This document shows, piece after piece, positions 1 to 64,000 of a stretch of 64,000 nucleotides of DNA (the first letter of the stretch is position 1; the number at the start of each line of letters is the position of its first letter). Location: contig NZ_LT607413.1 in NCBI RefSeq assembly GCF_900091495.1, forward strand, positions 6,401,001-6,465,000, given 5' to 3'. A program made the position numbers and the translations under genes. Source of the DNA: Micromonospora echinospora. Lineage in GTDB: Bacteria > Actinomycetota > Actinomycetes > Mycobacteriales > Micromonosporaceae. The notes below the pieces were generated by a model that had not been told where the DNA came from, made no database searches, and saw only the letters and a program-made list of their open reading frames with translations.

Positions 1-352
1 GCACCCGGATGACCATGGGGACGCTGAGCGCGCCCCGGGTGCGGTTGCGGATCTTCGCCACGTGCGAGGCGATCTGCTCGAACGCCGGGTACGCGAACGC
101 GTCGAACTGCATCTCCACCACCGGTCGCAGCCCGGACATGGCCAGGCCGACCGCGAAGCCGACGATGCCGGCCTCGGCCAGCGGGGTGTCGAAGCAGCGC
201 TTGTCGCCGAAGCGGGCCAGCAGCCCGTCGGTGATTCGGAAGACGCCGCCGAGCTGGCCGACGTCCTCGCCGAAGACGAGCACCCGGTCGTCGTCGGCCA
301 TCGCGTCGGCGAGCGCGGCGTTGAGCGCCTTCGCCATCGTGGTGGCGGCCAT
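1..352 (-). CDS. 2-oxoacid dehydrogenase E1 beta subunit (partial, C-terminus outside window)
   Basis: N-terminal ~117 residues of a thiamine-dependent E1 beta (transketolase-type pyrimidine-binding) subunit. The visible protein begins MAATTMAKALNAALADAM and continues through GEDVGQLGGVFR and the segment TPLAEAGIVGFAVGLA, all typical of branched-chain/pyruvate E1 beta. The ATG overlaps the stop of the upstream E1 alpha gene (ATGA), so the two are translationally coupled and should form the alpha2beta2 heterotetramer that decarboxylates a 2-oxoacid onto lipoyl-E2. The gene runs off the left edge, so an adjacent E2 cannot be checked. The divergent Lrp-type regulator just upstream of the operon favours a branched-chain 2-oxoacid role. 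This is inferred from context. Confidence 0.9.
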   Translation of the reverse strand, partial: MAATTMAKALNAALADAMADDDRVLVFGEDVGQLGGVFRITDGLLARFGDKRCFDTPLAEAGIVGFAVGLAMSGLRPVVEMQFDAFAYPAFEQIASHVAKIRNRTRGALSVPMVIRV

Positions 353-1512
353 CAGTTCTCCCCCTCCCGGTCGGCGTCGGCGGCCAGCTCGGCACGAACC
401 TGTTCGCGCTGCTCCCGCAACTGTGGGGTGGGCTCGGCGTAGACGTGGTCGAAGAGGCTGAGCGGGTCGACGGCGGGCTTGTCGTGCATGCGCGTCCGCA
501 GGTCGGCGGCGTACGCCTCGGCCTCGGCGGTGACCGCCGCGACCGCCGCGTCGTCGAGGACCCCCCGGGCGCGCAGGTACGCCTCCAGGCGCACGATCGG
601 GTCCCGGTCGCGCCACACCTCGACCTCGGCGCCGTCGCGGTAGCGGGTGGCGTCGTCGGCGTTGGTGTGCGGCTCCATCCGGTAGGTGTGCGCCTCGACG
701 AGGTAGGGGCCCTTGCCGGCGCGGGCGTGCGCGACCGCGCGGGTCAGCACGGCGAGCACGGCGACCGGGTCGTTGCCGTCGACCTGCTCGGCGGGGACGC
801 CGTATCCGACGCCCTTGTAGGCCAGGGACGGCGCGGCGGTCTGCCGGGACAGCGGGACGCTGATCGCGTACTTGTTGTTCTGGACGAAGAAGACCACCGG
901 GGCCTTGAAGACGGCGGCGAAGTTGACCCCCTCGTGGAAGTCGCCCTCGCTGGTCGCGCCGTCGCCGATGAAGGCCAGCGCGACGGTGTCCCGCCCCTGG
1001 TGCGCCTCGCCGTAGGCGAGACCGGCGGCGTGCACGCACTGGGTGGCCAGCGGGGTGCACTGCGGCGCGGTGTGCCGGGCGGCCGGGTCGTAGCCGCAGT
1101 GCCAGTCGCCGCGCAGCAGGGTGAGCACCTCGACCGGGTCGATGCCCCGGGAGACCAGCGCCGTCGACTCGCGGTAGGTCGGGAAGACCCAGTCGTCCTC
1201 CCGCAGGGCGAGCACCGCGCCGACCTGGCAGGCCTCCTGCCCTCGCGAGGAGGGGTAGACGGCGAGCTTGCCCTGCTTGGTCAGGGCGGTGGACTGGGCG
1301 TCGAAGCGGCGGCCGACGACCATGCGCCGGTGCATTTCCCGCAACTGGTCGAGGTCGGGTTCGGTGAGGGTGGTGGGCAGCGGCGTGCCGCTGGGGTCGA
1401 GCATGCGGACCGGCTCCGCGCTGGGCAGCAGCTCGCGCGCCGGGTCGGGCGGGGTGGCCGCGCGACGGGAGGGCGACGGTGCCCGGCGGACCGCCCGAGA
1501 TGTGGTCGTCAC
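352..1512 (-). CDS. 2-oxoacid dehydrogenase E1 alpha subunit (branched-chain type)
   Basis: A 386-residue thiamine diphosphate-dependent E1 alpha. The ThDP motif is clear: GDGATSEG in mid-protein followed about 25 residues later by QNNKYAIS (GDG...NN). The C-terminal part carries the HTNADDATRYR segment seen in branched-chain E1 alpha proteins. The first ~35 residues are Arg/Ala-rich and probably disordered. The GTG start has GGAGG eight bases upstream. The gene is the first of a leftward operon with E1 beta (ATGA overlap). It lies about 100 bases from a divergent Lrp/AsnC gene, an arrangement known for bkd operons controlled by BkdR-like proteins. The substrate (branched-chain oxoacid rather than pyruvate) is inferred from that regulator. 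Confidence 0.9.
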   Translation of the reverse strand: MTTTSRAVRRAPSPSRRAATPPDPARELLPSAEPVRMLDPSGTPLPTTLTEPDLDQLREMHRRMVVGRRFDAQSTALTKQGKLAVYPSSRGQEACQVGAVLALREDDWVFPTYRESTALVSRGIDPVEVLTLLRGDWHCGYDPAARHTAPQCTPLATQCVHAAGLAYGEAHQGRDTVALAFIGDGATSEGDFHEGVNFAAVFKAPVVFFVQNNKYAISVPLSRQTAAPSLAYKGVGYGVPAEQVDGNDPVAVLAVLTRAVAHARAGKGPYLVEAHTYRMEPHTNADDATRYRDGAEVEVWRDRDPIVRLEAYLRARGVLDDAAVAAVTAEAEAYAADLRTRMHDKPAVDPLSLFDHVYAEPTPQLREQREQVRAELAADADREGEN

Positions 1513-1616
1513 GGCGGAACCTCCTGGACGTGTGGTGGCCCTATGCTCGACGGTGCGGATGGTTGACTCAAGATCAATGCAAAAGCCGGGACGTTTGGCC
1601 GTCAGGAGGCGAATCA

Positions 1617-2123
1617 GTGAGCCAGAATGACCAACCGGGCGTCGAGTTGTCCGCCGGGGCGGGACGAACGGCCCACCCGCTCGACGAGGTGGACCGGCAG
1701 ATCGTCGCTGAACTGGTCGGCGACGGCCGGATGTCGATCCGGACGCTCGCCGAACGGGTACACGTGTCGCGCACCAACGCCTACGCCAGGATCGAGCGGT
1801 TGCTGCGGGACGGGGTGATCACCGGATTCGCCGCGCAGGTCGCCCCGGAGCAGGCCGGGCTGGGCACCTCCGCGTACGTCGCGTTGACGATCGAGCAGAA
1901 CACCTGGCGCGAGGTGTCGGCGCAGCTGGCCCGGGTGCGCTACATCGCGCACGCCGCGCTGCTCGGGGGTGACCACGACGTGCTGGCGCTGGTTCGCGCG
2001 CCGGACAACGCGGCGCTGCGGGACGTGGTGCTGGGGCAGGTGCAGAGCATCCCGGGGGTGAAGTCCACCCGCACCTGGCTGGTCTTCGAGGAGTTCGACG
2101 GCACCCACAGCCCGTGGGCCTGA
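1617..2123 (+). CDS. Lrp/AsnC-family transcriptional regulator
   Basis: A 168-residue feast/famine regulator. Residues ~20-75 form the winged helix-turn-helix (LDEVDRQIVAELVGDGRMS, then SRTNAYARIERL). The C-terminal half is the RAM ligand-binding fold (ALLGGDHDVLALVRAPD, then STRTWLVFEEF). An ORF extends upstream, but GTG at 1617 is preferred because AGGAGG lies seven bases before it and the family sequence begins soon after. It is divergent from the E1 alpha/beta operon and probably controls it in response to a branched-chain amino or oxo acid, as BkdR-type Lrp proteins do. The ~100-base gap, which contains an AT-richer stretch at 1562-1585, is the likely binding region. Confidence 0.88.
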   Translation: MSQNDQPGVELSAGAGRTAHPLDEVDRQIVAELVGDGRMSIRTLAERVHVSRTNAYARIERLLRDGVITGFAAQVAPEQAGLGTSAYVALTIEQNTWREVSAQLARVRYIAHAALLGGDHDVLALVRAPDNAALRDVVLGQVQSIPGVKSTRTWLVFEEFDGTHSPWA

Positions 2124-2155
2124 GCCGTGTCGCACCCGGTCCCTATCCTGGCCGG

Positions 2156-2443
2156 ATGGAGCTGGAGTTCAGCGGCGAGGTGCGGTACTGGCGCGGCCCG
2201 GCACCCTACCACTTCGTCGGCGTGCCGGCAGAGGAGAGCGCCGCATTGAAGGCCGCCTCGGCGGCGGTGACCTACGGCTGGGGGATGATCCCGGTGGCCG
2301 CGCGGGTCGGCGCCACCCGGTGGACGACCTCGCTGTTCCCGAAGGACGGCCGGTACCTCGTGCCGCTGCGGGACGCGGTGCGCCACGCGGAGGGGATCGC
2401 GCCGGGCGAGGTGGTCACCGTGCACCTCACCGTCGGCGGCTGA
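2156..2443 (+). CDS. DUF1905 domain protein
   Basis: A 95-residue single-domain protein with the DUF1905 pattern: an N-terminal ELEFSGEVRYWRGPAPYHFV strand pair, a central GWGMIPV segment, TSLFPKDGRYLVPL, and a C-terminal GEVVTVHLTV strand. The family is a small beta-barrel of unknown biochemical role. The ATG at 2156 starts the conserved domain directly; the longer upstream frame runs back into the end of the Lrp gene and is not conserved in character. It lies 32 bases after the Lrp gene on the same strand, so it could be co-transcribed, but no functional link is evident. Confidence 0.75.
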   Translation: MELEFSGEVRYWRGPAPYHFVGVPAEESAALKAASAAVTYGWGMIPVAARVGATRWTTSLFPKDGRYLVPLRDAVRHAEGIAPGEVVTVHLTVGG

Positions 2444-2571
2444 CCACCGCCGCGACCATGGCTCGCGGTCGCGTAGGAGTGACCGATCCGCTTGGCCGGC
2501 AACGCATAGCAGCTACTCGCCGACCCCTCACCCTCAGCCTGAGATGGATCTGCAGGATCCGACGAACCTAC

Positions 2572-5500
2572 CTAGATGTCGGTGAGCGGGAACGGCTCGT
2601 GGCGGGCGGCGGGATCGGGGGTGAGCGGCGCGAAGGCCACGGCGGCCGGGGCGTCGTGCCGCGCCAGCTCGGCCGCCAGGTCGGCCAGGACCGGCTTGCG
2701 GAACAAGGTACGCAGCGACAGCTGCGCCGACATGCGCTGGTTGACGGCGTGAACGAGCCGCGAGGCCAGCAGCGAGTGCCCGCCGAGGTCGAAGAAGTTG
2801 TCGTATGCCCCGACGCGGTCACGGCGCAGCACCTCCGCCCAGATGGCGGCCAGCTCGGCCTCCCGCCCGTCGCGCGGCGCGACGTAGGCGGCGTCGTCCG
2901 CCTGGTCCGGCGCCGGCAGGGCGCGGCGGTCGAGCTTGCCGTTGGCGGTCAGCGGCAGCCGGTCCAGCACCGTCCAGCGGGTCGGCACCATGTGCTGGGG
3001 CAGCCGCAGCCGCAGGTGGTCGCGGGCCGCCTCGGCGGTGGCGTCGCCGGCCAGGTAGCCGACCAGGTGCGGGTCGCCGGGCGAGTCCTCGCGCAACATG
3101 ACGGCCGCCTCGCGTACGCCGGGGACGTCCCGCAGGGCGCTCTCGATCTCGCCCGGCTCGACCCGGAAGCCGCGTACCTTGACCTGGTCGTCGGCGCGGC
3201 CGACAAAGTCGATCACGCCGTCGGCCCGGCGGCGGACCAGGTCGCCGCTGCGGTACATCCGCTCGCCCGGCCCCGCGTACGGGTCGGGGCGGAACCGTTC
3301 CGCCGTCAGCGCGGGCCGGTGCAGGTAGCCCCGAGCCAGACCGCTGCCGCCGATCCACAGCTCGCCCAGCACCCCGTCCGGCACCGGGTCGAGCCGGTCG
3401 TCGAGCACGTAGAACCGCGCGTTGGCGATCGGCCGGCCGATCGGCGGCAGCGCCGGCCAGCTGGCCGCGTCGGCGGTGGCCAGTGCGTACTGGCTGACCA
3501 CGTGCGTCTCGGTCGGGCCGTAGTGGTTGTAGAGGTATCCGCCGCCGAGGCCCACGAGCAGGGCGCGGACGCCGTCGTCGATCCGCAGCGCCTCGCCGGA
3601 GGTGACGATCTCGCAGCCGGACGCGGGCGGGGGTTCGTCCGTGGTCAGGCCCGCCGTCTGGTGCAGCACCGCCGTCGGCAGGAACGCGCGCCGTACGCCC
3701 TGTTCGGCGATGAGGCGGCGCAGCCCGCCAACGTCCCTGGCGCGTTCCTCGTCGATCAGCACCAGCGTGCCGCCCTGGCACAGGGTGCTCCAGATCTCGG
3801 TTGCGGACATGTCGAAGCTGATCGAGGCGAACTGCAGCACCCGCTCCGGCGCCGGGCTGCCGGGCGCGGCGTACCGGAGCTGCCAGTCGATCAGGTTGTC
3901 GAGGCAACGCCAGGTCTGGGCCACGCCCTTCGGCCGGCCCGTGGAGCCGGAGGTGTAGAGGACGTACGCGAGGTGGTCGGGCCCGGCGACCGGGCTGGGG
4001 TCGTCGGTGGGCTGTCCGGCCCAGCGTTCGCTGTCCGTGGCGAGGTTGACGGCAGGCGGCGCGCCGGCGACCTCGGTGACGGTCGCGGTGTCGGCGCCGG
4101 TGAGCAGGAGGACCGGGGCGCTGTCGTCCAGCATGTACGCGAGCCGCGGGGCGGGGTAACCCGGATCGAGGGGCAGGTACGCGCCGCCCGCCTTGAGGAT
4201 GGCCAGCAGCGCGACGATCAGGTCCGGCGACCGGCGCAGGCAGATCGCGACCAGCGAGTCGGGGCCGACGCCGAGGTCGCGTAGGTGGTGTGCGAGTTGG
4301 TTGGCGCGGGTGTTCAGGTCGCCGTAGCGCAGCGACCGTCCCTCGAACGTCACCGCGATCGCCTCGGGGTTGGCCGCCGCCCGCTCCTCGAAGCGCGCCC
4401 GGACGCCCTGCGTCACCGGCGACGTGGAGCGGTGGCGCACCAGCCGCTGCCGCTGCCGCGCGTCCATCAGGGACAGTTCGCTGATGGGCCGGTCGGGATG
4501 CTCCGCCATCTGGGTGAGGACGTGGTGGAGGTAGCGGGTGTGTTGGTGGGCGGTGGTGGGGTCGAACAGGGCGGTGGCGTATTCGAGGGTGCCGGTGATC
4601 CGGCCGTCGTGTTCGGTGAGGGAGAGGTTGAGGTCGAACATGGCGCTGGGGTGGGGGGTGGGCAGGGTGGTGACGTCGATGCCCGGCAGGTCGAGGTCGG
4701 TTTCCTCGTTGTTCTGCCAGGCGAACATGACCTGGAACAGGGGCGCGTGGGCGAGGTCGCGGGTGGGGTTGACGATTTCGACGACCTGTTCGAAGGGCAG
4801 GTCCTGGTGTTCGAGGGCGGTCAGTGACAGGTCGCGGACGCGGTGGAGTAGTTGGGTGACGGTGGGGTCGCCGTCGAGGTTGATGCGGAGGGCGAGGGTG
4901 TTGACGAAGAAGCCGATGAGGTCTTCGAGTTCGGTGCGGCGTCGGTTGGCGGTGGGGGTGCCGATGACGAGGTCGTGCTGCGCGGCGAGGCGGGACAGGA
5001 CGATGGCCCAGCCGGTGAGGAGGGTCATGAACAGGGTGCCGCCGCTGTGGTGGGTGAGGGTGTGCAGGGCGGCGGTGAGGTCGGTGTCGAGGTCGACGGG
5101 CAGGAGGGCGCCGTGGTGGTCCTGTTCGGCGGGTCGGGGCCGGTCGGTGGGTAGTTCCAGGAGTATGGGGGCGTCGGTGAGGGTGTGGCGCCAGTAGGTT
5201 TTCTGGCGGGTGAGGGTGGTGTCGGTGAGCCATTGGCGTTGCCAGGTGGCGTAGTCGGCGTAGTGGACGGCCAGGGGTGGCAGTGGGTTGGGCTGGCGTT
5301 GGTGGAATGCGGTGTAGAGGGTGCTGAGGTCGCGGGTGAGGACGCCCATCGACCAGCCGTCGGCGGCGATGTGGTGCATCGTGAGCAGGAGGATGTGTCG
5401 GTCGGGGGCGAGGGCGACGAGTCGGCCGCTGATGAGGGGGCCGGTGGTGAGGTCGAACGGGGTGGCGGCTTCTTCGTCCTGGATCTGGGCCAGACGGCTG

Positions 5501-8500
5501 CCGGCGTCGGTGTGGCCGGTGAGGTCGTCGGTGTGGAGGGTGAGGCCGACATCGGGTGGGTCGATGTGTTGGTGGGCGTCGGCGCCGTTGGTGACGAAGC
5601 GGGTACGGAGGGCTTCGTGGCGGGCGACGAGGGCGTCCAGGGCGGAGGTGAGGGCGTCGCGGTCGAGCCAGCCGTCCAGTTGGAGGGTCAGTGGCAGGTG
5701 GTAGGCCAAGCTGACCCTGCCCAGGCGTTCCAGGAACCACAACCGCTGCTGCGCGAACGACAGCTCCAGCGCCCCGGCGCGGTCGACCGGGCGGATCGGC
5801 GGCAGCACGTCCCGGCCGTCCGGCGTCAGCCGAGCGACGAACGTGGACAGCACCGGCGCCGCGAAGACCGCCGCCGGCGACATCTCCCAGCCCAGCGCCT
5901 GCCGGATTTTCGACACCAGGCGCATGGCGAGCAGCGAGTGGCCGCCCAGGGCGAAGAAGTCGTCGTGGCGGCCGACCCGCTCGACGCCCAGCACCTCCGC
6001 CCAGATTCCGGCGACCATCGTCTCCAACAGGCCCACCGGTTCGGCGTAGCCGCGCTGGCCGAACGCCTCCCCGTCCGGCGCCGGCAGGGCCGCCCGGTCG
6101 AGCTTGCCGTTGGGCGTCAGCGGCCACGCGGCGAGGTGGACGAACGCCGCGGGCACCATGTACTCGGGCAGCTCGGCGGCGAGCCGGTCGCGCAGCGCGG
6201 CGGCGGTCGGCGGCTGCCCGGCGGCGGCCAGGTGGTAGGCGATGAGCCGCTGGTGGCCGCTGGTGTCGGGCCGGGCGACGACGACGGCCTCGCGGACGCC
6301 CGGGCAGGCGGCCAGCCGGGCCTCGATCTCGCCGAGTTCCACCCGGAAGCCGCGGATCTTCACCTGGAAGTCGTCCCGGCCGAGGAACTCGACCTGCCCG
6401 TCCGGCAGCCGGCGGCCCAGGTCGCCGGTCCGGTAGAGCCGGTCACCCGGCACGAACGGGCTGGCGGTGAAGCGCTGTGCGGTCAGTTCGGGCCGGTTCA
6501 GGTAGCCGCGCGCCACGCCCGCGCCGCCGATCCAGATCTCGCCGACCACCCCGACCGGCACCGGCTCGCCGGCCGCATCGAGCAGGTAGACCCGCACGTT
6601 GGGCAGCGGCCGGCCGATCGGCAGGCGCACCACGTCGGCCGCATCGGCGGGGAGCAGGTGGCAGGTGCTGTCGATGGCGGCCTCGGTCACGCCGTACGCG
6701 TTGACGATCCGCACCCGCGGGCCGCACAGCGTCCGCAGCTGGACGGCGTTCGCCGCCGTCCACGCGTCGGAGCCGCAGACCACCGTCTCCAGGCCGGCGA
6801 GGGTTCCGCCGACGGCGTCCAGGTACGCCATCAGCGGGTTGAGCACCGCCGGCACGAAGTCGGCGAAGTCCACGTCGTGCTGGCGCAGCAGCGCGTGCAG
6901 GCCCGGGCTGTCCAGCAGCAGCGGGCGCGGGCAGAGCACGAGCCGCCCGCCGAAGCCCAGCGCGCGCACCACGTCGGCGGTGAACACGTCGAAGGAGAAG
7001 CTGGCCATCTGCAGGTGCGTCAGGCCGGGGCGCAGGTCGAACAGGCGCTCCCAGGCGGCGGCGACCGCCACCAACTGCCGGTGCTCCACCAGTACCCCGT
7101 TGGCGGCGCCGGAGGTGCCGGACGTGTAGATCACGTACGCCAGGTGGTGCGGGGCCAGGTCGGCGACGACCGGGCCGGTCGCCGGCAGGTCCGCCCAGGC
7201 CGCCGCGTCGAGGTCGAGGTCGACGACGGGGGTGTCGGTCCCGGCCAGCGCGGCGCGTAGCCGGTCGCGGGCCGGGCCGTGGGTCAGCGCCGCGACGGGC
7301 GCGCTGTCGGCCAGCATGTGGGCGAGCCGGTCGACCGGGTAGGCCGGGTCCAACGGCAGGTACGCGCCGCCGGCCTTGAGGACCGCGAGCAGGGCCACCA
7401 CCGTGTCCAGCGAGCGCTCGACGCAGATCGCGACCACCCGGTCGGGGCCGACGCCACGGTCGCGCAGGTGGTGCGCCAGCCGGTTGGCCCGCGCGTTCAA
7501 CTCGCCGTACGTCAGCTCTTCGTTGTCGAGGACGAGCGCCACCGCGTACGGCTCCCGCGCCGCCTGGGCCTCGACGAGGTGGTGCACGCACCGCCCCGGC
7601 GGGTACGCCACAGTCGAATCGTTGCCGTCCGCCAGCAGCCGGCGCCGCTCGGCGGGCGGCAGGACGTCGAGCCGGCCCGCCGCCGCGCCCGGTGCCCGCT
7701 CCAGCGCCTCGGCCAGGGTCTCCAGCGCCCGCTCGACCATCGCGCAGACGCGGTCGGCCGGAATCTCGGCCGTGGCGGCGACCGTCAGGACGAAGTCGTC
7801 GCCCAGGTCGTCGACGTCCAGGGCGAGGGGGTAGTTGCCGCGCGCGTCGGCGGCCAGGTAGGTCAGGTCGTCCGCGCCGACCGTCGCCGTGGTCTCGGGC
7901 TCGGCCGGCACCGCGGCGTGCCGGTAGTTCAGCAGGGCGGTGAACAGCGGCGCGGGCGGCGCCACCCCGCTGCACGACTGGGCCAGCGCCAGCGGCGTGT
8001 TCTCGTGCCGGATCAGCTCGGTCAGCGTCTCGTGGGTGCGCCGCACGGCGTCCGCGGCGCCGGTTTCGCCGAGGGTGACCCGCACCGGGAGGGTGTTGAT
8101 GAACGGCCCGAGCATCCGGTCGCTGCCGACGCCGCCCGGCGTCCGGCCGGACAGCACGGTGCCGAACACCACGTCCCGGCGGCCGCTGGTCCGGGCCAGC
8201 ACCTGCGCCCAGGCGGCGTGGAAGAGGCTGGTCACGCTGACCTGGAGGGCCTGCGCCCGGTCGCGCAGCCGCCGCGACAGGCCGGCGTCGACGCGTACCC
8301 GGGCATCGCGCATGGCGCGGCCGTCGCCGTGGATGTCGAGCAGGCCGAAGGGCGCGGTCGGTGCGTCGACGTCGGCGAGCATCCCGCGGAAGAACGCCTC
8401 CTGCGCCGCCCGGTCGACGCCGCGCCGGATCCGGGCGACGAAGTCGCGGAACGGCAGCGGTGGCGGCAACCGGTCGGCCTGACCGGCCAGGTGGGCCTGG

Positions 8501-9210
8501 ATCTCGGCGTTGAGCTGCTTGAGCGAGGTGTCGTCGATGATGTGGTGGATCAGCTCCAGGGCCAGCCACCTGCCGTCGCGCGGGTCGCGGGCGACCAGCA
8601 GCAGCAGGGGGGCATGGTCCAGGGGCAGGCGGCCGTACCGCCGATCGAAGTGTTCGCGCAGCTGCCGGCCCGGGTCGCCGCCCGCCGGGTCGAGCGTGAC
8701 CTCCTCCACCAGCAGGGGCACCCGCCGCCACACCACCTGAACCGGCTCGTTGACGCCCTGCCAGACGATCCCGGTGCGCAGGATGTCGTGCCGGGCGATC
8801 ACGGCCTCCAGCGCGGCCCGGTAGCGGTCGAGCCGGTCCCGGTCGGCGAAGCCGATCAGGCTGGTGACCAGGTACGGGTCACCGTCGCGGGCCATCAGGT
8901 GGTGGAACAGGATCCCTTGCTGCATCGGGGCCAGGGGATAGATGTCCTGGACGTTCGGCGCCCCGCCGGGGACCGTGGCGACGACCGCGTCGATCTCCCG
9001 CTGGCTCAGGTCGACCAGCGGCAGCATGTTCGGGGTGATCCGGGCGCAGTCGGCCGGGATCAGGTTCGGCGGGACCTCGGCCTGGCCCGGCCCGGCGCCG
9101 ACGGCGGTCGACAACGGCAGGGGACCGGACCAGTCCGGCAGGGGCTGGGTCTCTGCGGTTGTCCGTACCTGATCAGGGGCCGATTCGTGGAACGAATGAC
9201 CGTGCGGCAA
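2572..9210 (-). CDS. Two-module nonribosomal peptide synthetase (dual E/C-A-T-C-A-T), no thioesterase
   Basis: A 2212-residue NRPS. Approximate order: condensation domain (40-480), A1 (550-1040), carrier T1 (Ser in LGGHSLL near 1092), condensation domain 2 (1140-1570; MHHIAADGWS near 1280), A2 (1610-2095), T2 (LGGHSLL near 2142). The first C domain carries HHLMARDGD near residue 105, matching the HH(I/L)xxxxGD signature of dual epimerisation/condensation domains, and its second motif is HHIIDDT. Aligned by hand to GrsA PheA, the A1 pocket reads D-V-A-D-V-G-A-I-D and the A2 pocket D-M-T-F-V-S-H-V-V. I recall the first as arginine-type; the second shares H-V-V with proline codes. The protein stops at PFPLTDI, the usual opening of another C domain, with no TE. 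The start is TTG with GAGGGGG upstream. No MbtH, transporter or partner NRPS lies nearby. Confidence 0.95.
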   Translation of the reverse strand: MPHGHSFHESAPDQVRTTAETQPLPDWSGPLPLSTAVGAGPGQAEVPPNLIPADCARITPNMLPLVDLSQREIDAVVATVPGGAPNVQDIYPLAPMQQGILFHHLMARDGDPYLVTSLIGFADRDRLDRYRAALEAVIARHDILRTGIVWQGVNEPVQVVWRRVPLLVEEVTLDPAGGDPGRQLREHFDRRYGRLPLDHAPLLLLVARDPRDGRWLALELIHHIIDDTSLKQLNAEIQAHLAGQADRLPPPLPFRDFVARIRRGVDRAAQEAFFRGMLADVDAPTAPFGLLDIHGDGRAMRDARVRVDAGLSRRLRDRAQALQVSVTSLFHAAWAQVLARTSGRRDVVFGTVLSGRTPGGVGSDRMLGPFINTLPVRVTLGETGAADAVRRTHETLTELIRHENTPLALAQSCSGVAPPAPLFTALLNYRHAAVPAEPETTATVGADDLTYLAADARGNYPLALDVDDLGDDFVLTVAATAEIPADRVCAMVERALETLAEALERAPGAAAGRLDVLPPAERRRLLADGNDSTVAYPPGRCVHHLVEAQAAREPYAVALVLDNEELTYGELNARANRLAHHLRDRGVGPDRVVAICVERSLDTVVALLAVLKAGGAYLPLDPAYPVDRLAHMLADSAPVAALTHGPARDRLRAALAGTDTPVVDLDLDAAAWADLPATGPVVADLAPHHLAYVIYTSGTSGAANGVLVEHRQLVAVAAAWERLFDLRPGLTHLQMASFSFDVFTADVVRALGFGGRLVLCPRPLLLDSPGLHALLRQHDVDFADFVPAVLNPLMAYLDAVGGTLAGLETVVCGSDAWTAANAVQLRTLCGPRVRIVNAYGVTEAAIDSTCHLLPADAADVVRLPIGRPLPNVRVYLLDAAGEPVPVGVVGEIWIGGAGVARGYLNRPELTAQRFTASPFVPGDRLYRTGDLGRRLPDGQVEFLGRDDFQVKIRGFRVELGEIEARLAACPGVREAVVVARPDTSGHQRLIAYHLAAAGQPPTAAALRDRLAAELPEYMVPAAFVHLAAWPLTPNGKLDRAALPAPDGEAFGQRGYAEPVGLLETMVAGIWAEVLGVERVGRHDDFFALGGHSLLAMRLVSKIRQALGWEMSPAAVFAAPVLSTFVARLTPDGRDVLPPIRPVDRAGALELSFAQQRLWFLERLGRVSLAYHLPLTLQLDGWLDRDALTSALDALVARHEALRTRFVTNGADAHQHIDPPDVGLTLHTDDLTGHTDAGSRLAQIQDEEAATPFDLTTGPLISGRLVALAPDRHILLLTMHHIAADGWSMGVLTRDLSTLYTAFHQRQPNPLPPLAVHYADYATWQRQWLTDTTLTRQKTYWRHTLTDAPILLELPTDRPRPAEQDHHGALLPVDLDTDLTAALHTLTHHSGGTLFMTLLTGWAIVLSRLAAQHDLVIGTPTANRRRTELEDLIGFFVNTLALRINLDGDPTVTQLLHRVRDLSLTALEHQDLPFEQVVEIVNPTRDLAHAPLFQVMFAWQNNEETDLDLPGIDVTTLPTPHPSAMFDLNLSLTEHDGRITGTLEYATALFDPTTAHQHTRYLHHVLTQMAEHPDRPISELSLMDARQRQRLVRHRSTSPVTQGVRARFEERAAANPEAIAVTFEGRSLRYGDLNTRANQLAHHLRDLGVGPDSLVAICLRRSPDLIVALLAILKAGGAYLPLDPGYPAPRLAYMLDDSAPVLLLTGADTATVTEVAGAPPAVNLATDSERWAGQPTDDPSPVAGPDHLAYVLYTSGSTGRPKGVAQTWRCLDNLIDWQLRYAAPGSPAPERVLQFASISFDMSATEIWSTLCQGGTLVLIDEERARDVGGLRRLIAEQGVRRAFLPTAVLHQTAGLTTDEPPPASGCEIVTSGEALRIDDGVRALLVGLGGGYLYNHYGPTETHVVSQYALATADAASWPALPPIGRPIANARFYVLDDRLDPVPDGVLGELWIGGSGLARGYLHRPALTAERFRPDPYAGPGERMYRSGDLVRRRADGVIDFVGRADDQVKVRGFRVEPGEIESALRDVPGVREAAVMLREDSPGDPHLVGYLAGDATAEAARDHLRLRLPQHMVPTRWTVLDRLPLTANGKLDRRALPAPDQADDAAYVAPRDGREAELAAIWAEVLRRDRVGAYDNFFDLGGHSLLASRLVHAVNQRMSAQLSLRTLFRKPVLADLAAELARHDAPAAVAFAPLTPDPAARHEPFPLTDI

Positions 9211-9427
9211 CGTGCCCCCTCGACTCCTGCTGCCAACTGCTACCTCCCGCCGGGAAGTTCGTTCACGTTAGTTGACTGATCAAGCGAAGGCCAGAGTCGA
9301 TCTCCGGTTCCACCCCACCGACGCGTGAGCTGCGTGAAGCCGCGCGTGGCCGGGAAGTTCACCGGCGGCGTGCTCGCCGCGGCGGCGCGGGCCGGGGATC
9401 GCCCGACCCGCGCCGCCCGCCCGGGTG

Positions 9428-9667
9428 TTACCCCTTTTCCTGCTGAATCCGCTGCATGAGCAGCTGTTTGCCCTGTTCGCCCGCCTTGCGGTTGTTCTCC
9501 TGGATCTTGCGGAACCAGGAGGCGAGCTCCTTGTCGCCCCGCTCCTCGGCGTCGGCGATGTAGTTCTCCATCCGCCAGATGTGTTCGAGCGAGAGCTGGA
9601 GCGCGTGGATCAGGTCGTAGTTCTTGTCCTTGACCGGGCTCATCGGTTCCCTGACCATGGTCGCCAC
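9428..9667 (-). CDS. Small conserved-looking hypothetical protein
   Basis: A 79-residue, mostly helical, charged protein: a short basic N-terminus, then KNYDLIHALQLSLEHIWRME and a second helix rich in Lys, Glu and Gln ending QRIQQEKG. No membrane segment, signal peptide or catalytic motif is visible. The GTG start at 9667 is chosen because GGAGG lies six bases upstream; in-frame ATGs lie 9 and 24 bases further in. It stands alone between the NRPS and the rightward phosphatase gene. I do not recognise the family. Its composition suggests a small four-helix or dimerising protein, but that is only a guess. Confidence 0.6.
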   Translation of the reverse strand: MATMVREPMSPVKDKNYDLIHALQLSLEHIWRMENYIADAEERGDKELASWFRKIQENNRKAGEQGKQLLMQRIQQEKG

Positions 9668-9821
9668 GGTGCACCTCCCCTGGTTCGCCGTTAACGGTCG
9701 GCCCGCGCTTACCCGCCGGCCCACCGTTCACGCGTCCCGCCGACCGCCACCTGAGCCGCCCCGCGCCGGCCACGGACACCGCCCGGTTACCGGAACCGGA
9801 CCGCCGGGTAGGGATGGGCGC

Positions 9822-10553
9822 ATGGCGGAGCTGGAACGGCTGTGGATCATCAGGCACGGGGAGAGCACCGGGAACGTCGCGGCGAGCCGGGCCGAGGCGT
9901 CCGGAGCCGACCTGGTCGACATCACCGAACGGGACGCGGACGTGCCGCTGTCGGCCACCGGGCGGGAGCAGGCCGAGGCCACCGGACGCTGGCTGGCCGC
10001 CCGGCCCGACGGCGAGCGCCCCGACGTCGTCGTGGTCTCGCCGTACCGGCGGGCCGCGCAGACCGCCGAGCTGGCCCTGGCCGGACTCGACGTGCCGGTG
10101 CACCGGGACGAGCGCCTGCGCGACCGGGAGCTGGGCGTGCTCGACCTGCTCACCTCGCACGGGGTGGCCAGCCGGTTCCCCGAGGAGGCGGAGCGCCGGG
10201 CCCGGCTGGGCAAGTTCTACTACCGTCCGCCCGGCGGCGAGTCCTGGGCCGACGTGGCGCTGCGGCTGCGCGCCCTCCTCGGCGACCTGCGCCGCGACCA
10301 CGCCGACCGGCGGGTGGTCCTCTTCGGCCACGAGGCGCTGGTCTTCCTGCTCCGCTACCTGCTGGAGCCGATCTCCGAGCCGGAGCTGGTCGAGCTGACC
10401 CGGCGGCACCGGCTGGGCAACTGCTCGGTCACCGGGTGGCGGCGCGGCCCGGACGGCGGGCTCGGGCTGACCGTCTTCAACGACGTCACGCACCTGCGGG
10501 AGCAGGGCACCGAACCGACCCGGGAGGAGGGCGTCGATGCCGAACCGGTCTGA
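9822..10553 (+). CDS. Histidine phosphatase (phosphoglycerate mutase-like) family protein
   Basis: A 243-residue protein of the phosphoglycerate mutase-like superfamily. The catalytic RHG motif is at residues 11-13 (IIRHGESTGN). A second motif with the conserved Arg is in VVSPYRRAAQTAE, and the C-terminal catalytic His is in VVLFGHEALV. The enzyme should pass phosphate through a phosphohistidine, but its substrate cannot be told from sequence. The first ATG inside the conserved region (9822) was taken; the longer upstream frame crosses the intergenic region and is arginine/proline-rich. It overlaps nnrD by 17 bases, so the two are probably co-transcribed and the pair may act in metabolite clean-up. 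Confidence 0.85.
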   Translation: MAELERLWIIRHGESTGNVAASRAEASGADLVDITERDADVPLSATGREQAEATGRWLAARPDGERPDVVVVSPYRRAAQTAELALAGLDVPVHRDERLRDRELGVLDLLTSHGVASRFPEEAERRARLGKFYYRPPGGESWADVALRLRALLGDLRRDHADRRVVLFGHEALVFLLRYLLEPISEPELVELTRRHRLGNCSVTGWRRGPDGGLGLTVFNDVTHLREQGTEPTREEGVDAEPV

Positions 10554-11406
10554 GCCGAAGGTGATCACGCCGGCGCTGCTGCGGAACTGGGCGCTGCCCG
10601 TGCCGACCGGCGGCAAGGAGACCCGGGGCACGGTCCTGGTGGTCGGTGGCTCCCGGGTAACCCCCGGGGCGGTGCTGCTGGCCGGGGTGGCGGCCCTGCG
10701 GGCCGGAGCCGGGGTGCTGCAACTGGCCGCCGCCGAGTCCACCGCGGCGGCACTGAGCATCCAGGTGCCGGAGGCACTGGTGGTGGGGCTGCCGGAGACC
10801 CGCGACGGCGCGGTCGCCGGAGGCCGCGCCGAGCGGCTGGACGAGCTGGTCGCCGAGGCCGACGTGGTCACCGTCGGGCCCGGGCTGCACGACATCGACG
10901 AGACCCGGGCCGTGCTGCACCGGGTGCTCGACACGGCGGGGCCCCGGACGGCCCTGGTGCTCGACGCGTACGCCCTGGGCGCGCTCAGCCACGAACCGGA
11001 CCTGCTCACCAGGACGGACCGGACCGCGGTGCTCACCCCGAACCTCACCGAGGCTCGTCACCTGCTGGGCCGCGACCCCGGCGACGACCTCGACGCCGAG
11101 GCCACCGAGCTGGCCGAACGCTACCGGGCGGTGGTGTCGCTGTACGGGCACGTGGCCAGCCCGGACGGCCGGCGGTGGCGGGAGGAGAGCGGCGACGCGG
11201 GTCTGGGCACCTCCGGCAGTGGCGACGTCCGGGCGGGGCTGCTGGCCGGACTGCTGTCCCGGGGCGCCGACCCCGAGCAGGCCGCCTGCTGGGCGGCGTT
11301 CGCGCACGCGGTCAGCGGACAGCGGCTGGTTCCCCGCTACGGTCGGATCGGCTTCCTGGCCCGCGAACTGCTCGACGAGATACCCCAGGTGTTGGCCACC
11401 GTCTGA
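10537..11406 (+). CDS. nnrD: ADP-dependent NAD(P)H-hydrate dehydratase (YjeF C-terminal type)
   Basis: A 289-residue ribokinase-like protein of the CARKD/NnrD family, which repairs hydrated NAD(P)H (NADHX/NADPHX) using ADP. Family features include TRGTVLVVGGS near residue 30, GAVLLAGVAALRAGAGVLQLA, VTVGPGL, LTPNLTEAR, and the C-terminal GTSGSGDVRAGLLAGLLSRG loop holding the catalytic Asp (GSGDV). Many bacteria fuse this domain to the NAXE epimerase; here it is freestanding. GGAGGAGGG sits seven bases before the ATG inside the end of the preceding phosphatase gene, supporting coupled translation. Confidence 0.88.
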   Translation: MPNRSEPKVITPALLRNWALPVPTGGKETRGTVLVVGGSRVTPGAVLLAGVAALRAGAGVLQLAAAESTAAALSIQVPEALVVGLPETRDGAVAGGRAERLDELVAEADVVTVGPGLHDIDETRAVLHRVLDTAGPRTALVLDAYALGALSHEPDLLTRTDRTAVLTPNLTEARHLLGRDPGDDLDAEATELAERYRAVVSLYGHVASPDGRRWREESGDAGLGTSGSGDVRAGLLAGLLSRGADPEQAACWAAFAHAVSGQRLVPRYGRIGFLARELLDEIPQVLATV

Positions 11407-11470
11407 CAGGTCGCGTCTGACCGAACGGATGTGTGTAACGCCACACCCGCTCCCTACGCTGGTCAACCGA

Positions 11471-11491
11471 GGGCGGGCACCTCGCCCGCCC
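11471..11491. other. Hairpin in the nnrD-protease gap
   Basis: An 8-bp perfect stem (GGGCGGGC / GCCCGCCC) with a five-base loop, 65 bases after nnrD and about 60 before the protease start. There is no T-run. It may end nnrD transcription or be a leader hairpin of the protease mRNA; the sequence does not decide. Confidence 0.4.
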
Positions 11492-11552
11492 CCGCCGGAC
11501 GCGTGCCCCGAACGGATCCGCGACCGGCGGGAACAGCCCCCTGGGAGTGTGT

Positions 11553-13019
11553 GTGAAGTTCATCCGTCGCAAGACACTTGCCGCGGCCTCGACCGTGGCG
11601 CTCGGTGTCGGCCTCGCCGTCACCGGTGGGCTGGCTCCGGCGTCCGCAGCCGGTCCGGAGACGACGTTCCTGGTGCTCGCGCCGCAGGGCGCGTCGACGG
11701 ACCGGGCGGTGGCCCGCGCGAAGGCCGCGCAGGGCACCGTGGTCGCCACGTACGACCAGATCGGCGTGCTGGTGGTCCGCTCGACCAACCCCGACTTCGC
11801 CCGGCAGGTCGCCGGCGCCGGGGTCGACTCGGTTGCCTCCACCGCCGGACTGGGCACCGCGCTGGACGAGGGCGAGACGGTGGAGCTGACCGATCTCACC
11901 TCGACCAGCGCCGACCCGACCGGCGAGCCGCTCTTCGGCCAGCAGTGGGACATGCCGATGATCAACCTGCCGCAGGCACACGCGGTCACCACCGGCAGCC
12001 CGAACGTCGTGGTCGGGGTGCTGGACAGCGGCATCTCCAGCAGCCACCCGGACCTGGCCAGCCAGATCGCCAAGGACAAGAGCGCGAGCTGCATCGGCGG
12101 CGTCCCGGACACCACCGAGGCGTCCTGGAACCCGACCACCTCCGACCACGGCACGCACGTGGCCGGGACCATCGCCGCCGCGATCAACGGGGTGGGCGTC
12201 ACCGGCGTCGCCCCGGGCGTCAAGGTGGCGGCCGTCAAGGTCGTCAACGACGACGGCTACATCTTCCCCGAGGCGGCGGTCTGCGGCTTCCTCTGGGCCG
12301 CCGAGCACGGCATGCAGCTGACCAACAACAGCTACTACATCGACCCGTGGGAGCTGAACTGCCGCAACGACGCCCGGCAGCGTCCGGTGTGGCAGGCCGT
12401 GCAGCGGGCCATCCGGTACTCGCAGGGCAAGGGCGTGCTGCACGTGGCGTCCGCCGGCAACTCCAACTACGACCTGGCGCACAAGAACGTCGACACGGGC
12501 AGCCCGAACAACGGCACGCCCGAGGTGCGGGAGGTCAACAGCGCCTGCCTCGTCCTGCCGGGCGAGGCGCCGGGCGTGGTGACCGTCTCGGCGGTCGGCC
12601 CGACCGGGGCGAAGAGCTACTACAGCTCGTACGGGCAGGGTGTGGTCGACGTGACCGCGCCCGGCGGCGACACCCGCTTCCGCACCCAGGGCGCCCGCTC
12701 CACCACCTCCGACGCGATCCTGTCCACCACGTTCAACGTGGTGACCCGGACCAACGGCTGGGGTTACAAGCAGGGCACCTCGATGTCGGGCCCGCACGCG
12801 ACCGGCGTGGCCGCCCTGGCCGCCTCGGCCCACCCGGGAATGAACCCGGGTCAGCTGGCGGCGTTCCTGGAGCGCACCGCCGACCCGGTGTCCTGCCCGG
12901 CCGGGGTGTACAACCCGGTGCCGCTGCTGGGTGACGCCTACGACGCCACCTGCTCCGGCGGGGCCCGCAACGGCTTCTACGGCGCGGGCATGGTCGACGC
13001 CCACGAGGCCGTCCGGTAA
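11553..13019 (+). CDS. Secreted S8 (subtilisin-family) serine peptidase
   Basis: A 488-residue exported peptidase. A Sec signal peptide (KFIRRKTLAAASTVALGVG, cleavage near APASAAG) is followed by a ~90-residue prodomain-like region. The catalytic core has Asp in VVGVLDSGI, His in HGTHVAGTI, and Ser in GTSMSGPHATG, so the triad is complete. The oxyanion-side region VASAGNSN is also present. It should degrade extracellular protein. Two in-frame GTGs (11547 and 11553) compete; 11553 is preferred because it begins directly with the signal-peptide basic region and has GGGAG five bases upstream. It is monocistronic, with a strong hairpin directly downstream. Confidence 0.92.
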   Translation: MKFIRRKTLAAASTVALGVGLAVTGGLAPASAAGPETTFLVLAPQGASTDRAVARAKAAQGTVVATYDQIGVLVVRSTNPDFARQVAGAGVDSVASTAGLGTALDEGETVELTDLTSTSADPTGEPLFGQQWDMPMINLPQAHAVTTGSPNVVVGVLDSGISSSHPDLASQIAKDKSASCIGGVPDTTEASWNPTTSDHGTHVAGTIAAAINGVGVTGVAPGVKVAAVKVVNDDGYIFPEAAVCGFLWAAEHGMQLTNNSYYIDPWELNCRNDARQRPVWQAVQRAIRYSQGKGVLHVASAGNSNYDLAHKNVDTGSPNNGTPEVREVNSACLVLPGEAPGVVTVSAVGPTGAKSYYSSYGQGVVDVTAPGGDTRFRTQGARSTTSDAILSTTFNVVTRTNGWGYKQGTSMSGPHATGVAALAASAHPGMNPGQLAAFLERTADPVSCPAGVYNPVPLLGDAYDATCSGGARNGFYGAGMVDAHEAVR

Positions 13020-13038
13020 CCACGGCACGCCCACCACG

Positions 13039-13072
13039 GTGAGGGGCCCGGCGCGCGCGCCGGGCCCCTCAC
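13039..13072. terminator. Perfect 17-bp palindromic hairpin after the protease gene
   Basis: A perfect inverted repeat of 2 x 17 bases with GC-rich arms (GTGAGGGGCCCGGCGCG and its complement) begins 20 bases after the protease stop. The weak run TCTGTTTTG follows at 13087. It should terminate the rightward transcript before the hemerythrin gene. Confidence 0.75.
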
Positions 13073-13150
13073 CCGTCCGGGTGAGGTCTGTTTTGCCCGG
13101 CCCGACCGGGGGTAGCAGGGCGATCACCAGCCCACCCGAGGAGGTCAACG

Positions 13151-13648
13151 GTGTCCACCGACGCGATCGTGCTGCTCAAAGAGGACCACAAGGAGATGCG
13201 CCGCCTGTTCCGGGAGTTCCAGGACGCCCAGGACGGTCCGCCGAAGCGGCGGCAGGAGCTGGTGAACCAGATCCTGGAGGCGCTGACCGTACACACCTAC
13301 CTCGAGAACGAGGTGATGTACCCGGAGATCCGCCGGCTCCTGCCCGACCTGGAGGACGACATCCTCGAGTCGTACGAGGAACACCACGTCGCCGACGTGC
13401 TCTGCGTCGAGCTGGCCAGCATGGACGCCGACGACGAACGCTTCGTGGCCAAGACGACGGTGCTGATCGAGAACGTGACGCACCACGTCGAGGAGGAGCA
13501 GGAGTGGTTCCCCAAGGTGCGGGAGGCGCTCGGCCGCAAGCAGTTGCAGGAGATCGGTGAGCGGATGCTCGCGCTGCGCCCGGACGCGCCGCGCACCCCG
13601 ACCGCGCCGAAGGCGCTGAAGAAGGCGCTCGACGCGGTGACCGCCTGA
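13151..13648 (+). CDS. Hemerythrin HHE cation-binding domain protein
   Basis: A 165-residue hemerythrin-like protein. Candidate di-iron ligands follow the HHE pattern: His in LLKEDHKEMRRLF, His/Glu in LTVHTYLENEVMYP, then His pairs in YEEHHVAD and NVTHHVEEEQEWF. The C-terminal tail is Pro/Ala-rich and basic. Such proteins bind a non-haem di-iron centre and are linked to oxygen or redox sensing; the exact role is unknown. The GTG start has GAGGAGG about seven bases upstream. Confidence 0.88.
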   Translation: MSTDAIVLLKEDHKEMRRLFREFQDAQDGPPKRRQELVNQILEALTVHTYLENEVMYPEIRRLLPDLEDDILESYEEHHVADVLCVELASMDADDERFVAKTTVLIENVTHHVEEEQEWFPKVREALGRKQLQEIGERMLALRPDAPRTPTAPKALKKALDAVTA

Positions 13649-13669
13649 GCCCGACCCCGGACGGCCCGG

Positions 13670-14545
13670 CTACCGGAGCGGCTGAATCGCCGGCCACTCC
13701 GGTAGCTCACCGGGCGGCGTCGGCAGGATCCGCCGCAGCCGTGGTGGGTTCGGCCGGCGCTTCCACTCGCGCGGATAGCCCACCGAGACCTCCTCGAACC
13801 GCACCCCGTCGTACACGCTGGTGCGGGGGATGTGCAGGTGACCGTAGACGACCACGGCGGCCCGGTAGCGCAGGTGCCAGTCGGCGGTGGCGGTCGTGCC
13901 GCACCACTGGGCGAAGATCGGGAACCGCAGGATCCGGGTCGGCTCCCGCACCAACGGATAGTGGTTGACCAGCACGGTCGGCATCTCGTCGAGCGCGTCG
14001 AGGCGGGCCCGGGTCTGCGCCAGCCGCGCCGCGCACCACGCCTGCCGGCTCGGGTGCGGGTCGGGGTGGAGCAGGTACTCGTCGGTGCAGACGATCCCGG
14101 TACGGTGCGCCTCGGCCAGCGCCTCCTCCCGGTCCATGCCGTCGGGGAGGAAGGTGTAGTCGTACCCGAGGAAGAGCGGCACGATCCGCACCGGCCCCTC
14201 CGGACCGCGCCAGATCTCGTACGGGTCCTCCGGGGTGACCACGTCGAGCCGGCGGCACAGGTCGACCACGTGCCGGTAGCGCTCCTCGCCCCGCAACGTC
14301 ACCGGATCGGTGGCCGGCGTCCAGAGCTCGTGGTTGCCGGGCACCCAGACCACCCTGGCGAACCGCTCGCGCAACTGGCCGAGCGCCCACTCGATGTGCG
14401 ACACCGTCTCGCCGACGTCCCCGGCGACGAGAAGCCAGTCCTCCGGCGACTCCGGCCGCAGCTCGTCGACGATCCGGCGGTTGTCCGCGTATCCGACGTG
14501 CAGATCACTGATCGCGACCAGGCTGCCGCCGCCCTCCCCCACCAT
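13670..14545 (-). CDS. Calcineurin-like metallophosphoesterase
   Basis: A 291-residue metallophosphoesterase. The metal-binding motifs appear in order: D-x-H in AISDLHVGYAD, GD in LLVAGDVGE, GNH in WVPGNHELW, then a His in VLVNHYPL and GH-L-H in VVYGHLHIPRT. It should hydrolyse a phosphomonoester or diester, substrate unknown. ATG at 14545 is chosen because the conserved core begins 10 residues later; the frame extends far upstream on the antisense side of glyA and is not credible there. It converges with the hemerythrin gene (22-base gap). Confidence 0.85.
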   Translation of the reverse strand: MVGEGGGSLVAISDLHVGYADNRRIVDELRPESPEDWLLVAGDVGETVSHIEWALGQLRERFARVVWVPGNHELWTPATDPVTLRGEERYRHVVDLCRRLDVVTPEDPYEIWRGPEGPVRIVPLFLGYDYTFLPDGMDREEALAEAHRTGIVCTDEYLLHPDPHPSRQAWCAARLAQTRARLDALDEMPTVLVNHYPLVREPTRILRFPIFAQWCGTTATADWHLRYRAAVVVYGHLHIPRTSVYDGVRFEEVSVGYPREWKRRPNPPRLRRILPTPPGELPEWPAIQPLR

Positions 14546-14679
14546 GACGACGATCTTACGGACACCGCCGCCGGGCCAGCGTCCCCGCGCACGGCCCCGG
14601 CGGCGGCGCGCTCGCGCCCCGCTCCAGCCCGGGCGGAGCCTCGCCGGAGGCCGGCCGCCCGACCCGGTAGGATCGCCGG

Positions 14680-14770
14680 TGGGCCGTGACTGGCGCGTGG
14701 GGATGGAGCACCATCGGGAAGCGGCCCCGTCATGAGGACGCACGCCGAGCGCCTGGGCCTTCCGCACCGT
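14680..14770 (+). promoter_or_regulatory. ZTP (pfl-motif) riboswitch upstream of glyA
   Basis: The leader contains the pfl hallmarks in order. First comes GCCGTGACTGGCGCGTGG (14683-14700), then a hairpin around GATGGAGCACCATC (14702-14715), then GGGAAGCGGCCC (14716-14727), and finally AGCGCCTGGGCC (14748-14759), the conserved pseudoknot-loop element. ZTP/ZMP riboswitches sense the purine intermediate accumulating under 10-formyl-THF shortage and turn on one-carbon genes, glyA being a common target. The element ends 13-20 bases before the glyA ATG, which suits control of translation start. Confidence 0.85.
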
Positions 14771-14782
14771 ACTGGAGGTCGC

Positions 14783-16225
14783 ATGCCGTCGTCGCCGAAC
14801 GCCGAGTCCACCGCTTTCCGCAGCGCCCTTGAGGCGATCCGCGCCGTCGAGCCCCGGGTCGCCGACGCCATCGGCGCCGAGCTGGCCGACCAGCGGGAGT
14901 CGCTGAAGCTCATCGCCAGCGAGAACTACGCCTCCCCGGCCACCCTCCTGGCGATGGGCAACTGGTTCAGCGACAAGTACGCCGAGGGCACCGTGGGCCG
15001 CCGGTTCTACGCCGGCTGCCAGAACGTCGACACCGTCGAGGCGCTCGCCGCCGAGCACGCCCGAGAGCTGTTCGGGGCCGCGCACGCGTACGTGCAGCCG
15101 CACTCGGGCATCGACGCCAACCTGGTCGCCTTCTGGGCGATCCTGGCCGACCGGGTCGAGGCCCCGGCGCTGAAGCGGGCGCAGGCCCGGCACGTCAACG
15201 ACCTGACCGAGGCCGACTGGTTCGCGCTCCGCCGTGAGCTGGGCAACCAGCGGATGCTCGGCATGTCACTGGACGCCGGCGGTCACCTCACCCACGGCTT
15301 CCGGCCGAACATCTCCGGCAAGATGTTCGACCAGCGCAGCTACGGCACCGACCCGACCACCGGGCTGGTCGACTACGACAAGGTCGCCGAGGCGGCCCGG
15401 GAGTTCAAGCCGCTGATCCTGGTCGGCGGTTACTCCGCGTACCCCCGGAAGGTCAACTTCCGGATCCTGCGGGAGATCGCCGACGAGGTGGGCGCCACCT
15501 TCATGGTGGACATGGCGCACTTCGCCGGGCTGGTCGCCGGCAAGGTCTTCACCGGCGACTTCGACCCGGTGCCGCACGCGCACATCGTCACCACCACCAC
15601 CCACAAGTCGCTGCGCGGACCGCGTGGCGGCATGGTGCTCTGCGGCCCGGAGCTGGCCGACCAGGTGGACCGGGGCTGCCCGATGGTGCTCGGCGGCCCG
15701 CTGCCGCACGTGATGGCCGCCAAGGCGGTCGCCCTGGCCGAGGCCCGCCGCCCCGACTTCGCCGACTACGCGCAGCGCATTGTCGCCAACGCCCACGCCC
15801 TCGCCGAGGGGCTGCTGCGGCGCGGGGCCACCCTGGTCACCGGGGGCACCGACAACCACCTGGTGCTCATCGACGTGACCGGCTACGGGCTGACCGGCCG
15901 GCAGGCCGAGCAGGCCCTGCTGGACTCCGGCATCGTGACCAACCGCAACGCCGTCCCGCAGGACCCGAACGGGGCGTGGTACACCTCCGGCATCCGGATC
16001 GGCACCCCGGCGCTGACCACGCGGGGCCTCGGCACCGACCAGATGGACGAGACCGCCGACCTGATCCACACCGTGCTCAGCCAGACCCGCCCGGGGGCGA
16101 ACGCCGACGGCACGCCGTCGAAGGCGAAGTACGTCCTCGACCCGACGGTCTCCGAGCGGATCGCCAAGCAGGCCAGCGACCTGGTCGCCGGTTTCCCGCT
16201 CTACCCCACCGTCGACCTGGGCTGA
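14783..16225 (+). CDS. glyA: Serine hydroxymethyltransferase
   Basis: A 480-residue PLP enzyme interconverting serine + THF with glycine + 5,10-methylene-THF. Key features are [11 protein letters not shown] near the N-terminus, [12 protein letters not shown], the HSGIDANL segment, [13 protein letters not shown], and the PLP-binding Lys in [14 protein letters not shown]. It is longer than the ~420-residue E. coli enzyme because of an insertion ([19 protein letters not shown], then [14 protein letters not shown]) seen in a subset of actinobacterial GlyA proteins. ATG 14783 has TGGAGG upstream; the frame before it overlaps the riboswitch. It is probably regulated by that riboswitch and is followed by a strong bidirectional terminator. 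Confidence 0.96.
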
Positions 16226-16232
16226 CGACCGG

Positions 16233-16273
16233 CCGGTCGGGGTGGCGCCGGGGCCCGGCGCCACCCCGACCGG
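16233..16273. terminator. 19-bp-stem bidirectional terminator between glyA and a convergent gene
   Basis: A perfect 19-bp inverted repeat with a three-base loop (arms 16233-16251 and 16255-16273) starts eight bases after the glyA stop and ends three bases before the stop of the convergent small gene. It serves both strands. Confidence 0.85.
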
Positions 16274-16275
16274 GG

Positions 16276-16530
16276 TCAGATCGGCATCGGCCGCTTGAGG
16301 TGGTAGCGGTGCACCTCGGTGCTGCCCTGGACGTTGTTGACGTCCTCGGCCGCGGAGACCAGTTCCCACCCCTCCCGGCCGACCCGGTTCAGGTGGGCGA
16401 TGGCGGTGTCGCCGTACGGGGTGACGTCCCGGCGTGAACCGTCCGGGCCGTACCAGGTGAACGTGACCTCGAAACTGCGCCCCTGCCCTTGGTAGCGGCG
16501 GACCAGTAGTGCGTACTCCCAGGCGACCAT
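16276..16530 (-). CDS. Small DUF4177-like hypothetical protein
   Basis: An 84-residue protein beginning MVAWEYALLVRRYQG, with a C-terminal half containing LNRVGREGWELVSAAED and HRYHLKRPMP. The G-W-E-L-V segment flanked by short beta strands resembles DUF4177 and related small proteins. An alternative GTG start at 16551 would add seven residues; neither start has a strong ribosome site. It converges with glyA across a shared terminator. Function is unknown. Confidence 0.65.
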   Translation of the reverse strand: MVAWEYALLVRRYQGQGRSFEVTFTWYGPDGSRRDVTPYGDTAIAHLNRVGREGWELVSAAEDVNNVQGSTEVHRYHLKRPMPI

Positions 16531-16596
16531 CGTTCCATTATCGCCGTCCACACCGGAGCGTGTCGTGGCGAGGCGGTGCGTGTCGCGGCGGACGCG

Positions 16597-17910
16597 TCAG
16601 GTGACCGCACGCCGGTCGAGTTCGTCGGCGAGCAGGGCGGCCAACCGGTCCAGACCGAGGTCGATCTGCGCACCGGTGACCGCGCTGACCGACAGCCGCA
16701 GGGCCTCGACCGGAGCGGTGTCGTCGTAGAAGTGGGCCATCGGCGTCCAGAGCACGCCGTACTCCTGCGCGGACCGGGCCAGCAACGCGTCGTCGACCGG
16801 GAACGGGACGGTCACCACCGCGAAGAAGCCGCCGGCCGGGACGGTCCACCGCACCGGGGACGGCGGCGGGAAGCGCCGGGCCAGGCCGGCGACGAGGTGC
16901 CGCAGGTTACCGGCGTAGACCGCCCGTTCCCGCCCGTTGGCCCGGGCCAGGCTGCACCCGTGCGCCAGCAGCCGGCCGCCGACCACGGCCTGGGCGATGG
17001 GCGAGGTGTTCACGGTGACCATGCTCTTGATCTTGGCGAGCTGGTCGGCGAGCAGCCCGACGGTCCCGTCCGCGCCCCGGACCCGCTGGTCGGCCACGAC
17101 GTAACCGACCCGCGCGCCGGGCAGCACGGTCTTGGCGAACGAGCCGAGGTAGACCACCCGGCCCCGCTCGTCGAGCGCCTTCAGGGTGGGCAGCCGGGCC
17201 GTGCCGTCGGCCGGGAAGAGGCCGTACGGGTTGTCCTCGATCAGCAGCAGGTCCTCCGCCTCGGCCAGGTCGAGCAGCCGGCGGCGGTCGGCGAGGCTGA
17301 TGCTCACCCCGGACGGGTTGGCGAAGTCCGGCATCACGTAGCAGGCCCGGGGACGCTCCCCGGCGGCCCGGGCCTGGTCCAGTCGGCTCCGCAGGTCGGC
17401 CAGGTCGATGCCGTCCGGCCCGCCCCGGACCGGCCGGACCGGGAAGTCCAGCAGCCGGGCCGCCCCGGTGAGCCCGACGTAGGTGGGCGCGACCGCGAGC
17501 AGGACGTCCCGGGGATCGGCGCGCAGCGCCCGCAGCACCAGGAACATCGCCTCCTGGCAGCCGACGGTCACCACCACCGCCTCCGGGTCGACCGTGACGC
17601 CCTCGTCCACGGCCAGGTTGCGGGCGATCAGCTCGTGCAGGATGCCCTTGGTGCGGCCGTACTGGAACAGGGTGCGCCGGACACCCGCCTCGTCCTGGCC
17701 GAGCTCGTCGGTCAGGTACCGGCGGAACCGGTCCAGGTGGCGGGGCAGGTCGTCGGCGTCGAAGAACTCCTCGTACGGCCGTCCGGCGGCCAGGCTGACC
17801 GCGTCCGGGTACCGCTGGGCCACCTCGTTGAGGAAGTTCATCGAGTTCAGCGCGGGATCGTCGACCGCCGGGTGCAGCGCGGCGACGTCGATCTCCACCG
17901 GCGCGCTCAT
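16597..17910 (-). CDS. hpgT: 4-hydroxyphenylglycine (HpgT-type) aminotransferase
   Basis: A 437-residue fold-type I PLP aminotransferase resembling HpgT, which converts 4-hydroxybenzoylformate (or the 3,5-dihydroxy analogue) to the phenylglycine. Visible motifs: ALNSMNFLNEVAQRYPDAVS near the N-terminus, FQYGRTKGI, the PLP-pocket segment MPDFANPSG, LLIEDNPYGLF, and the Schiff-base Lys in YLGSFAKTVLPGARVGY. There is no N-terminal DNA-binding domain, so it is not a MocR regulator. It is last in a four-gene leftward operon after P450, hydrolase and Hmo; the ATGA overlap with hmo links it directly to the enzyme making its oxoacid substrate. A general aromatic aminotransferase role is possible, but the neighbours favour HpgT. 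Confidence 0.85.
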   Translation of the reverse strand: MSAPVEIDVAALHPAVDDPALNSMNFLNEVAQRYPDAVSLAAGRPYEEFFDADDLPRHLDRFRRYLTDELGQDEAGVRRTLFQYGRTKGILHELIARNLAVDEGVTVDPEAVVVTVGCQEAMFLVLRALRADPRDVLLAVAPTYVGLTGAARLLDFPVRPVRGGPDGIDLADLRSRLDQARAAGERPRACYVMPDFANPSGVSISLADRRRLLDLAEAEDLLLIEDNPYGLFPADGTARLPTLKALDERGRVVYLGSFAKTVLPGARVGYVVADQRVRGADGTVGLLADQLAKIKSMVTVNTSPIAQAVVGGRLLAHGCSLARANGRERAVYAGNLRHLVAGLARRFPPPSPVRWTVPAGGFFAVVTVPFPVDDALLARSAQEYGVLWTPMAHFYDDTAPVEALRLSVSAVTGAQIDLGLDRLAALLADELDRRAVT

Positions 17911-19052
17911 CGGTGCCCCCCGGTCAACGCGCGCAGCTCCCGGGCCTCGGCCGGGTCGGCGCAGCCGGCCAGGACCAGCGCGTCGCGCAGCTCCTCGGCC
18001 AGCAACGACAGGGCACGTTCCGCGCCGGAGCGCCCGCCCGCCGCCAACGCCCAGAGCATCGGCCGGCCGACCAGCACGCCGCTCGCGCCGAGCGCCAGGG
18101 CGCGCAGCACGTCGGTCCCGCCGCGCACCCCGCTGTCCAGCAGCACCTCACCGCGACCGTCGACGGCCGCGAGGACCTCGGGCAGCATGGTGACGGCGGC
18201 CGGCGCCCCGTCGAGCTGCCGGCCACCGTGGTTGGAGACCACCACCGCGTCCGCGCCGACGGAGGTGGCGAGGGCGGCGTCACGGGGGTCGAGGATGCCC
18301 TTCACCAGCAACGGCAGCCGGGTCTCCGACCGCAGCCACTCCAGGTCCGACCAGGTCAGGGCGGGAGCGAACACCGCGTCGGTGTGCGCTGCCACCGCCG
18401 ACACCCCGGGGGTGCCCTGGTGGGCGAGGTCGTTCCGGCCGCCGGGCAGGTTCGCGGCCACCACCTCGGCGGGCAGGCGGAACGCGTTGCGCAGGTCGCG
18501 CAGGCGGCGGCCGAGCACCGGCACGTCGACGGTCACCATCAGCGCCGTGCAGCCGGCCTCCTCGGCCCGGGCCAGCAGGTCGACGACCAGACCCCGGTCC
18601 CGCAGCCAGTACAGCTGGAACCAGACGTCCGCGCCGGTCGCGGCGACCTCCTCGATCGGGCAGCTGCCCAGGGTGCTGGCCACGTAGGGCACACCGGCCC
18701 CCCGGGCCGCCGCCGCGAGGGCCAGCTCCCCGTCCGGGTGCACCAGCTTCTGGTACGCCATCGGCGCGACCGCCACCGGCAGCGCCGCCGGCCGACCGGC
18801 GAGGACGGCGTCCAGTCGAGGGGCACCGGACCCGCGCAGCACCCGGGGCAGCACGGCGACCCGGTCCAGGGCCGCCCGGTTGGCGGCGAGGGTGGTCTCC
18901 GCGCCGCTACCCCCGGAGACGAAGTCCCACACGTCGGCGGGCAGCACGGCGCGGGCCGCCGCCGCGAAGTCGGCCAGGCAGACCGGCTGCTCCCCGGTGG
19001 TGGTCCCGGGTCCGACCGACGCGCCGGCGGGGGTCACGACGGACTCAGCCAT
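17907..19052 (-). CDS. hmo: 4-hydroxymandelate oxidase (FMN alpha-hydroxy acid oxidase)
   Basis: A 381-residue FMN-dependent alpha-hydroxy acid oxidase. In order: WDFVSGGSGAETTL near residue 40, PVAVAPMAYQKLVHP, TVDVPVLGRR, LLVKGI (FMN-contacting Lys), the catalytic His/Arg loop VVSNHGGRQLDG, and the FMN-phosphate site VLLDSGVRGGTDVLRALALG. The family includes glycolate and lactate oxidases. The ATGA-coupled HpgT and the HmaS gene 12 kb away point to oxidation of 4-hydroxymandelate to 4-hydroxybenzoylformate. The start at 19052 overlaps the upstream hydrolase by eight bases. Confidence 0.88.
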   Translation of the reverse strand: MAESVVTPAGASVGPGTTTGEQPVCLADFAAAARAVLPADVWDFVSGGSGAETTLAANRAALDRVAVLPRVLRGSGAPRLDAVLAGRPAALPVAVAPMAYQKLVHPDGELALAAAARGAGVPYVASTLGSCPIEEVAATGADVWFQLYWLRDRGLVVDLLARAEEAGCTALMVTVDVPVLGRRLRDLRNAFRLPAEVVAANLPGGRNDLAHQGTPGVSAVAAHTDAVFAPALTWSDLEWLRSETRLPLLVKGILDPRDAALATSVGADAVVVSNHGGRQLDGAPAAVTMLPEVLAAVDGRGEVLLDSGVRGGTDVLRALALGASGVLVGRPMLWALAAGGRSGAERALSLLAEELRDALVLAGCADPAEARELRALTGGHR

Positions 19053-20043
19053 CGGCCCGCCTCGCGCCCGCCGGCCCCCGGTCCGGGCCGGAGCCCGCTC
19101 CGGCCGCCGGAGCGTGCAGGCGGGCCCGCAGCCAGCCGGCCGCCCGGTCGAGGGCATGCCGCCCCCCGTCGAGGACGCCGGACATGGCGAAGAACCCGTG
19201 GATCATGCCGGCGTAGCGGGCCAACTCGGTCGGCACGCCGGCCTCGCGGAGCCGTTCGGCGTACCGCTCCCCCTCGTCGCGCAGCGGGTCGTACTCGGCG
19301 GTGATCACCAGCGCCGGAGGCAGGCCGCCGAGGTCCTCGGCGAGCAGCGGCGAGGCGAGCGGGTTCCGCCCGTCCGCCGGGTCGGCCAGGTAGTGCCCCC
19401 AGTACCAGTCGACCGAGGTCCGGTTGAACAGGTACGGGTCCTCCGACTCACACATCGAGTCGGTCTCGCCCCGGTACAGGGTGTTCGGGTAGACCAGCAG
19501 CTGCCCGGCGAGCGCCGGCACGCCGTCCCGGCGGGCCAGCAGGGTGACCGCCGCGGCGAGGTTCCCACCGGCGCTGTCCCCGCCGACGGCCAGCCGGGCC
19601 GGGTCGACGCCCAGCTCGTCGGCGTGCGCGGCGATCCAGGCGGTGGCGGCGTGGCAGTCCAGCACCGCCGCCGGGAACCTGTTCTCCGGGGCGAGCCGGT
19701 AGCCGACGGTGATCACCTGACAGGGCACCGCGTTGGCCAGTCGACGGCAGATGCCGTCGGCGGTGTCGATGCTGCCGAGGGTCCAGCCGCCGCCGAAGAA
19801 GTAGACCAGGGTGGGCAGCGGCCCGTCGCCGGCCGGACGGTAGATCCGGATCGGCAGGTCCCCGGCCGGGCCGGGGACGGTCCGGTCGCGTACCTCGTGC
19901 ACCGGCTCGGCGTCGCCGCCGCCGGCCCGGATCGCGGCCAGGTCGGCGGCGCGGGCCTCGGCGAGGGTCTGGGTGTAGAGCTGGGGCGTACCGGCCGCCG
20001 CCCGGCGGGCGCGGTACGCCAGGACCTGCGGGTCCAGTGGCAT
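19045..20043 (-). CDS. Alpha/beta hydrolase (hormone-sensitive-lipase family) with altered oxyanion motif
   Basis: A 332-residue esterase/lipase-like hydrolase. The nucleophile Ser is in GGDSAGGN, the acid in TAEYDPLRDEG, and the His in GMIHGFFAM. Where the family normally has H-G-G-G-W, this protein reads YFFGGGW, so the first oxyanion-hole His is Phe. It lies between P450 and hmo in the Hpg-type operon (9-base gap, then 8-base overlap). It may release a thioester- or ester-bound product, but nothing in sequence fixes the substrate. Confidence 0.85.
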   Translation of the reverse strand: MPLDPQVLAYRARRAAAGTPQLYTQTLAEARAADLAAIRAGGGDAEPVHEVRDRTVPGPAGDLPIRIYRPAGDGPLPTLVYFFGGGWTLGSIDTADGICRRLANAVPCQVITVGYRLAPENRFPAAVLDCHAATAWIAAHADELGVDPARLAVGGDSAGGNLAAAVTLLARRDGVPALAGQLLVYPNTLYRGETDSMCESEDPYLFNRTSVDWYWGHYLADPADGRNPLASPLLAEDLGGLPPALVITAEYDPLRDEGERYAERLREAGVPTELARYAGMIHGFFAMSGVLDGGRHALDRAAGWLRARLHAPAAGAGSGPDRGPAGARRADG

Positions 20044-20052
20044 GTCGGTCTC

Positions 20053-21270
20053 CTAACCGCCGGTGGTGACGAGCAGCTTGTCGATGCCGCGCAGGAAGAG
20101 GCTGCCGCTGTAGGTGGGCTCCTCGGTGACGGCCATCCGGGGGAACCGGGCGAGCAGCCGGGGCAGCGCGAGCCGCCCCTCCAGCCGGGACACCGCGGCA
20201 CCGAGACAGAAGTGCAGGCCGAGGCCGAAGGCGAGCGACGCCGGCCCGGTCCGGCGCGGGTCGAAGCGGTCCGGGTCGGGGAAACGCGCCGGGTCCCGGT
20301 TCGCCCCGGCGAGCAGCAGCAGGACGTTCTCGTCCCGGGCGACCGGGACGCCGTCCAGGTCGAGGTCGCGCGGCGCGGCGCGGGCCAGGAAGTGCACCGG
20401 GTTCTGCATCCGCAGGATCTCGTCGACGCAGCCGGCCGCCAGGGTGTCGTCACCGGGCAGCGCGGCGACCGTGTCGGGGTGGTCCAGCAGGATCGGCAGC
20501 CCGTTGCTGAGCATGTAGACCGTGGTGACAAAGCTGGCGTTGAAGAGGACGACCAGGTTGCTGATCAGCTCGTCCTCGGTGAGCCCGACGTCGCCGGCGT
20601 CGACCGCCCCGACCAGCCCGCTGATCAGGTCCTCGGCCGGGGTGCCCCGCCGGTGGGCGATCAGGTCACGGTAGAACTCGCGCAGCTCGGCGGCGGCGCT
20701 GTTCGCGGCGGCCAGCCGTTCCGGGGTCTTCCCGGCCACGTCGAGGAACGCGTCGATGGACTCCACCCGGTCCCGGTACCACGCCAGGTCCCGCGCCGGG
20801 ATGCCGATGAACTCCGCCATCACCAGGGCGGGCACCGGGTGGGCGAACTCGGCGACGAAGTCCACCTCCGTGCCGCCCGCCCCGGCCTCGGCCATCCGGT
20901 CCAGCAGCGTGTCGACGACCCGCGCCACCACCGGTTCCAGCGCGCCGAGGCGACGCGGGGTGAACGCCTTCGCGAAGACCTGCCGCATCCGGGTGTGGTC
21001 CGGCGGGTTGACGAACATCATCGAGGTCTGGAGCGTCCGCAGCACCTCGTGGTCCCGCCAGTTCGGTGGCGGCTGCTTGAAAAACTCGGGGTCGCGCAGG
21101 ATCCGGGCGACGGCGTCGTAGCCGACCGCGACGGCGGTCACCGAGCGGTGCTCGCCCCGGTCGGGCACCGGGGCCACCGGCCCCAACTCGTGCAGGGCGG
21201 CGTAGTACGGGTACGGGTCCTGGCGGCCCTCTTCGCTGTAGAGGCCGGTCAGGATCTGGTGGACGTCCAC
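20053..21270 (-). CDS. Cytochrome P450 with non-canonical I-helix
   Basis: A 405-residue soluble bacterial P450. The haem-thiolate motif is FGLGLHFCLGAA, the ExxR motif is EILRMQNP, and the HTRMR segment (VNPPDHTRMRQVF) is present. In the I-helix, where A-G-x-(E/D)-T-T is expected, the sequence is NASFVTTV, so the acid that normally helps proton delivery is Val. It is first of the operon P450-hydrolase-hmo-hpgT, suggesting oxidation of an Hpg-type or other aromatic intermediate, perhaps carrier-bound. Ferredoxin and reductase partners are not encoded nearby. Confidence 0.92.
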   Translation of the reverse strand: MDVHQILTGLYSEEGRQDPYPYYAALHELGPVAPVPDRGEHRSVTAVAVGYDAVARILRDPEFFKQPPPNWRDHEVLRTLQTSMMFVNPPDHTRMRQVFAKAFTPRRLGALEPVVARVVDTLLDRMAEAGAGGTEVDFVAEFAHPVPALVMAEFIGIPARDLAWYRDRVESIDAFLDVAGKTPERLAAANSAAAELREFYRDLIAHRRGTPAEDLISGLVGAVDAGDVGLTEDELISNLVVLFNASFVTTVYMLSNGLPILLDHPDTVAALPGDDTLAAGCVDEILRMQNPVHFLARAAPRDLDLDGVPVARDENVLLLLAGANRDPARFPDPDRFDPRRTGPASLAFGLGLHFCLGAAVSRLEGRLALPRLLARFPRMAVTEEPTYSGSLFLRGIDKLLVTTGG

Positions 21271-21301
21271 GTGCGGTGCTTCCTCCCCAGGAATGACGGC
21301 A

Positions 21302-21332
21302 GGAAGCGGCGGGGGATCTCCCCGCCGCTTCC
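21302..21332. terminator. Terminator hairpin after the SGNH hydrolase gene
   Basis: A 13-bp perfect stem (GGAAGCGGCGGGG and its complement) with a five-base loop lies just downstream of the leftward SGNH hydrolase stop (21342) and upstream of the P450 start. It should isolate the P450 operon from read-through. Confidence 0.75.
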
Positions 21333-21341
21333 GACGCGCTG

Positions 21342-22649
21342 TTACAGGTCGAGCAGCCGCAGGTTGACGGCGTCGGCCATGGCCTTGTTGCCCAGGTCGT
21401 TCGGGTGGATGTGGTCCCCCGAGTCGTACGCGGGCAGCAGCCGGCTCGGCTGTGCCGGGTCACGGAGCACCTGGTCGAAGTCGAGCACCCCGTCGAACTC
21501 GGTGCTGCCGCGCAGGTACGCGTTGACCGCCTGCCGGGTCGCCTCCTTCTCCGGCGTCCAGACGCCCACGGCGCCGTGCCCCTCGTACGGGGTCAGCGTC
21601 GCGACCAGGCTGGTCAGCCCACGCTGCTTCACCTGCTGGTTGATCTGCCGCAGGCTGGCGATGATGCTCTCGGCGGAGTCGCCCGACATCCAGATGTCGT
21701 TGATGCCCAGGTGGGTGACGACGGTCCGCACGCCGGTCTGGGCGAAGACGTCCTCGTTGAGTCGGGCCACCGCGTTCGGTCCCAGCTCGTGGTAGCCGGG
21801 GAAGCCACCCGCGCCGGGCTCGGTGCCCTCGTGGTTGAGCCGGTTGCCGGCGAGGCTGGCGTTGAGCACGCCCGGCGTGCGGACCTCGGAGCGGGTGTCG
21901 ATCAGCCGGTCGGCGAGGAAGTCCGGCCAGCGCTTGTTGGCGTTGACCGTGCTCGCGTTGCCGTCGCCGATCGAGTCGCCGAGGACCACCACCGCGCCCG
22001 GGCTCTTGCGCCGCTCGACGTCCACGCCGGAGAGGAAGAACCAGCAGCAGTCCGGGCGGATGGTGAAGCCCGCCCCGCCGGCCGCGCCGGTCAGGTCGGT
22101 GGCCCCGATGTACGTGGTCTGCCGCGACTGGCCGTGGAAGGTGACCGGCCCGGTCGAGGTCGGGAAGTGCAGGGTCACCACCAGGTCCTGCTGCTCGCCG
22201 ACGGGCAGGTCGACCGGGTCGCTGAGCAGTTCCCCGCCGCGGTTCATGGTGGCGGTGGCGGAGCCGCCGAAGGTCAGCTCCCGCAGCGTCCCGGTGTCGA
22301 CGTCGGACAGGTCGTTCGGGGTGCTGGTGTTCGGCTTGGCGACGGTGGCCCGACCGAGCTTGACGGCCTGCTCACCGAAGATGTTGCTGAGCCGGATGCG
22401 CAGCCGGTCACCACCGACGGTGGTGTGCACGACCATCCGGACACTCTGGTTGTTCAGCCCGGTGTTGGTCAGCCCGACCGAGTTGCCCCGGGTGACCGCG
22501 GCGGCCCAGGTGCCCGCCCACACGTCGCGCGATCGGTCGTTGCGGTTGACCTCGGCCGACGGGCCGGCACTGGCCACGACGGCGGGTGTGCCCGTGACCA
22601 GCAGCGCCGTGGCGGCAGCCACGACGTGCCATCTTTTCGGGGTCGACAT
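21342..22649 (-). CDS. Secreted SGNH/GDSL-type hydrolase
   Basis: A 435-residue exported hydrolase. The signal peptide is residues 1-28 (basic start, then AAATALLVTGTPAVVASA). The N-terminal ~190 residues are a beta-rich module. The catalytic domain has the nucleophile Ser in VVVLGDSIGDG, the Gly/Asn blocks in NASLAGNRL and HLGINDIW, and the Asp/His pair in YDSGDHIHPND. Such enzymes deacylate polysaccharides or lipids outside the cell. It stands alone between two terminators or promoters. Nothing ties it to the pigment-like pathway around it. Confidence 0.9.
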   Translation of the reverse strand: MSTPKRWHVVAAATALLVTGTPAVVASAGPSAEVNRNDRSRDVWAGTWAAAVTRGNSVGLTNTGLNNQSVRMVVHTTVGGDRLRIRLSNIFGEQAVKLGRATVAKPNTSTPNDLSDVDTGTLRELTFGGSATATMNRGGELLSDPVDLPVGEQQDLVVTLHFPTSTGPVTFHGQSRQTTYIGATDLTGAAGGAGFTIRPDCCWFFLSGVDVERRKSPGAVVVLGDSIGDGNASTVNANKRWPDFLADRLIDTRSEVRTPGVLNASLAGNRLNHEGTEPGAGGFPGYHELGPNAVARLNEDVFAQTGVRTVVTHLGINDIWMSGDSAESIIASLRQINQQVKQRGLTSLVATLTPYEGHGAVGVWTPEKEATRQAVNAYLRGSTEFDGVLDFDQVLRDPAQPSRLLPAYDSGDHIHPNDLGNKAMADAVNLRLLDL

Positions 22650-22715
22650 TGAACCTCCATTATCGGCAGCCCGGGGGCCGGCCGCTGGTCGGCGGCGCCC
22701 GGACGATGGTCCAGA

Positions 22716-22744
22716 AACCTAACGGCGCTGCTGACAGGGGTCAA
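22716..22744 (-). promoter_or_regulatory. Sigma-70-like promoter of the SGNH hydrolase gene
   Basis: On the minus strand, TTGACC (22744-22739) and TAGGTT (22721-22716) are separated by 17 bases. The predicted start of transcription is ~60 bases before the ATG at 22649. Consensus quality is good for an actinomycete housekeeping promoter. Confidence 0.55.
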
Positions 22745-22969
22745 TCAACCGGAACGACATGATCAACTACTGCCCGGACGACGCCCTCCGACGATCGGCT
22801 CTGGTCCGTGCCGACACCGTCCACCTAGGCTCGACGAGCGGCGGTGCGGGTGGTCGGCGGTGGCGCCGGGGTCCCGTCACCGGCCGACACCCCTCCCCGG
22901 ACGCGTCCGCACCAGGTTCCCTGTGGACCTCGCGTCCGGCGACCACCCCGCACGGATGGGAGCTGCCGC
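22745..22969. other. Upstream part of the divergent SGNH / AMP-ligase intergenic region
   Basis: The full divergent gap is ~320 bases (22650-22969). Apart from the leftward promoter annotated separately, I see no gene. The part nearest the ligase holds its ribosome site (GGGAG at 22958). No convincing rightward promoter is visible. Confidence 0.5.
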
Positions 22970-24535
22970 ATGGCCGACGGGTCCACGCACCGGACGAGCT
23001 ACGTACACGACGCCCTGGCCCTCTTCGTCGGGTTCGGCGACCGGGAGGCACTGGTCGCCGACGGACGACGGCTCTCCTACCGGGACGTCGCCGACGCGGT
23101 CCGCTCCCTCGCCGGCAACCTGCACCGGCACGGGGTGCGGCCGGGCGCGGCCGTGCTGGTGATGGCCGGCAACGTGGCCGAGGCGCCGCTGCTCCAGCTC
23201 GCGCTGCACCTGCTCGGCTGCCGGTCGATGTGGATCGCCCCGGTCACCTCCCGCCGGGAGATCGAGGAGTTCGCCCGGCGTTCCCGACCCGACGTCTTCG
23301 TCCACGACGCCCGCGACGGGGCGCGGGCCGCGGAGATCGCCGCGGCGCTGCCCGGCGTACCGGTGCTCTGCCTGGGCACCGGGGCCGGACCCGACCTGAC
23401 CGCGCCGGGTGACCCGGCCGACGTCGCCGCGCTGCCGGCGTCGGTGCCGGAGCCGGAGTCGTTCCTCCAGACCAGCGGCAGCACCGGCGTACCGAAGCTG
23501 GTGCACCACCGGGAGAGCTTCTACCGGCAGGTCCTCGCCATCGCCGAGGCGATCCGGGGCAGCGGCGCACCGCTGCTGCGGCACCTGTCGCACTCCCCCA
23601 TGTGGATCGCCAGTGGACAGGTCACCACGCTGGTCAACCTCTTCACCGGCGGGGTGCTCTTCCCCGCCGAGGGGTGGGATCCGGCCCGGTTCATCGCCAC
23701 CGTGCACACCGAGAAGATCAACTCTACCTTCCTCACCCCACCGATGCTCTACGAGGTGCTCGACCACCCGGCGCTGGCGGACGCGGACTTCTCCGCCATG
23801 TTCATGTTCAACGTGGGCGGTGGTCCGGCCGCGCCCGCGCGGCTGCGCCAGGCCATCGCCCGGTTCGGTCCGGTGATGCGCATCGTGTACGGGCTCAGCG
23901 AGGCCGTGATCGTCACGGCGCTGCCGCAGTTGACCGAGGACCCGGCGCACCCGGAACGGCTGCGCTCCTGCGGCCGGCCGTACGGGGACGTCGCCGTGGA
24001 GATCCGCGACAGCGACGGACAGGTGCGTCCCCCCGGGGCCAGGGGCGAGGTGTGGGTACGCACGAAGCTCAGCTTCGTCGGGTACTTCGGCCAGCCGGAG
24101 CTGACCGCCGACACGCTGGTCGACGGCTGGGTGCGCACCCGCGACATCGGGTACCTCGACGCCGACGGGTACCTCTACCTCGTCGACCGGTGGTCCGACC
24201 GGATCCTCACCCAACGGCGCGCCTGGCCGATCTACAGCCGCCCGATCGAGGACGTGCTCGCCGGGCACCCGCAGGTCGCCGCGGCGGCGGTGGTCGGGGT
24301 GCCGGCCGGCGACGGCGCCGAGGCGCCGTACGCGTACGTGGTGCGGACCCCGGGAGCGACCGTCACCGGGACGGACCTGGTCGACCTGGTCACCCGGGAG
24401 CTCTCCGACCTGTGGGCGCCGCAGGGGGTGGAGTTCGTCGACCGGCTGCCGGTGAACCGGTCCAACAAGGTGGACAAACGCGCCCTGCGCGACCGGTACG
24501 CCGCCGGTCGAGGCGTGCCCGACACCGTGCGGTGA
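22970..24535 (+). CDS. AMP-dependent acyl/aryl-acid synthetase (adenylate-forming)
   Basis: A 521-residue ANL-superfamily ligase. The phosphate loop is LQTSGSTGVPKLVHH; other core motifs are VYGLSEAVI, GEVWVRT, GWVRTRDIGYLDADG and YLVDRWSDRI. The C-terminal catalytic Lys is in RSNKVDKRALRD. No carrier domain is attached, so it makes an acyl-CoA or loads a separate ACP. ATG 22970 has GGGAG seven bases upstream; the frame before it crosses non-coding sequence. It is divergent from the SGNH hydrolase. It may belong to the surrounding biosynthetic region, which has two further AMP ligases and free ACPs. Its acid substrate is unknown. Confidence 0.85.
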   Translation: MADGSTHRTSYVHDALALFVGFGDREALVADGRRLSYRDVADAVRSLAGNLHRHGVRPGAAVLVMAGNVAEAPLLQLALHLLGCRSMWIAPVTSRREIEEFARRSRPDVFVHDARDGARAAEIAAALPGVPVLCLGTGAGPDLTAPGDPADVAALPASVPEPESFLQTSGSTGVPKLVHHRESFYRQVLAIAEAIRGSGAPLLRHLSHSPMWIASGQVTTLVNLFTGGVLFPAEGWDPARFIATVHTEKINSTFLTPPMLYEVLDHPALADADFSAMFMFNVGGGPAAPARLRQAIARFGPVMRIVYGLSEAVIVTALPQLTEDPAHPERLRSCGRPYGDVAVEIRDSDGQVRPPGARGEVWVRTKLSFVGYFGQPELTADTLVDGWVRTRDIGYLDADGYLYLVDRWSDRILTQRRAWPIYSRPIEDVLAGHPQVAAAAVVGVPAGDGAEAPYAYVVRTPGATVTGTDLVDLVTRELSDLWAPQGVEFVDRLPVNRSNKVDKRALRDRYAAGRGVPDTVR

Positions 24536-24651
24536 TCCCCGCGCCGGTAGCGCGGACTGGCCCGCCGCCACGCCCGCACCGCGCGCGCCCGGAGGGCACC
24601 GCCGGTGGCGGGTAGGGTGATAGTCCCGCGCCGCCTGCCCCGGAGGGTCCG

Positions 24652-25425
24652 ATGACCACGTCCACCGCTGCCGACCTGCCCGATCTGTTGGCCGCCGGGG
24701 CGGTCACCGGGACGGACGATCCGCTGCTCACCTTCTACGACGACGCGACCGGCGAGCGGACGGCGCTGACGGCGGTGGAACTGGGTGGCTGGGCCGCCCG
24801 AACGGCGGGACTGCTGCGCGACGGGTGCGGGCTGGGCCCGGGGAGCCGGGCCGCCGTACTGCTCCCTCCGCACTGGCAGACCGCCGCCGTGCTGCTGGGC
24901 GCGTGGGCGGCGGGGGTGTCGGTGTCGTTCCGGGGCTGGGCCACCGCCGGGTTGCCCCAGGTGGGGCCGGGCGCAAACGAACCGCTGGACGCCAGCTTCG
25001 TCGCCCGGCACCGGGTCGGCAACTGGTTGGACAACCCGCCCGAGGCCACCCACCGTTTCGTCCTCGGCCTCGGGCCCGCCGGCGCACCACCGGCGGAGCC
25101 GCCCACCGGGTACCGCGACTTCCTCACCGAGGTATGCCGGTACCCGGCCAGCCTCCCGCCGTACGCGGCCGTCCGCCGGTCGGACGCGGCCAGCGTCGAC
25201 GGCACCAGCTACCGGCAGTGGGGGGACGTGGCCCGGGGCGTCGCCGAGGCGTGCGGCCTGCGGCGGGGCGACCGGATCCTGGTCGACGCGGCCACGCACG
25301 AGGAGCCGGTGACGTGGCTGCTGGCCCCGCTCGCGGTCGGCGCGTCGGTGGTGGTCTGCGCCAACCTCGACCGCGCCCGGCTCGACGAGCGCATCGCCAC
25401 CGAACAGGTCACCCGCGTGCTCTAG
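24652..25425 (+). CDS. TIGR03089 family protein
   Basis: A 257-residue protein of the actinobacterial TIGR03089 family, related to the N-terminal half of ANL adenylating enzymes but lacking the phosphate-loop and C-terminal domain. Recognisable stretches are DPLLTFYDDATGERT, GLGPGSRAAVLLPPHWQTA, LGAWAAGVSVSFRGWA, and a C-terminal GASVVVCANLDRARLDERI. It is usually a core actinobacterial gene of unknown function. Its presence here suggests that 24-26 kb is ancestral chromosome interrupting the biosynthetic genes. Confidence 0.8.
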   Translation: MTTSTAADLPDLLAAGAVTGTDDPLLTFYDDATGERTALTAVELGGWAARTAGLLRDGCGLGPGSRAAVLLPPHWQTAAVLLGAWAAGVSVSFRGWATAGLPQVGPGANEPLDASFVARHRVGNWLDNPPEATHRFVLGLGPAGAPPAEPPTGYRDFLTEVCRYPASLPPYAAVRRSDAASVDGTSYRQWGDVARGVAEACGLRRGDRILVDAATHEEPVTWLLAPLAVGASVVVCANLDRARLDERIATEQVTRVL

Positions 25426-25605
25426 CCGACACCCCGGAACGTCACCGGCTGTGCTGACGCCAGAGAGTGGCCGTTCCACCCGCTGCCCCCGGGCAGCGGT
25501 GGACGGTCCCGGCCGGGAGGGTCTCCGGCGCCAGCGGCGACGGCGGACCGGGGTCGGCCGTCCGGACGCTGGTCCACACGGCCGGGGTCCACTACGGTGC
25601 CGGGC

Positions 25606-26307
25606 ATGCCGACGACACTGACCGAATCCACCGATCCGTACTGCCTGCGCGACGGCGAAAGTGCCACGCTCCTCGCCGGGCACCCGTGGCGACGGTTCGT
25701 GGTGCTCGGTGACAGCGTGGCCGAGGGACTCTGCGAGCCGGTCGACGGCTACAGCCCCCTCCAGTGGGCCGACCGGATCGCCGCCGAGCTGCGGGCGGTC
25801 CGTCCCGAGCTGGTCTACCTGAACCTCGGGCAGCGCGGACTGCGGGCCCACGAGGTGCACGCCGAGCAGCTGCGCCCGGCCCTGGACTTCGGCCCCGACC
25901 TGGCGCTGGTGGTCTGCGGCGGCAACGACGCGTTCCGTCCGGCGTACGACGCGGAGGCGGTCGACGCCGAGCTGGACGTCATGGTGACCGCGTTGCAGCG
26001 GGCCGGGGCGGACGTGATCACCGTCGGCATGTTCGACGTGTCGAACAGCCCGGCCGTGCCGGACAAGGTCCGTCCGGGGCTGCGCGAGCGGATGCGCCTC
26101 CTCTCGGCGCACACCGCCCGGCTCGCCGACCGGCTCGGCACGCTGCACGTGGCGCTGACCGACCATCCGCTCACCGCCGATCCGTCGATCTACAGCAGCG
26201 ACGGGCGGCACGGCAGTGGGCGCAGCGACGCGATCGCCACCGCCGAGACCGTCCGCCGGTTGCACGCCCACCTCACCCGCGAGGGGACGCCGGCACGGAG
26301 GACGTGA
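25606..26307 (+). CDS. Cytoplasmic SGNH/GDSL hydrolase
   Basis: A 233-residue SGNH hydrolase without a signal peptide. Block I is FVVLGDSVAEGLCEP (nucleophile Ser); the Gly block is LNLGQRGLRAHEV; the Asn block is LVVCGGNDAF. In the C-terminal block the Asp/His pair is replaced by the looser SDGRHGSGRSD, whose His may serve. The substrate, a carboxylic ester or thioester, is unknown. An in-frame GTG at 25597 is an alternative start adding three residues. It is followed after 62 bases by the convergent ATP-grasp gene. Confidence 0.82.
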   Translation: MPTTLTESTDPYCLRDGESATLLAGHPWRRFVVLGDSVAEGLCEPVDGYSPLQWADRIAAELRAVRPELVYLNLGQRGLRAHEVHAEQLRPALDFGPDLALVVCGGNDAFRPAYDAEAVDAELDVMVTALQRAGADVITVGMFDVSNSPAVPDKVRPGLRERMRLLSAHTARLADRLGTLHVALTDHPLTADPSIYSSDGRHGSGRSDAIATAETVRRLHAHLTREGTPARRT

Positions 26308-26369
26308 CCGACGTCCCCGGCCGGCCGTCACCCGCCACCGGTACGGCGACCGCCGCCGCGGCGGGCGGG

Positions 26370-27728
26370 TCAGCTGGTGAGCATGATGCCGGAGAGCAGG
26401 ACGCCCCGGGAGAGGTTGAGCACGCCCTCGCATCCCGGGAAGCCGGACCGGACGCAGGCGTTCGCCAGTTCCCGCCCGAACAGGTACGGCGCGATGCTGT
26501 AGGGCACCTCCTCGGTCACCGTCTCCCCGGTCTCGATGTGCACGAAGTCCATCGGGACCACGTCGGCGTGGGCGTACTCCTGGAGGATGTAGCCGCCCCG
26601 GTCGATGCCCCGACGCAGCGCCTCGCGCCAGGTGTCCGCGTCGGACTCCCGGCCGATGACCACGTCCACGCCGGCCGACCCGTCGGCGGGCTTGGAGACC
26701 AGGTCGTGCTGGCCGGCCACGGCCGTGTCGTACCCGTCGGCGGTGAGCAGTTCGGTGCGGGGCAGGTGCCGACGGACGATCGCCTGGTCGTTCGCGTCCA
26801 GACGGTCCAGGTCGGACCAGAGCCAGGCGAGCAGCTGCTTGTTGCCGAGCAGCCAGGCCGCGCCGGAGGTGAAGGCCGGCAGCCGACCGGAGAGCACCAG
26901 GGTCTCCAACGCGTCCAGGCCGGGGCCACGGGTGACCCGGTTGAGCACGAAGAGCCGGAACACCCCGTCGACCGGTCGGCCGGCGACCAGCGGGCCGCCG
27001 TCGTCGGCGACGCTGACCGAGGTGACCGCCTCGATCGGCATCACCAGGCCGAACCGCGCGGCCCGCTCGGTGACCGGGGCGAGCACGCGACGCATCAGGT
27101 CCGGATCGTCCAGACCCGGGTAGTCGGCCTCGAAGTCCAACAGCAGCGGCACCACCGCCCCCTCGGGCAACCCGAGCGTGGCGCGGATCGCCGCGAACCG
27201 GGTGTCCATCGCTGACGGGGCCGGCCCCATCGGGACCGCGTCGAGCAGGCCCCGCTCCCGGTAGACCCGGGTGAACCGGTCAAGGACCGTGTCGGCGTCC
27301 AGGACCCCGCCGATGCTGCTGTCGATGTTGAACTCGACGACCCGCGGCACCCCGTCGCTGAGCAGCACGTCGGGCCGGACGGCGGCGAGCAGGTGCGCGC
27401 CGAGCGGCTCGTCGGTGGGGAGCATCCGGGTGTCGACCGGGTCGACACCGAGCAGCCCGGCCAGCTCACCGGCGGTCCGGGCCCGCCGCTGGGCGGCGTC
27501 CAGGAGCAGCTGGGCCAGCCGGTCGACGACCGCGACCATCATCCGGTAGCTCTCCGCGGTCAGGACCGGCGGCCGGGCCATCCGCCACTGCTTGTTGTAC
27601 GTGGCCCGGCCGTGGAAGATCTCCGCCCAGTGCTCGGCGCCGGCGGCCACCATGCCGGCGCGGACGGACTCCGGCAGGTCGAACCACGCCTGCCCGGCGG
27701 CGGGCCAGTCGTACGTCGCGTCGATCAT
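26370..27728 (-). CDS. Circularly permuted ATP-grasp-like protein (putative ligase)
   Basis: A 452-residue protein similar to circularly permuted ATP-grasp and glutathionylspermidine-synthase-like ligases. The segment RVVEFNIDSSIGG near residue 140 corresponds to the family's E-x-N-x-D block. ATP-grasp-like elements follow in LLGNKQLLAWLWSD, DLVSKPADGSAG and GGYILQEYAHADVVPMDF. Such enzymes join a carboxylate to an amine through an acyl phosphate. It is the last gene of the HmaS operon, its ATG directly abutting the E1 beta stop. It could therefore amidate or peptidyl-couple an arylglycine or aroyl product. Assignment to a particular subfamily is tentative. Confidence 0.7.
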   Translation of the reverse strand: MIDATYDWPAAGQAWFDLPESVRAGMVAAGAEHWAEIFHGRATYNKQWRMARPPVLTAESYRMMVAVVDRLAQLLLDAAQRRARTAGELAGLLGVDPVDTRMLPTDEPLGAHLLAAVRPDVLLSDGVPRVVEFNIDSSIGGVLDADTVLDRFTRVYRERGLLDAVPMGPAPSAMDTRFAAIRATLGLPEGAVVPLLLDFEADYPGLDDPDLMRRVLAPVTERAARFGLVMPIEAVTSVSVADDGGPLVAGRPVDGVFRLFVLNRVTRGPGLDALETLVLSGRLPAFTSGAAWLLGNKQLLAWLWSDLDRLDANDQAIVRRHLPRTELLTADGYDTAVAGQHDLVSKPADGSAGVDVVIGRESDADTWREALRRGIDRGGYILQEYAHADVVPMDFVHIETGETVTEEVPYSIAPYLFGRELANACVRSGFPGCEGVLNLSRGVLLSGIMLTS

Positions 27729-28700
27729 TCAGCTGTCCTTCGTGACGTGGTGGATGGCGGCGGTGAGCTGTTCCCGGCTGGGCTGCACGGCCCGGTCCAG
27801 GGCCTGCGCGAACGGCAGCACCGCACCGTCCGGGCGGGTGACCCGGGCCGGGGGCGCGACCATCGGGACGCGTTCGGCCATGGTCGCGATGATCTCCCCG
27901 GCGATGCCGCAGGAGCGGTTCGAGTCGTCCACGACGACCAGCCGGCCGGTCCGGGCCACGGACGCGGCCAACCCGTCCCAGTCGAACGGGTAGAGGGTGC
28001 GCGGGTCGAAGACCTCCACCGACACCTGGCCGGCGAGGTCCTCGGCGACGGCGAGCGCGTCGTGCAGCAGGTGACCGACGGCGACCACGGTGACGTCGGT
28101 GCCGGGACGGCGTACCGTGCCGACGCCGAGCGGCACCGGGGCGAGGGCGGCGAAGTCCACGTCGTCGCGGACGCCGAGCGCCCCGGCCGGGGCGAAGACC
28201 ACCACCGGGTCGTCGTACCGGATCGCCGAGACCAGCAGCCCGTACGCGTCGGCCGGGGTGGCCGGGACGACGGTGGTGATCCCGACGTGCGCAAAGAGGC
28301 TGTACGGGTGGTCGGAGTGCTGCCCGGCCCAGCCGGTCCGGGACCCGGAGCCGGGCACCAGGTAGGTGACCGGGGCGGCGCACTGCCCGCCGGTCATCAG
28401 CGGAAACTTGTGCGCGTGGTTGACGATCTGCTCGAAGACGAGGAACAGCAGGGACGGGATCTGGAACTCGATCACCGGCCGCATCCCGGCCAGGGCCGCC
28501 CCGGTGGCGAAGCTGGTGAACGCCTGCTCCGACAGCGGGGTGTCGAGCACCCGGTCCGGGCCGAACCGTTTGAGCAGTCCGGCGGTGACGTTCGACGCGC
28601 CGACCCGGATGTCCTCGCCGAGCAGGAACACACCCTCGTCGCGGGCCAGTTCGTCGCCGAGCGCCCGGTTGAGCGCCTTGAGGTACGACAGCCGTGGCAT
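27729..28700 (-). CDS. 2-oxoacid dehydrogenase E1 beta subunit (biosynthetic-region copy)
   Basis: A 323-residue E1 beta (transketolase pyrimidine domain plus C-terminal domain). Motifs: LSYLKALNRALGDELARDEG, FLLGEDIR, TPLSEQAFTSFATGAALAG, and the C-terminal VVVDDSNRSCGIAGEI. Its ATG overlaps the E1 alpha stop (TGATG), so the pair is coupled. No E2 or E3 gene is in the window. In pristinamycin phenylglycine synthesis, an E1-like pair (PglB/PglC) makes an aryl-acetyl-CoA from an aryl pyruvate. Here, beside HmaS and Hmo, 4-hydroxybenzoylformate is the obvious candidate substrate. This is inference. Confidence 0.92.
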   Translation of the reverse strand: MPRLSYLKALNRALGDELARDEGVFLLGEDIRVGASNVTAGLLKRFGPDRVLDTPLSEQAFTSFATGAALAGMRPVIEFQIPSLLFLVFEQIVNHAHKFPLMTGGQCAAPVTYLVPGSGSRTGWAGQHSDHPYSLFAHVGITTVVPATPADAYGLLVSAIRYDDPVVVFAPAGALGVRDDVDFAALAPVPLGVGTVRRPGTDVTVVAVGHLLHDALAVAEDLAGQVSVEVFDPRTLYPFDWDGLAASVARTGRLVVVDDSNRSCGIAGEIIATMAERVPMVAPPARVTRPDGAVLPFAQALDRAVQPSREQLTAAIHHVTKDS

Positions 28701-29671
28701 CAGTGGCTCCCCGCCCGGGCGACCAGCCCGCTCGCGTACAGGTGATCGAGGGCCCCGGCCGGGTCGGGTTCCGGGCCGGCGAGGGCGAACTCCACCGCCC
28801 CGGCCAGCAGCGCCTCGACTTCGGCGTCGACCCGGTCCCGCACGTCGGCGGCGAGCCGGTCGCCCTGGATGGCGACCGGGTCACGGGAGCGGCCCCGGGC
28901 CACCTCGTCCGCGTCGCGGTAGTCGAGGCGTACCGCGTGTTCGAAGGTGTGGTGGGCGTCGAACCGGTAGGTGCGGGCCTCGACCAGCTCCGGGCCTCCG
29001 CCGGCGCGGGCCCGGGCCACGGCGGCGGCGGTGACGTCGCGGACCGCCTCCGGGTCCTGGCCGTCCACCACGGACGCCCGGATGCCGAACGCCTCGGCGC
29101 GGCCGGTGATGGTGCCGGCCACCGCGCCGTCGACCGGCATGGTGGTGGCGTAGCCGTTGTTCTCGCAGACGAACAGCACCGGCACCCGCCAGAGGGCGGC
29201 CAGGTTGAACGCCTCCAGCAGCATGCCCTCGTTGACCGCGCCGTCGCCGAAGAAGCTCACCCCGACCTGGTCGCCGCCGCGTCGGCGCAGCGCCCAGACC
29301 GCGCCGGTGACGATCGCCCCGGACGCGCCGACGATGGCGTTGGCCCCGTAGACGCCGACGCCGAAGTCGGCGGCGTGCATCGAGCCGCCCCGGCCCCGGT
29401 TGAGGCCGTTCTCCCGGCCACACAGCTCGGCGAGCATCCGGGCCGGGTCGGCGCCCTTGGCGAGGACGTGCCCGTGCCCGCGGTGGGTGCCGGCGACGAT
29501 GTCGTCCGCCCGGAGGGCGCCGCAGACACCGGCCGCGACGCCCTCCTGCCCGAGGTACGGATGGATGCCGCCGACGATCGCGCCGGAGCGGACGAGGTCG
29601 ATCGCCCGCTCCTCGAAGCGTCGGATCAGCCGTACGGTCCGGTAGAGCCGGACCGCCTCGGGCTCGGCCAC
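28700..29671 (-). CDS. 2-oxoacid dehydrogenase E1 alpha subunit (biosynthetic-region copy)
   Basis: A 323-residue E1 alpha. The ThDP motif is intact: FFGDGAVNEGML followed ~25 residues later by CENNGYATTM. Other family signatures are HPYLGQEGVA, GTHRGHGHVLAKG and GRGGSMHAADF, which resemble acetoin/pyruvate-type E1 alpha more than the branched-chain copy at the left edge. GTG 29671 is chosen because it shares a base with the DUF3050 stop (TAGTG) and begins the conserved AEPEAVRLYRTVRLIRRFEE. It is the fourth gene of the HmaS operon. Confidence 0.92.
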   Translation of the reverse strand: MAEPEAVRLYRTVRLIRRFEERAIDLVRSGAIVGGIHPYLGQEGVAAGVCGALRADDIVAGTHRGHGHVLAKGADPARMLAELCGRENGLNRGRGGSMHAADFGVGVYGANAIVGASGAIVTGAVWALRRRGGDQVGVSFFGDGAVNEGMLLEAFNLAALWRVPVLFVCENNGYATTMPVDGAVAGTITGRAEAFGIRASVVDGQDPEAVRDVTAAAVARARAGGGPELVEARTYRFDAHHTFEHAVRLDYRDADEVARGRSRDPVAIQGDRLAADVRDRVDAEVEALLAGAVEFALAGPEPDPAGALDHLYASGLVARAGSH

Positions 29672-30465
29672 TATCCGCGCCCCTCCTTGACGGCGGCGAG
29701 GATGTCGTCCCAGAGCCGGGCCCGGGCGGCGAGCGCGGTGTTGACCGTGTCGGCGCACTCCTGCCACTTGGCGTCGTCGTCGCCGCACAGGTCGGCGAGC
29801 ATCTGCATGGCCATCGGGGTGTGCTGCTCCCCGTCGACCTCGATGTGCCGCTCCAGGTAGTCGACGAACTTGTTGAGCTTCTGGCTGCGCTCGTTGACCG
29901 CGACGACCTGGGTGAACATCTCCGGGATCAGGTCCTCCCGGCCGAACGCGAAGGCCGCCGCCTGGCAGTGCACCGGGGTGTTCTCGATGATGTTCCAGGT
30001 GGTGCCGGCGAAGGCCGCCGACGGGGCGGGCACGCCCGCCTCGACCAGCGCCTCGGTCACGCCGCGTCCGGCGCGCAGCAGGTCGACCAGGTTGTCGACG
30101 GCGGTGGTGTCCGCGCCGGCCTCGGCCATGCCCTGCACGTACAGCTCGAAGTGGCTGATGTAGCCGTCGCCGAGTTCGTCGCTCTCCTCCACCATCACGA
30201 TGTCGTTGATCAGGCGGCGGCTGCCGGTCGGCCCGGTGGGGATCCACGGGACCGTGACGCAGGTGAGCTGCCGCTGGAGCGACTTCAGCAGGGACATGAA
30301 GTCCCAGACGGCGAAGACGTGGTGCTCCATGAAGGTCACCAGCGCGGCATGGGTGTCCAGGTTGGCGTAGAGCGGGTGCTGGACCACCACGTCCCGGCGG
30401 GCGGTGACCGCCTGCTCCAGCCGTTCGATCCCCGGGTGGGTCTTGCCCCAGTCGTACCGTGACAT
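29671..30465 (-). CDS. DUF3050 haem-oxygenase-like (possible di-iron) protein
   Basis: A 264-residue all-helical protein of the DUF3050 family, which has the haem-oxygenase/TenA-like fold. Candidate metal ligands are EHH at residues 47-49 with Asp 55, the [17 protein letters not shown] stretch, the [12 protein letters not shown] helix, and [13 protein letters not shown] near the C-terminus. The E/H/D...H spacing recalls haem-oxygenase-like di-iron oxidases (UndA, SznF, BesC type). No biochemical role is established for DUF3050 that I know of. It sits between the 2OG dioxygenase (2-base gap) and E1 alpha (1-base overlap), so it is firmly part of the HmaS operon and probably acts on an aromatic amino or oxo acid. 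Confidence 0.8.
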
Positions 30466-30467
30466 TG

Positions 30468-31403
30468 TCAGCCTCCTTGCCGGGCGCCAGCGCGCCAGAT
30501 GACCGGACAGAATTCGGGGTCGGCGTAGTCCGGTCGCCCGTCGGCGGTGCGGCGGACCAGCACGTCGTGGTTGTACGCGGCGAGCGTGCCGTCGGAGAGC
30601 GGATACTCCCGCCAGCCGTTGTCGCCGTCCTGCAGGTGCAGCGAGACGGCCCGACGCGGGCGTCCGCTGACGTTCGCGCCGCTGCCGTGGTAGGTGCGGC
30701 AGTGGTGGAAGCTCACGTGCCCCTTGGGGATCACCATCGGGATCTTGCGGATCTCCGCGCCGTTGTGGGCCGCGTTCTCGGCCAGCATCACCTCGAGCTG
30801 ACTGCGGTCGCGGTCGGCGAAGTGGCGCACCACGGTGTCGTCGGCGCCGATCTCCCGCCAGCGGTGCGAGCCGTCGACCATGGTGATGGTGCCCATCTCC
30901 TCACCGCAGTCGTGGAACGGGATGAACGCGGTGAGCATGTTCTCCGACGACGAGGACGCCCAGTAGTGCTTGTCGAAGTGCCAGGGCACGATGTTGCTCG
31001 GCTCGCCGGAGATCGGCGGCTTGTAGATCAGCGTGGACTGGAACACCCGGATCTCGTCGGCCCGGGCGAGCCGGGCGGCGACCGCGCCGAGCAGCGGCTT
31101 GCGCAGGATCCGGCTGAGCGCGTCGTGTTCGTGGTGGACGTAGTCGTTGTGCCGCTGCACGTCGCCCCGGTCCGGCTCCCAGTAGGCGAGCTTCGGCGGG
31201 CGCACCGGCAGCCGCCGGTCCCGCTCGCCGGCGTAGTAGCGGTCGGACGCGGCGACGAGTTCGTCGACCTCGGCGTCGGTGAAGAGCTTCTTCGACAGGT
31301 ACCAGCCGTGTTCGGCGTAGAAGGCGACGTCGTCGTCCGAGGGGAGCAGTGCCTCCTCCTCGGCGGTCAACGCCGGGGTGATGTCGGTCGTGGTCGTGGT
31401 CAT
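30468..31403 (-). CDS. Phytanoyl-CoA dioxygenase-family Fe(II)/2-oxoglutarate oxygenase
   Basis: A 311-residue PhyH-type non-haem iron oxygenase. The first ligands H-x-D are in [11 protein letters not shown]. The distal His is in [16 protein letters not shown], followed by the 2-oxoglutarate-binding Arg region [15 protein letters not shown]. Proteins of this type hydroxylate, desaturate or halogenate small molecules or carrier-bound acyl groups; with Asp present, hydroxylation is more likely than halogenation. Its ATG overlaps the HmaS stop (ATGA), so it is coupled to 4-hydroxymandelate synthesis. Confidence 0.88.
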
Positions 31404-32491
31404 GCCCCCACCTCCTGGGGAGCCGCCGCGGTGGCGGCCAGCTCCCGTTCCTTTGCCTCGTAGAGCGCCTTGATGTTGCCGCTGCCGAAGGTGAGCGCCC
31501 CCCGGCGCTCGATCAGCTCCAGGAAGAGCGTCCGGCGGACGTGCATCGACTCGGTAAAGATCTGCATCAGCTGGCCGGCGTGGTCCCGGTCGACCAGCAC
31601 CCCCAGGTCCCGCAGCCGGTCGATCGGGGCCTGGAGCCGGCCCACCCGCTCCTCCAGGGCGTCGTAGTAGCTGCCCGGGGTGCCGGCGAAGCGGACGCCC
31701 CGGGCGGACAGCTCCTCGACGGCGGCGATGATGTCGTCGGTGCGCAGCCCGAGGTGCTGCACCCCGGCCCCGGCGTGCTGGGTGAGGAAGGTGTCGATCT
31801 GCCCCGGGCGGCGGGTCACGTCCGGCTCGATGATCACCAGGGTGACCTGTCCCGACGGGCTCTGCACCACGCGGGAGTGCATGCCCTGGCCGGCCACCTC
31901 GATGTACTCCTCGAAGATCTCGGCGAAGCCGAAGACGTCCCGGTAGCGCCGGATGGTGTCGTCGAGTTGGCCGGGCGGCACGCAGATCGCCAGGTGGTCG
32001 ATGTCGGTGAGCGGCCCGCCGTCCACGCCGGCCGGGACGGGCAGCATCTCGACCGCGCCGGGCAGGAACTCGCTCCGGTCGCCGTCGCGCTGCACCAGCC
32101 GGTGCCGCACGTCGCCGAAGCCGCCGACCTCGGCGACGACCACCGTGGCGTCCGCGCCGGTGAAGGTGCGCGGCGCGCTCACCCCGGTCGCGCCCCGGGC
32201 CAGCAGCTCGGCGTACGACCCGGCGGCGTCGTCGACCTCCAGCGCCACCACGGCGATGCCGTCACCGTGCCGCTGCACGTACGTGGCGGCGGGGTGCTCG
32301 GCGGTCAGCCCGGAGGTGAGCACCATCCGGACGTCGGCCTGGCGCAGCAGCAGCGACCGCTGGCCGGTCAGCCCGGTCTCCGGACCGCCCTGGCCGCAGA
32401 GGTGGAAGCCGACCGCCGTGCCGAAGTAGAAAGCCGCCTGTCGGGCATCCCCCACGAACATCTCGATGTGGTCAATTCCACGGATCTCCAT
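31400..32491 (-). CDS. hmaS: 4-hydroxymandelate synthase
   Basis: A 363-residue VOC-fold dioxygenase of the HPPD/HmaS family. The three iron ligands are His in DIDHLAICVP, His in AGVQHLGLRTDD, and Glu in TLFLELIERRG. The N-terminal VOC repeat starts IRGIDHIEMFVGDARQAA. HmaS turns 4-hydroxyphenylpyruvate into 4-hydroxymandelate; HPPD makes homogentisate from the same substrate. HmaS is favoured because Hmo and HpgT, the next two pathway enzymes, are encoded at 16.6-19.1 kb and no homogentisate catabolism genes are present. It is the first gene of a six-gene leftward operon; the 66 bases before it must hold its promoter unless it is co-transcribed with the KS gene. Confidence 0.88.
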   Translation of the reverse strand: MEIRGIDHIEMFVGDARQAAFYFGTAVGFHLCGQGGPETGLTGQRSLLLRQADVRMVLTSGLTAEHPAATYVQRHGDGIAVVALEVDDAAGSYAELLARGATGVSAPRTFTGADATVVVAEVGGFGDVRHRLVQRDGDRSEFLPGAVEMLPVPAGVDGGPLTDIDHLAICVPPGQLDDTIRRYRDVFGFAEIFEEYIEVAGQGMHSRVVQSPSGQVTLVIIEPDVTRRPGQIDTFLTQHAGAGVQHLGLRTDDIIAAVEELSARGVRFAGTPGSYYDALEERVGRLQAPIDRLRDLGVLVDRDHAGQLMQIFTESMHVRRTLFLELIERRGALTFGSGNIKALYEAKERELAATAAAPQEVGA

Positions 32492-32557
32492 TGCTCAACC
32501 TCTCCACAGATCCCCCGTGAGGTTCGGACCGGGCTCCTCGCCCGGGTGCTGCGTCGA

Positions 32558-33793
32558 TCACCTCCCCGGCCCCGCCCGGCCGACCAGCAGGCTGACGTTC
32601 TGCCCGCCGAAGCCGAAGGAGTTGGACAGCGCGTACTCCGGCGCGGCCACCCGGGCCTCGGCGCGGACGTGGTCCGCCGGGCAGTCCGGGTCCGGGTCGT
32701 CCAGGTGGTACGTCGGTGGCAGCAGCCCCCGCCCGAGCGCCAGGGCGGTCACCGCCGCCTCCAGCGCCCCGGAGGCGCCGAGCAGGTGCCCGGTGAGCCC
32801 CTTGGTGGAGCTGACCGGCACCGCGCCGGTGCCGAAGACCGTGGTCAGCGCGGTGGTCTCGGCGACGTCGCCGAGCTTCGTGCCGGTGCCGTGGGCGTTG
32901 ACGTAGCCGACGGCCGTCGCGTCGACGCCGCCGCTGGCCAGGGCGCGGCGCATGCTCTCCGCCGCGCCGGCGCCGTCGGGGCGGGGCGCGGTCGGATGGT
33001 GGGCGTCGGTGGTGACGCCGTACCCGGCGAGCGTGGCGTAGCCGGTCACTCCCCGGGCGGCGGCGTGGTCGGCGCGTTCCAGCACCAGCAGCGCGGCCCC
33101 CTCGGCGAGGACGAACCCGTTGCGCCGCCGGTCGAAGGGGCGGCTCGCCTCGGTCGGGTCGGCCCAGCCCCGGGCCAGGGCACGGGCGTTGCCGAAGGTG
33201 TCGGCGAAGGTCGGGAAGAGCGGCGCCTCGCTTGCCCCGGCGAGCACCACGTCGGCCTCGCCGGAGCGGATCAGCCGGACCCCGTCGGCGACGGCCTGCG
33301 CGCCGGACGCGCAGGCGGTGCCGACCGACGAGGCGTAGCCGCGGATGCCGTGGGCGATGGCGATCCGGGCCGCCGGCATGTTCGGCAGGATGCCGGTGAG
33401 CAGGTACGGGCTCACCGCCGCCCGGCCCCGTGCGGCCCGCGCGACGGCCTGCGTCTCCAGGGTGGCCAGGCCGCCGACCCCGCCGACGATCACCCCGATC
33501 CGGCCCGGGTCGACGTCCCGGCCGACCTCGATGCCGGCGTCGGCGAGCGCCTCGGCGGCGGTGAGCAGCGCCAGCACCACGGTCCGGTCCAGCACCCGGG
33601 TCTCCGGGCCGGAGGCGACCGTACGCGGGTCGACCTCCGGCAGGAACCCGCCGACCTCCACCGACGCCTCGGCGGGGTGTCCCGCCGGGGGCCGGCCCAG
33701 CCCGGAGCGCCCGGTGGTCAGCGCGTCGAAGGTCTCGGCGACGCCCCGCCCGGCGGGGGTGAACAGCCCCATCCCGGTGATCAGCACGGTCAT
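32558..33793 (-). CDS. Beta-ketoacyl-ACP synthase (FabF/KAS II type)
   Basis: A 411-residue condensing enzyme with a complete Cys-His-His set: Cys in SVGTACASGAQ, His in YVNAHGTGTKLGD, Lys/His in SSTKGLTGHLLGASG. The C-terminal NSFGFGGQNVSLLVG motif is typical of FabF. It extends an acyl-ACP with malonyl-ACP. It is ATGA-coupled to the AMP ligase upstream, in a module with two more KS-like proteins and two ACPs, an arrangement reminiscent of aryl polyene and ladderane loci rather than of primary fatty acid synthesis. It is thus the likely catalytic KS of that module. Confidence 0.9.
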   Translation of the reverse strand: MTVLITGMGLFTPAGRGVAETFDALTTGRSGLGRPPAGHPAEASVEVGGFLPEVDPRTVASGPETRVLDRTVVLALLTAAEALADAGIEVGRDVDPGRIGVIVGGVGGLATLETQAVARAARGRAAVSPYLLTGILPNMPAARIAIAHGIRGYASSVGTACASGAQAVADGVRLIRSGEADVVLAGASEAPLFPTFADTFGNARALARGWADPTEASRPFDRRRNGFVLAEGAALLVLERADHAAARGVTGYATLAGYGVTTDAHHPTAPRPDGAGAAESMRRALASGGVDATAVGYVNAHGTGTKLGDVAETTALTTVFGTGAVPVSSTKGLTGHLLGASGALEAAVTALALGRGLLPPTYHLDDPDPDCPADHVRAEARVAAPEYALSNSFGFGGQNVSLLVGRAGPGR

Positions 33794-35406
33794 GACGGCG
33801 TCTCCGTCAGGTACCGCTCGCGCAGCACCACCTTGCGGACCTTGCCGGTGACGGTGACCGGGATGTCCTCGGCGCCCACCGGCACCACCCGGCGCAGGGT
33901 GGGCCCGACCTCCGGGCCGAGCGCGGCGCGCACCGCCTCGGTGCGGTCGAGGGCCGGGTCCGCCCCGGCGGCCAGTTCCAGCAGCACGTCGGTGACCACA
34001 CCGGCCGGCTCGCGGACGATGACCGCGGTGCAGTCGACCACGTCGGGGCAGGCGGCGAGGATCCGTTCCTCGCTGAGCGCGGTGAAGAACCGCCGGCCGT
34101 CGCCGGCGTCGACCGAGTCGACCGCCCGGTCCAGGTGGTAGTAGCGGCCCTCGTCGTCGGCGTACACCAGGTCGCCGGTGAGGTACCAGCCACGCAGCCG
34201 GGACCGGTAGGTGGTCACCGAGTCGTTCCAGTAGCCCCGGAACAGCGACGGCGAGTCGATGCCGAGCCAGCCGACCTGGCCGGGCGGGAGCGGGTTGCCC
34301 TCGGTGTCCAGCACCGCGACCTTGGCGAACTGGTAGGGGCGGCCGACGCAGCGGCCGTACCGGTCGGTGTCGCTGTGGTGGGTGATGTGGAACATCGAGT
34401 GTCCCATCTCGCTGGAGCCGAGCCCGTCGATGAAGACCGAGCCGGGGATCCGGCGCACGCCCTCGCGGGTGACGGTGTCCCGGGAGCCCACCGCGACCAG
34501 TTTGCGCACGTGCGGCTCGTGCGAGCAGTCGCCGGTGTTGAACCAGAGCCGCACCGAGTCCAGGTCGTACCCGGACAGGTCGAAGCGGGCCAGCTCCGCC
34601 CAGGTGACCGAGAAGCCGAACACGCCGTCGGGCCGCCAGCGCTGGACGGCGTCGAGCACCCGTTCGCCGTTCTGGTCGGAGAGCAGGAACATCTCCGCGC
34701 GGTTGCCGAGGGCCTGGTTGACCATCAGCACGGTGGCGGTGTGCGGGGCGGGCAGCGCGTTGAGGATCCGGCTGGTGCCCTGCGCCTGCGGCATGGTGAG
34801 CAGGTGCCGGGTGGCGGCGAAGAGGCTGGCGTGCGAGTGCAGCACGGCCTTGGGGATGCCGGTGGTGCCGGAGGTGTGGGTGATGACGACCGGGTCGTCC
34901 GGGTGGTGCCGGTACGGCGTGCCGACGGCGTCCGGGTCGCCGGCGCCGGCCTCGGCGGGCTCGCCGAGCAGCGGCGTGCCCAGGTCGTGCCCGGCGAGCA
35001 GGGCGGTGTGTTCGGCGTCGGCGAGCACCCCGGCGGCCCGCAGTCGGCGGATGTACTCCGCGGCGATCTCCGGGCGCAGTTTGCCGTTCATCAGCGCCGG
35101 GATCGCGCCGATGCGGGTCAGCGCGAGGTAGCTGAGCACCATGTCGGCGGCGGTGCCGGCCCAGACCGCGATCGGGTCGCGGGGGCCGACGCCGTGGGCG
35201 CGCAGCCAGGCCGCGCGGGCGTCGACCATCCGGTCGAGCTGGCCCAGCGTCAGTGGGTGTTCGCCCGGGTGGCCGTCGACCGGCGTGTCGAAGGTGAGGC
35301 CCGGCCCGTCCGGGTCGGCGCCGTGGGCCAGCACCCGGGCCAGCACGTTGCCGGCACCGATCAGCTCGTCGGCGGCGAGCCGTCCGCGAAGTCCCCTGGA
35401 ACGCAT
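33790..35406 (-). CDS. AMP-dependent acyl/aryl-acid ligase
   Basis: A 538-residue ANL-superfamily enzyme. The P-loop is VITHTSGTTGIPKAVLHSH; the A5-like region is FIDGLGSSEMGHSMFH; later motifs are GWYLTGDLVYADDEG and YYHLDRAVDSVD. The C-terminal catalytic Lys is in PVTVTGKVRKVVLRE. It probably activates an aromatic or fatty acid starter and loads it on one of the two small ACPs encoded just upstream. The ATG (AGGAG eight bases upstream) lies inside the end of the chain-length-factor-like gene, and the stop overlaps the KS start, so translation is coupled at both ends. Confidence 0.85.
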   Translation of the reverse strand: MRSRGLRGRLAADELIGAGNVLARVLAHGADPDGPGLTFDTPVDGHPGEHPLTLGQLDRMVDARAAWLRAHGVGPRDPIAVWAGTAADMVLSYLALTRIGAIPALMNGKLRPEIAAEYIRRLRAAGVLADAEHTALLAGHDLGTPLLGEPAEAGAGDPDAVGTPYRHHPDDPVVITHTSGTTGIPKAVLHSHASLFAATRHLLTMPQAQGTSRILNALPAPHTATVLMVNQALGNRAEMFLLSDQNGERVLDAVQRWRPDGVFGFSVTWAELARFDLSGYDLDSVRLWFNTGDCSHEPHVRKLVAVGSRDTVTREGVRRIPGSVFIDGLGSSEMGHSMFHITHHSDTDRYGRCVGRPYQFAKVAVLDTEGNPLPPGQVGWLGIDSPSLFRGYWNDSVTTYRSRLRGWYLTGDLVYADDEGRYYHLDRAVDSVDAGDGRRFFTALSEERILAACPDVVDCTAVIVREPAGVVTDVLLELAAGADPALDRTEAVRAALGPEVGPTLRRVVPVGAEDIPVTVTGKVRKVVLRERYLTETPS

Positions 35407-36035
35407 TCGGTTTCTCCTTGCCCCAGCAGCACCGCGACCGCGTGGTCGCCGTCCGCCGTCTGTTCGATGAGGACCAGCAACGCCTCGTCCGCGTCGCCGT
35501 CGTGCAGCAGCAGGTCCGCCTCGGCGGTCCCGTCGGCGCGGGGATCTGCGGTGGGGCTCAGGCAGACCACCGGCCCGCCGAGTCCCCAGCGCGCCGCCAC
35601 GTGCCCGGCGACGCTGTTCGGCACGGACTGGAAGAAGAACAGCGGACCCGGCCGGCCGCCGGCGGCCACGGTGTCGTGCACGTGCGCGGCGCTTGCCCGG
35701 TCGCCGCTGGCGCTGACCAGCAGCACCGCGGTCCGCGCGCCGACCGGTGGCGGGGCCGGCGCGTCGCCGTGCCGTCGGGTCAGGCAGCGGTCGGCGACCG
35801 CGACGACCAGCGGCGGGAACGTGGAGTGCACGAAGCCGGGCACGGTCGGCGGCGCGCTGTCGCCCGGCTCGGGCCAGCGCGCCTCGGCGAGCACCCGCAG
35901 CCGGCCGGGCCCCGCCCCGGTCCGCCGCCCGCCCGGTCCGCCGCCGGCCGGGCCGGCGGTCGCCGTGGCCGTACCGGTGGTCGTCGCGCTCATGCCGGTG
36001 GTGGCCGCGCTCGTACCGGTGGTGGCCGCGCTCAT
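35361..36035 (-). CDS. Short KS-like / chain-length-factor-like protein (PF13723 type)
   Basis: A 224-residue protein resembling the N-terminal ketosynthase-like family found in aryl polyene loci. After a low-complexity leader of three 7-residue repeats (SAATTGT type) come VPGFVHSTFPPLVVAVADRC, TAVLLVSASGDRASA, FFFQSVPNSVAGHVAARWG and GPVVCLSPTADPRAD. No active-site Cys-His-His set is present, so it is more likely a partner subunit than a catalyst. It is ATGA-coupled to the KS-like gene upstream and overlaps the AMP ligase by 46 bases. A second ATG at 35993, in the repeat, is a possible start. Confidence 0.7.
   Translation of the reverse strand: MSAATTGTSAATTGMSATTTGTATATAGPAGGGPGGRRTGAGPGRLRVLAEARWPEPGDSAPPTVPGFVHSTFPPLVVAVADRCLTRRHGDAPAPPPVGARTAVLLVSASGDRASAAHVHDTVAAGGRPGPLFFFQSVPNSVAGHVAARWGLGGPVVCLSPTADPRADGTAEADLLLHDGDADEALLVLIEQTADGDHAVAVLLGQGETECVPGDFADGSPPTS
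35970..36032 (-). repeat. Three 21-bp tandem repeats at the start of the PF13723-like gene
   Basis: Three units of seven codons (Ser-Ala-Ala/Thr-Thr-Thr-Gly-Thr/Met) immediately follow the ATG at 36035, two nearly identical and the third with a changed codon 3. The second unit ends in ATG, creating an internal alternative start. Copy number could vary by slippage. Confidence 0.8.
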
Positions 36036-37117
36036 GGCGCACCGACCAGCAGGGCGGTGTTCGCGCCGCCGAAGGCCGCGTTCAGGCTGAGCGCGTACGG
36101 GGTCGCCGCCGGGCGGGGCGCGTCCAGGACCACGTCCAGGGGGCACGCCTCGTCCGGGCCGAGGAAGCCGGCGTTGACCGGCAGTTTCCCGTGTCGTACG
36201 GCGAGCACGGTGACCACCAGTTCGAGCAGGCCGGACGCTTCCAGGGCGTGCCCGTGCAGCGCCTTGGTGGAGCTGACCGGCACCCGGTCGGCCGCCGGGC
36301 CCAGCGCCAGCCGCAGCGCGTTCGCCTCGGAGGCGTCGCTGAAGCCGGTGCCGGTGGCGTTGGCGTTGACGTACCCGACCGCCTCGGCGGGCAGGTCGGC
36401 GCGGCGCAGCGCCGCGTCCACCGCGCGGGCCAGGCCCCGCCCCTGCGGGTCGGGCCGGCAGGCGTGGAACGCATCCCCGGCCCGGCCCCAGCCGAGCAGG
36501 TCGGCGAGGGGTCGTCGGGCGAGGGTGGCGGACTCCAGCACCACCGCCGCCACCCCGTCGCCGAGCAGCAGCCCGGTGCGGCCGGTGCTGAACGGCCGGA
36601 CCGTCCCGTCGGTGGCGAGCGCCCGGCCGGCGTCGAAGAGCGCGTACTGGTCGGGTTCGACGAGGTAGCCGGCGGCGACCACGACCCGGTCGGCGTCGCC
36701 GCGCCGGATCAGCGCGGCGGCGTCGGCGACCGCCGTACTGGCCGACACGCAGGCGGTGGTGTAGACCCGGCACGGTCCGCCGGTCCCGGTGCGCCGGGCC
36801 AGTCCGGCGGCGAGCGGACCGGCGTCGGGTCCACCGTGGACGGCCAGCAGCAGGGCGGCGGCGGCCCGGTCGGTGGTGGTGAGACCGGCGTCGGTGCAGG
36901 CGGCGTCGACCGCGTCGGCCAGTTCGTCGGCGAGCGGGCCGACGTCGGTCAGGGTCGCCGCCCGGTCCACCCGCCGGGCGGTGGTGTCGAAGCGGGACAC
37001 CGGCCCGAACGCGGGTTCCCCGGCGAGCACGCCGGCGAGCTGCGCCTCGGCTCCCCGGCCGAGGGCGCTGGTCGCGTGGACACCGGTGATGTGGACGACA
37101 GCACGCCGGTCAGCCAT
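36032..37117 (-). CDS. Beta-ketoacyl synthase-like protein with first catalytic His replaced by Asn
   Basis: A 361-residue thiolase-fold protein, shorter than FabF (~410). The nucleophile Cys is kept (YTTACVSASTAV) and the Lys/His block is kept (SSTKALHGHALEASG). The first His motif, normally N-A-H-G-T-G-T, reads NANATGTGFSD, with Asn for His. It may therefore be a modified KS (acyltransferase-like or decarboxylation-poor) or a structural partner of the complete KS at 32.6-33.8 kb. It overlaps the ACP upstream by eight bases and the PF13723-like gene downstream by four. Confidence 0.85.
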   Translation of the reverse strand: MADRRAVVHITGVHATSALGRGAEAQLAGVLAGEPAFGPVSRFDTTARRVDRAATLTDVGPLADELADAVDAACTDAGLTTTDRAAAALLLAVHGGPDAGPLAAGLARRTGTGGPCRVYTTACVSASTAVADAAALIRRGDADRVVVAAGYLVEPDQYALFDAGRALATDGTVRPFSTGRTGLLLGDGVAAVVLESATLARRPLADLLGWGRAGDAFHACRPDPQGRGLARAVDAALRRADLPAEAVGYVNANATGTGFSDASEANALRLALGPAADRVPVSSTKALHGHALEASGLLELVVTVLAVRHGKLPVNAGFLGPDEACPLDVVLDAPRPAATPYALSLNAAFGGANTALLVGAP

Positions 37118-37355
37118 CTGCGGAGGCGGTCAGCCAGGCGCGGAAGACCTCCCGGGCGTCGTCGACGGTGCGGATCCCGGCGAGCTGGTCGTCGGTGAGG
37201 TCGAGGCGGGTGTCGTAGCGCTGCTCGACGAGGTGCACCAGCCAGGCCAGCTCCATCGAGCCGAGCCGCTCGGGCACCTCGGACGCCGGCCGGTTGGTCA
37301 GCTCGGCGAGCATCTCGACCAGTTCCGCCCGTTCGGGTCCGGGGCGGGCGGCCAT
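37110..37355 (-). CDS. Acyl carrier protein (first of two)
   Basis: An 81-residue ACP-like protein. The likely phosphopantetheine site is Ser33 in ERLGSMELAWLVHLVEQRY; the usual Asp before Ser is Gly here. Helix II is strongly acidic/hydrophobic as in ACPs. It overlaps the KS-like gene (8 bases) and shares TGATG with the second ACP gene. It probably carries the starter or growing chain in the aryl-polyene-like module. The atypical D-to-G change leaves some doubt about activity. Confidence 0.8.
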   Translation of the reverse strand: MAARPGPERAELVEMLAELTNRPASEVPERLGSMELAWLVHLVEQRYDTRLDLTDDQLAGIRTVDDAREVFRAWLTASADG

Positions 37356-37624
37356 CAGGCGGCGTCGCCTGTGGCCTTGGCGGAGACCCGGTCGGCCACC
37401 ATGCGGGTGAACTCGCCGACCGTCATCAGGGCCAGTTTCTCGTTCTCGTCGTCGGCGAATTTCAGGCCGTACCGGTCCTCGACCCGCACGGCCAGGTCGG
37501 CCAGGGCCAGGGACTCCAGGTCGACGCCGGCGGGGCCCAGCGTGGTGTCGTCGTCGATGTCCTCGACGTCGTAGTTCATGTCCGTCAACTGCTCGATGAC
37601 GAAGGTGCGGACCTCGTCGGACAT
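37355..37624 (-). CDS. Acyl carrier protein (second of two)
   Basis: An 89-residue ACP with the attachment Ser38 in GVDLESLALADLAVRVE, a D-L-E-S-L variant seen in carrier proteins of aryl polyene type loci. The N-terminus (SDEVRTFVIEQLTDMNYD) is typical helix I. AGAGG lies seven bases before the ATG. It is the first gene of the leftward KS/ligase operon and lies 18 bases from the divergent phosphopantetheinyl transferase gene, which presumably activates it. Confidence 0.88.
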   Translation of the reverse strand: MSDEVRTFVIEQLTDMNYDVEDIDDDTTLGPAGVDLESLALADLAVRVEDRYGLKFADDENEKLALMTVGEFTRMVADRVSAKATGDAA

Positions 37625-37642
37625 GGGGTTAACCTCTTTTCC

Positions 37643-38326
37643 GTGAACCAGTCACCGGTGCCCGGTCGGGACACCGTGTACGTGTGGATCAGCCGTGCCT
37701 TCGACGGTCAGCCGGAGGTGACGCGGCGGCTGCTGGTGCGTGCGGGGGTGGCGCTGCTCGGCCGCGACGGGTCGGAGATCTCGGTGGAGCGACGGGCGCG
37801 GGGGCGTCCCCGGGTCCGGGGCGGCGGCGTGGAGCTGCCGGTGAGCGTCAGTCACGTCGACGGGGTGGTGGCCGTGGCCGCCTGCCGGGACGCCCCGGTC
37901 GGGGTGGACGTCGAGCGCCGTCGCCCGGTGCCGGCGATGGCGCTGGCGCGGCGGTGGTTCGAGCCGGCGGCGGTGGCGTGGCTGCGCGGTCGACCGGACG
38001 CCGACCGGTCGGACGGTTTCCTGCTGCTCTGGACGGCCAAGGAGGCGGTGGGCAAGGCCCTCGGCGTCGGCCTGCGCGAGGGCGGGCTGACCCGCCCGAT
38101 GCCCCGGCCGGACGGGGCGGGGCCGCTGCTGCGTCCGGTGCCCGGCGCTGGTGGCCTGTGGGTGGGTCACCCGCCGGCCGGGCCGGAGCTGGTGCTGGCC
38201 GTGGCGGTCGGCGGGGCACCCCGCGAGGTCGTCGTGGTCGACGCCGGGGGCCCCGGTCATGGGGTGGCCGCCCGCAGCGCCTCGGTGGCCCGGACCAGCT
38301 TGCCGGTGGTGGTCCGGGGCAGTTGA
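37643..38326 (+). CDS. 4'-phosphopantetheinyl transferase (Sfp type)
   Basis: A 227-residue Sfp/AcpS-like transferase that attaches phosphopantetheine from CoA to carrier-protein serines. Signature motifs: LPVSVSHVDG, GVDVERRRP (Mg-binding Asp/Glu) and LLWTAKEAVGKALGVG. It is divergent from the two-ACP operon with only 18 bases between the GTG and the ACP ATG, so their promoters must overlap the coding ends or the true start is slightly later (GTG at 37661 is possible). Its 3' end overlaps the convergent AMP ligase by ~70 bases. It probably serves the ACPs here and the ACP-aromatase fusion. Confidence 0.88.
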   Translation: MNQSPVPGRDTVYVWISRAFDGQPEVTRRLLVRAGVALLGRDGSEISVERRARGRPRVRGGGVELPVSVSHVDGVVAVAACRDAPVGVDVERRRPVPAMALARRWFEPAAVAWLRGRPDADRSDGFLLLWTAKEAVGKALGVGLREGGLTRPMPRPDGAGPLLRPVPGAGGLWVGHPPAGPELVLAVAVGGAPREVVVVDAGGPGHGVAARSASVARTSLPVVVRGS

Positions 38327-39648
38327 TCCAGCAGGTGCAGGGTGCGCGGGCGCTTGTAGCCGGCGAGCCGCTCGGCGAGCTGCTTGTCCAGGGCGTCCTC
38401 GGTGAGGGGGCCGTCCGGTTGGACGTAGGCGGTGATGCCGTTGTCGTACACGACGACGGCGGCGGCCACCCCGGGCAGGGCGGCGACGGTCGCCTCGACC
38501 TCGGTGAGATCGACCTTCAGGCCACCGACGCTGACCTGCGAGTCGAGCCGTCCCCGCACGGTGACCAGCCCGGTGACCGGGTCGACGGTGCCGGCGTCGC
38601 GGGTGCGCAGCCAGCCGTCGGCCCACCGGGTCGGGTCGGACAGCCCGACGTACGGCGAGGCCGGGCAGCTGACCAGCAGCTCACCGTCGACCTCGCGCAC
38701 CTCGATGCCGGGGGCCGGCGTGATCGACGGGCGGTGCCGGCCGTACAGGTCGGTGCCGATGACCCCGACCTCGGTCATCCCGTACATGTTGCCCAGCGGC
38801 ACGCCGTGCCGGTCGGCGAAGGCCTGCGCGACGGCGGCCGGCACCAGCTCGCCGCCGGTGGTCATCCGCTTGAACTGCGGCAGCGGGGCCGGCGGCCGGG
38901 TGGAGGCGAGCAGACCGATGTGGAACGGCACCCCCAGGACGGTGGCCGGTGAGTCCTGCGCGGCGATGGCGGCGAGCACGGCGTCGCCGCTGAGCCGCTC
39001 CGGCGGCACCAGCTCGACCCGGGCGTGCAGCCCGTAGAGCAGACCGCCGACGAGCCCGAGAACGTGCACCATGGACGGCAGCAGGATGATCCGCTCACCG
39101 GGCCGGGCGACGCCGTCGATCTCGGTGTAGCGGCGCACCTCGGCCACCAAGTCCTCGGCGGTGCGTCCGATGACCTTGGACGGTCCGGTGGAGCCGGAGC
39201 TGAGCTGGACGACCGCGTGCGGGCTGCCGGCCGAGCGGTCCGAGTAGGCGCTCAGCCCGGCGGTGACGTCGACGAAGACCCGCAGCGCGCCGCCGCCGGC
39301 CCGCACCGGCGCGACGACCACCTGCGGGTGGAGGCGTTCCAGCGCGCGGTCGACCTCGTGGTCGGTGAGCCGGTGGTCGAGCAGGACGGCCTGGCCGCCG
39401 CTGCGCCAGACCGCCAGCAGGTGGACCACGTAGGACAGTGAGGGGGGCAGGCGCAGCGCGACGGCGCCCCCGGGGCGCAGTCCGGTCTCGGCGAGTCGGG
39501 CCTGCGCGTCGGCGACCAACCGGCGCAGGGCGCCCCGCTCGACCGGTTCGGGCAGTCGCAGGCAGACGTCCGTGGCGGGGCCGGCGAGCAGGACGTCGTC
39601 CACCCAGCCCGCATCCGGTGCCGCAGGATCTTCCGCCGAACGCATCAT
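38257..39648 (-). CDS. AMP-dependent acyl-ACP synthetase (ANL family)
   Basis: A 463-residue adenylate-forming enzyme, shorter than the other two ligases. P-loop VQLSSGSTGPSKVIG; NMYGMTEVGVIG; DGWLRTRDAGTVDPVTG; VRGRLDSQVSVGG; catalytic Lys in RTTTGKLVRATEAL. It resembles ligases that load aryl or fatty acids on freestanding ACPs. Start ATG 39648 is preferred; the frame opens earlier at 39696, across a palindrome likely to be regulatory. It is transcribed leftward toward, and overlaps the end of, the PPTase gene. Confidence 0.82.
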   Translation of the reverse strand: MMRSAEDPAAPDAGWVDDVLLAGPATDVCLRLPEPVERGALRRLVADAQARLAETGLRPGGAVALRLPPSLSYVVHLLAVWRSGGQAVLLDHRLTDHEVDRALERLHPQVVVAPVRAGGGALRVFVDVTAGLSAYSDRSAGSPHAVVQLSSGSTGPSKVIGRTAEDLVAEVRRYTEIDGVARPGERIILLPSMVHVLGLVGGLLYGLHARVELVPPERLSGDAVLAAIAAQDSPATVLGVPFHIGLLASTRPPAPLPQFKRMTTGGELVPAAVAQAFADRHGVPLGNMYGMTEVGVIGTDLYGRHRPSITPAPGIEVREVDGELLVSCPASPYVGLSDPTRWADGWLRTRDAGTVDPVTGLVTVRGRLDSQVSVGGLKVDLTEVEATVAALPGVAAAVVVYDNGITAYVQPDGPLTEDALDKQLAERLAGYKRPRTLHLLDQLPRTTTGKLVRATEALRAATP

Positions 39649-39680
39649 CGTCACCGCCGTCCAGCGCGCAGCACAAAATA

Positions 39681-39694
39681 GGGCGTATACGCCC
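39681..39694. promoter_or_regulatory. 14-bp perfect palindrome upstream of the AMP ligase
   Basis: GGGCGTATACGCCC, a perfect 14-bp palindrome, lies 33 bases upstream of the preferred ligase start. It could be an operator. If translation starts at 39696 instead, it would lie inside the coding region. Confidence 0.4.
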
Positions 39695-39696
39695 AT

Positions 39697-40002
39697 CCAG
39701 TGCGTCTGATTGGTTGTTGCCGGGAACCCTACGACAGTCGTCCGAGGCGTGACCAGATGCGAATGGCTAGATCAATTAGAGCGCCGGGCCCGATTGCCGG
39801 AAGCCGGCCGGCACGGCAGGATCGTCCAGCTGAGCACCCCTGGGGCGGCCGTCCCTTGTGACCGTCCGATCAGGCAGGCGGCAACGATCGTACGACGGAT
39901 GGGCATCCCTCGTTGTCTTGTCGGTCGATGGTCAACGCCGGACGGGTGCCGGCCACCGACGCTTTCGCCCGGGGCACCGTCGACCGGTTCGGGCACGCGG
40001 AC
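39697..40002. other. Non-coding spacer between the AMP ligase and the PKS operon
   Basis: About 300 bases with lower GC near 39700-39780 and no convincing ORF on either strand. It separates two leftward units and must contain the AMP ligase promoter, but I see no clear -35/-10 pair. The hairpin at 40003-40047 bounds it on the right. Confidence 0.5.
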
Positions 40003-40047
40003 GGGCCCGGCGGCCGGGACGATGACGTCCTCCCGACCGCCGGGCCC
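40003..40047. terminator. Terminator hairpin of the leftward type II PKS operon
   Basis: GGGCCCGGCGG at 40003 pairs with CCGCCGGGCCC ending 40047, with an inner CGGGA/TCCCG extension. It lies 12 bases beyond the stop of the last gene of the operon. Confidence 0.7.
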
Positions 40048-40059
40048 GGCGTGTCCACC

Positions 40060-40416
40060 TCACCAGTGGGCGACGTCCACCTCCGCCGGCAGCGCGCAGA
40101 CCGCCTCCGGCGCGGGGGTCTGGGCGTGCACCAGGAACCGCAGCGACCTCGCCTCGGTGAAACACTCCCGCATCGGCCGCAGCAACTCACGGTGCCCGGC
40201 ACTGCGCTCCCACGCCTCGAAGTCGGCCAGGGTCGCCCACTCGCTGGTCACCAACCACTGCTCCGGGTCGACGGCCGACCGGCAGACCTGGTCGACCAGA
40301 TGCCCCGGCACCCCGTTGACCTGGTGGCGCACCAACTCGTACGCCCGGAGGAAATCGGCGGTCCGGTCCACCGCCACCCGCACCAGGAACAGCACACGTG
40401 CCCGTCGTTCGATCAT
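40060..40416 (-). CDS. Antibiotic biosynthesis monooxygenase (ABM) domain protein
   Basis: A 118-residue ferredoxin-like-fold protein of the ABM/quinone-forming monooxygenase type. Family features: VLFLVRVAVDRTADFLRAYE at the N-terminus, the conserved WLVTSEWATLADFEAWERS, and HRELLRPMRECFTEARS. Such cofactor-free oxygenases (TcmH/ActVA-Orf6 kin) oxidise anthrone-type rings to quinones. It is last of the five-gene PKS operon, ATGA-coupled to KS-beta and followed by a terminator. Confidence 0.82.
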   Translation of the reverse strand: MIERRARVLFLVRVAVDRTADFLRAYELVRHQVNGVPGHLVDQVCRSAVDPEQWLVTSEWATLADFEAWERSAGHRELLRPMRECFTEARSLRFLVHAQTPAPEAVCALPAEVDVAHW

Positions 40417-41669
40417 GGTCCCCCGCTCCCTTCCCCAGGTGGCTGCGCCCCGCGCAGCACCAGTGCGCTGTTGAAACCGTCGAAGCCGCGGGCGCACACC
40501 ACCGCGACCCCGGCCTCCGGCCGCCGTGGCCGGCGCAGGAAGTCCAGCTCGCAGCCGTCGGCCGGGCGCGCCGGCCCGGCGGAGGCGGGCAGTTGGTCGT
40601 GATGCAGGGCGAGCAGCGCGGTCGCCACGTCCAACGCCGACCCGCCCTGGTGGGCCCGCCCGGTGAGGGGCTTCTGCGTGGTGACCGGGGGTGGCCGGGT
40701 GCCGAACACCGCCCGCAGCGCCGCTGCCTCGGTGCGGTCGTGGCGGGGCGTGCCGAGGGCGTCCGGCAGCACCACGTCCACCTCGTCCGGATGCACACCG
40801 GCCCGACCGAGAGCCAGGCGGACGGCCCGGGCGTACTGGACGGGGTCGCCGGCGCTCTCCGCCGTGGTGTGCGCCGCGTCGTGGGTGGCGCCCCAGCCGG
40901 TCACCTCGCCGTAGATCCGCGCGCCCCGGGCCAGGGCGTGCCCGTGCTCCTCGACCACGAAGACCGCGCCGCCCTCGGCCGGCACGTACCCGCTGGCGTC
41001 GACGTCGAACGGGAGGTAGGCGCGCTCCGGGTCGCCGACCGGGCTGAGCAGTCCGGAGCGGAGCTGACAGGCCAGCGCGTACGGGCTCAGCGGACACTCG
41101 GTGGCCCCGGCGATCACCACCGGGGTGCCCCGGCGCACGGTGCGCACCGCGTGCGCCAGGCTGTCCAGCCCGCCGGCGGACTCGGTGACCAGCACCCCGC
41201 TCGGTCCCTTGAACTGGTGGTGGATGGAGAGCTGCCCGACGCTGGCCGCGTAGAACCAGGCGATCGACTGGTACGCCCCGACCGTGCGGGACGGCCCGCC
41301 CCAGAGCCGTTGCAGTTCCCGCTGGCCGAACAGGTTGCCCCCGGAGGAACTGGCCAGGGTGACCGCGTAGCCGTACGGGTCGGGGGCCCGCGCCGGCAAC
41401 CCGGCGTCGGCGAGGGCGAGCGCGGTGGCGGCGAACCCGAGGTGCGTCCAGCGGTCGGTCTGCACCAGCCGACGGTTGTCGGCGTACCGGGCGGCGTCGA
41501 AGCCGGACACCTCACCGGCGATCCGGGTCGGGTACCGGCCGTCCGGGTCGAAGAGGGTGATCGGCCCGGTCACCCGGGTGCCGGCGGTCACCGCGCGCCA
41601 GTGCGCGTCCACGCCGATGCCGCTCGGGGCGACCACCCCGATGCCGGTGACCACCGCCCGGGGGCTCAC
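40413..41669 (-). CDS. Type II PKS ketosynthase beta / chain length factor
   Basis: A 418-residue KS-beta. It keeps the thiolase fold ([40 protein letters not shown]) but lacks the nucleophile: where KS-alpha has TGCTSGID, this protein has TESAGGLD, with Ser at the Cys position. The first-His motif is also lost ([13 protein letters not shown]). It should form a heterodimer with KS-alpha and set chain length. GTG 41669 overlaps the KS-alpha stop (GTGA), the usual coupling of these subunits. Confidence 0.92.
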
Positions 41670-42936
41670 TCCCGCACCGACCCGGAGAGCCGACGGAACA
41701 CCAACGCGGACTGGAAGCCGCCGAAGCCGCTGCCCACCGAGAGCGCCACGTCGACCGGCAGTTCCCGGGCCACGTTCGGCACGTAGTCCAGGTCGCACTC
41801 CGGGTCCCGGGTGCTCCAGTTCGCCGTCGGGGGCACCACACCGTACTCGATGGCCAGGGCGCAGGCGGCCATCTCGATCGAGCCGATCGCGCCGAGCGAG
41901 TGCCCCACCATCGACTTGATCGAGCTGACCGGCACCCGGTACGCGGCCTCGCCGAGCGCCCGCTTGAACGCGGCGGTCTCGTGCCGGTCGTTCTGCCGGG
42001 TGCCGGAGCCGTGCGCGCTGACGTACGACACGTCGGCCGGGTCCAGCCGGGCCTGCCGCAGGGCGTCGGTGATGGCCAGCGCCATCTCCACCCCGTCCGG
42101 GCGCAGGCCGGTCATGTGGTAGCCGTTGCTGCGACTGGCGTACCCGACCACCTCGCAGTAGACGTGCGCGCCGCGCCGCCGGGCGTGCCCGGCCTCCTCC
42201 AGCACCAGCACGGCCGCCCCCTCGGCGAGGACGAACCCGCGCCGGTCGTTGTCGAAGGGCCGGGAGGCGTGCGCCGGGTCGTCGTTGTCCGGGCTGGTCG
42301 CCTGGATCGCGTCGAACGAGGCCACGGTGACCGGGGAGATCGGCGAGTCGGAGGCCCCGGCGAGCACCACGTCGGCCTCACCGTCGGCGATGAGCTGGTG
42401 GGCGTAGCCGATCGCGTCGATGCCGGAGGTGCAGCCGGTGGAGACCACCTGGGCCGGGCCGTGCAGCCCGTGCCGGCACGCCACGTCGGCGGCCAGGCTG
42501 CTCGGCACCAGCGCCTGGTAGAGGTACGGCCCGGCGCGACCCGGGTCGACCAGCCAGTGCGCGCCGTGGTCGCTGACCCGCACGTACTCCTGTTCCAGGG
42601 CGGTGGTGCCGCCCACGGCGGAGCCGAGCACGACCCCGGCGCCGTCCCGGAGCGCGTCGGTCAGCTCCAGTCCACTGTCGGCGAGCGCCTCGGCGGAACA
42701 GGCCAGCGCGAACTGGACGTACCGGTCGGCGCGGCGGCGTTCGTCGAGGGTGATCCCGGCGGCGTCCGGGTCGAAGTCGCACTCCGCGGCGATCCGGGAC
42801 CGGAACGGGGACGGATCGAAGAAGGTGATCCTTCGGGTGGCGGTGCGCCCCTCGGTGATCGTCTTCCAGAACCGGTCCCGGGTGGCGCCGCCCGGGGCGA
42901 CCACCCCGACACCGGTCACCACCGTGCGGCGCCCGG

Positions 42937-42940
<4 letters not shown>
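41666..42940 (-). CDS. Type II PKS ketosynthase alpha
   Basis: A 424-residue KS-alpha. Complete catalytic set: Cys in [16 protein letters not shown], His in [11 protein letters not shown], Lys/His in [15 protein letters not shown]. The C-terminus has [15 protein letters not shown]. The context (cupin, KS-beta, ACP, aromatase, TcmI cyclases) matches spore-pigment (WhiE) and tetracenomycin-like loci making long aromatic polyketides. It is ATGA-coupled to the cupin upstream. Confidence 0.95.
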
Positions 42941-44194
<1,254 letters not shown>

Positions 44195-44223
44195 TCACCC
44201 CGACGCGGCTCGACCGGTCACGG

Positions 44224-44562
44224 TCACGGCCGCCACCCGTTCCCGTTGGCGTCCCAGCGGTAGAAGCAGCGCGCCATCGCGTCGCGGGGTGACTGCCAGG
44301 TCGGCAGGTACGGTGAGACGTACGGCCGCAACCGGTCGCTGATCCGGGTGAACTCGGGGTGCCGACGGGCGGTCTCCACCGCTCCCTCTCCCGCCTGCTC
44401 GGTCTCCAGCAGGTGCACGTAGAGGTCGTGCAGGCGGTACAGCGACCGGTGGCGGACCCCGGCCAGGCGCGGCAGTTCCGTCGCGTCCGACTCGGCGAAG
44501 ATCTCGGCGACCCGCGACTCCGCGGTCGGCAGCACCTTCGCGACGATCAACGAGCGGTCCAT
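44224..44562 (-). CDS. TcmI-family polyketide cyclase (copy 1)
   Basis: A 112-residue ferredoxin-like cyclase. Family pattern: LIVAKVLPTAESRVAEIFAE, HRSLYRLHDLYVHLLE, then the conserved YVSPYLPTWQSPRDAMARCF and a C-terminal YRWDANG. TcmI-type enzymes close a late ring of the polyketide. GGAGGGG lies five bases before the ATG. It is 131 bases upstream of, and in the same direction as, the ACP-aromatase operon. It is paralogous to the copy at 45.9 kb. Confidence 0.88.
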   Translation of the reverse strand: MDRSLIVAKVLPTAESRVAEIFAESDATELPRLAGVRHRSLYRLHDLYVHLLETEQAGEGAVETARRHPEFTRISDRLRPYVSPYLPTWQSPRDAMARCFYRWDANGNGWRP

Positions 44563-44643
44563 GGACACCCCTCCCGGTGGCGGACGCCGGGCCGCACGAC
44601 AACCGGGCGGCTGCCGACACGATGCCGAGCACACCGTCATCGG

Positions 44644-44697
44644 AGCGTCACCACAGACCGTCCACTGGCACCCCTCCTTTGTGACGCTGGGTTGACG
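44644..44697. promoter_or_regulatory. Inverted and direct repeats, candidate SARP binding region
   Basis: AGCGTCAC (44644-44651) is mirrored by GTGACGCT (44681-44688). The latter is followed by a second TGACG at 44693, so the two TGACG cores start exactly 11 bases apart, one helical turn, as in SARP heptamer repeats. They lie 80-135 bases upstream of the TcmI copy 1 start. Confidence 0.4.
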
Positions 44698-44814
44698 ATG
44701 GACGAGCAGGATGCTTCCCGTACCTGCCGGCGAACCAGGAGTGGGTATCACATAATCCCAGGTCAGAGACGCTTTCGGGAACGCGCCCAGGGGGTCGGAA
44801 TGACGACCAGGAGG
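44698..44814. other. Middle of the divergent cyclase / SARP intergenic region
   Basis: The whole gap (44563-44965) is ~400 bases of lower-GC divergent control DNA. This middle part carries no credible gene on either strand and separates the repeat cluster from the SARP promoter. Confidence 0.5.
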
Positions 44815-44842
44815 TTGACCGAGCGTAACCGCTATTGATAAT
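44815..44842 (+). promoter_or_regulatory. Sigma-70-like promoter of the SARP gene
   Basis: TTGACC (44815-44820) and GATAAT (44837-44842) with a 16-base spacer, close to the housekeeping consensus and the best promoter match I see in the window. Transcription would begin near 44849, giving a ~115-base leader before the SARP GTG at 44966. Confidence 0.6.
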
Positions 44843-44965
44843 CTTCGTCGCTACCAGCCCGGCGGCGGCTCTCGCCCCGGCGTACGCGACCGGACACCGT
44901 CGTCGCGGGCGGCCGGCGGGCACCGTGAACGACGGGACGAGAGTTCCGCTGCAGGGGGTACGGCC

Positions 44966-45772
44966 GTGGGCTCTGACACCAGCACGCCGACGACCGCTCC
45001 CCGGGTACGTCTGCTGCTGCTCGGCGGCTTCCGTCTGCTGCACGACGACCAGCCGGTGGTCGTCCCCCGTGGACTGCAACGGATCATCGCGCTGATCGGG
45101 CTGCGTCCCGGCGCCACCCGTAGCCACCTCGCCGGTCTGCTCTGGCCCGACGCGCCCGAGGACCGCGCCCTGTCCTCGCTGCGCACCGCCCTGTGGCGGC
45201 TGCGCCAGGACCCCTGCTGTCCGATGCTGACCAGCGGCGACACCGTACGGCTCGCCCCGGCCGTCCACCTCGACGTGGACGAACTGGTCCGCACCGCCGC
45301 CCGGGTCGGCGACGACGGCGACCCGCGCGCCGCCGCCGCGGCCCTCGCCGCCGGCCGCCACGACCTGCTTCCCGGCTGGTACGACGACTGGGTGCTGCTG
45401 GAACGCGAACGCCTGCGCCAACTCCGCCTGCACATGCTGGAACACCTCGCCCGCACCCACCTGGCGGCCGGCCGGCACGGCGAGGCCCTCCAGGCGGCCC
45501 TGGAGGCGATGGCCGCCGAACCCCTGCGCGAGACCCCACACCGGCTGGTGGTGCAGATCCACCTCGCCGAGGGCAACGCCTTCGAGGCGCTGCACGCCTT
45601 CTACGTCTACCGCGACCTGATCCTGCGGGAACTGGACCTGGAACCCTCGGCGGCCATGTGCGCCCTGCTCGACGACACCCTCGCCCCGATCCGCCGCCGC
45701 CCGGCGCCACCCGGCGCCCGACGCCCCACCCGCCCCGCGCCCGGACCGTCACCGCCGTCGACATCCGGGTGA
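44966..45772 (+). CDS. SARP-family pathway activator (BTAD domain)
   Basis: A 268-residue Streptomyces-antibiotic-regulatory-type protein. Residues ~12-95 are the OmpR-like winged helix (LLLLGGFRLL, SHLAGLLWPDAPEDRALSSL, RTALWRLRQD). Residues ~100-245 are the bacterial transcriptional activator domain (HVDELVR-like start, LLPGWYDDWVLLERERLRQL, ALHAFYVYRDLILRELDLEP). There is no NB-ARC or TPR extension, so it is a small SARP. It is divergent from the PKS operon and upstream of cyclase copy 2 and the FAD monooxygenase. It is probably the cluster activator, binding repeats in the intergenic region. Confidence 0.9.
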   Translation: MGSDTSTPTTAPRVRLLLLGGFRLLHDDQPVVVPRGLQRIIALIGLRPGATRSHLAGLLWPDAPEDRALSSLRTALWRLRQDPCCPMLTSGDTVRLAPAVHLDVDELVRTAARVGDDGDPRAAAAALAAGRHDLLPGWYDDWVLLERERLRQLRLHMLEHLARTHLAAGRHGEALQAALEAMAAEPLRETPHRLVVQIHLAEGNAFEALHAFYVYRDLILRELDLEPSAAMCALLDDTLAPIRRRPAPPGARRPTRPAPGPSPPSTSG

Positions 45773-45857
45773 CGGCACGGTGACAGCCCGGCCGGCAGGG
45801 TGGGCCCACCAGGCCTCCCCGCAGACTCGCGGGACGCCGGTCGCGAAAGGGGAACCG

Positions 45858-46202
45858 ATGAGTCGGCTACTGATCGTCAGCAGGATCGTCCCGGGGGCGG
45901 AGGAGCAGGTGGCGGAGATCTTCGCCGAGTCCGACGCCGGTGGACTGCCCGCCCTGACCGGCGTCCGGCACCGCTCCCTGTACTGCCTGCACGACGTCCT
46001 CATCCACCTGATGGAGACCGACGTGGACCCCGGCTCGGTCGGCGCAGCCCGCACCAACCCGCTCTACCTGCGGGTCAACGAACGGCTCGCCGAACACACC
46101 TCCCCGTACCTGCCGACCTGGCGCTCCCCCCGGGACGCGATCGCCGGGTGCTTCTACCGCTGGGACGCCGCCCCCGCACCGTCCGTCGGCGCCCTCGACT
46201 GA
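45858..46202 (+). CDS. TcmI-family polyketide cyclase (copy 2)
   Basis: A 114-residue cyclase closely parallel to copy 1: LLIVSRIVPGAEEQVAEIFA, the same HRSLYCLHD block, and SPYLPTWRSPRDAIAGCFYR. ATG 45858 has AAAGGGG upstream; the longer frame is non-homologous. It lies 85 bases after the SARP gene and 29 before the FAD monooxygenase, probably one transcript. Two TcmI paralogues in one cluster suggest two separate ring closures or a heteromeric cyclase. Confidence 0.88.
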   Translation: MSRLLIVSRIVPGAEEQVAEIFAESDAGGLPALTGVRHRSLYCLHDVLIHLMETDVDPGSVGAARTNPLYLRVNERLAEHTSPYLPTWRSPRDAIAGCFYRWDAAPAPSVGALD

Positions 46203-46231
46203 CCCGCTGATCCGTGCCGCAAGGAGCTGCC

Positions 46232-47581
46232 ATGTCCTCCAGCCGCCCACACGTCCTGGTGATCGGCGCCGGCACCGGCGGGATGTGCCTGGCCCACGGC
46301 CTGCGCCGGGCCGGGATCAGCGTCGCCGTCTACGAACGTCACCGCACCCGCACCGACGGCCTGCTCGGCTACCGGGTCGGCATCGGTCCGACCGGCAGCC
46401 GGGCCCTGCGCGAGTGCCTGCCGCCGGACCTGTTCGACACCTTCGTCGCCACCTGCGCCCGCTCCCCGCGCTACTTCAACGTCATCACCCAGCGGCTGCG
46501 CCAGACCGCCTCCTTCGAGCTGCGGCCGGACACCGACCCGGTCAACACCGACCGCTCGGTCTCCCGGATGACGCTGCGGCAGGTCCTGCTCACCGGCATG
46601 GAGGACGTCGTCCACTTCGACAAGACCTTCACCCGGTACGAGCAGCACGACGACGGCACGGTCACCGCGTACTTCGCCGACGGCAGCTCCGCCGTGGGTG
46701 ACCTCCTGGTCGCCGCCGACGGCACCCACTCCGCCGTCCGCCGGCAGTACCTGCCGCACGCGGTCACCCGGGACGCCGGCAGCATCAACATCGCGGTGAA
46801 GATCCCCCTCACCGAACACACCCGCAGCCTGCTGCCACCGCGCGTCCTGGAGGGCATCTCCCTCATCTTCGGCACCCGCGGGATAATGGGCATCCTGCAC
46901 GTGATGGAGTTCAAGTGGGACAGCGGCGGCGGACTCAAGTCCGGCATCGGCGGCGCCGACGCCCACCTGCTGGACCGCTGGCCGGGCCTGCTCTACGACA
47001 ACACCCGCGACTACATCAACATCATCATCTGGAGCACCGCCCGTCGGTTCCCGCCGGACGTGATGCGCCGACGCGGCGACGACCTCGTCCACCTCGCCCT
47101 GCAACTGACCCGAGGCTGGCACCCGAACCTGCGCGAACTGCTCGCCCGCAGCGACCCGGGCAGCTGCCTGCCGATCAAGGTGGCCACGTCGGAACCGGTC
47201 CCGCCGTGGAAGCCCAGCACCGTCACCCTGCTCGGCGACGCCATCCACACCATGACCCCGGGACGCGGGGTCGGGGCGAACACCGCGCTGCGCGACGCCA
47301 CCCTGCTCTGCCGACAGCTCACCGCGGCGGCGGCCGGTGACAAGCCACTGCTGGAGGCGGTCGGCGACTACGAGGCGCAGATGCTGCCGTACGGCTTCGC
47401 CCGGGTGGCCGACTCGCTGAAGAACAACGGCACCAACGGCGACGACCCGCTCTACCGCCCGGTCGTCGGCCGACTCGCGCTGCTGGGCGCCCGCGGCTAC
47501 TTCGGAGTGACCAGCCGGGTACCGAAACTGCGCCGCAAGTTCGTCGACGACCTCTACGCCTACCGGGGCGCGGAGGACTGA
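46232..47581 (+). CDS. FAD-dependent aromatic polyketide monooxygenase
   Basis: A 449-residue flavoprotein of the PHBH class A type. GxGxxG dinucleotide site in VLVIGAGTGGMCLAHGL; NADPH/FAD motif in LLVAADGTHSAVR; C-terminal GD motif in VTLLGDAIHTMTPGRGVGAN. It should hydroxylate the aromatic polyketide, analogous to the whiE ORFVIII hydroxylase. ATG 46232 has AAGGAG seven bases upstream. It is the last gene of the right arm of the cluster, ended by a strong hairpin. Confidence 0.9.
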   Translation: MSSSRPHVLVIGAGTGGMCLAHGLRRAGISVAVYERHRTRTDGLLGYRVGIGPTGSRALRECLPPDLFDTFVATCARSPRYFNVITQRLRQTASFELRPDTDPVNTDRSVSRMTLRQVLLTGMEDVVHFDKTFTRYEQHDDGTVTAYFADGSSAVGDLLVAADGTHSAVRRQYLPHAVTRDAGSINIAVKIPLTEHTRSLLPPRVLEGISLIFGTRGIMGILHVMEFKWDSGGGLKSGIGGADAHLLDRWPGLLYDNTRDYINIIIWSTARRFPPDVMRRRGDDLVHLALQLTRGWHPNLRELLARSDPGSCLPIKVATSEPVPPWKPSTVTLLGDAIHTMTPGRGVGANTALRDATLLCRQLTAAAAGDKPLLEAVGDYEAQMLPYGFARVADSLKNNGTNGDDPLYRPVVGRLALLGARGYFGVTSRVPKLRRKFVDDLYAYRGAED

Positions 47582-47592
47582 GTCCCCTCCCC

Positions 47593-47648
47593 ACGGCGGT
47601 GCCGGCACCTGTCTCTCCTGCCGACGAGCAGGGTGCCGGCACCGCCGT
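47593..47648. terminator. 17-bp-stem terminator at the right end of the PKS cluster
   Basis: Perfect arms 47593-47609 (ACGGCGGTGCCGGCACC) and 47632-47648 with a 22-base loop, 12 bases after the monooxygenase stop. It marks the likely right border of the biosynthetic region. Confidence 0.8.
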
Positions 47649-47829
47649 CACGGTGCGCCATCGTGTGCCACGCACCGTTCCGGCGCTCCCCCGTCGACCT
47701 CCCACCCGAACCGCCCGACCCGACCGGCGGCACGGGATCCTCCCGGCCAGGCTGAGGCCGGTAACACGCGTATGCGAAGCTGCGGCGGACTTTTCTCGCA
47801 CTTTCGCCGTACGCATTGGGAGGTACGCC

Positions 47830-49092
47830 GTGGCGTGGACGTTCGGACACTCATTGTTACTCATCCTGGCGGTGGTGGGCGGCGCCGCCGCCGGTTGGGC
47901 GCTGCGCGGCCGACAGACCACCGGCCGCCCGCCGTCCGGGGTGGACCCGGTCTCCATTCGACCGGGCCGCCCGGCGGCCACCACCACCTCGACGCCAGCC
48001 CCGGGCTCCTCGGCCGACCGGTCCACGGCCGGCGCCGCTGCCGCCACGGCGGACACCACCGCCGCGCCGGTGGACTCCGCCGCACGGCCGGAGACGGTCG
48101 ACGCACCCGCGACGCCCGACCGGTCCGACCACACGCCGGACCTCCCCCTCAGCACGGACCCCGACCCGGCCCGTCCCACCCCGGCCCCGGTGGCGTACAG
48201 CGAGCCGGTGGACGCCCAACTGGAGCCGGTGGACGCCCAGGCCGAGCCGATGGCGCCCCGGACCGAGCCGACCGCCTCGTCGAGCGGGCCGGCGGGCGCG
48301 CGGGTCGAGCCGGTGGAGGCGCAGCTCGAACCTGTCGACGCGCAGACCGACCCGGTGACCCCGCAGCCCGGAGCGGTCGACGGGGAGCCCGAGCCGGTGA
48401 CCGCCCGGACCGAGCCGGCCCCGGGGACCCGGCCCCTTCCCGCGCCGGTAGCGGAGGCCACGCACGCCGAGGCAGCCACGGGCAAGCCGGATGCGGCCGA
48501 CCCGGTCGAGGTCGAGCCGACGGCGGACGAGCCCGCCACGACCGAACCGGCCGAGGTCGAGCCGGTCAAGACCGAGCCGACCGCGACCGAGCCGGTCAAG
48601 ACCGAACCGACCACGACCGAGCCGGCCAAGACCGAGCCGATGGCGGCCGAGGTGGCCGAACCAGTGGCGGCCGGACCGGTGGCAGGCGAACCGGTGGCGG
48701 CCGACCGGGTCGAGCCCACGGCGGGACCGGCCGCCCCGGCGGACGACCAGATCCAGCCGGTCCAGCCGACGGCCGGCAGCGTACCGGCCGAGGCGGACAC
48801 CACGGCCGGGCAGCACGACACGGCGGTCACGCCGCGCGACGCGGAGGACGGTCCGGACGACGACTTCCGTCGGATCCAGGGCATCGGGCCGAAGATCGCC
48901 GCCGCCCTCCAGGCCGCCGGCATCCGCACCTACCGGCAGTTGGCCGAGCGCGACGAGGCGGGGCTGCGCGAGGTGATCCGGGGCGCGGGCCTGCGTGCCG
49001 CCCCGGGCCTGGCGAGCTGGCCGCAGCAGGCCCGCATCCTCGCCGACGCTCCCGCCGAGGCCGACAAGGCATTCCCCGCCCCCACCGCCTGA
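47830..49092 (+). CDS. Membrane-anchored repeat protein with C-terminal helix-hairpin-helix domain
   Basis: A 420-residue protein. Residues ~5-25 form one membrane helix (HSLLLILAVVGGAAAGWAL). A ~310-residue low-complexity region rich in Pro, Thr, Glu and Ala follows, including 10-residue EPVKTEPTAT-type repeats. The C-terminal ~75 residues form a helix-hairpin-helix unit (FRRIQGIGPKIAAALQAAGI, then YRQLAERDEAGLREVI) of the kind found in flap-endonuclease-like DNA-binding proteins. GTG 47830 has GGGAGG six bases upstream. The combination suggests a membrane-tethered nucleic-acid-binding protein; no function is established. Confidence 0.8.
   Translation: MAWTFGHSLLLILAVVGGAAAGWALRGRQTTGRPPSGVDPVSIRPGRPAATTTSTPAPGSSADRSTAGAAAATADTTAAPVDSAARPETVDAPATPDRSDHTPDLPLSTDPDPARPTPAPVAYSEPVDAQLEPVDAQAEPMAPRTEPTASSSGPAGARVEPVEAQLEPVDAQTDPVTPQPGAVDGEPEPVTARTEPAPGTRPLPAPVAEATHAEAATGKPDAADPVEVEPTADEPATTEPAEVEPVKTEPTATEPVKTEPTTTEPAKTEPMAAEVAEPVAAGPVAGEPVAADRVEPTAGPAAPADDQIQPVQPTAGSVPAEADTTAGQHDTAVTPRDAEDGPDDDFRRIQGIGPKIAAALQAAGIRTYRQLAERDEAGLREVIRGAGLRAAPGLASWPQQARILADAPAEADKAFPAPTA
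48559..48648 (+). repeat. Three 30-bp tandem repeats in the linker of the HhH protein
   Basis: Three consecutive 10-codon units encoding Glu-Pro-Val/Ala-Lys-Thr-Glu-Pro-x-x-x. They are in frame and near-identical at DNA level, so the linker length can vary by recombination. Confidence 0.85.
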
Positions 49093-49290
49093 CCCACCGC
49101 CGCCCCGCTCCGCCACCGGCCACCGCCGTCGTGTCGGATCGCCGTCGCGCGTCGTCCCCGGCGACGGCCGGTGTCGGCGCGGGGCGGCTGGCGCGGGAAC
49201 CGCACTGGTCCGCGCCGCACGCGGTTTGGCTGTTCACCGCGTCTGGGTACAACCCGCCTCACTCGACCCACCATTACGAGGGAGGCAGCC

Positions 49291-49500
49291 ATGCGGCGTG
49301 GCCCGTCGATATTCGGAGTTCTCGTGGTGATCTGGCTCGTCATCGGCGCGATCGCCGCAGGACAGCGCGGCTACTTCGAGGGCGAGGAGACCAACTGCGC
49401 CGAGGCCGGCACGATCCTGGTCACCGTCGTGGCCGGGCCGCTCAACTACGTGGGCGCCAACCCGAAGGTCGACTGCGAACTGCCCCAGCCGTCCCAGTAG
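49291..49500 (+). CDS. Small single-pass membrane protein
   Basis: A 69-residue protein with one N-terminal membrane helix (IFGVLVVIWLVIGAIAAG) after a short basic start, then a small exposed domain with two Cys (NCAEAG and VDCELP) that could form a disulfide. GAGGGAGG lies seven bases before the ATG. I recognise this general type from actinomycete genomes but know no function. Confidence 0.75.
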   Translation: MRRGPSIFGVLVVIWLVIGAIAAGQRGYFEGEETNCAEAGTILVTVVAGPLNYVGANPKVDCELPQPSQ

Positions 49501-49669
49501 GCCCCACTCCCCCGTCCCGGCCCGCGCCCACCGTCCCTGGTGGACGCGGGCCGTCTCCGTGTTCGTCATCGGCCAGCGTCAGATCGGGAGCCCGAGACCT
49601 GCCTGCCGGGCTCTGCCTTCCCTGACCTGCCGGCGATCACGTTTGCCGTTGCGCCATACTCTCATCGAC

Positions 49670-50278
49670 ATGCGACGATCGGAACCCGCGCTGGCCGATG
49701 GTCAGCCGACGGCGGCAGAAGACGACGGACACGAAGGTCCACTCGCCGAGTTCTCAGCGCTGCGGCTGGAGATCCAGGAGCGGGTCAAGGCTCAGCAGCA
49801 GATGCTCTCCTTGCAGCTCACCGTCTCCGCGGCGATCTTTGGCTTCGCCATCTCGCGGCCTGGCATGACAGCTCTTCTGCTGATCATGCCGTTCACGTCG
49901 TACCTGCTGTGCGGGCGCCTGGTGGCCCAGCACTTCGGCACGCTACGGGTTGCCGAGTACATCACGGCCGAGCTCAGCGGCCGCGTCCCGGGTGGCCTTG
50001 GCTGGGAAGAGTGGCTTCGTCGACGGCAACCCTCCAACCCGCATCTTCTGGGTTCCACGCTGCCGCTGCTGCTCACCTTCGTCGCGACGAGCGTCTTCGC
50101 CCTGGGCTGGACCGTCGGGTATGTCTTCCTCCGTGGCGACGTCGACATCGCGCCCAGGATCGGCCTCGCGGCGGTCTGGACCCTCGGCATGGCCGCCACC
50201 GTCCTCTCCACCATGCTCGTACTTCAGATGGCCGGGCGGGTGCCCGTACGGAGTTGGGACGAGACCGGCTTGTCCTGA
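49670..50278 (+). CDS. Four-helix-type integral membrane protein of unknown function
   Basis: A 202-residue protein. An acidic N-terminus leads into EFSALRLEIQERVKAQQQML, then membrane segments near LTVSAAIFGFAIS, MTALLLIMPFTSYLL, STLPLLLTFVATSVFALGWT and LAAVWTLGMAATVLSTMLVL. The two helix pairs flank a soluble stretch with GLGWEEWLRRRQPSN. The ATG at 49670 is chosen because the upstream frame is Arg/Pro-rich. There is no strong ribosome site. A 47-base sequence directly after the gene recurs upstream of the small membrane protein gene at 57.86 kb. Confidence 0.7.
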   Translation: MRRSEPALADGQPTAAEDDGHEGPLAEFSALRLEIQERVKAQQQMLSLQLTVSAAIFGFAISRPGMTALLLIMPFTSYLLCGRLVAQHFGTLRVAEYITAELSGRVPGGLGWEEWLRRRQPSNPHLLGSTLPLLLTFVATSVFALGWTVGYVFLRGDVDIAPRIGLAAVWTLGMAATVLSTMLVLQMAGRVPVRSWDETGLS

Positions 50279-50284
50279 CCCGCA

Positions 50285-50332
50285 CAGCGACATCATCGAC
50301 CACCATCATCAGCACAACCAGATCGGACCGAC
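50285..50332. repeat. Dispersed ~47-bp repeat, copy A
   Basis: AGCGACATCATCGACCACCAT, three variable bases, then CAGCACAACCAGATCGGACC. The same sequence recurs in the same orientation at 57859-57906 with only about three differences. Copy A lies just after a membrane protein gene in otherwise non-coding DNA. Confidence 0.85.
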
Positions 50333-50367
50333 AACGTGGAGGACCGGCTCACCCGCCGTCGGAGCAC

Positions 50368-50421
50368 CGCCGACCCGTCACCAGGGGACGCGGAAGGCCC
50401 CTGGGCGGCGACGGGTCGGCG
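50368..50421. terminator. Terminator of the amine oxidase-RidA operon
   Basis: A 12-bp stem (CGCCGACCCGTC / GACGGGTCGGCG) encloses a second 7-bp stem (CCAGGGG / CCCCTGG). It lies 22 bases beyond the RidA stop on the minus strand. Confidence 0.75.
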
Positions 50422-50442
50422 GCGCCTACGTGACGGGTGGAA

Positions 50443-51138
50443 TCACTCGCCCTTCGCCGGGTAGACGGCGTCCACCTCGACCTCGACCAGCCAGCCGTTG
50501 ACCGGCAGGTTCTCGATCTCGAGCGCGAACCGCGACGGCCGGGCGGGGTTGACCACCATCGGCGTGGCCGGCGCAGCCGACCCGAGCGGTACGAGCACCG
50601 GCTTACCGGTCGACAGGCTGGTGTTGGCGAAGAACTGGCGGTAGGCCCGGTTCCAGCCGTTGAAGTCCATCCGCTCCTGGCCGGCGGGGTTCTGGAGGAA
50701 CACCCGCATGCTGATGACGTCCTCGTAGGACAGGCCCGCCCGGGACAGGTTCTCCCCGATGCGGCGCAGCACGTTGATGCCCTGCGCCTCGGTGATGGTC
50801 ACGCCGGGCGGCAGCACACCGCCGGGGAACACCTCGGTGTCGATGTAGCGCGCCTCCGACCCGGCCGGCGCGGCCGTGTTGAGGGCTGCCGGGCCGAGGC
50901 CGCTGGTCTTGTAGAGCGCCGCGCCCTTACCGATGGCCACCCCGTCGGCGATCATCGGGTTGTCCTGCCCGGCGGGAAGCACGCTGACCGTGGTGCCGGG
51001 CCGCGGTGGGAACAACCCGCCGGCGACGGCGACGGCCGGGACGGCGAGGATGACAACGGCGGCGGGGACGAGGATGCCGAGTCGGTGCATGGTGAATGCC
51101 TTCCTGGTGGGGCTGTCGGAGGTGACGGGCGTGCTCAT
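50443..51138 (-). CDS. Exported RidA-family (YjgF/UK114) protein
   Basis: A 231-residue protein. The first ~40 residues form an export signal with an extended start (basic residues at 11-20, then ILVPAAVVILAVPAVAVAGG). The rest is a RidA domain with family features VLRRIGENLSRAGLSYEDVI and RVFLQNPAGQERMDFNGWNR. RidA proteins hydrolyse reactive imines/enamines; they are usually cytoplasmic, so secretion is unusual. Its ATG overlaps the stop of the Tat-exported amine oxidase (ATGA). The pair makes chemical sense: the oxidase makes imines and RidA hydrolyses them outside the cell. Confidence 0.85.
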   Translation of the reverse strand: MSTPVTSDSPTRKAFTMHRLGILVPAAVVILAVPAVAVAGGLFPPRPGTTVSVLPAGQDNPMIADGVAIGKGAALYKTSGLGPAALNTAAPAGSEARYIDTEVFPGGVLPPGVTITEAQGINVLRRIGENLSRAGLSYEDVISMRVFLQNPAGQERMDFNGWNRAYRQFFANTSLSTGKPVLVPLGSAAPATPMVVNPARPSRFALEIENLPVNGWLVEVEVDAVYPAKGE

Positions 51139-52862
51139 GCGGCCGTGACGCGGGCGTGGAGGGACTCGACGGCGACGCGGGCGGAGACCATCGCGCCGTG
51201 CTGCCAGGCGATGGCGTGGCTGAGGTGGTCGCCGGCGAAGTACACGTTGCCGGTCGGCTCCAGGAGGCTGCGGTACCCGGTGCCGGTCTGCCCGCCGACC
51301 GCGCCGGGCCAGCCGACCCACGCCCCTTCGGAGAACGGCGTGGAGGCCCAGTCCTGGGAGAAGGACGCGGTGATGCCCTTGCCGTACACGTCGCCGAAGA
51401 TCTTCTTTCCCTGGGTGACCGCCTCGGCCAGCCGCTGCGGCGGGGTGAGGTTGCCGTAGAAGTTCGCGTTCGCGCCGGTGTTGTAGTAGCCGATCATGGT
51501 GCCCCGGTCGCCGTGGTAGCCGTACGACGGGTGCCACATGTTGGCGAGGTTGGTGTTGGCGTTCGTGATGCCGCCGTAGATGCGGAAGTCCTCCTCCCAC
51601 CACCGGCGGTCGTACTCGATGCCGATCTTGCCGGCGTTGGTGACGCTCACCGACCCGAGCGCGGAGACGATCGCCGCGGGCAGGTTGGACTTGATCTTCG
51701 CAGCGATGTGCGGGGGCATAGTGTTGATCGCGAAGTCGCCGACGATCTTCTTCGTGCCGCCCGGGGTCGTGTAGACGACCTCGACGCCGTCGACCGTGTT
51801 GTGGTACTCGACGATCTGGGCGTTGTAGCGCAGTCGACCGCCACCGACCGCCTTGGCGAGGGCGTAGGCGATCCGGTCCATCCCGCCGACCGGCTGGTAC
51901 ATCATCATCGCCTGGTCGAAGCCCATCTCGAACGAGAAGTAGTTGCCCAGCGTCGAGGCGAGGAGGTCGGACATCGCGTACTGCGGGATGGGGGTACCCG
52001 CCTCCAGGCCGGCGCCCGGCTGCGGGTCGTAGCCGCGACGCCCGCCGCCGTTGTACTTGAAGCTGGCCGCGGGGTCACCGACGACCCGGTTCCCGATGGC
52101 CCCGAAGCTGCGCAGGTAGGAGAGCAGCCGCTCCTTGTCCTCAGCGGTAAGGTACTGGTCGAGCGATCCCTGGTCGGTCGCCTTGGCGAGCAGCTCGGCG
52201 GTGTAACCGTAGGCGTCCGCCTTGGCGGCCCGCTGGCGGACCGGGACACCGTTGAGCGCACCCGGCACGTTCTCCCGGTAGAGGAAGGCGTCGGCGTTCT
52301 GGTTGGTGAAGACCTCGATCGGGACGCCGAGTTCCTTGCAATAGTCGAGGGTCACGTGCATCTGGGGGATGCGCCCGGGGCCCGCGTTCATGTACTGGCC
52401 CTTGGAGAAGGTCGCCTTCTGGGTCCGGCCCTTCAGGTCGGTGTAGGTGTCCCCGCCCCGCACGGTCCAGTTCCGGCCACCGGGCCGGCCGCGGCCTTCC
52501 AGGACGGTGACGTCGTAGCCGCCCTTGAGCAGCTCGTAGGCGGCGGTGAGGCCGGCGATGCCGCCGCCCATCACGATGACCGTCTTCCGGCCGTGCCGGC
52601 CGAGGTCGCTCATCTTCAACGGTGTGAACGGTGGTGTCTCCGCGGCATGGGCGCTGGTCAGGCCGAGCGCGCCCATGCTGTGCAGCATGACGCCGGCGCC
52701 CCCGGCGATGCCGACGCGGCGAAGGAAGTCCCTGCGGGTCTGGCTCAAGTCAAGCCTCCGGGTGTGGGGGTGGATGATCACCCCGGACGCTAGGAAGCCT
52801 TCGTTAAGCCCGTGGATCGCGGATGCGTCGGCCGCGTCACGTACCCGCTGGTAGATCGCCAT
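51135..52862 (-). CDS. Tat-exported flavin amine oxidase
   Basis: A 575-residue flavin monoamine oxidase-like enzyme. A twin-arginine signal (SQTRRDFLRRVGIAGGAG, RR near residue 43) precedes the FAD dinucleotide site VIVMGGGIAGLTAAYELLKGG and the GRGRPGGRNWTVRGG loop. The C-terminal FAD motif is GNVYFAGDHLSHAIAWQHGA. It resembles L-amino-acid or polyamine oxidases; the true substrate is unknown. The start is uncertain: GTG 52781 would put the Tat motif nearer the N-terminus, as is usual. It is coupled to the RidA gene. Confidence 0.88.
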   Translation of the reverse strand: MAIYQRVRDAADASAIHGLNEGFLASGVIIHPHTRRLDLSQTRRDFLRRVGIAGGAGVMLHSMGALGLTSAHAAETPPFTPLKMSDLGRHGRKTVIVMGGGIAGLTAAYELLKGGYDVTVLEGRGRPGGRNWTVRGGDTYTDLKGRTQKATFSKGQYMNAGPGRIPQMHVTLDYCKELGVPIEVFTNQNADAFLYRENVPGALNGVPVRQRAAKADAYGYTAELLAKATDQGSLDQYLTAEDKERLLSYLRSFGAIGNRVVGDPAASFKYNGGGRRGYDPQPGAGLEAGTPIPQYAMSDLLASTLGNYFSFEMGFDQAMMMYQPVGGMDRIAYALAKAVGGGRLRYNAQIVEYHNTVDGVEVVYTTPGGTKKIVGDFAINTMPPHIAAKIKSNLPAAIVSALGSVSVTNAGKIGIEYDRRWWEEDFRIYGGITNANTNLANMWHPSYGYHGDRGTMIGYYNTGANANFYGNLTPPQRLAEAVTQGKKIFGDVYGKGITASFSQDWASTPFSEGAWVGWPGAVGGQTGTGYRSLLEPTGNVYFAGDHLSHAIAWQHGAMVSARVAVESLHARVTAA

Positions 52863-52920
52863 TTCGATTACGGGAGTGGTACCCCGTCGGTGCTACCGGC
52901 CGCGCGGGTCGGCGGCCGGT

Positions 52921-52960
52921 GACGGGTCAGCCGGTCGACTGACGGGTCAGCCGGTCGACC
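52921..52960. repeat. 20-bp tandem duplication upstream of the amine oxidase
   Basis: GACGGGTCAGCCGGTCGACT is followed at once by a second copy differing only in the last base. It lies 60-100 bases upstream of the amine oxidase start, in the divergent promoter gap (52863-53069), and could be a binding site array or recent slippage. Confidence 0.8.
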
Positions 52961-53069
52961 TCGGTCCGCAGCATCGCCGCCACCGCGCACAGGACCGATT
53001 GCAGCGCGCCCCGAGGTCTCCGGCACTCCCTTGGTCGACCCGGAATTGGACAACGCTGGGTAGGATCAA

Positions 53070-54029
53070 TTGCCGCGTTCGGTCCCGCTTCCTGAGGATG
53101 TGACGCAATTGCCCGCCGAAGATCCCGCCCCTCGACAACAGCCGGAGAGACAGGACGGAGAGCAGACCCCGCGCGAGAAGTGGCTGTCGCGCGCACTCGT
53201 AGCTGGCGTGATCTCGATTGTCGTCGCCGTGGTCGGCGGAGTGGGAACCAGTGCCGGCGTCAAGTGGCTCGGTCTGGGTGGAGAGGACAAGCCCACGCCC
53301 ACATCGTCGGCCACCGCCGGCAGTGGCCCGACCGCTCCCGTCGGCGATCCGATCAAAGTCAACAAGGTCACCCCCGTCCCTCGGGAGAACGACAACACCT
53401 GGGTGTTTCCCGGCCCGGTGAGCGCACAGACCCTCAGCGACATCAACGCTGATTTCGCGGCGTACGAGAAGAGCACCCAGGAAATCATGCGTTCGTACGG
53501 GGGAGTCGAGTCCGGAGTCTCCACGGTGGAGTTGGAACTCGAGGGCAATCGCGGGAAGGAGGTCCGCATCACCGACATCGCCATCCGCCCTCGCTGCCGT
53601 GAGCCACTGACGGCCGCACTCTTCGACAACGCGCCACAAGGAACCGCGGAGACCGTTCAGATCGGTTACGATCTCGACCGTGACCCCGTCTTCGCGCAGG
53701 AGTCCACGGTGGTCGACGACGACCCGCTTCCGCAGCTGACCGGCAACTACTTCGCCAGCCGCAAATACACCCTGAAGCGCGACGAGCAGGTCACCTTCCG
53801 CCTTTCCGCCGTGACCAGGGAAAAGTACTGCGAATACACCTTCAGAGTGGAGTTCATCGCCGACGGCAACGTCGGCTCGATGGACGTCGACAATCAGGGC
53901 AGGCCGTTTCAGGTGACCGCCCTGGTGACGCGGAACGGCCTGCTCGACTGCTCTGCCTACCAGCAGATGCACCAAACCTCGGGACGTGGCTGGGCCAGGG
54001 TGGCACCGTCCTCCCCCTGCCCGGAGTGA
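53070..54029 (+). CDS. Single-pass membrane protein with extracytoplasmic domain
   Basis: A 319-residue protein. A ~35-residue charged cytoplasmic N-terminus is followed by one membrane helix (LVAGVISIVVAVVGGVGTSAG), a Thr/Ser/Pro linker, and a ~230-residue predicted beta-rich outer domain with several Cys (RPRCREPL, EKYCEYTF, LLDCSAYQ). I do not recognise the family. The TTG start is weakly supported: no clear ribosome site precedes it, and GTG 53100 is an alternative. It is six bases from the lipoprotein gene downstream, so the two are probably co-transcribed and may act together at the membrane. Confidence 0.65.
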   Translation: MPRSVPLPEDVTQLPAEDPAPRQQPERQDGEQTPREKWLSRALVAGVISIVVAVVGGVGTSAGVKWLGLGGEDKPTPTSSATAGSGPTAPVGDPIKVNKVTPVPRENDNTWVFPGPVSAQTLSDINADFAAYEKSTQEIMRSYGGVESGVSTVELELEGNRGKEVRITDIAIRPRCREPLTAALFDNAPQGTAETVQIGYDLDRDPVFAQESTVVDDDPLPQLTGNYFASRKYTLKRDEQVTFRLSAVTREKYCEYTFRVEFIADGNVGSMDVDNQGRPFQVTALVTRNGLLDCSAYQQMHQTSGRGWARVAPSSPCPE

Positions 54030-54035
54030 CCAGAC

Positions 54036-55100
54036 ATGACGCTCACCCCGCTGACCAGAATCATCTGCCTGGCGGCAGTCCTGCTCGCGACGGGCACCGC
54101 CTGTTCCGCTGACGAAACCCCGGGCGAATCCCCGAGAACGGCGACCGTCCAGCCGCCGAAGGACTTTCGGGTCACCATCCTGTCCGAGCCCGCCGGCACG
54201 GCGCACAGTGTGGCGATGAGCAGTGACGGCAAGCGCGCCGTCACGAGTTCCGTGCAGGAGGACGCGGACCCTCCCCACGGGTCGGTGTCACTCTGGGACC
54301 TGACCGATCCGCTCCAGCCTCGGGCCTCCGAACTCATACCCGATCGCGGCGGCACGGCAGTCAAGGTGGCCATGAGTGGAGACGGCAGGTACGCTGCGAC
54401 CTTTCACCTGAGCGGGAAGCTGACGCTGTGGGATCTCGCTCACCCGGCCCGGCCGATGCCCCGAGAACTGGCCGCCGAGGGGGTCACCTCCCTGGCCCTC
54501 GACCACGACGGCCACCACGCCATCTCCGGCGGCAGCGACGGCGTACATCTCTGGGACCTCACGAACCCGAGCCAGGTGAGGAAGAAGCAGCTCCTGGGTT
54601 CCGGCGCATACTCCGTCGACTATTACGAGGTGGCCATGAGCGCCGACGCGAAACGCGCTCTGGTGAGCCACCAGTCCGGCAACGGCGACGGGGGTGTGCT
54701 GGTCTACGACCTGTCGAACCCGGCCAGCCCGGCGGCATATTCGTTGATCCGGAACGCCGGCTACCACTCGGCCAACACCGTCGCCCTCAGCGGCGACGGG
54801 AACATCGCCCTCGTGGGCTACCACCACTGGACCACCTACAACAACTTCCTCACCCGCTGGGACCTGCGCACCTGGGACAAGACCGAACTGAGGCCGATGA
54901 CCGGGTGGAAGATCGTTCCGGACACCCCCGGTAGCGTCCTGCGATGGGAGGTCGCGCTCGATCAGGAGGGCAAACGTGCACTCATCGCTCAGCGCCACGA
55001 TCCCGCAGCCCCAGGCGCGACGGACCCTCCGCGCTCCGATGTGCAACTGTGGGCGCTCGACACCCTGGCCGACTTCCCCCGATTCTCGCCCACCAACTGA
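54036..55100 (+). CDS. WD40-like beta-propeller lipoprotein
   Basis: A 354-residue exported lipoprotein. The lipobox is LLATGTAC at residues ~17-24. The mature part has repeated WD-type units: SVAMSSDGKRAVTSS and VSLWDLTDP, KVAMSGDGRYAATFH and LTLWDLAHP, ALDHDGHHAISGGSDGVHLW, and further copies to the C-terminus. Propellers of this kind bind proteins or ligands; no enzyme signature is present. It follows the single-pass membrane protein by six bases. Confidence 0.82.
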   Translation: MTLTPLTRIICLAAVLLATGTACSADETPGESPRTATVQPPKDFRVTILSEPAGTAHSVAMSSDGKRAVTSSVQEDADPPHGSVSLWDLTDPLQPRASELIPDRGGTAVKVAMSGDGRYAATFHLSGKLTLWDLAHPARPMPRELAAEGVTSLALDHDGHHAISGGSDGVHLWDLTNPSQVRKKQLLGSGAYSVDYYEVAMSADAKRALVSHQSGNGDGGVLVYDLSNPASPAAYSLIRNAGYHSANTVALSGDGNIALVGYHHWTTYNNFLTRWDLRTWDKTELRPMTGWKIVPDTPGSVLRWEVALDQEGKRALIAQRHDPAAPGATDPPRSDVQLWALDTLADFPRFSPTN

Positions 55101-55139
55101 GACGAGCTGGCACGCACCCGTTGGGCGCGGAGGTGGTGG

Positions 55140-57557
55140 TCAGGCTTCGAAGGCCCAGATGCCGTCCTCGTTGGGGACGAGAACGAGCGGGCCCGCGACG
55201 GCTGGATTCGGCGCGCTGTACTCGGCGGTGATCGGATGCTCCCAGACGACCCCGCCCGTCGCGGCGTCGAGGGCGTAGAGCTTCGTCGGATGGCCCTTCG
55301 CGTGGGGGGCGACCGTGACGAACAGCTTCCCGGACTTCAGGAGCAGGGTCGAGGCGTACCGGACGTCCAGGGATTCGGTACGCCAGCGCCGGGCGCCCGT
55401 CGCGACGTCGAAGGCGTAGACCGCGTCGCCGGCGAAGAAGACGGTCTGGTCGGCGAACACCACCGAGAGGGCGGAGAAGAGTTCGGCCCGGCTGGCCCGT
55501 GCCCGCCACTTCACGGTTCCCGTCCTGACATCGACGACGTAGAGGTAGCCGGCCGGGCCGCGACCGTCCGCGGTGAACAGGTACAGGAGACCACCGCCGA
55601 GGTGCAGCGGATCGACGTCGACGAGGAGCGGAAGGCTCCAGCGCTGCCGTCCGGTGTTCGCGTCCCAGGCGAGCAGGGTGGTGTGGCGGCTCTCGACCGC
55701 CGAGTACCCGAAGGTGACGTCGCCGTCCGACCGCAGCGCCCCGATGTACTTGCCCGCGCCCTCGATCTGCCACCTCTGGCGTCCCGTCGTCACGTCGGTG
55801 GCGACAGCCAAGGGAGGGACGTCGTCATCCTCATCCCCGAAACTGCTGGAGTACAGCACGCCGTCCGACAGGAAGTCGACATTCTGGTCCGGTGGCAGCG
55901 GAGCCGTCCGGGTCAGCTCCCCCTTCACGTCCAGCGAGAGCAGGCGCTGATTCTCGCCGCTGACCACCAGGCGGACGGTCCCGCCGCTGACCCCGATGAA
56001 GTCGACAGTGTCGTCGACGACCTGGTAGGACCAGCGCCGCCGACCGCTGACCGCGTCGAGCGCATGGACGTAGGTGGTCGTGCCGTCGTCGACCTTCGCG
56101 TACACCGCCCCGCCGTCCACGATGACCGAGTCGGCGTTGTCCCCGGTGGGGAAGGTCCACCGCTGGGCACCGGTGGCCGGGTCCAACGCGACGATCGCGG
56201 CGCTGGACAGCACGTCGGACACCTTGGAGGTGCCCGTGACATAGGCCAACCCGTCCCTGACGAAGAGGGTCACGAGCTGCTCCAGCCCCAGCGAGGCTTT
56301 CCACCGCCGCTTCGGGGTCGGCCGTTTCGGGCGGCCGGCGAGGCCCGGTGCACCGGCGAGTTTCCACGTCAGGGCGCCGGCACCCAGAGCGCCGGCGCCA
56401 ATGATGGCGTTGCGGCGGGTCAGGCCGCGCCGGAGCCCTTCCGGCTGGCGGACGGCGGGTGACGCGGTGGACGTCGCCGAGGCGGCCGGCGCGGCGGATT
56501 CCCCCGTACGCGGCACGTCCTCCGGCGGCGGCGGTGCCTCACCCCGGCGCAGGGACGGCTCACCGGTCTTGACCACCGGTGCGGTGTGCTCGGGTCGCCT
56601 CTCCCCCGGCTCCGGCGACAGGTCGCGGCCACGCGGGGCGGCCGGTTCCCCGCCGTCGCGACGCGCGGGATGCTGGGCCAGGAGCCGACGGTAGTCCCCG
56701 GCCGTGATGCCGCTTCCGGCCAGGTGGGCACCGGCCTGGGCCACCGCCGACGGCAGGCAGCCCAACTCGGCGCAGATCTCGGCGGCGTCGGCCGGATCGA
56801 CGACGCCGCCGCCCCGGGTGACGATCCCGGTGAGCAGTTCGACCGCCTGGTGTGGTTCGAGGACGTCCAGGCGGAGCGGGCTAACGACGTCCGGCCAGCC
56901 GTTGGCGTGGCGGCTGGTCAGCACGATCCGACCCCGGGGCAGCCGGGCCAGCAGGTCGGTGAGGTGGCCGGGATCGGTGACGTCGTCGAGGATCAGCAGC
57001 CACCCGTCGTGGCAGGCCAGCCACCGTACCGCCCACTCCCGCAGCGCCCGCGACGGCAGGACCACGCCGAGGCCCGCCTGGAGCGCGACGGCCAGCGCGA
57101 CCAGGCCGGCGTCGAGGGCGGCGGGGCTGTCGGCGGTGATCCACCAGACCGGACGGTGGTCCTCGCGGCGGTCCGCCGCCCACCGGGCCACCAGGGTGCT
57201 CTTGCCGACCCCGGCGGGCCCGTGGACCGCCTGCACGACCACCGCAGCAGGATCCTCGGCGGCCCGGTCCAGCCAGTCGAGCGCGTCCGCACGGCCCACG
57301 AAGAACCGCAGTCGCGCCGGCAGGTTCACCAGCCCGGCCGGGGCCGGCACCGCCTCCGGCGCGACCAGCGCCTCCGCCGACACCACGGTGACATGCTGGG
57401 TGTTGGTCGTGTGGTCACCGGTGGACGCGATACCGGAGATGCTGCCGGCCGTGGCCGCCCGCGACCCGCCCGACGCGGCCGGATCGTCCACCGGCTCCGG
57501 CGTCGCCGGTTCGGCGCGCGCGGGCGTCCACCGTCCGCGTCGGGACCACCAGCTCAC
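55140..57557 (-). CDS. STAND (NB-ARC) NTPase with PQQ-type beta-propeller and N-terminal prion-like motif
   Basis: An 805-residue multidomain protein. Residues 38-55 hold the motif SISGIASTGDHTTNTQH. Residues ~68-300 are a STAND/NB-ARC NTPase (Walker A GPAGVGKSTL, Walker B WLLILDDV, GRIVLTSRHANGW sensor). A disordered linker leads to RRNAIIGAGALGAGAL, a likely membrane-spanning or Tat-like segment near residue 395. The C-terminal ~380 residues are PQQ/YVTN-type propeller blades (VALDPATGAQRWTFP, HALDAVSGRRRWSY, YALDAATGGVVWEHP). STAND proteins are oligomerising sensors of cell-death and defence pathways. Its ATG overlaps the stop of the small membrane protein gene, whose C-terminus carries the same motif. 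Confidence 0.88.
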   Translation of the reverse strand: MSWWSRRGRWTPARAEPATPEPVDDPAASGGSRAATAGSISGIASTGDHTTNTQHVTVVSAEALVAPEAVPAPAGLVNLPARLRFFVGRADALDWLDRAAEDPAAVVVQAVHGPAGVGKSTLVARWAADRREDHRPVWWITADSPAALDAGLVALAVALQAGLGVVLPSRALREWAVRWLACHDGWLLILDDVTDPGHLTDLLARLPRGRIVLTSRHANGWPDVVSPLRLDVLEPHQAVELLTGIVTRGGGVVDPADAAEICAELGCLPSAVAQAGAHLAGSGITAGDYRRLLAQHPARRDGGEPAAPRGRDLSPEPGERRPEHTAPVVKTGEPSLRRGEAPPPPEDVPRTGESAAPAASATSTASPAVRQPEGLRRGLTRRNAIIGAGALGAGALTWKLAGAPGLAGRPKRPTPKRRWKASLGLEQLVTLFVRDGLAYVTGTSKVSDVLSSAAIVALDPATGAQRWTFPTGDNADSVIVDGGAVYAKVDDGTTTYVHALDAVSGRRRWSYQVVDDTVDFIGVSGGTVRLVVSGENQRLLSLDVKGELTRTAPLPPDQNVDFLSDGVLYSSSFGDEDDDVPPLAVATDVTTGRQRWQIEGAGKYIGALRSDGDVTFGYSAVESRHTTLLAWDANTGRQRWSLPLLVDVDPLHLGGGLLYLFTADGRGPAGYLYVVDVRTGTVKWRARASRAELFSALSVVFADQTVFFAGDAVYAFDVATGARRWRTESLDVRYASTLLLKSGKLFVTVAPHAKGHPTKLYALDAATGGVVWEHPITAEYSAPNPAVAGPLVLVPNEDGIWAFEA

Positions 57558-57859
57558 CGGTGCTGGATGTTCGTCGTGTCGTCGCCGGTCGACACGATCC
57601 CGGTGGCGTCACCCCGCACGACGACCGACCTCGACCCGGCCGGTGACCGCACCTCAGCCGACGCCGACGCCGGCGGTGTGGGCGTCGACCCTCCCGACGG
57701 GGCCAGCAGGACCGCGGTGACCGCGACCACCAGGCTGGCGACCCCGGCCAGCCAACCGGCCACCTCCACCCCCTGCAATCCGAACAGCACCGCCGCCACC
57801 ACCAGCCCGGCGGCGACCGCCCCACCCATCCCGACGATCACCCAGCGTCGCGCGCGCAT
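57554..57859 (-). CDS. Small two-helix membrane protein with C-terminal motif shared with the STAND NTPase
   Basis: A 101-residue protein. Two membrane helices (VIVGMGGAVAAGLVVAAVLF and VAGWLAGVASLVVAVTAVLL) are followed by a Pro/Ser/Ala linker and a C-terminal motif at residues 84-100, DATGIVSTGDDTTNIQH. This matches the N-terminal SISGIASTGDHTTNTQH of the coupled STAND protein in 11 of the last 14 positions. The layout, membrane effector with C-terminal motif plus NLR with the same motif at its N-terminus, is that of bacterial and fungal amyloid-signalling pairs. The start is ATG 57859; an upstream ATG at 57880 is also possible. Confidence 0.75.
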   Translation of the reverse strand: MRARRWVIVGMGGAVAAGLVVAAVLFGLQGVEVAGWLAGVASLVVAVTAVLLAPSGGSTPTPPASASAEVRSPAGSRSVVVRGDATGIVSTGDDTTNIQHR

Positions 57860-57906
57860 AGCGACATCATCGACCACCATCGCCAGCACAACCAGATCGG
57901 ACCGAT
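57859..57906. repeat. Dispersed ~47-bp repeat, copy B
   Basis: Near-identical to 50285-50332, same orientation. Here it covers the region directly upstream of the small membrane effector gene, including its possible start codons, so it may be that gene's promoter or 5' leader. Confidence 0.85.
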
Positions 57907-58204
57907 CACGTGCCGGTCGCAGCCAGCCCGGAAAACGGTTCGTGGTACGGGGTCCACGGCCACACCGGGTCGGTGGGCACGCTGCCTGCCGTGGTCCGCA
58001 TCGCGTAGGTCGGGCGTTCGGCGCCGTCGACCGGGCCGAGGTAGGGGTGACCGGTGAGGTGGCACCAGGCGGGCAGGTCCAGCAGCGCGGCAGGGTCGGT
58101 GGCGACGAGGTGGATGACAGTGCCGGGCGGCACGGCAACGGTGAGGCGGCGCAGCTCGATGAGCAGCTGCACGCATCGACCGGCACCTTGACGATGCCTG
58201 GCAC
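57906..58204 (-). pseudogene. TusA-like sulfurtransferase, apparently frameshifted near the N-terminus
   Basis: The main frame encodes RCVQLLIELRRLTVAVPPGT, then HLVATDPAALLDLPAWCHLT and GHPYLGPVDGAERPTYAM, which fits the TusA/SirA fold of actinobacterial sulfurtransferases with the active Cys in RCVQLL. The expected first strand (V-x-V-D-x...) is in another frame: VPGIVKVPVDA read from GTG 58204. The two frames meet around 58168-58180, so a small deletion has probably broken the gene. If the main frame is instead translated from ATG 58250, it has an unrelated Cys/Arg-rich N-terminus. Confidence 0.55.
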
Positions 58205-58248
58205 GTTGGCGCCGACAGCAGGCCCACGGATCCGACGGGAACGAGCCC

Positions 58249-58575
58249 ATGTTCTTCCGCTTCTCGCACCGCAACTGGGTCAAGACCACCGGCAAGCTGC
58301 TCGACTCACGGGTCCACAGCGTCCGGAACTCGGACGTGAGGTGGGCCTACATCGTCCAGTTTCCGGGGCCGAAGGGACAGCACACCAAGCTCGAAGTCCT
58401 GGAGGACTCCCGCACCCTCGGGGTCGCGGTCAGCGCCACCGTACCGCGGCTCGTCAGCCCTGACGGCAAGAAGGCGGTCTTCGACAGGAGCGACCCGCAG
58501 ATCAACGCGGCGGAGGTGGTCAAGAGGCACGAGAAGGCCGACGAGGAACGCTTCCGCCGGCAACTCGGCGACTGA
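58249..58575 (+). CDS. Hypothetical protein, possibly DUF3592-like
   Basis: A 108-residue protein beginning MFFRFSHRNWVKTTGKLLDS. The stretch TTGKLLDSRVHSVRNSDVRW followed by YIVQFPGPKGQHTKLEVLED recalls the beta strands of DUF3592 proteins but lacks their membrane helices. The C-terminus is a charged helix (VVKRHEKADEERFRRQ). It is divergent from the TusA-like fragment. Function unknown. Confidence 0.55.
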   Translation: MFFRFSHRNWVKTTGKLLDSRVHSVRNSDVRWAYIVQFPGPKGQHTKLEVLEDSRTLGVAVSATVPRLVSPDGKKAVFDRSDPQINAAEVVKRHEKADEERFRRQLGD

Positions 58576-58638
58576 GCCTCGGCACCGAGGGCGAGAAGGG
58601 TCGGACGCCATCGCCTGCGACTTGCCGCCGTCGCACGG

Positions 58639-58674
58639 GACGGGGCCGCGGTGCGCGAGCACCGCAGCCCCGTC
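58639..58674. terminator. Bidirectional terminator between the small ORF and the subtilisin gene
   Basis: GACGGGGCCGCGGTGC (58639-58654) pairs with GCACCGCAGCCCCGTC (58659-58674) with one mismatch and a four-base loop, between two convergent genes. Confidence 0.8.
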
Positions 58675-58696
58675 GGACGGATCGGACCGATCAGGG

Positions 58697-60280
58697 TCAG
58701 AGAAGCAGGTAACCCGTCAGACCCTCGACGATCTGGCCCTCACAGTTGGCGTCGGTCGAGTCGAAGTGGTCGGCGTTGCTCCTCACCAGGCACCGGTAGA
58801 ACGCCTGGTGCGGCTGGGCCGGCGGCGAGTCGTACACGTGACCGATGAGACCGGCGTAGCCCTGGCCCTCGCAGTTCGCGTCACCGGAGGTCATGTAGTC
58901 CCAGCCACGGACGACGCACTGGTAGATCGGCTTCGTGCCCGCGACGGCTGTGTTGTGCACCTTCCCGAGGGGACCCTCGCGCGTGTAGCCGCCGACCGAG
59001 AGGCTGGTGCTGCTGACGTGGTCGGGGCCGTTCACGTGCCGGTAGAGGGTGGCCGTGCCGGGGGTGACGGTGCCGGAGGGGACGTGGAGCAGCCGGTTCG
59101 GCGAGCCGGTACCTGGGTTGGTGATCTTGTTCGGGGTGGCGTTGGCGTAGAGGGTGTCGGCGACCTGGGCCGGGGTCAGGCCCGGGTTGGCACCGAGCAC
59201 CAGGGCGGCAGCGCCGGCCACGTGCGGGGCGGCCATCGAGGTGCCGCTGATGGTGTTGGTGGCGGTGTCGCCGGTGTGCCAGGCCGAGGTGATGCCCTCG
59301 CCCGGGGCGAAGATGTCGGTGCAGGTGCCCCAGTTGGAGAACGACGCGCGCGCGTCGGTGGAGGTGCTGGCGTTGACCGTGATCGCCTCGGGCACCCGGG
59401 CCGGGGTGAAGTTGCAGGCGTCGCTGTTGTTGTTGCCCGAGGCGAGCGCGTAGACGACACCGTCGGCGATCGAGTTCCGGACCGCGTTCTCCAGCGTGGC
59501 GTTGCTACCGACGCCGCCGAGACTCATGTTCGCCACCGCCGGCACCCCGGTGGTGTGGTGGGCGGTCACCCAGTCGACCCCGGCGGTCACCCCCGCCCAG
59601 CTGCCCGAACCCGTGCAGCCGAGGACCTTGACCGCGATCAGCGACACTTCCTTGGCCACACCGTACGCCGTACCGCCGATGGTGCCCGCCACGTGCGTAC
59701 CGTGGCCGTTGCAGTCGGAGTTGTTGCCGTCGCCGGTGGTGTTGGTGCCCCAGGATGCCCGGCCACCGAAGTCCGTGTGCGTGGTCCGGATACCGGTGTC
59801 GATCACGTACGCTCGCACGTTGCCCGCCGTGTTCGGGTACGTGTAGCTGCTGTTCAGCGGCAGGTTCGGCTGGTCGATCCGGTCGAGCCCCCACGACGGC
59901 GGGTTTGGCTGGGTCGCGGTGGTCCGCACCTCGGCGTTCTGCTCGACGTACGCCACCTCCGGCTGGGCCGCGAGCCGGCGGGCATCGGCCGGGCTCATCG
60001 TGCCGGCGAACCCGCGCACGGCATGCGAGTAGGTGTACTCCACCCGCACGTCGAACTCCGCAGCCAACTGACGTGCCATGGCCTGCGTGTCAGTCGCCTT
60101 GCTCTCCTTGAGCACCACGATGTAGCTGTTCGGGATGGCCTTCGGGTTACCGGTGCCGAGAATCCGACCCTCGGCCGCCGCCACCGGGGACGCGGTCGCC
60201 GAGAGGAACAGGGCGGCCATACCGGCTGTCGCGACCGAACCGACCAAACGCCGTCGCCGGGCTACGCCGACATCCTTCAT
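58697..60280 (-). CDS. Secreted subtilisin-like peptidase with C-terminal repeat domain
   Basis: A 527-residue S8 peptidase. Signal peptide residues 1-36 (ARRRRLVGSVATAGMAALFL, cleavage near SPVAAAEG), inhibitor I9 prodomain (SYIVVLKESKATDTQAMARQ), then the triad: Asp in RAYVIDTGIRTTHTDF, His in GHGTHVAGTIGG, Ser in ISGTSMAAPHVAGAA. The last ~115 residues are a repeated module (LYRHVNGPDHV, IYQCVVRGWDYMTSGDANCEG, FYRCLVRSNADHFDSTDANC) with paired Cys, likely a substrate- or wall-binding domain. It is monocistronic, with a promoter and palindrome upstream and a terminator downstream. Confidence 0.93.
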   Translation of the reverse strand: MKDVGVARRRRLVGSVATAGMAALFLSATASPVAAAEGRILGTGNPKAIPNSYIVVLKESKATDTQAMARQLAAEFDVRVEYTYSHAVRGFAGTMSPADARRLAAQPEVAYVEQNAEVRTTATQPNPPSWGLDRIDQPNLPLNSSYTYPNTAGNVRAYVIDTGIRTTHTDFGGRASWGTNTTGDGNNSDCNGHGTHVAGTIGGTAYGVAKEVSLIAVKVLGCTGSGSWAGVTAGVDWVTAHHTTGVPAVANMSLGGVGSNATLENAVRNSIADGVVYALASGNNNSDACNFTPARVPEAITVNASTSTDARASFSNWGTCTDIFAPGEGITSAWHTGDTATNTISGTSMAAPHVAGAAALVLGANPGLTPAQVADTLYANATPNKITNPGTGSPNRLLHVPSGTVTPGTATLYRHVNGPDHVSSTSLSVGGYTREGPLGKVHNTAVAGTKPIYQCVVRGWDYMTSGDANCEGQGYAGLIGHVYDSPPAQPHQAFYRCLVRSNADHFDSTDANCEGQIVEGLTGYLLL

Positions 60281-60327
60281 GGTGATCCCTTCCGTGCTGA
60301 CGCTGGGTGTGGGAGACCGTGGAGAAC

Positions 60328-60343
60328 GCAGATCATGATCTGC
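60328..60343. promoter_or_regulatory. 16-bp palindrome, candidate operator of the subtilisin gene
   Basis: GCAGATCATGATCTGC is a perfect 16-bp palindrome. It lies immediately downstream of the predicted transcription start of the subtilisin gene, 48 bases before its ATG, a position suiting a repressor. Confidence 0.45.
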
Positions 60344-60351
60344 CGCGCCAG

Positions 60352-60379
60352 GATATCGACGTCCTTAACTGCCAGTCAA
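60352..60379 (-). promoter_or_regulatory. Sigma-70-like promoter of the subtilisin gene
   Basis: On the minus strand, TTGACT (60379-60374) and GATATC (60357-60352) with a 16-base spacer. Transcription would begin near 60345. Confidence 0.45.
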
Positions 60380-60805
60380 TTGATGAACTTAGTTGGAATC
60401 TTGTTCATCTCGGTAGTCACTCGATCGAGCGCCCCACCCACGCCGGGGCGACCACCGACCGCACTCCCGCCCTGGTCACACCCCGGACACATGCGCCCCG
60501 AGGGCGCGATCGCCCTCTCGCCGGCAGGCTGTTGCCCCACTGCCGACTCGCCACCAGGCTCACCGCCACCCGCCCGGCGGCACATCCGCGCGGCGAGCGG
60601 AACAAACAGCGACCGCATTCGATATATGCAAATCGCACGCATGGGAAATGCACCTTAATGGCAATTACCGAACGCTTCCGGTAGGGTCCGATCCGTAACC
60701 GCTATTGCGTGGACGGCGACCGCACAAATCTTTCCCGAGACGACAGGTCACGTTTCACCGATGGCGGCGCAATGTAACAAAAAGCAACACGGAAAGGGGT
60801 GGCGG
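60380..60805. other. Rest of the divergent subtilisin / XRE intergenic region
   Basis: About 425 bases with a distinctly AT-richer stretch near 60610-60670 and no ORF with plausible codon use. It should contain the promoter of the XRE regulator; GAAAGGGG at 60791-60798 is that gene's ribosome site. Confidence 0.5.
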
Positions 60806-61687
60806 ATGGCCGACGACATTGGATCGACCGTCCCTAGACGACAGCTCGGACGAGCCCTCAAGGAGCTACGCGCCCAAGCCCAGATGACCCTCGACGGCGC
60901 AGCCGAAGCGCTGCACTGTAGTCGGCAGAAGATGTGGCGTATCGAGTCCGGCCTCGGCCCAGTCCGCCCCCTCGACGTCCGCTTCATGTGCGAGCTCTAC
61001 GGGGCCACCCGCGATCTCTCCGACGCCCTCACCAACCTCGCCGCCGAGACCAAGGCCAAGGGCTGGTGGCACTCCTACGGCAACGCCGTCCCCGACTGGT
61101 TCGAGCTGTACGTCGGCCTCGAACAGACCGCCTCTCACCTACGCGGCTACGACGAGTCCTTGGTCAACGGGCTGTTCCAAACCCCTGACTACACCCGAGG
61201 CGTGTACGTCAACCGGCCCAACATGCCCGTCGACGAACTGGAAGACGTACTCGAAGTACGCCGCCGTCGACAGTCTCTTCTACACCGCGTGAGGCCCAAG
61301 GCCCCCCGGTACGATTCGATCCTGTTGGAGTCAGTCCTGCTCCGTTGTATCGGCGGACCAGCGGTGTTGATCGAGCAGCTACGTCATCTCCTCACCGTGA
61401 CCGAGCTGCCCAACGTATCGGTTCGTGTCCTGCCCTTGGCGATGGGTGCCCAGTACGGCGCGCTGACCGGCACCTTCATGATGCTCGACTTTCCGCCCGG
61501 CAACCGCCGCACGACGGACCCGTCCGTCGTGTACAGCGAGTCCCTCACCGGGGCCCTATACCTCGACCGGCCAGAAGAGCTCGCCGCCTACGAAACCGCC
61601 TGGTCAAGTCTGGAATCCCTCGCCTTGGATGAGGGACAATCAAGGCGGTTAATCATTAAGGTCATCGAGGAGGTCCACCATGGCTGA
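60806..61687 (+). CDS. XRE-family regulator with DUF5753 domain
   Basis: A 293-residue actinomycete regulator. Residues ~10-75 are the helix-turn-helix (LGRALKELRAQAQMTLDGAA, SRQKMWRIESG). The rest is the DUF5753 domain (WFELYVGLEQTASHLRGYD, VNGLFQTPDYTRGV, RVLPLAMGAQYGALTGTF, VYSESLTGALYLDRPEEL). Such proteins (WhiJ type) work with a small DUF397 partner and influence development or secondary metabolism. ATG 60806 has GAAAGGGG before it; a longer start at 60761 lacks one. It overlaps the DUF397 gene by eight bases. Confidence 0.92.
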   Translation: MADDIGSTVPRRQLGRALKELRAQAQMTLDGAAEALHCSRQKMWRIESGLGPVRPLDVRFMCELYGATRDLSDALTNLAAETKAKGWWHSYGNAVPDWFELYVGLEQTASHLRGYDESLVNGLFQTPDYTRGVYVNRPNMPVDELEDVLEVRRRRQSLLHRVRPKAPRYDSILLESVLLRCIGGPAVLIEQLRHLLTVTELPNVSVRVLPLAMGAQYGALTGTFMMLDFPPGNRRTTDPSVVYSESLTGALYLDRPEELAAYETAWSSLESLALDEGQSRRLIIKVIEEVHHG

Positions 61688-61877
61688 CCGTCTGGTCAGT
61701 GCCCGTTGGCGCAAGAGCAGCTACAGCGGTGACAACAACGGAGCCTGCGTCGAGGTCGCCACGAACTTGTTTGGCCTCGTCGGCGTAAGGGACAGCAAGG
61801 ACCCGGCCGGACCTGCCCTGGCCTTCTCTCCCGCCGTTTGGTCCACCTTCGTTCGAGCGACCAAGACCCCACACTGA
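61680..61877 (+). CDS. DUF397 domain protein
   Basis: A 65-residue DUF397 protein: ARWRKSSYSGDNNGACVEVA, then VGVRDSKDPAGPALAFSPAV and WSTFVRATK. This is the full domain. DUF397 proteins are encoded next to XRE-DUF5753 regulators across Streptomyces and relatives and are thought to modulate them. It is translationally coupled to the regulator, and a terminator follows. Confidence 0.93.
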   Translation: MADRLVSARWRKSSYSGDNNGACVEVATNLFGLVGVRDSKDPAGPALAFSPAVWSTFVRATKTPH

Positions 61878-61887
61878 ACCGCACGAC

Positions 61888-61934
61888 AGGGCGGGAGCGC
61901 GTCCGACAAGCTCAACCGGACACGCTCCCGCCCT
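61888..61934 (+). terminator. Terminator of the XRE-DUF397 operon
   Basis: AGGGCGGGAGCGCGTCCG (61888-61905) pairs with CGGACACGCTCCCGCCCT (61917-61934) with one mismatch and an 11-base loop, ten bases after the DUF397 stop. Confidence 0.8.
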
Positions 61935-62193
61935 TCCAGCAGGCCAGGAGCTGATCTCGCCTCCGGGTTGGCCCCGGTTGGCCGAACAGCGTCCCGCCGA
62001 GCTTCGCCCTCCATGTACCGCCGACGACCACCACCGATACGAGATAATTCTCAAGGAATTCTATCGATCGCGCCGCCAATCACCCCAAGCGCCAATGCCG
62101 CATCACTTGACAATCAACCAAAGAGCATCTTCCGAAACTCGGCCTCTTCCACAGGAAGCATCAGCAATCCGAGCCAATCAGCGGCCCGCCAGT
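61935..62193. other. Lower-GC non-coding region
   Basis: About 260 bases with noticeably more A/T than the rest of the window, especially around 62036-62170. No ORF on either strand shows actinomycete codon bias, and no repeat or RNA gene is recognised. Confidence 0.5.
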
Positions 62194-62664
62194 TTAGGAA
62201 GACGGCGAAGCAGCGGGGACAAAGACAAGTACGGCAATATAGACCAGCGAAAGCGCAAGCCCAACGAGACCAAAGACAATCGCCAGAACGCTTCTGGAGT
62301 GATGCTCGTTCTTGCGTAGTGAAAAACGGCCGAGAATGACCGCCGCAATGCCAAGGACCCCTCCCAGTCCAAGACAAAGAGACATGGGAAGCGACGCCGC
62401 ACCCAGGACGACAGCGGTGGAGGCCAGCACATCCCTGCCTGGATGTTCATGACGAAGCGCTGGAGCCGCATGCGGCATCCAGTGAAACTGCCGGGGCAGA
62501 TCCTTGAGCTGGTTAACAAGATCTCCCACCGTAACAGCCGAATGCGCTGCGACGGTGCGTTGATCGAACTCGCCGAGAGTCAGGTAGCCGCCGGCAAGCG
62601 CCTGTGACAGGAGATCGAGGACGGCCGTCCGCTGATCGCTTCCAACCCTCTCGTGAAGATTCAC
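62194..62664 (-). CDS. DUF1707 and DUF4190 domain membrane protein
   Basis: A 156-residue protein. Residues ~5-55 are a DUF1707 domain (VGSDQRTAVLDLLSQALAGG, YLTLGEFDQRTVAAHSAVTV). The C-terminal part is a two-helix DUF4190-like membrane unit (SLCLGLGGVLGIAAVILGRF, VLAIVFGLVGLALSLVYIAV). GTG 62664 is preferred as it begins just before DUF1707; the frame opens further upstream at 62706. Codon use is less GC-biased than its neighbours, in keeping with the lower-GC surroundings. The function of these proteins is unknown. Confidence 0.8.
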   Translation of the reverse strand: MNLHERVGSDQRTAVLDLLSQALAGGYLTLGEFDQRTVAAHSAVTVGDLVNQLKDLPRQFHWMPHAAPALRHEHPGRDVLASTAVVLGAASLPMSLCLGLGGVLGIAAVILGRFSLRKNEHHSRSVLAIVFGLVGLALSLVYIAVLVFVPAASPSS

Positions 62665-62709
62665 AATGCACCCATACCTTAAACACCTATCCCCACTGGA
62701 TCTCATACA

Positions 62710-62930
62710 TCAGAAGCGCCACCATATTGGACGTTCCCCGCCACACAGTTTGAGGTTGTCCACCTCTGCGGCGAAGCGTTCCCGCACGTTCGGCGCCTCG
62801 ACGAGGTGCGCCTTGATCACCTTGAGGGCAGCGCGATCCGCTGTCGGGGACACGGCGAAGAACACCTCGTCATCCCACCCGAGCGGAGCGGCTTGACCAA
62901 CTCGAAGCCACCGGTGGCGCCCACCGTCAT
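62710..62930 (-). pseudogene. Remnant of a Ser/Thr protein kinase N-terminal lobe
   Basis: One frame (from ATG 62930) reads GGFELVKPLRSGGM. A second frame, joining near 62868-62875, reads EVFFAVSPTADRAALKVIKA then RERFAAEVDNLKLCGG. Together they match the glycine-rich loop (GSGGMG-EV), the VAIK-type Lys (ALKVI) and the following helix of bacterial Ser/Thr kinases. A 1-base deletion after GGM breaks the frame, and the sequence ends just after the alphaC helix, so catalytic residues are absent. This is a decayed fragment. Confidence 0.7.
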
Positions 62931-63228
62931 CCAGCCCCTCCAAGATGACAGCTGTTGGATTTTGGTCCGCGCTGCCAACCCCACGTCCGGCGGACGTACG
63001 ACCGTACAACGTAGAGCGTGCACAGTGCCAGTGCGCACCTGTCGTTCCGATCCACGCGAATATCGGCGGTCGACGAGTGGGCCAAGGGAAGCCGTGGCTG
63101 CGGAGTCGATCAACACCTTGCGGCCCGCACCGAGGTGGATCCCAGCACGGGCCGCAGGTGTTGATCTCTTGGAGGCACACACCCCGTATAGCATCCTAGG
63201 AGGATGGGTTGGAGGCGTTGGCGGGTGG
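62931..63228. other. Non-coding spacer
   Basis: About 300 bases between the kinase remnant and the DUF5995 gene. No convincing ORF, hairpin or repeat is seen. It may contain further decayed sequence from the same event. Confidence 0.45.
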
Positions 63229-63999
63229 TTACTGGAGCAGCGCGCCCAGCGGCGAGAGCAGCAGCCGGCCGAGCCGGGAGGCAGTGCCGTCGAGCCGGTC
63301 GCGCTCCCGCTCCCGGGCGTGGGCGTCGTGCCGCACCCGCCAGATCCGCTGGGCGTTGCGCCAGGCGACGTCCCGGGTGTACTGCACCAGTTCGCCCTGG
63401 TACCAGTCGTCCAGGTCACCGTTGAGCGTGTCGATGATCAGCTGCCACCGGTCCAGGTAGCCCCGGCGCAGCGTCGGGATCGACTCGGCGAAGATCTCGT
63501 TGATCTGGAGGTAGTCCCGGTGCTGGTCACCGTCGTCGGCCGGCTCGGACTCGAGGTGGTCGAAGGTGGTCACCAGGGCGAACGGAAGGTCGAAGTTGAT
63601 GTGCGCGTTCACCCCCGCCGCCGCGGCCGGCAGGGGTCGGACGTCCGGCCCCTGCATCCGCTCGAAGATGCACGCCCAGGCCTGGGGTGTGTACGGGCTC
63701 GCCTCGGTCCACAGCCGCAACGCGTCGAAGTAGCGGGCGGCGAACTCCACGTCCAGGCGGGACAGGAACGCCGGGTCGGCGAAGCGCCCGTCGTAGAGCC
63801 GCTCCAACACCTTCGCGGTGATCGTCAGGTAGAGCCCGTTGAAGTCCGCCAGGGGGCAGCTCTGGTGCAACGGGGGTAGCCGGACGAGGACGTCCTGGAG
63901 CTTGGTCAGGTGGTCGACCACCGCCGGCACGTCGGCGGGATGGTCGGTGAGCAGGTCGGCGATGTCCTGGTGGACGGGTCCCCAGACCGGTTCGGTCAT
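63229..63999 (-). CDS. DUF5995 family protein
   Basis: A 256-residue helical protein of the DUF5995 family. Typical stretches: PLADFNGLYLTITAKVLER, FLSRLDVEFAARYFDALRLW, the AGVNAHINFDLPFALVTTFD block, and DRWQLIIDTLNGDLDDWYQG. The N-A-H-I-N-x-D-L motif is the family's hallmark and could bind metal or substrate. No signal peptide is present. The start ATG lies at the very end of the window, so an earlier start beyond it cannot be excluded. Function unknown. Confidence 0.82.
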   Translation of the reverse strand: MTEPVWGPVHQDIADLLTDHPADVPAVVDHLTKLQDVLVRLPPLHQSCPLADFNGLYLTITAKVLERLYDGRFADPAFLSRLDVEFAARYFDALRLWTEASPYTPQAWACIFERMQGPDVRPLPAAAAGVNAHINFDLPFALVTTFDHLESEPADDGDQHRDYLQINEIFAESIPTLRRGYLDRWQLIIDTLNGDLDDWYQGELVQYTRDVAWRNAQRIWRVRHDAHARERERDRLDGTASRLGRLLLSPLGALLQ

Positions 64000-64000
64000 C

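Follow-up and report, generated by a model that had tools for sequence, protein, structure and literature searches.

The HmaS-Hmo-HpgT cassette, in which HmaS and Hmo act with an aminotransferase to give an arylglycine, is typical of glycopeptide-type pathways. In the phenylglycine route, PglB/C act before arylglyoxylate formation and not after it (excerpts of PMC7089894). Excerpts of PMC10777205 describe gene clusters for avenalumic acid (ava) and p-coumaric acid (cma) that contain a ligase, two carrier proteins, a ketosynthase (KS) and a chain-length factor (CLF), with an ATP-dependent diazotase-family ANL enzyme adjoining. A different combination is found in the everninomicin (EvdU5/EvdS3) and avilamycin (AviB1/AviB2) clusters, which share an E1alpha/E1beta pair (PMC10338323, PMC4425429, both in part), and the everninomicin-type pair is hypothesised to move an acetyl unit onto a keto-sugar (PMC10338323). 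The function of the evd E1 proteins is thus itself a published hypothesis.

DUF3050 proteins also occur in secondary metabolism, with MgoB encoded in the mgo operon, where its loss merely lowered mangotoxin production (PMC3298696, in part). Leudiazen, a diazeniumdiolate, needs mgoBCAD (excerpts of PMC8473136). Six iron ligands are predicted for the DUF3050 diiron protein, with residue numbers listed in PMC4520260, and we found no mention of DUF3050 in PMC8154892.

Here, we analyze a locus of Micromonospora echinospora (GCF_900091495.1, contig NZ_LT607413.1, positions 6,401,001-6,465,000 of the forward strand); this 64,000-nt stretch is the window, and coordinates are those of the window. We give roughly even chances to our best explanation, in which about 16.6-39.6 kb forms a single uncharacterized biosynthetic cluster that combines 4-hydroxyphenylglycine (Hpg) genes, a type II PKS and a diazotase-family enzyme, with the E1 pair acting as a C2-transfer carboligase. 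An initial annotation of this DNA knew of no described pathway with such a combination, and literature searches directed at the cluster and at its marker genes likewise listed no description of it; among the conserved clusters of M. lupini is a type II PKS cluster that may correspond to the region (excerpts of PMC4182475).

Organization and distribution of the locus

The genes HmaS-PhyH-DUF3050-E1alpha-E1beta-ATP-grasp form a minus-strand run with intergenic gaps of -4 to +2 bp, and a second run contains GDSL, P450, alpha/beta-hydrolase, Hmo and HpgT genes with gaps of -8 to +71 bp (Table 1). Both had been proposed as operons in the initial annotation, and the layout agrees with this; the members named for the HmaS operon stand, but its end had been placed too early. 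Upstream of HmaS, the run extends via KS1, the ANL enzyme, a KS fragment, KS2 and two carrier proteins, and the operon reaches at least 37624 and probably 39603, including AMP3. The NRPS of the window (2572-9114) has no match in the fetched flanks of the two nearest relatives (L092, L094).

Table 1. Genes of the cluster and its usual neighbours (window coordinates)
Feature	Coordinates	Strand	Basis
AMP3, adenylate-forming ligase, proposed acyl-ACP loader (AvaA1-like position)	38257..39603	-	PF00501/PF13193
ACP1, carrier protein	37355..37624	-	PF00550
ACP2, small carrier-like protein	37110..37355	-	ACP-like sequence, Ser where expected (by-eye reading); no Pfam match
KS2, ketosynthase-like (CLF position)	36032..37117	-	PF02801/PF00109; Cys of TTACVSAS retained
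KS N-terminal-like fragment protein	35361..35894	-	PF13723, 26.3 bits
ANL enzyme, AvaA6/Tri17 diazotase clade	33790..35406	-	NF058622, 506-507 bits; PDB 8ztz, Tri17
KS1, FabF-like ketosynthase	32558..33793	-	PF00109/PF02801; FabF enzymes are top solved relatives
HmaS, 4-hydroxymandelate synthase	31400..32491	-	PDB 2r5v, 310 bits
PhyH-family Fe/2-oxoglutarate oxygenase	30468..31403	-	PF05721
DUF3050, heme-oxygenase-like diiron protein	29671..30465	-	PF11251, 325 bits; PDB 9vwb, 184 bits
E1 alpha, ThDP enzyme, everninomicin-type clade	28700..29671	-	PF00676; trees, motifs
E1 beta, ThDP enzyme, everninomicin-type clade	27729..28700	-	PF02779/PF02780; tree
Circularly permuted ATP-grasp ligase	26370..27728	-	Names of some among 94 homologs
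GDSL hydrolase, usual neighbour	25597..26307	+	PF13472; present at 57/69 loci, contig ends included
AMP1, acyl-CoA-ligase-like, usual neighbour	22844..24535	+	PF00501; present at 55/69 loci, contig ends included
GDSL hydrolase (second run)	21342..22649	-	PF13472
Cytochrome P450	20053..21270	-	PF00067
Alpha/beta-hydrolase	19045..20043	-	PF07859; retained in L176 and G029
Hmo, 4-hydroxymandelate oxidase	17907..19052	-	PDB 5zzp, 391 bits
HpgT, 4-hydroxyphenylglycine aminotransferase	16597..17910	-	PF00155; HmaS-Hmo-HpgT cassette in L195

E1beta is present in 96 of 160 Micromonospora genomes and the ATP-grasp protein in the same 96, which also carry the diazotase-like gene (95) and a cluster-type HpgT (93); the other 64 have no more than fragments (five genomes) or divergent copies (one). 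The cluster is also present in Salinispora, Kribbella and Actinophytocola. E1beta is a neighbour at 69 of the best 80 ATP-grasp loci, and HmaS is found at 66 of these 69, the remaining three ending at contig ends, so that the co-occurrence of HmaS with the E1 pair suggested in the initial annotation is a genuine linkage. Where the hydrolase gene is present with enough sequence past it, Hmo (25/25) and HpgT (11/11) follow. A second Actinophytocola locus (L147-L148) also links the E1 pair to HmaS and both ACPs, with no KS, HpgT or diazotase-like match within the 40 kb fetched. The cluster of one species (L104) lacks HmaS and PhyH and keeps E1; this species has a separate HmaS-Hmo-HpgT cassette, and no other such species was seen. 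The G029 cluster includes the diazotase-like gene with no HpgT nearby, the nearest being 49% identical and ~200 kb off.

Predicted activities of the cluster proteins

Among solved chains HmaS matches 2r5v best (310 bits; named PCZA361.1 in the structure search, and which we take to be HmaS), with HPPD-labelled chains at no more than 275 bits (HPPD 1t47, 246), and the genome encodes a separate HPPD-type paralog 42% identical to HmaS. The best match of Hmo is the 4-hydroxymandelate oxidase 5zzp (391 bits), the next kind being lactate oxidase (305 bits). Pfam assigns HpgT to the class I/II aminotransferases, and it takes its specific name from the contiguous HmaS-Hmo-HpgT cassette at another locus (L195). 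These matches point to HmaS rather than HPPD, with Hmo and HpgT alongside, and the route to Hpg put forward in the initial annotation is thus represented by its genes. From family identity, HmaS and Hmo would convert 4-hydroxyphenylpyruvate to 4-hydroxybenzoylformate, which HpgT would aminate to Hpg.

AMP3 is in place in all 12 fetched upstream regions (76-88% identical), ACP2 is conserved in all 12, and counterparts of the KS fragment are found in the same 12 (64-86%) as well as in L150, L176 and L189 (53-57%). AMP3, ACP1, ACP2, KS1, KS2 and the KS fragment may make up a small type II PKS resembling that of Ava, which would be loaded with an aromatic or keto acid for extension. Asp at position A4 is a mark of amino-acid-activating domains; the single NRPS A domain used for comparison has it, and AMP3 and three relatives have Val. 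Because AMP3 lacks this Asp, the PKS probably does not start from Hpg, and we set aside direct loading of Hpg.

E1alpha and E1beta are 60% and 64% identical to the pair of the everninomicin cluster (L191), itself recognized by EvdO2 (592 bits) and a methyltransferase-PhyH fusion. In trees of 19 rows, E1beta groups with the evd clade at 100/100 and E1alpha at 85/87, with a long-branch warning near the E1 clade. An insertion-bearing HHT(F/V)E motif in E1alpha and QIP-LL and QHSD-PY motifs in E1beta are common to evd and absent from E1s preceding an E2 gene; the three E1 matches in the S. virginiae genome each precede an E2 gene. E2 genes were called by Pfam; a regular-expression search for the lipoyl motif missed them and was not used. 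The grouping with a sugar-branching E1 pair suggests C2 transfer of the AviB/Evd kind, and a C2-transfer carboligase is our best reading from phylogeny and shared motifs; the pair would transfer an acetyl unit from pyruvate onto a keto group, as proposed for the everninomicin relatives. Its acceptor must differ from a nucleotide sugar, because there are no nucleotide-sugar genes among the cluster proteins scanned. The divergent L176 locus has Hpg, PKS and diazotase-like genes, and its 20 kb contain no E1, no DUF3050 and no ATP-grasp; E1 thus looks accessory to the cluster, and since L104 keeps E1 without HmaS, the E1 and Hpg genes are separable.

The diazotase-family ANL enzyme was overlooked in the initial annotation. 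It scores 506-507 bits against NF058622 (AvaA6-type diazotase), below the curated cut-off of 975. Its matches among solved chains are 8ztz (423 bits; function unnamed in the structure search results), Tri17 (9bq0/8tf7, 331), 9xb8 (named FadD, 278) and then 94 bits, placing it by bit scores alone nearer to nitrite-using N-N enzymes than to ordinary ANL ligases. In L177, relatives of the ANL enzyme adjoin CreD/CreE-type genes or are no more than about 6 kb away from them (Pfam families that we take to be CreD/CreE), and the same is true for homologs of these genes in L181, L182 and L183. A CreE-type query had no match in eight of 14 genomes and only about 30-41% matches in five, that in the M. 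echinospora genome (33%) being outside the cluster, and this argues against nitrite being supplied by a conserved aspartate-nitrosuccinate pathway. Since these matches are absent or weak and the 3,4-AHBA synthase is absent, the usual sources of amine and nitrite are unseen.

Six residues of DUF3050 (E93, H105, E177, H207, D211 and H215), the predicted iron ligands, are invariant in 17 sequences and carry the same residue numbers as those listed in PMC4520260; no DUF3050 match at E <= 1e-20 is present in the whole L176 genome (G406). A role as pvf/mgo N-oxygenase was considered and rejected, as AurF-like mgoC is taken for that role and MgoB is given no activity in the source excerpts. The ATP-grasp protein has no Pfam match; 94 relatives were found, some named circularly permuted ATP-grasp, and the best hit of the family profile to solved structures has E 0.052. 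L176, without ATP-grasp, carries a free-standing condensation domain.

A tentative pathway and its alternatives

The activities and product of the pathway are predictions. Beyond the steps above, the AvaA6/Tri17-family ANL enzyme may activate nitrite and form an N-N bond on a pathway amine, the weakest step of the scheme; Hpg is the candidate amine because the genes identified in the conserved core would make no other. The ATP-grasp ligase would form an amide, perhaps with Hpg, and PhyH, DUF3050 and the P450 may carry out oxidative tailoring. A more specific version, which we consider speculative and rather unlikely, has the diazotase-family enzyme using nitrite at the aliphatic amino group of Hpg, or of an Hpg-bearing intermediate, to give a stabilized aryl diazo or N-nitroso compound, with the E1 pair adding a pyruvate-derived C2 unit to a ketide or an aryl keto acid. 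If true, ThDP carboligation would here be separate from sugar metabolism and coupled to nitrosative N-N chemistry, in a combination that is old in Micromonospora.

The ANL enzyme could instead be an ordinary acyl or aminoacyl ligase of diazotase descent, the product being an N-acyl-Hpg made by the PKS and ATP-grasp with no N-N bond, a possibility that we doubt but take seriously. A score about half the AvaA6 cut-off, the match to a FadD-named chain (a fatty-acid-CoA ligase) and the lack of any nitrite pathway or AHBA gene seen are consistent with it, but the two best solved matches, the drop to 94 bits below FadD, and the several relatives near CreD/CreE-type genes weigh against it, and nitrite genes are likewise absent from 72 of 134 published ava-like clusters (excerpts of PMC10777205). 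The initial annotation had suggested a PglB/PglC-like role in which E1 could decarboxylate 4-hydroxybenzoylformate to a 4-hydroxybenzoyl thioester. In the form weighed here, this thioester would prime the PKS and Hpg would be a branch product. Linkage of E1 to HmaS, seen again in L147-L148, and the compatibility of AMP3 with an acid starter would suit this; however, the E1 proteins cluster with their everninomicin counterparts and separately from E2-coupled E1s, the window proteins scanned gave no match to a lipoyl or E2 family, L176 carries these Hpg and PKS genes with no E1 in its 20 kb, and AMP3 is already available as an acid-loading ligase. The trees and motifs led us to drop it as first choice, and we now regard it as improbable. 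Least probable is that the cluster decorates the aromatic polyketide of the adjacent spore-pigment-type pathway (type II PKS, 40.4-47.6 kb): pigment-type KS/CLF genes adjoin the cluster in 11 of the 12 upstream regions from the Micromonospora group, but L100 has no match to them in 8 kb on the upstream side of AMP3, and in L149 (Kribbella) and L150 the genes upstream of AMP3 are likewise different ones. These regions argue that the pigment is not part of the same pathway.

Under our preferred reading, of a C2-transfer E1 pair and an N-N-forming ANL enzyme, the product could be chemically unusual, because Hpg genes, a PKS, a relative of N-N enzymes and a sugar-branching-type ThDP enzyme are combined. 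The cluster is found in over half of the sampled species of an antibiotic-producing genus and in other genera, and no described product was found in the literature searched. Diazo products are reactive, and routine isolation easily loses them (excerpts of PMC13061610), which could explain why the cluster was overlooked.

Comparison with described systems

The cluster shares with ava and cma the loading ligase, paired carrier proteins, KS, CLF position and adjoining ANL enzyme. It differs in that the M. echinospora genome has no match to the 3,4-AHBA synthase family (PF01959), no CreE/CreD-type match (PF13454 or PF00206) is present among the window proteins scanned, and no nitrite-forming gene was seen in the cluster. 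Ava has a ketoreductase, whereas no ketoreductase family is matched among the cluster proteins scanned, the ANL enzyme here scores under the AvaA6 cut-off, and the Hpg genes, E1 pair, DUF3050, PhyH and ATP-grasp are extra. The cluster offers a diazotase-family enzyme without its usual amine, which is testable. The Hpg cassette is common to glycopeptide-type pathways and this locus, but synteny in the relatives inspected ties no Hpg-loading NRPS to it; DUF3050 is likewise in a secondary-metabolite operon, as in mgo, but its NRPS partner is absent here. Compared with the Evd and Avi systems, the locus has the E1 pair with no nucleotide-sugar genes among the proteins scanned, and offers a predicted non-sugar member of the AviB/Evd E1 family.

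Gene organization and neighbouring genes

The complete 7.78 Mb source genome belongs to the GTDB genus comprising Micromonospora and Salinispora, and positions 16597-32491 contain two minus-strand gene runs separated by a few plus-strand genes. As in the initial annotation, one run reads HmaS, PhyH, DUF3050, E1alpha, E1beta and ATP-grasp (with intergenic gaps of -4 to +2 bp), and the other packed run P450, hydrolase, Hmo and HpgT. The HmaS operon, however, was drawn too short: the ketosynthase gene KS1 ends 66 bp ahead of HmaS, preceded upstream by a diazotase-like ANL enzyme, a KS N-terminal-like protein, KS2 (in the CLF position) and two carrier proteins – mostly overlapping, with a single 137-bp gap – and the adenylate-forming ligase AMP3 lies 632 bp beyond the carriers, at the probable upstream end of the extended run. 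The nearest solved chain to HmaS is 2r5v (310 bits), chains labelled HPPD being less close, and those nearest to Hmo are 4-hydroxymandelate oxidases; HpgT owes its identification to its family and to the uninterrupted HmaS-Hmo-HpgT cassette that another species carries.

Features in and around the cluster (window coordinates)
Feature	Coordinates	Description
Second E1alpha and NRPS, left edge of the window	352-9114	NRPS with condensation, adenylation and carrier domains, two of each; no apparent relation to the cluster
HpgT	16597-17910	
Alpha/beta-hydrolase	19045-20043	
Short protein with N-terminal part only of an AMP-binding domain	24652-25425	PF00501, 35 bits; 75% identical in L092
ATP-grasp	26370-27728	
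DUF3050	29671-30465	
ANL enzyme	33790-35406	Diazotase-like
Spore-pigment-type aromatic PKS adjoining the cluster	40060-47581	KS, CLF, cupin, ACP-cyclase fusion, two TcmI-type cyclases, SARP-type regulator, FAD oxygenase, ABM monooxygenase

Of the 12 upstream regions from the Micromonospora group, 11 have pigment-type KS/CLF genes adjoining the cluster; loci L100, L149 and L150 gave no match. An MFS transporter lies beside the ligase-like gene AMP1 in locus L092, and similar-sized genes occupy this position in L013, L096 and L098; the window locus (24535-24652) has no space for such a gene.

Conservation, core and accessory genes

Scanning named genomes with the ATP-grasp family yielded 85 loci, and among the best 80 of these an E1beta neighbour is present in 69. 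HmaS accompanies it in all but three of these (66 loci), and the three are interrupted by contig ends (for one, HmaS was located just beyond the fetched region); the co-occurrence of the E1 pair with HmaS exceeds chance. Where the hydrolase gene and enough sequence past it are available, Hmo (25/25) and HpgT (11/11) are always found.

We also surveyed 160 genomes of the genus, with identity floors of 81% over full length for E1beta, 56% for ATP-grasp, 80% for the diazotase-like gene and 75% for cluster-type HpgT. E1beta and ATP-grasp occur in an identical 96, the diazotase-like gene in 95 (four partial; the one absence falls where a contig ends) and cluster-type HpgT in 93 (one in two pieces). 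At these floors the other 64 have none, save for fragments or interrupted copies in five; G029, with divergent gene copies, is one further exception. Co-occurrence is strong by Fisher tests (p < 1e-40), which do not count independent events because the genomes are related. The three genomes lacking cluster-type HpgT differ: one (230 contigs) has no HpgT match, another has a 60% HpgT-like gene elsewhere, and the cluster of the third also lacks HmaS and PhyH, with a separate HmaS-Hmo-HpgT cassette present. In the five genomes with fragments or interrupted copies (G019, G049, G068, G137 and G141), none of which has the cluster, these are of E1beta or HpgT, and suggest loss from an older common state.

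A locus from a different family within the order (L176) contains AMP3, ACP1, ACP2, KS2, the KS fragment, the diazotase-like gene, KS1, HmaS, PhyH, Hmo, HpgT and the hydrolase, with identities of ~45-68%. A stand-alone condensation domain is also encoded there, as are a glycosyltransferase and an ABC transporter. A loose search of its 20 kb gave no E1, DUF3050 or ATP-grasp, and DUF3050 has no match at E <= 1e-20 in that whole genome. DUF3050 is also absent from L017, L029, L066, L074 and L087, where PhyH and E1alpha are just 12-146 bp apart, and is partial in L018. The Hpg, PKS and diazotase-like genes thus look like the most stable set, with E1, DUF3050 and ATP-grasp as common additions. There are exceptions. 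Within the 50 kb fetched from G029 there are KS1, KS2, the KS fragment, AMP3, one ACP, the diazotase-like gene, HmaS, Hmo, hydrolase, PhyH and the E1 pair, with no HpgT, ATP-grasp or DUF3050; in a second locus from Actinophytocola (L147-L148), HmaS, the E1 pair and both ACPs occur alongside a P450 and an O-methyltransferase, with no KS, diazotase-like gene or HpgT in 40 kb. Nitronate-monooxygenase-family and anthranilate-synthase-like genes also lie nearby in L147.

DUF3050 retains all six diiron ligands predicted for its family. Among DUF3050 genes of other actinomycetes, 6 of 15 loci have an AMP-binding-type gene in the ~1.5-kb flanks. The A4-motif Asp marks alpha-amino-acid-activating domains; this residue of the compared NRPS A domain is Val in AMP3 and three relatives, which argues against an alpha-amino acid as the AMP3 substrate. 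ATP-grasp is more variable than its neighbours: the window protein shares 88-89% identity with its counterparts in two other genomes, against 57-65% with those of seven other Micromonospora/Salinispora loci, where E1beta is at 83-88%, and two or three copies are present in 4 of 69 loci, all Kribbella-like. Divergence and extra copies fit a ligase with a changing substrate. ATP-grasp (window, L064, L065, L076 and L077) forms discrete types amid conserved neighbours; L064 is recorded as Streptomyces sp. SID13031, although its cluster resembles Kribbella ones and the species name may be wrong.

The E1 pair

The window E1s are 72-86% identical to cluster E1s of Salinispora, Actinophytocola, Kribbella and another Micromonospora, versus 31-40% to those of S. 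virginiae, each of which has an E2 gene after it. Outside the cluster, the nearest relatives found (alpha 59-60%, beta 64%) are in Micromonospora-group loci L191 and L192, the former recognizable by sequence as an everninomicin (evd) cluster because of a full-length EvdO2 match (592 bits) and a methyltransferase-PhyH fusion protein. Trees of 19 rows join the two groups (E1beta 100/100, E1alpha 85/87), with a long-branch warning from three orphan pairs that are possibly misplaced, and the groups share motifs absent from E2-coupled E1s. A second E1alpha, 35% identical to that of the cluster, lies with the NRPS at the window's left edge (352-9114) and has no apparent relation to the cluster.

The E1 pair had been proposed to convert 4-hydroxybenzoylformate to an aroyl thioester in the manner of PglB/PglC. 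In PMC7089894, however, PglB/C use phenylpyruvate, ahead of arylglyoxylate formation, and given the trees and shared motifs, the everninomicin relatives account better for the chemistry of E1 than that proposal does. EvdU5/EvdS3 is described in PMC10338323 as a hypothesized ThDP enzyme for acetyl transfer to UDP-4-keto-xylose; PMC4425429 assigns AviB1/AviB2 to two-carbon branching of the avilamycin sugar, proposes the same for Pau11/Pau12, and reports construction of a pau11 mutant. By analogy, we infer that the window's E1 pair may also move a C2 unit.

The diazotase-like enzyme and related systems

The ANL enzyme scores 507 bits against the AvaA6 diazotase model, below the cut-off of 975, and so is not an AvaA6 equivalog. 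Its closest solved chains are 8ztz (423 bits) and 9bq0/8tf7 (331), then one annotated as fatty-acid-CoA ligase (278), after which the score drops to 94. Matches at E <= 1e-90 occur in 15 of 394 genomes drawn from the class, none above the AvaA6 cut-off. A second diazotase-family gene, 53-60% identical, is present in 19 genomes, and G029's sole copy is of this type; in L178/L194 it belongs to a different cluster, whose ABC transporter and glycosyltransferase are common to L176.

The 3,4-AHBA synthase family has no match in the window's genome. With the PF13454 protein adjoining the ANL relative in L177 as query, from a family we take to be CreE-type, 8 of the 14 genomes searched gave no match, five gave ~30-41% matches (one short piece at 50%) and one a self-match; neither the usual amine nor the usual nitrite source is therefore evident.

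PMC11705231 identifies chains 9bq0 and 8tf7 as Tri17, an N-N enzyme that uses nitrite, and the ANL enzyme may catalyse an N-N step. The cluster combines known kinds of enzyme in a new way. The ava (avenalumic acid) and cma (p-coumaric acid) clusters of PMC10777205 share with it a ligase, a KS, a CLF, two ACPs and a diazotase-family enzyme.
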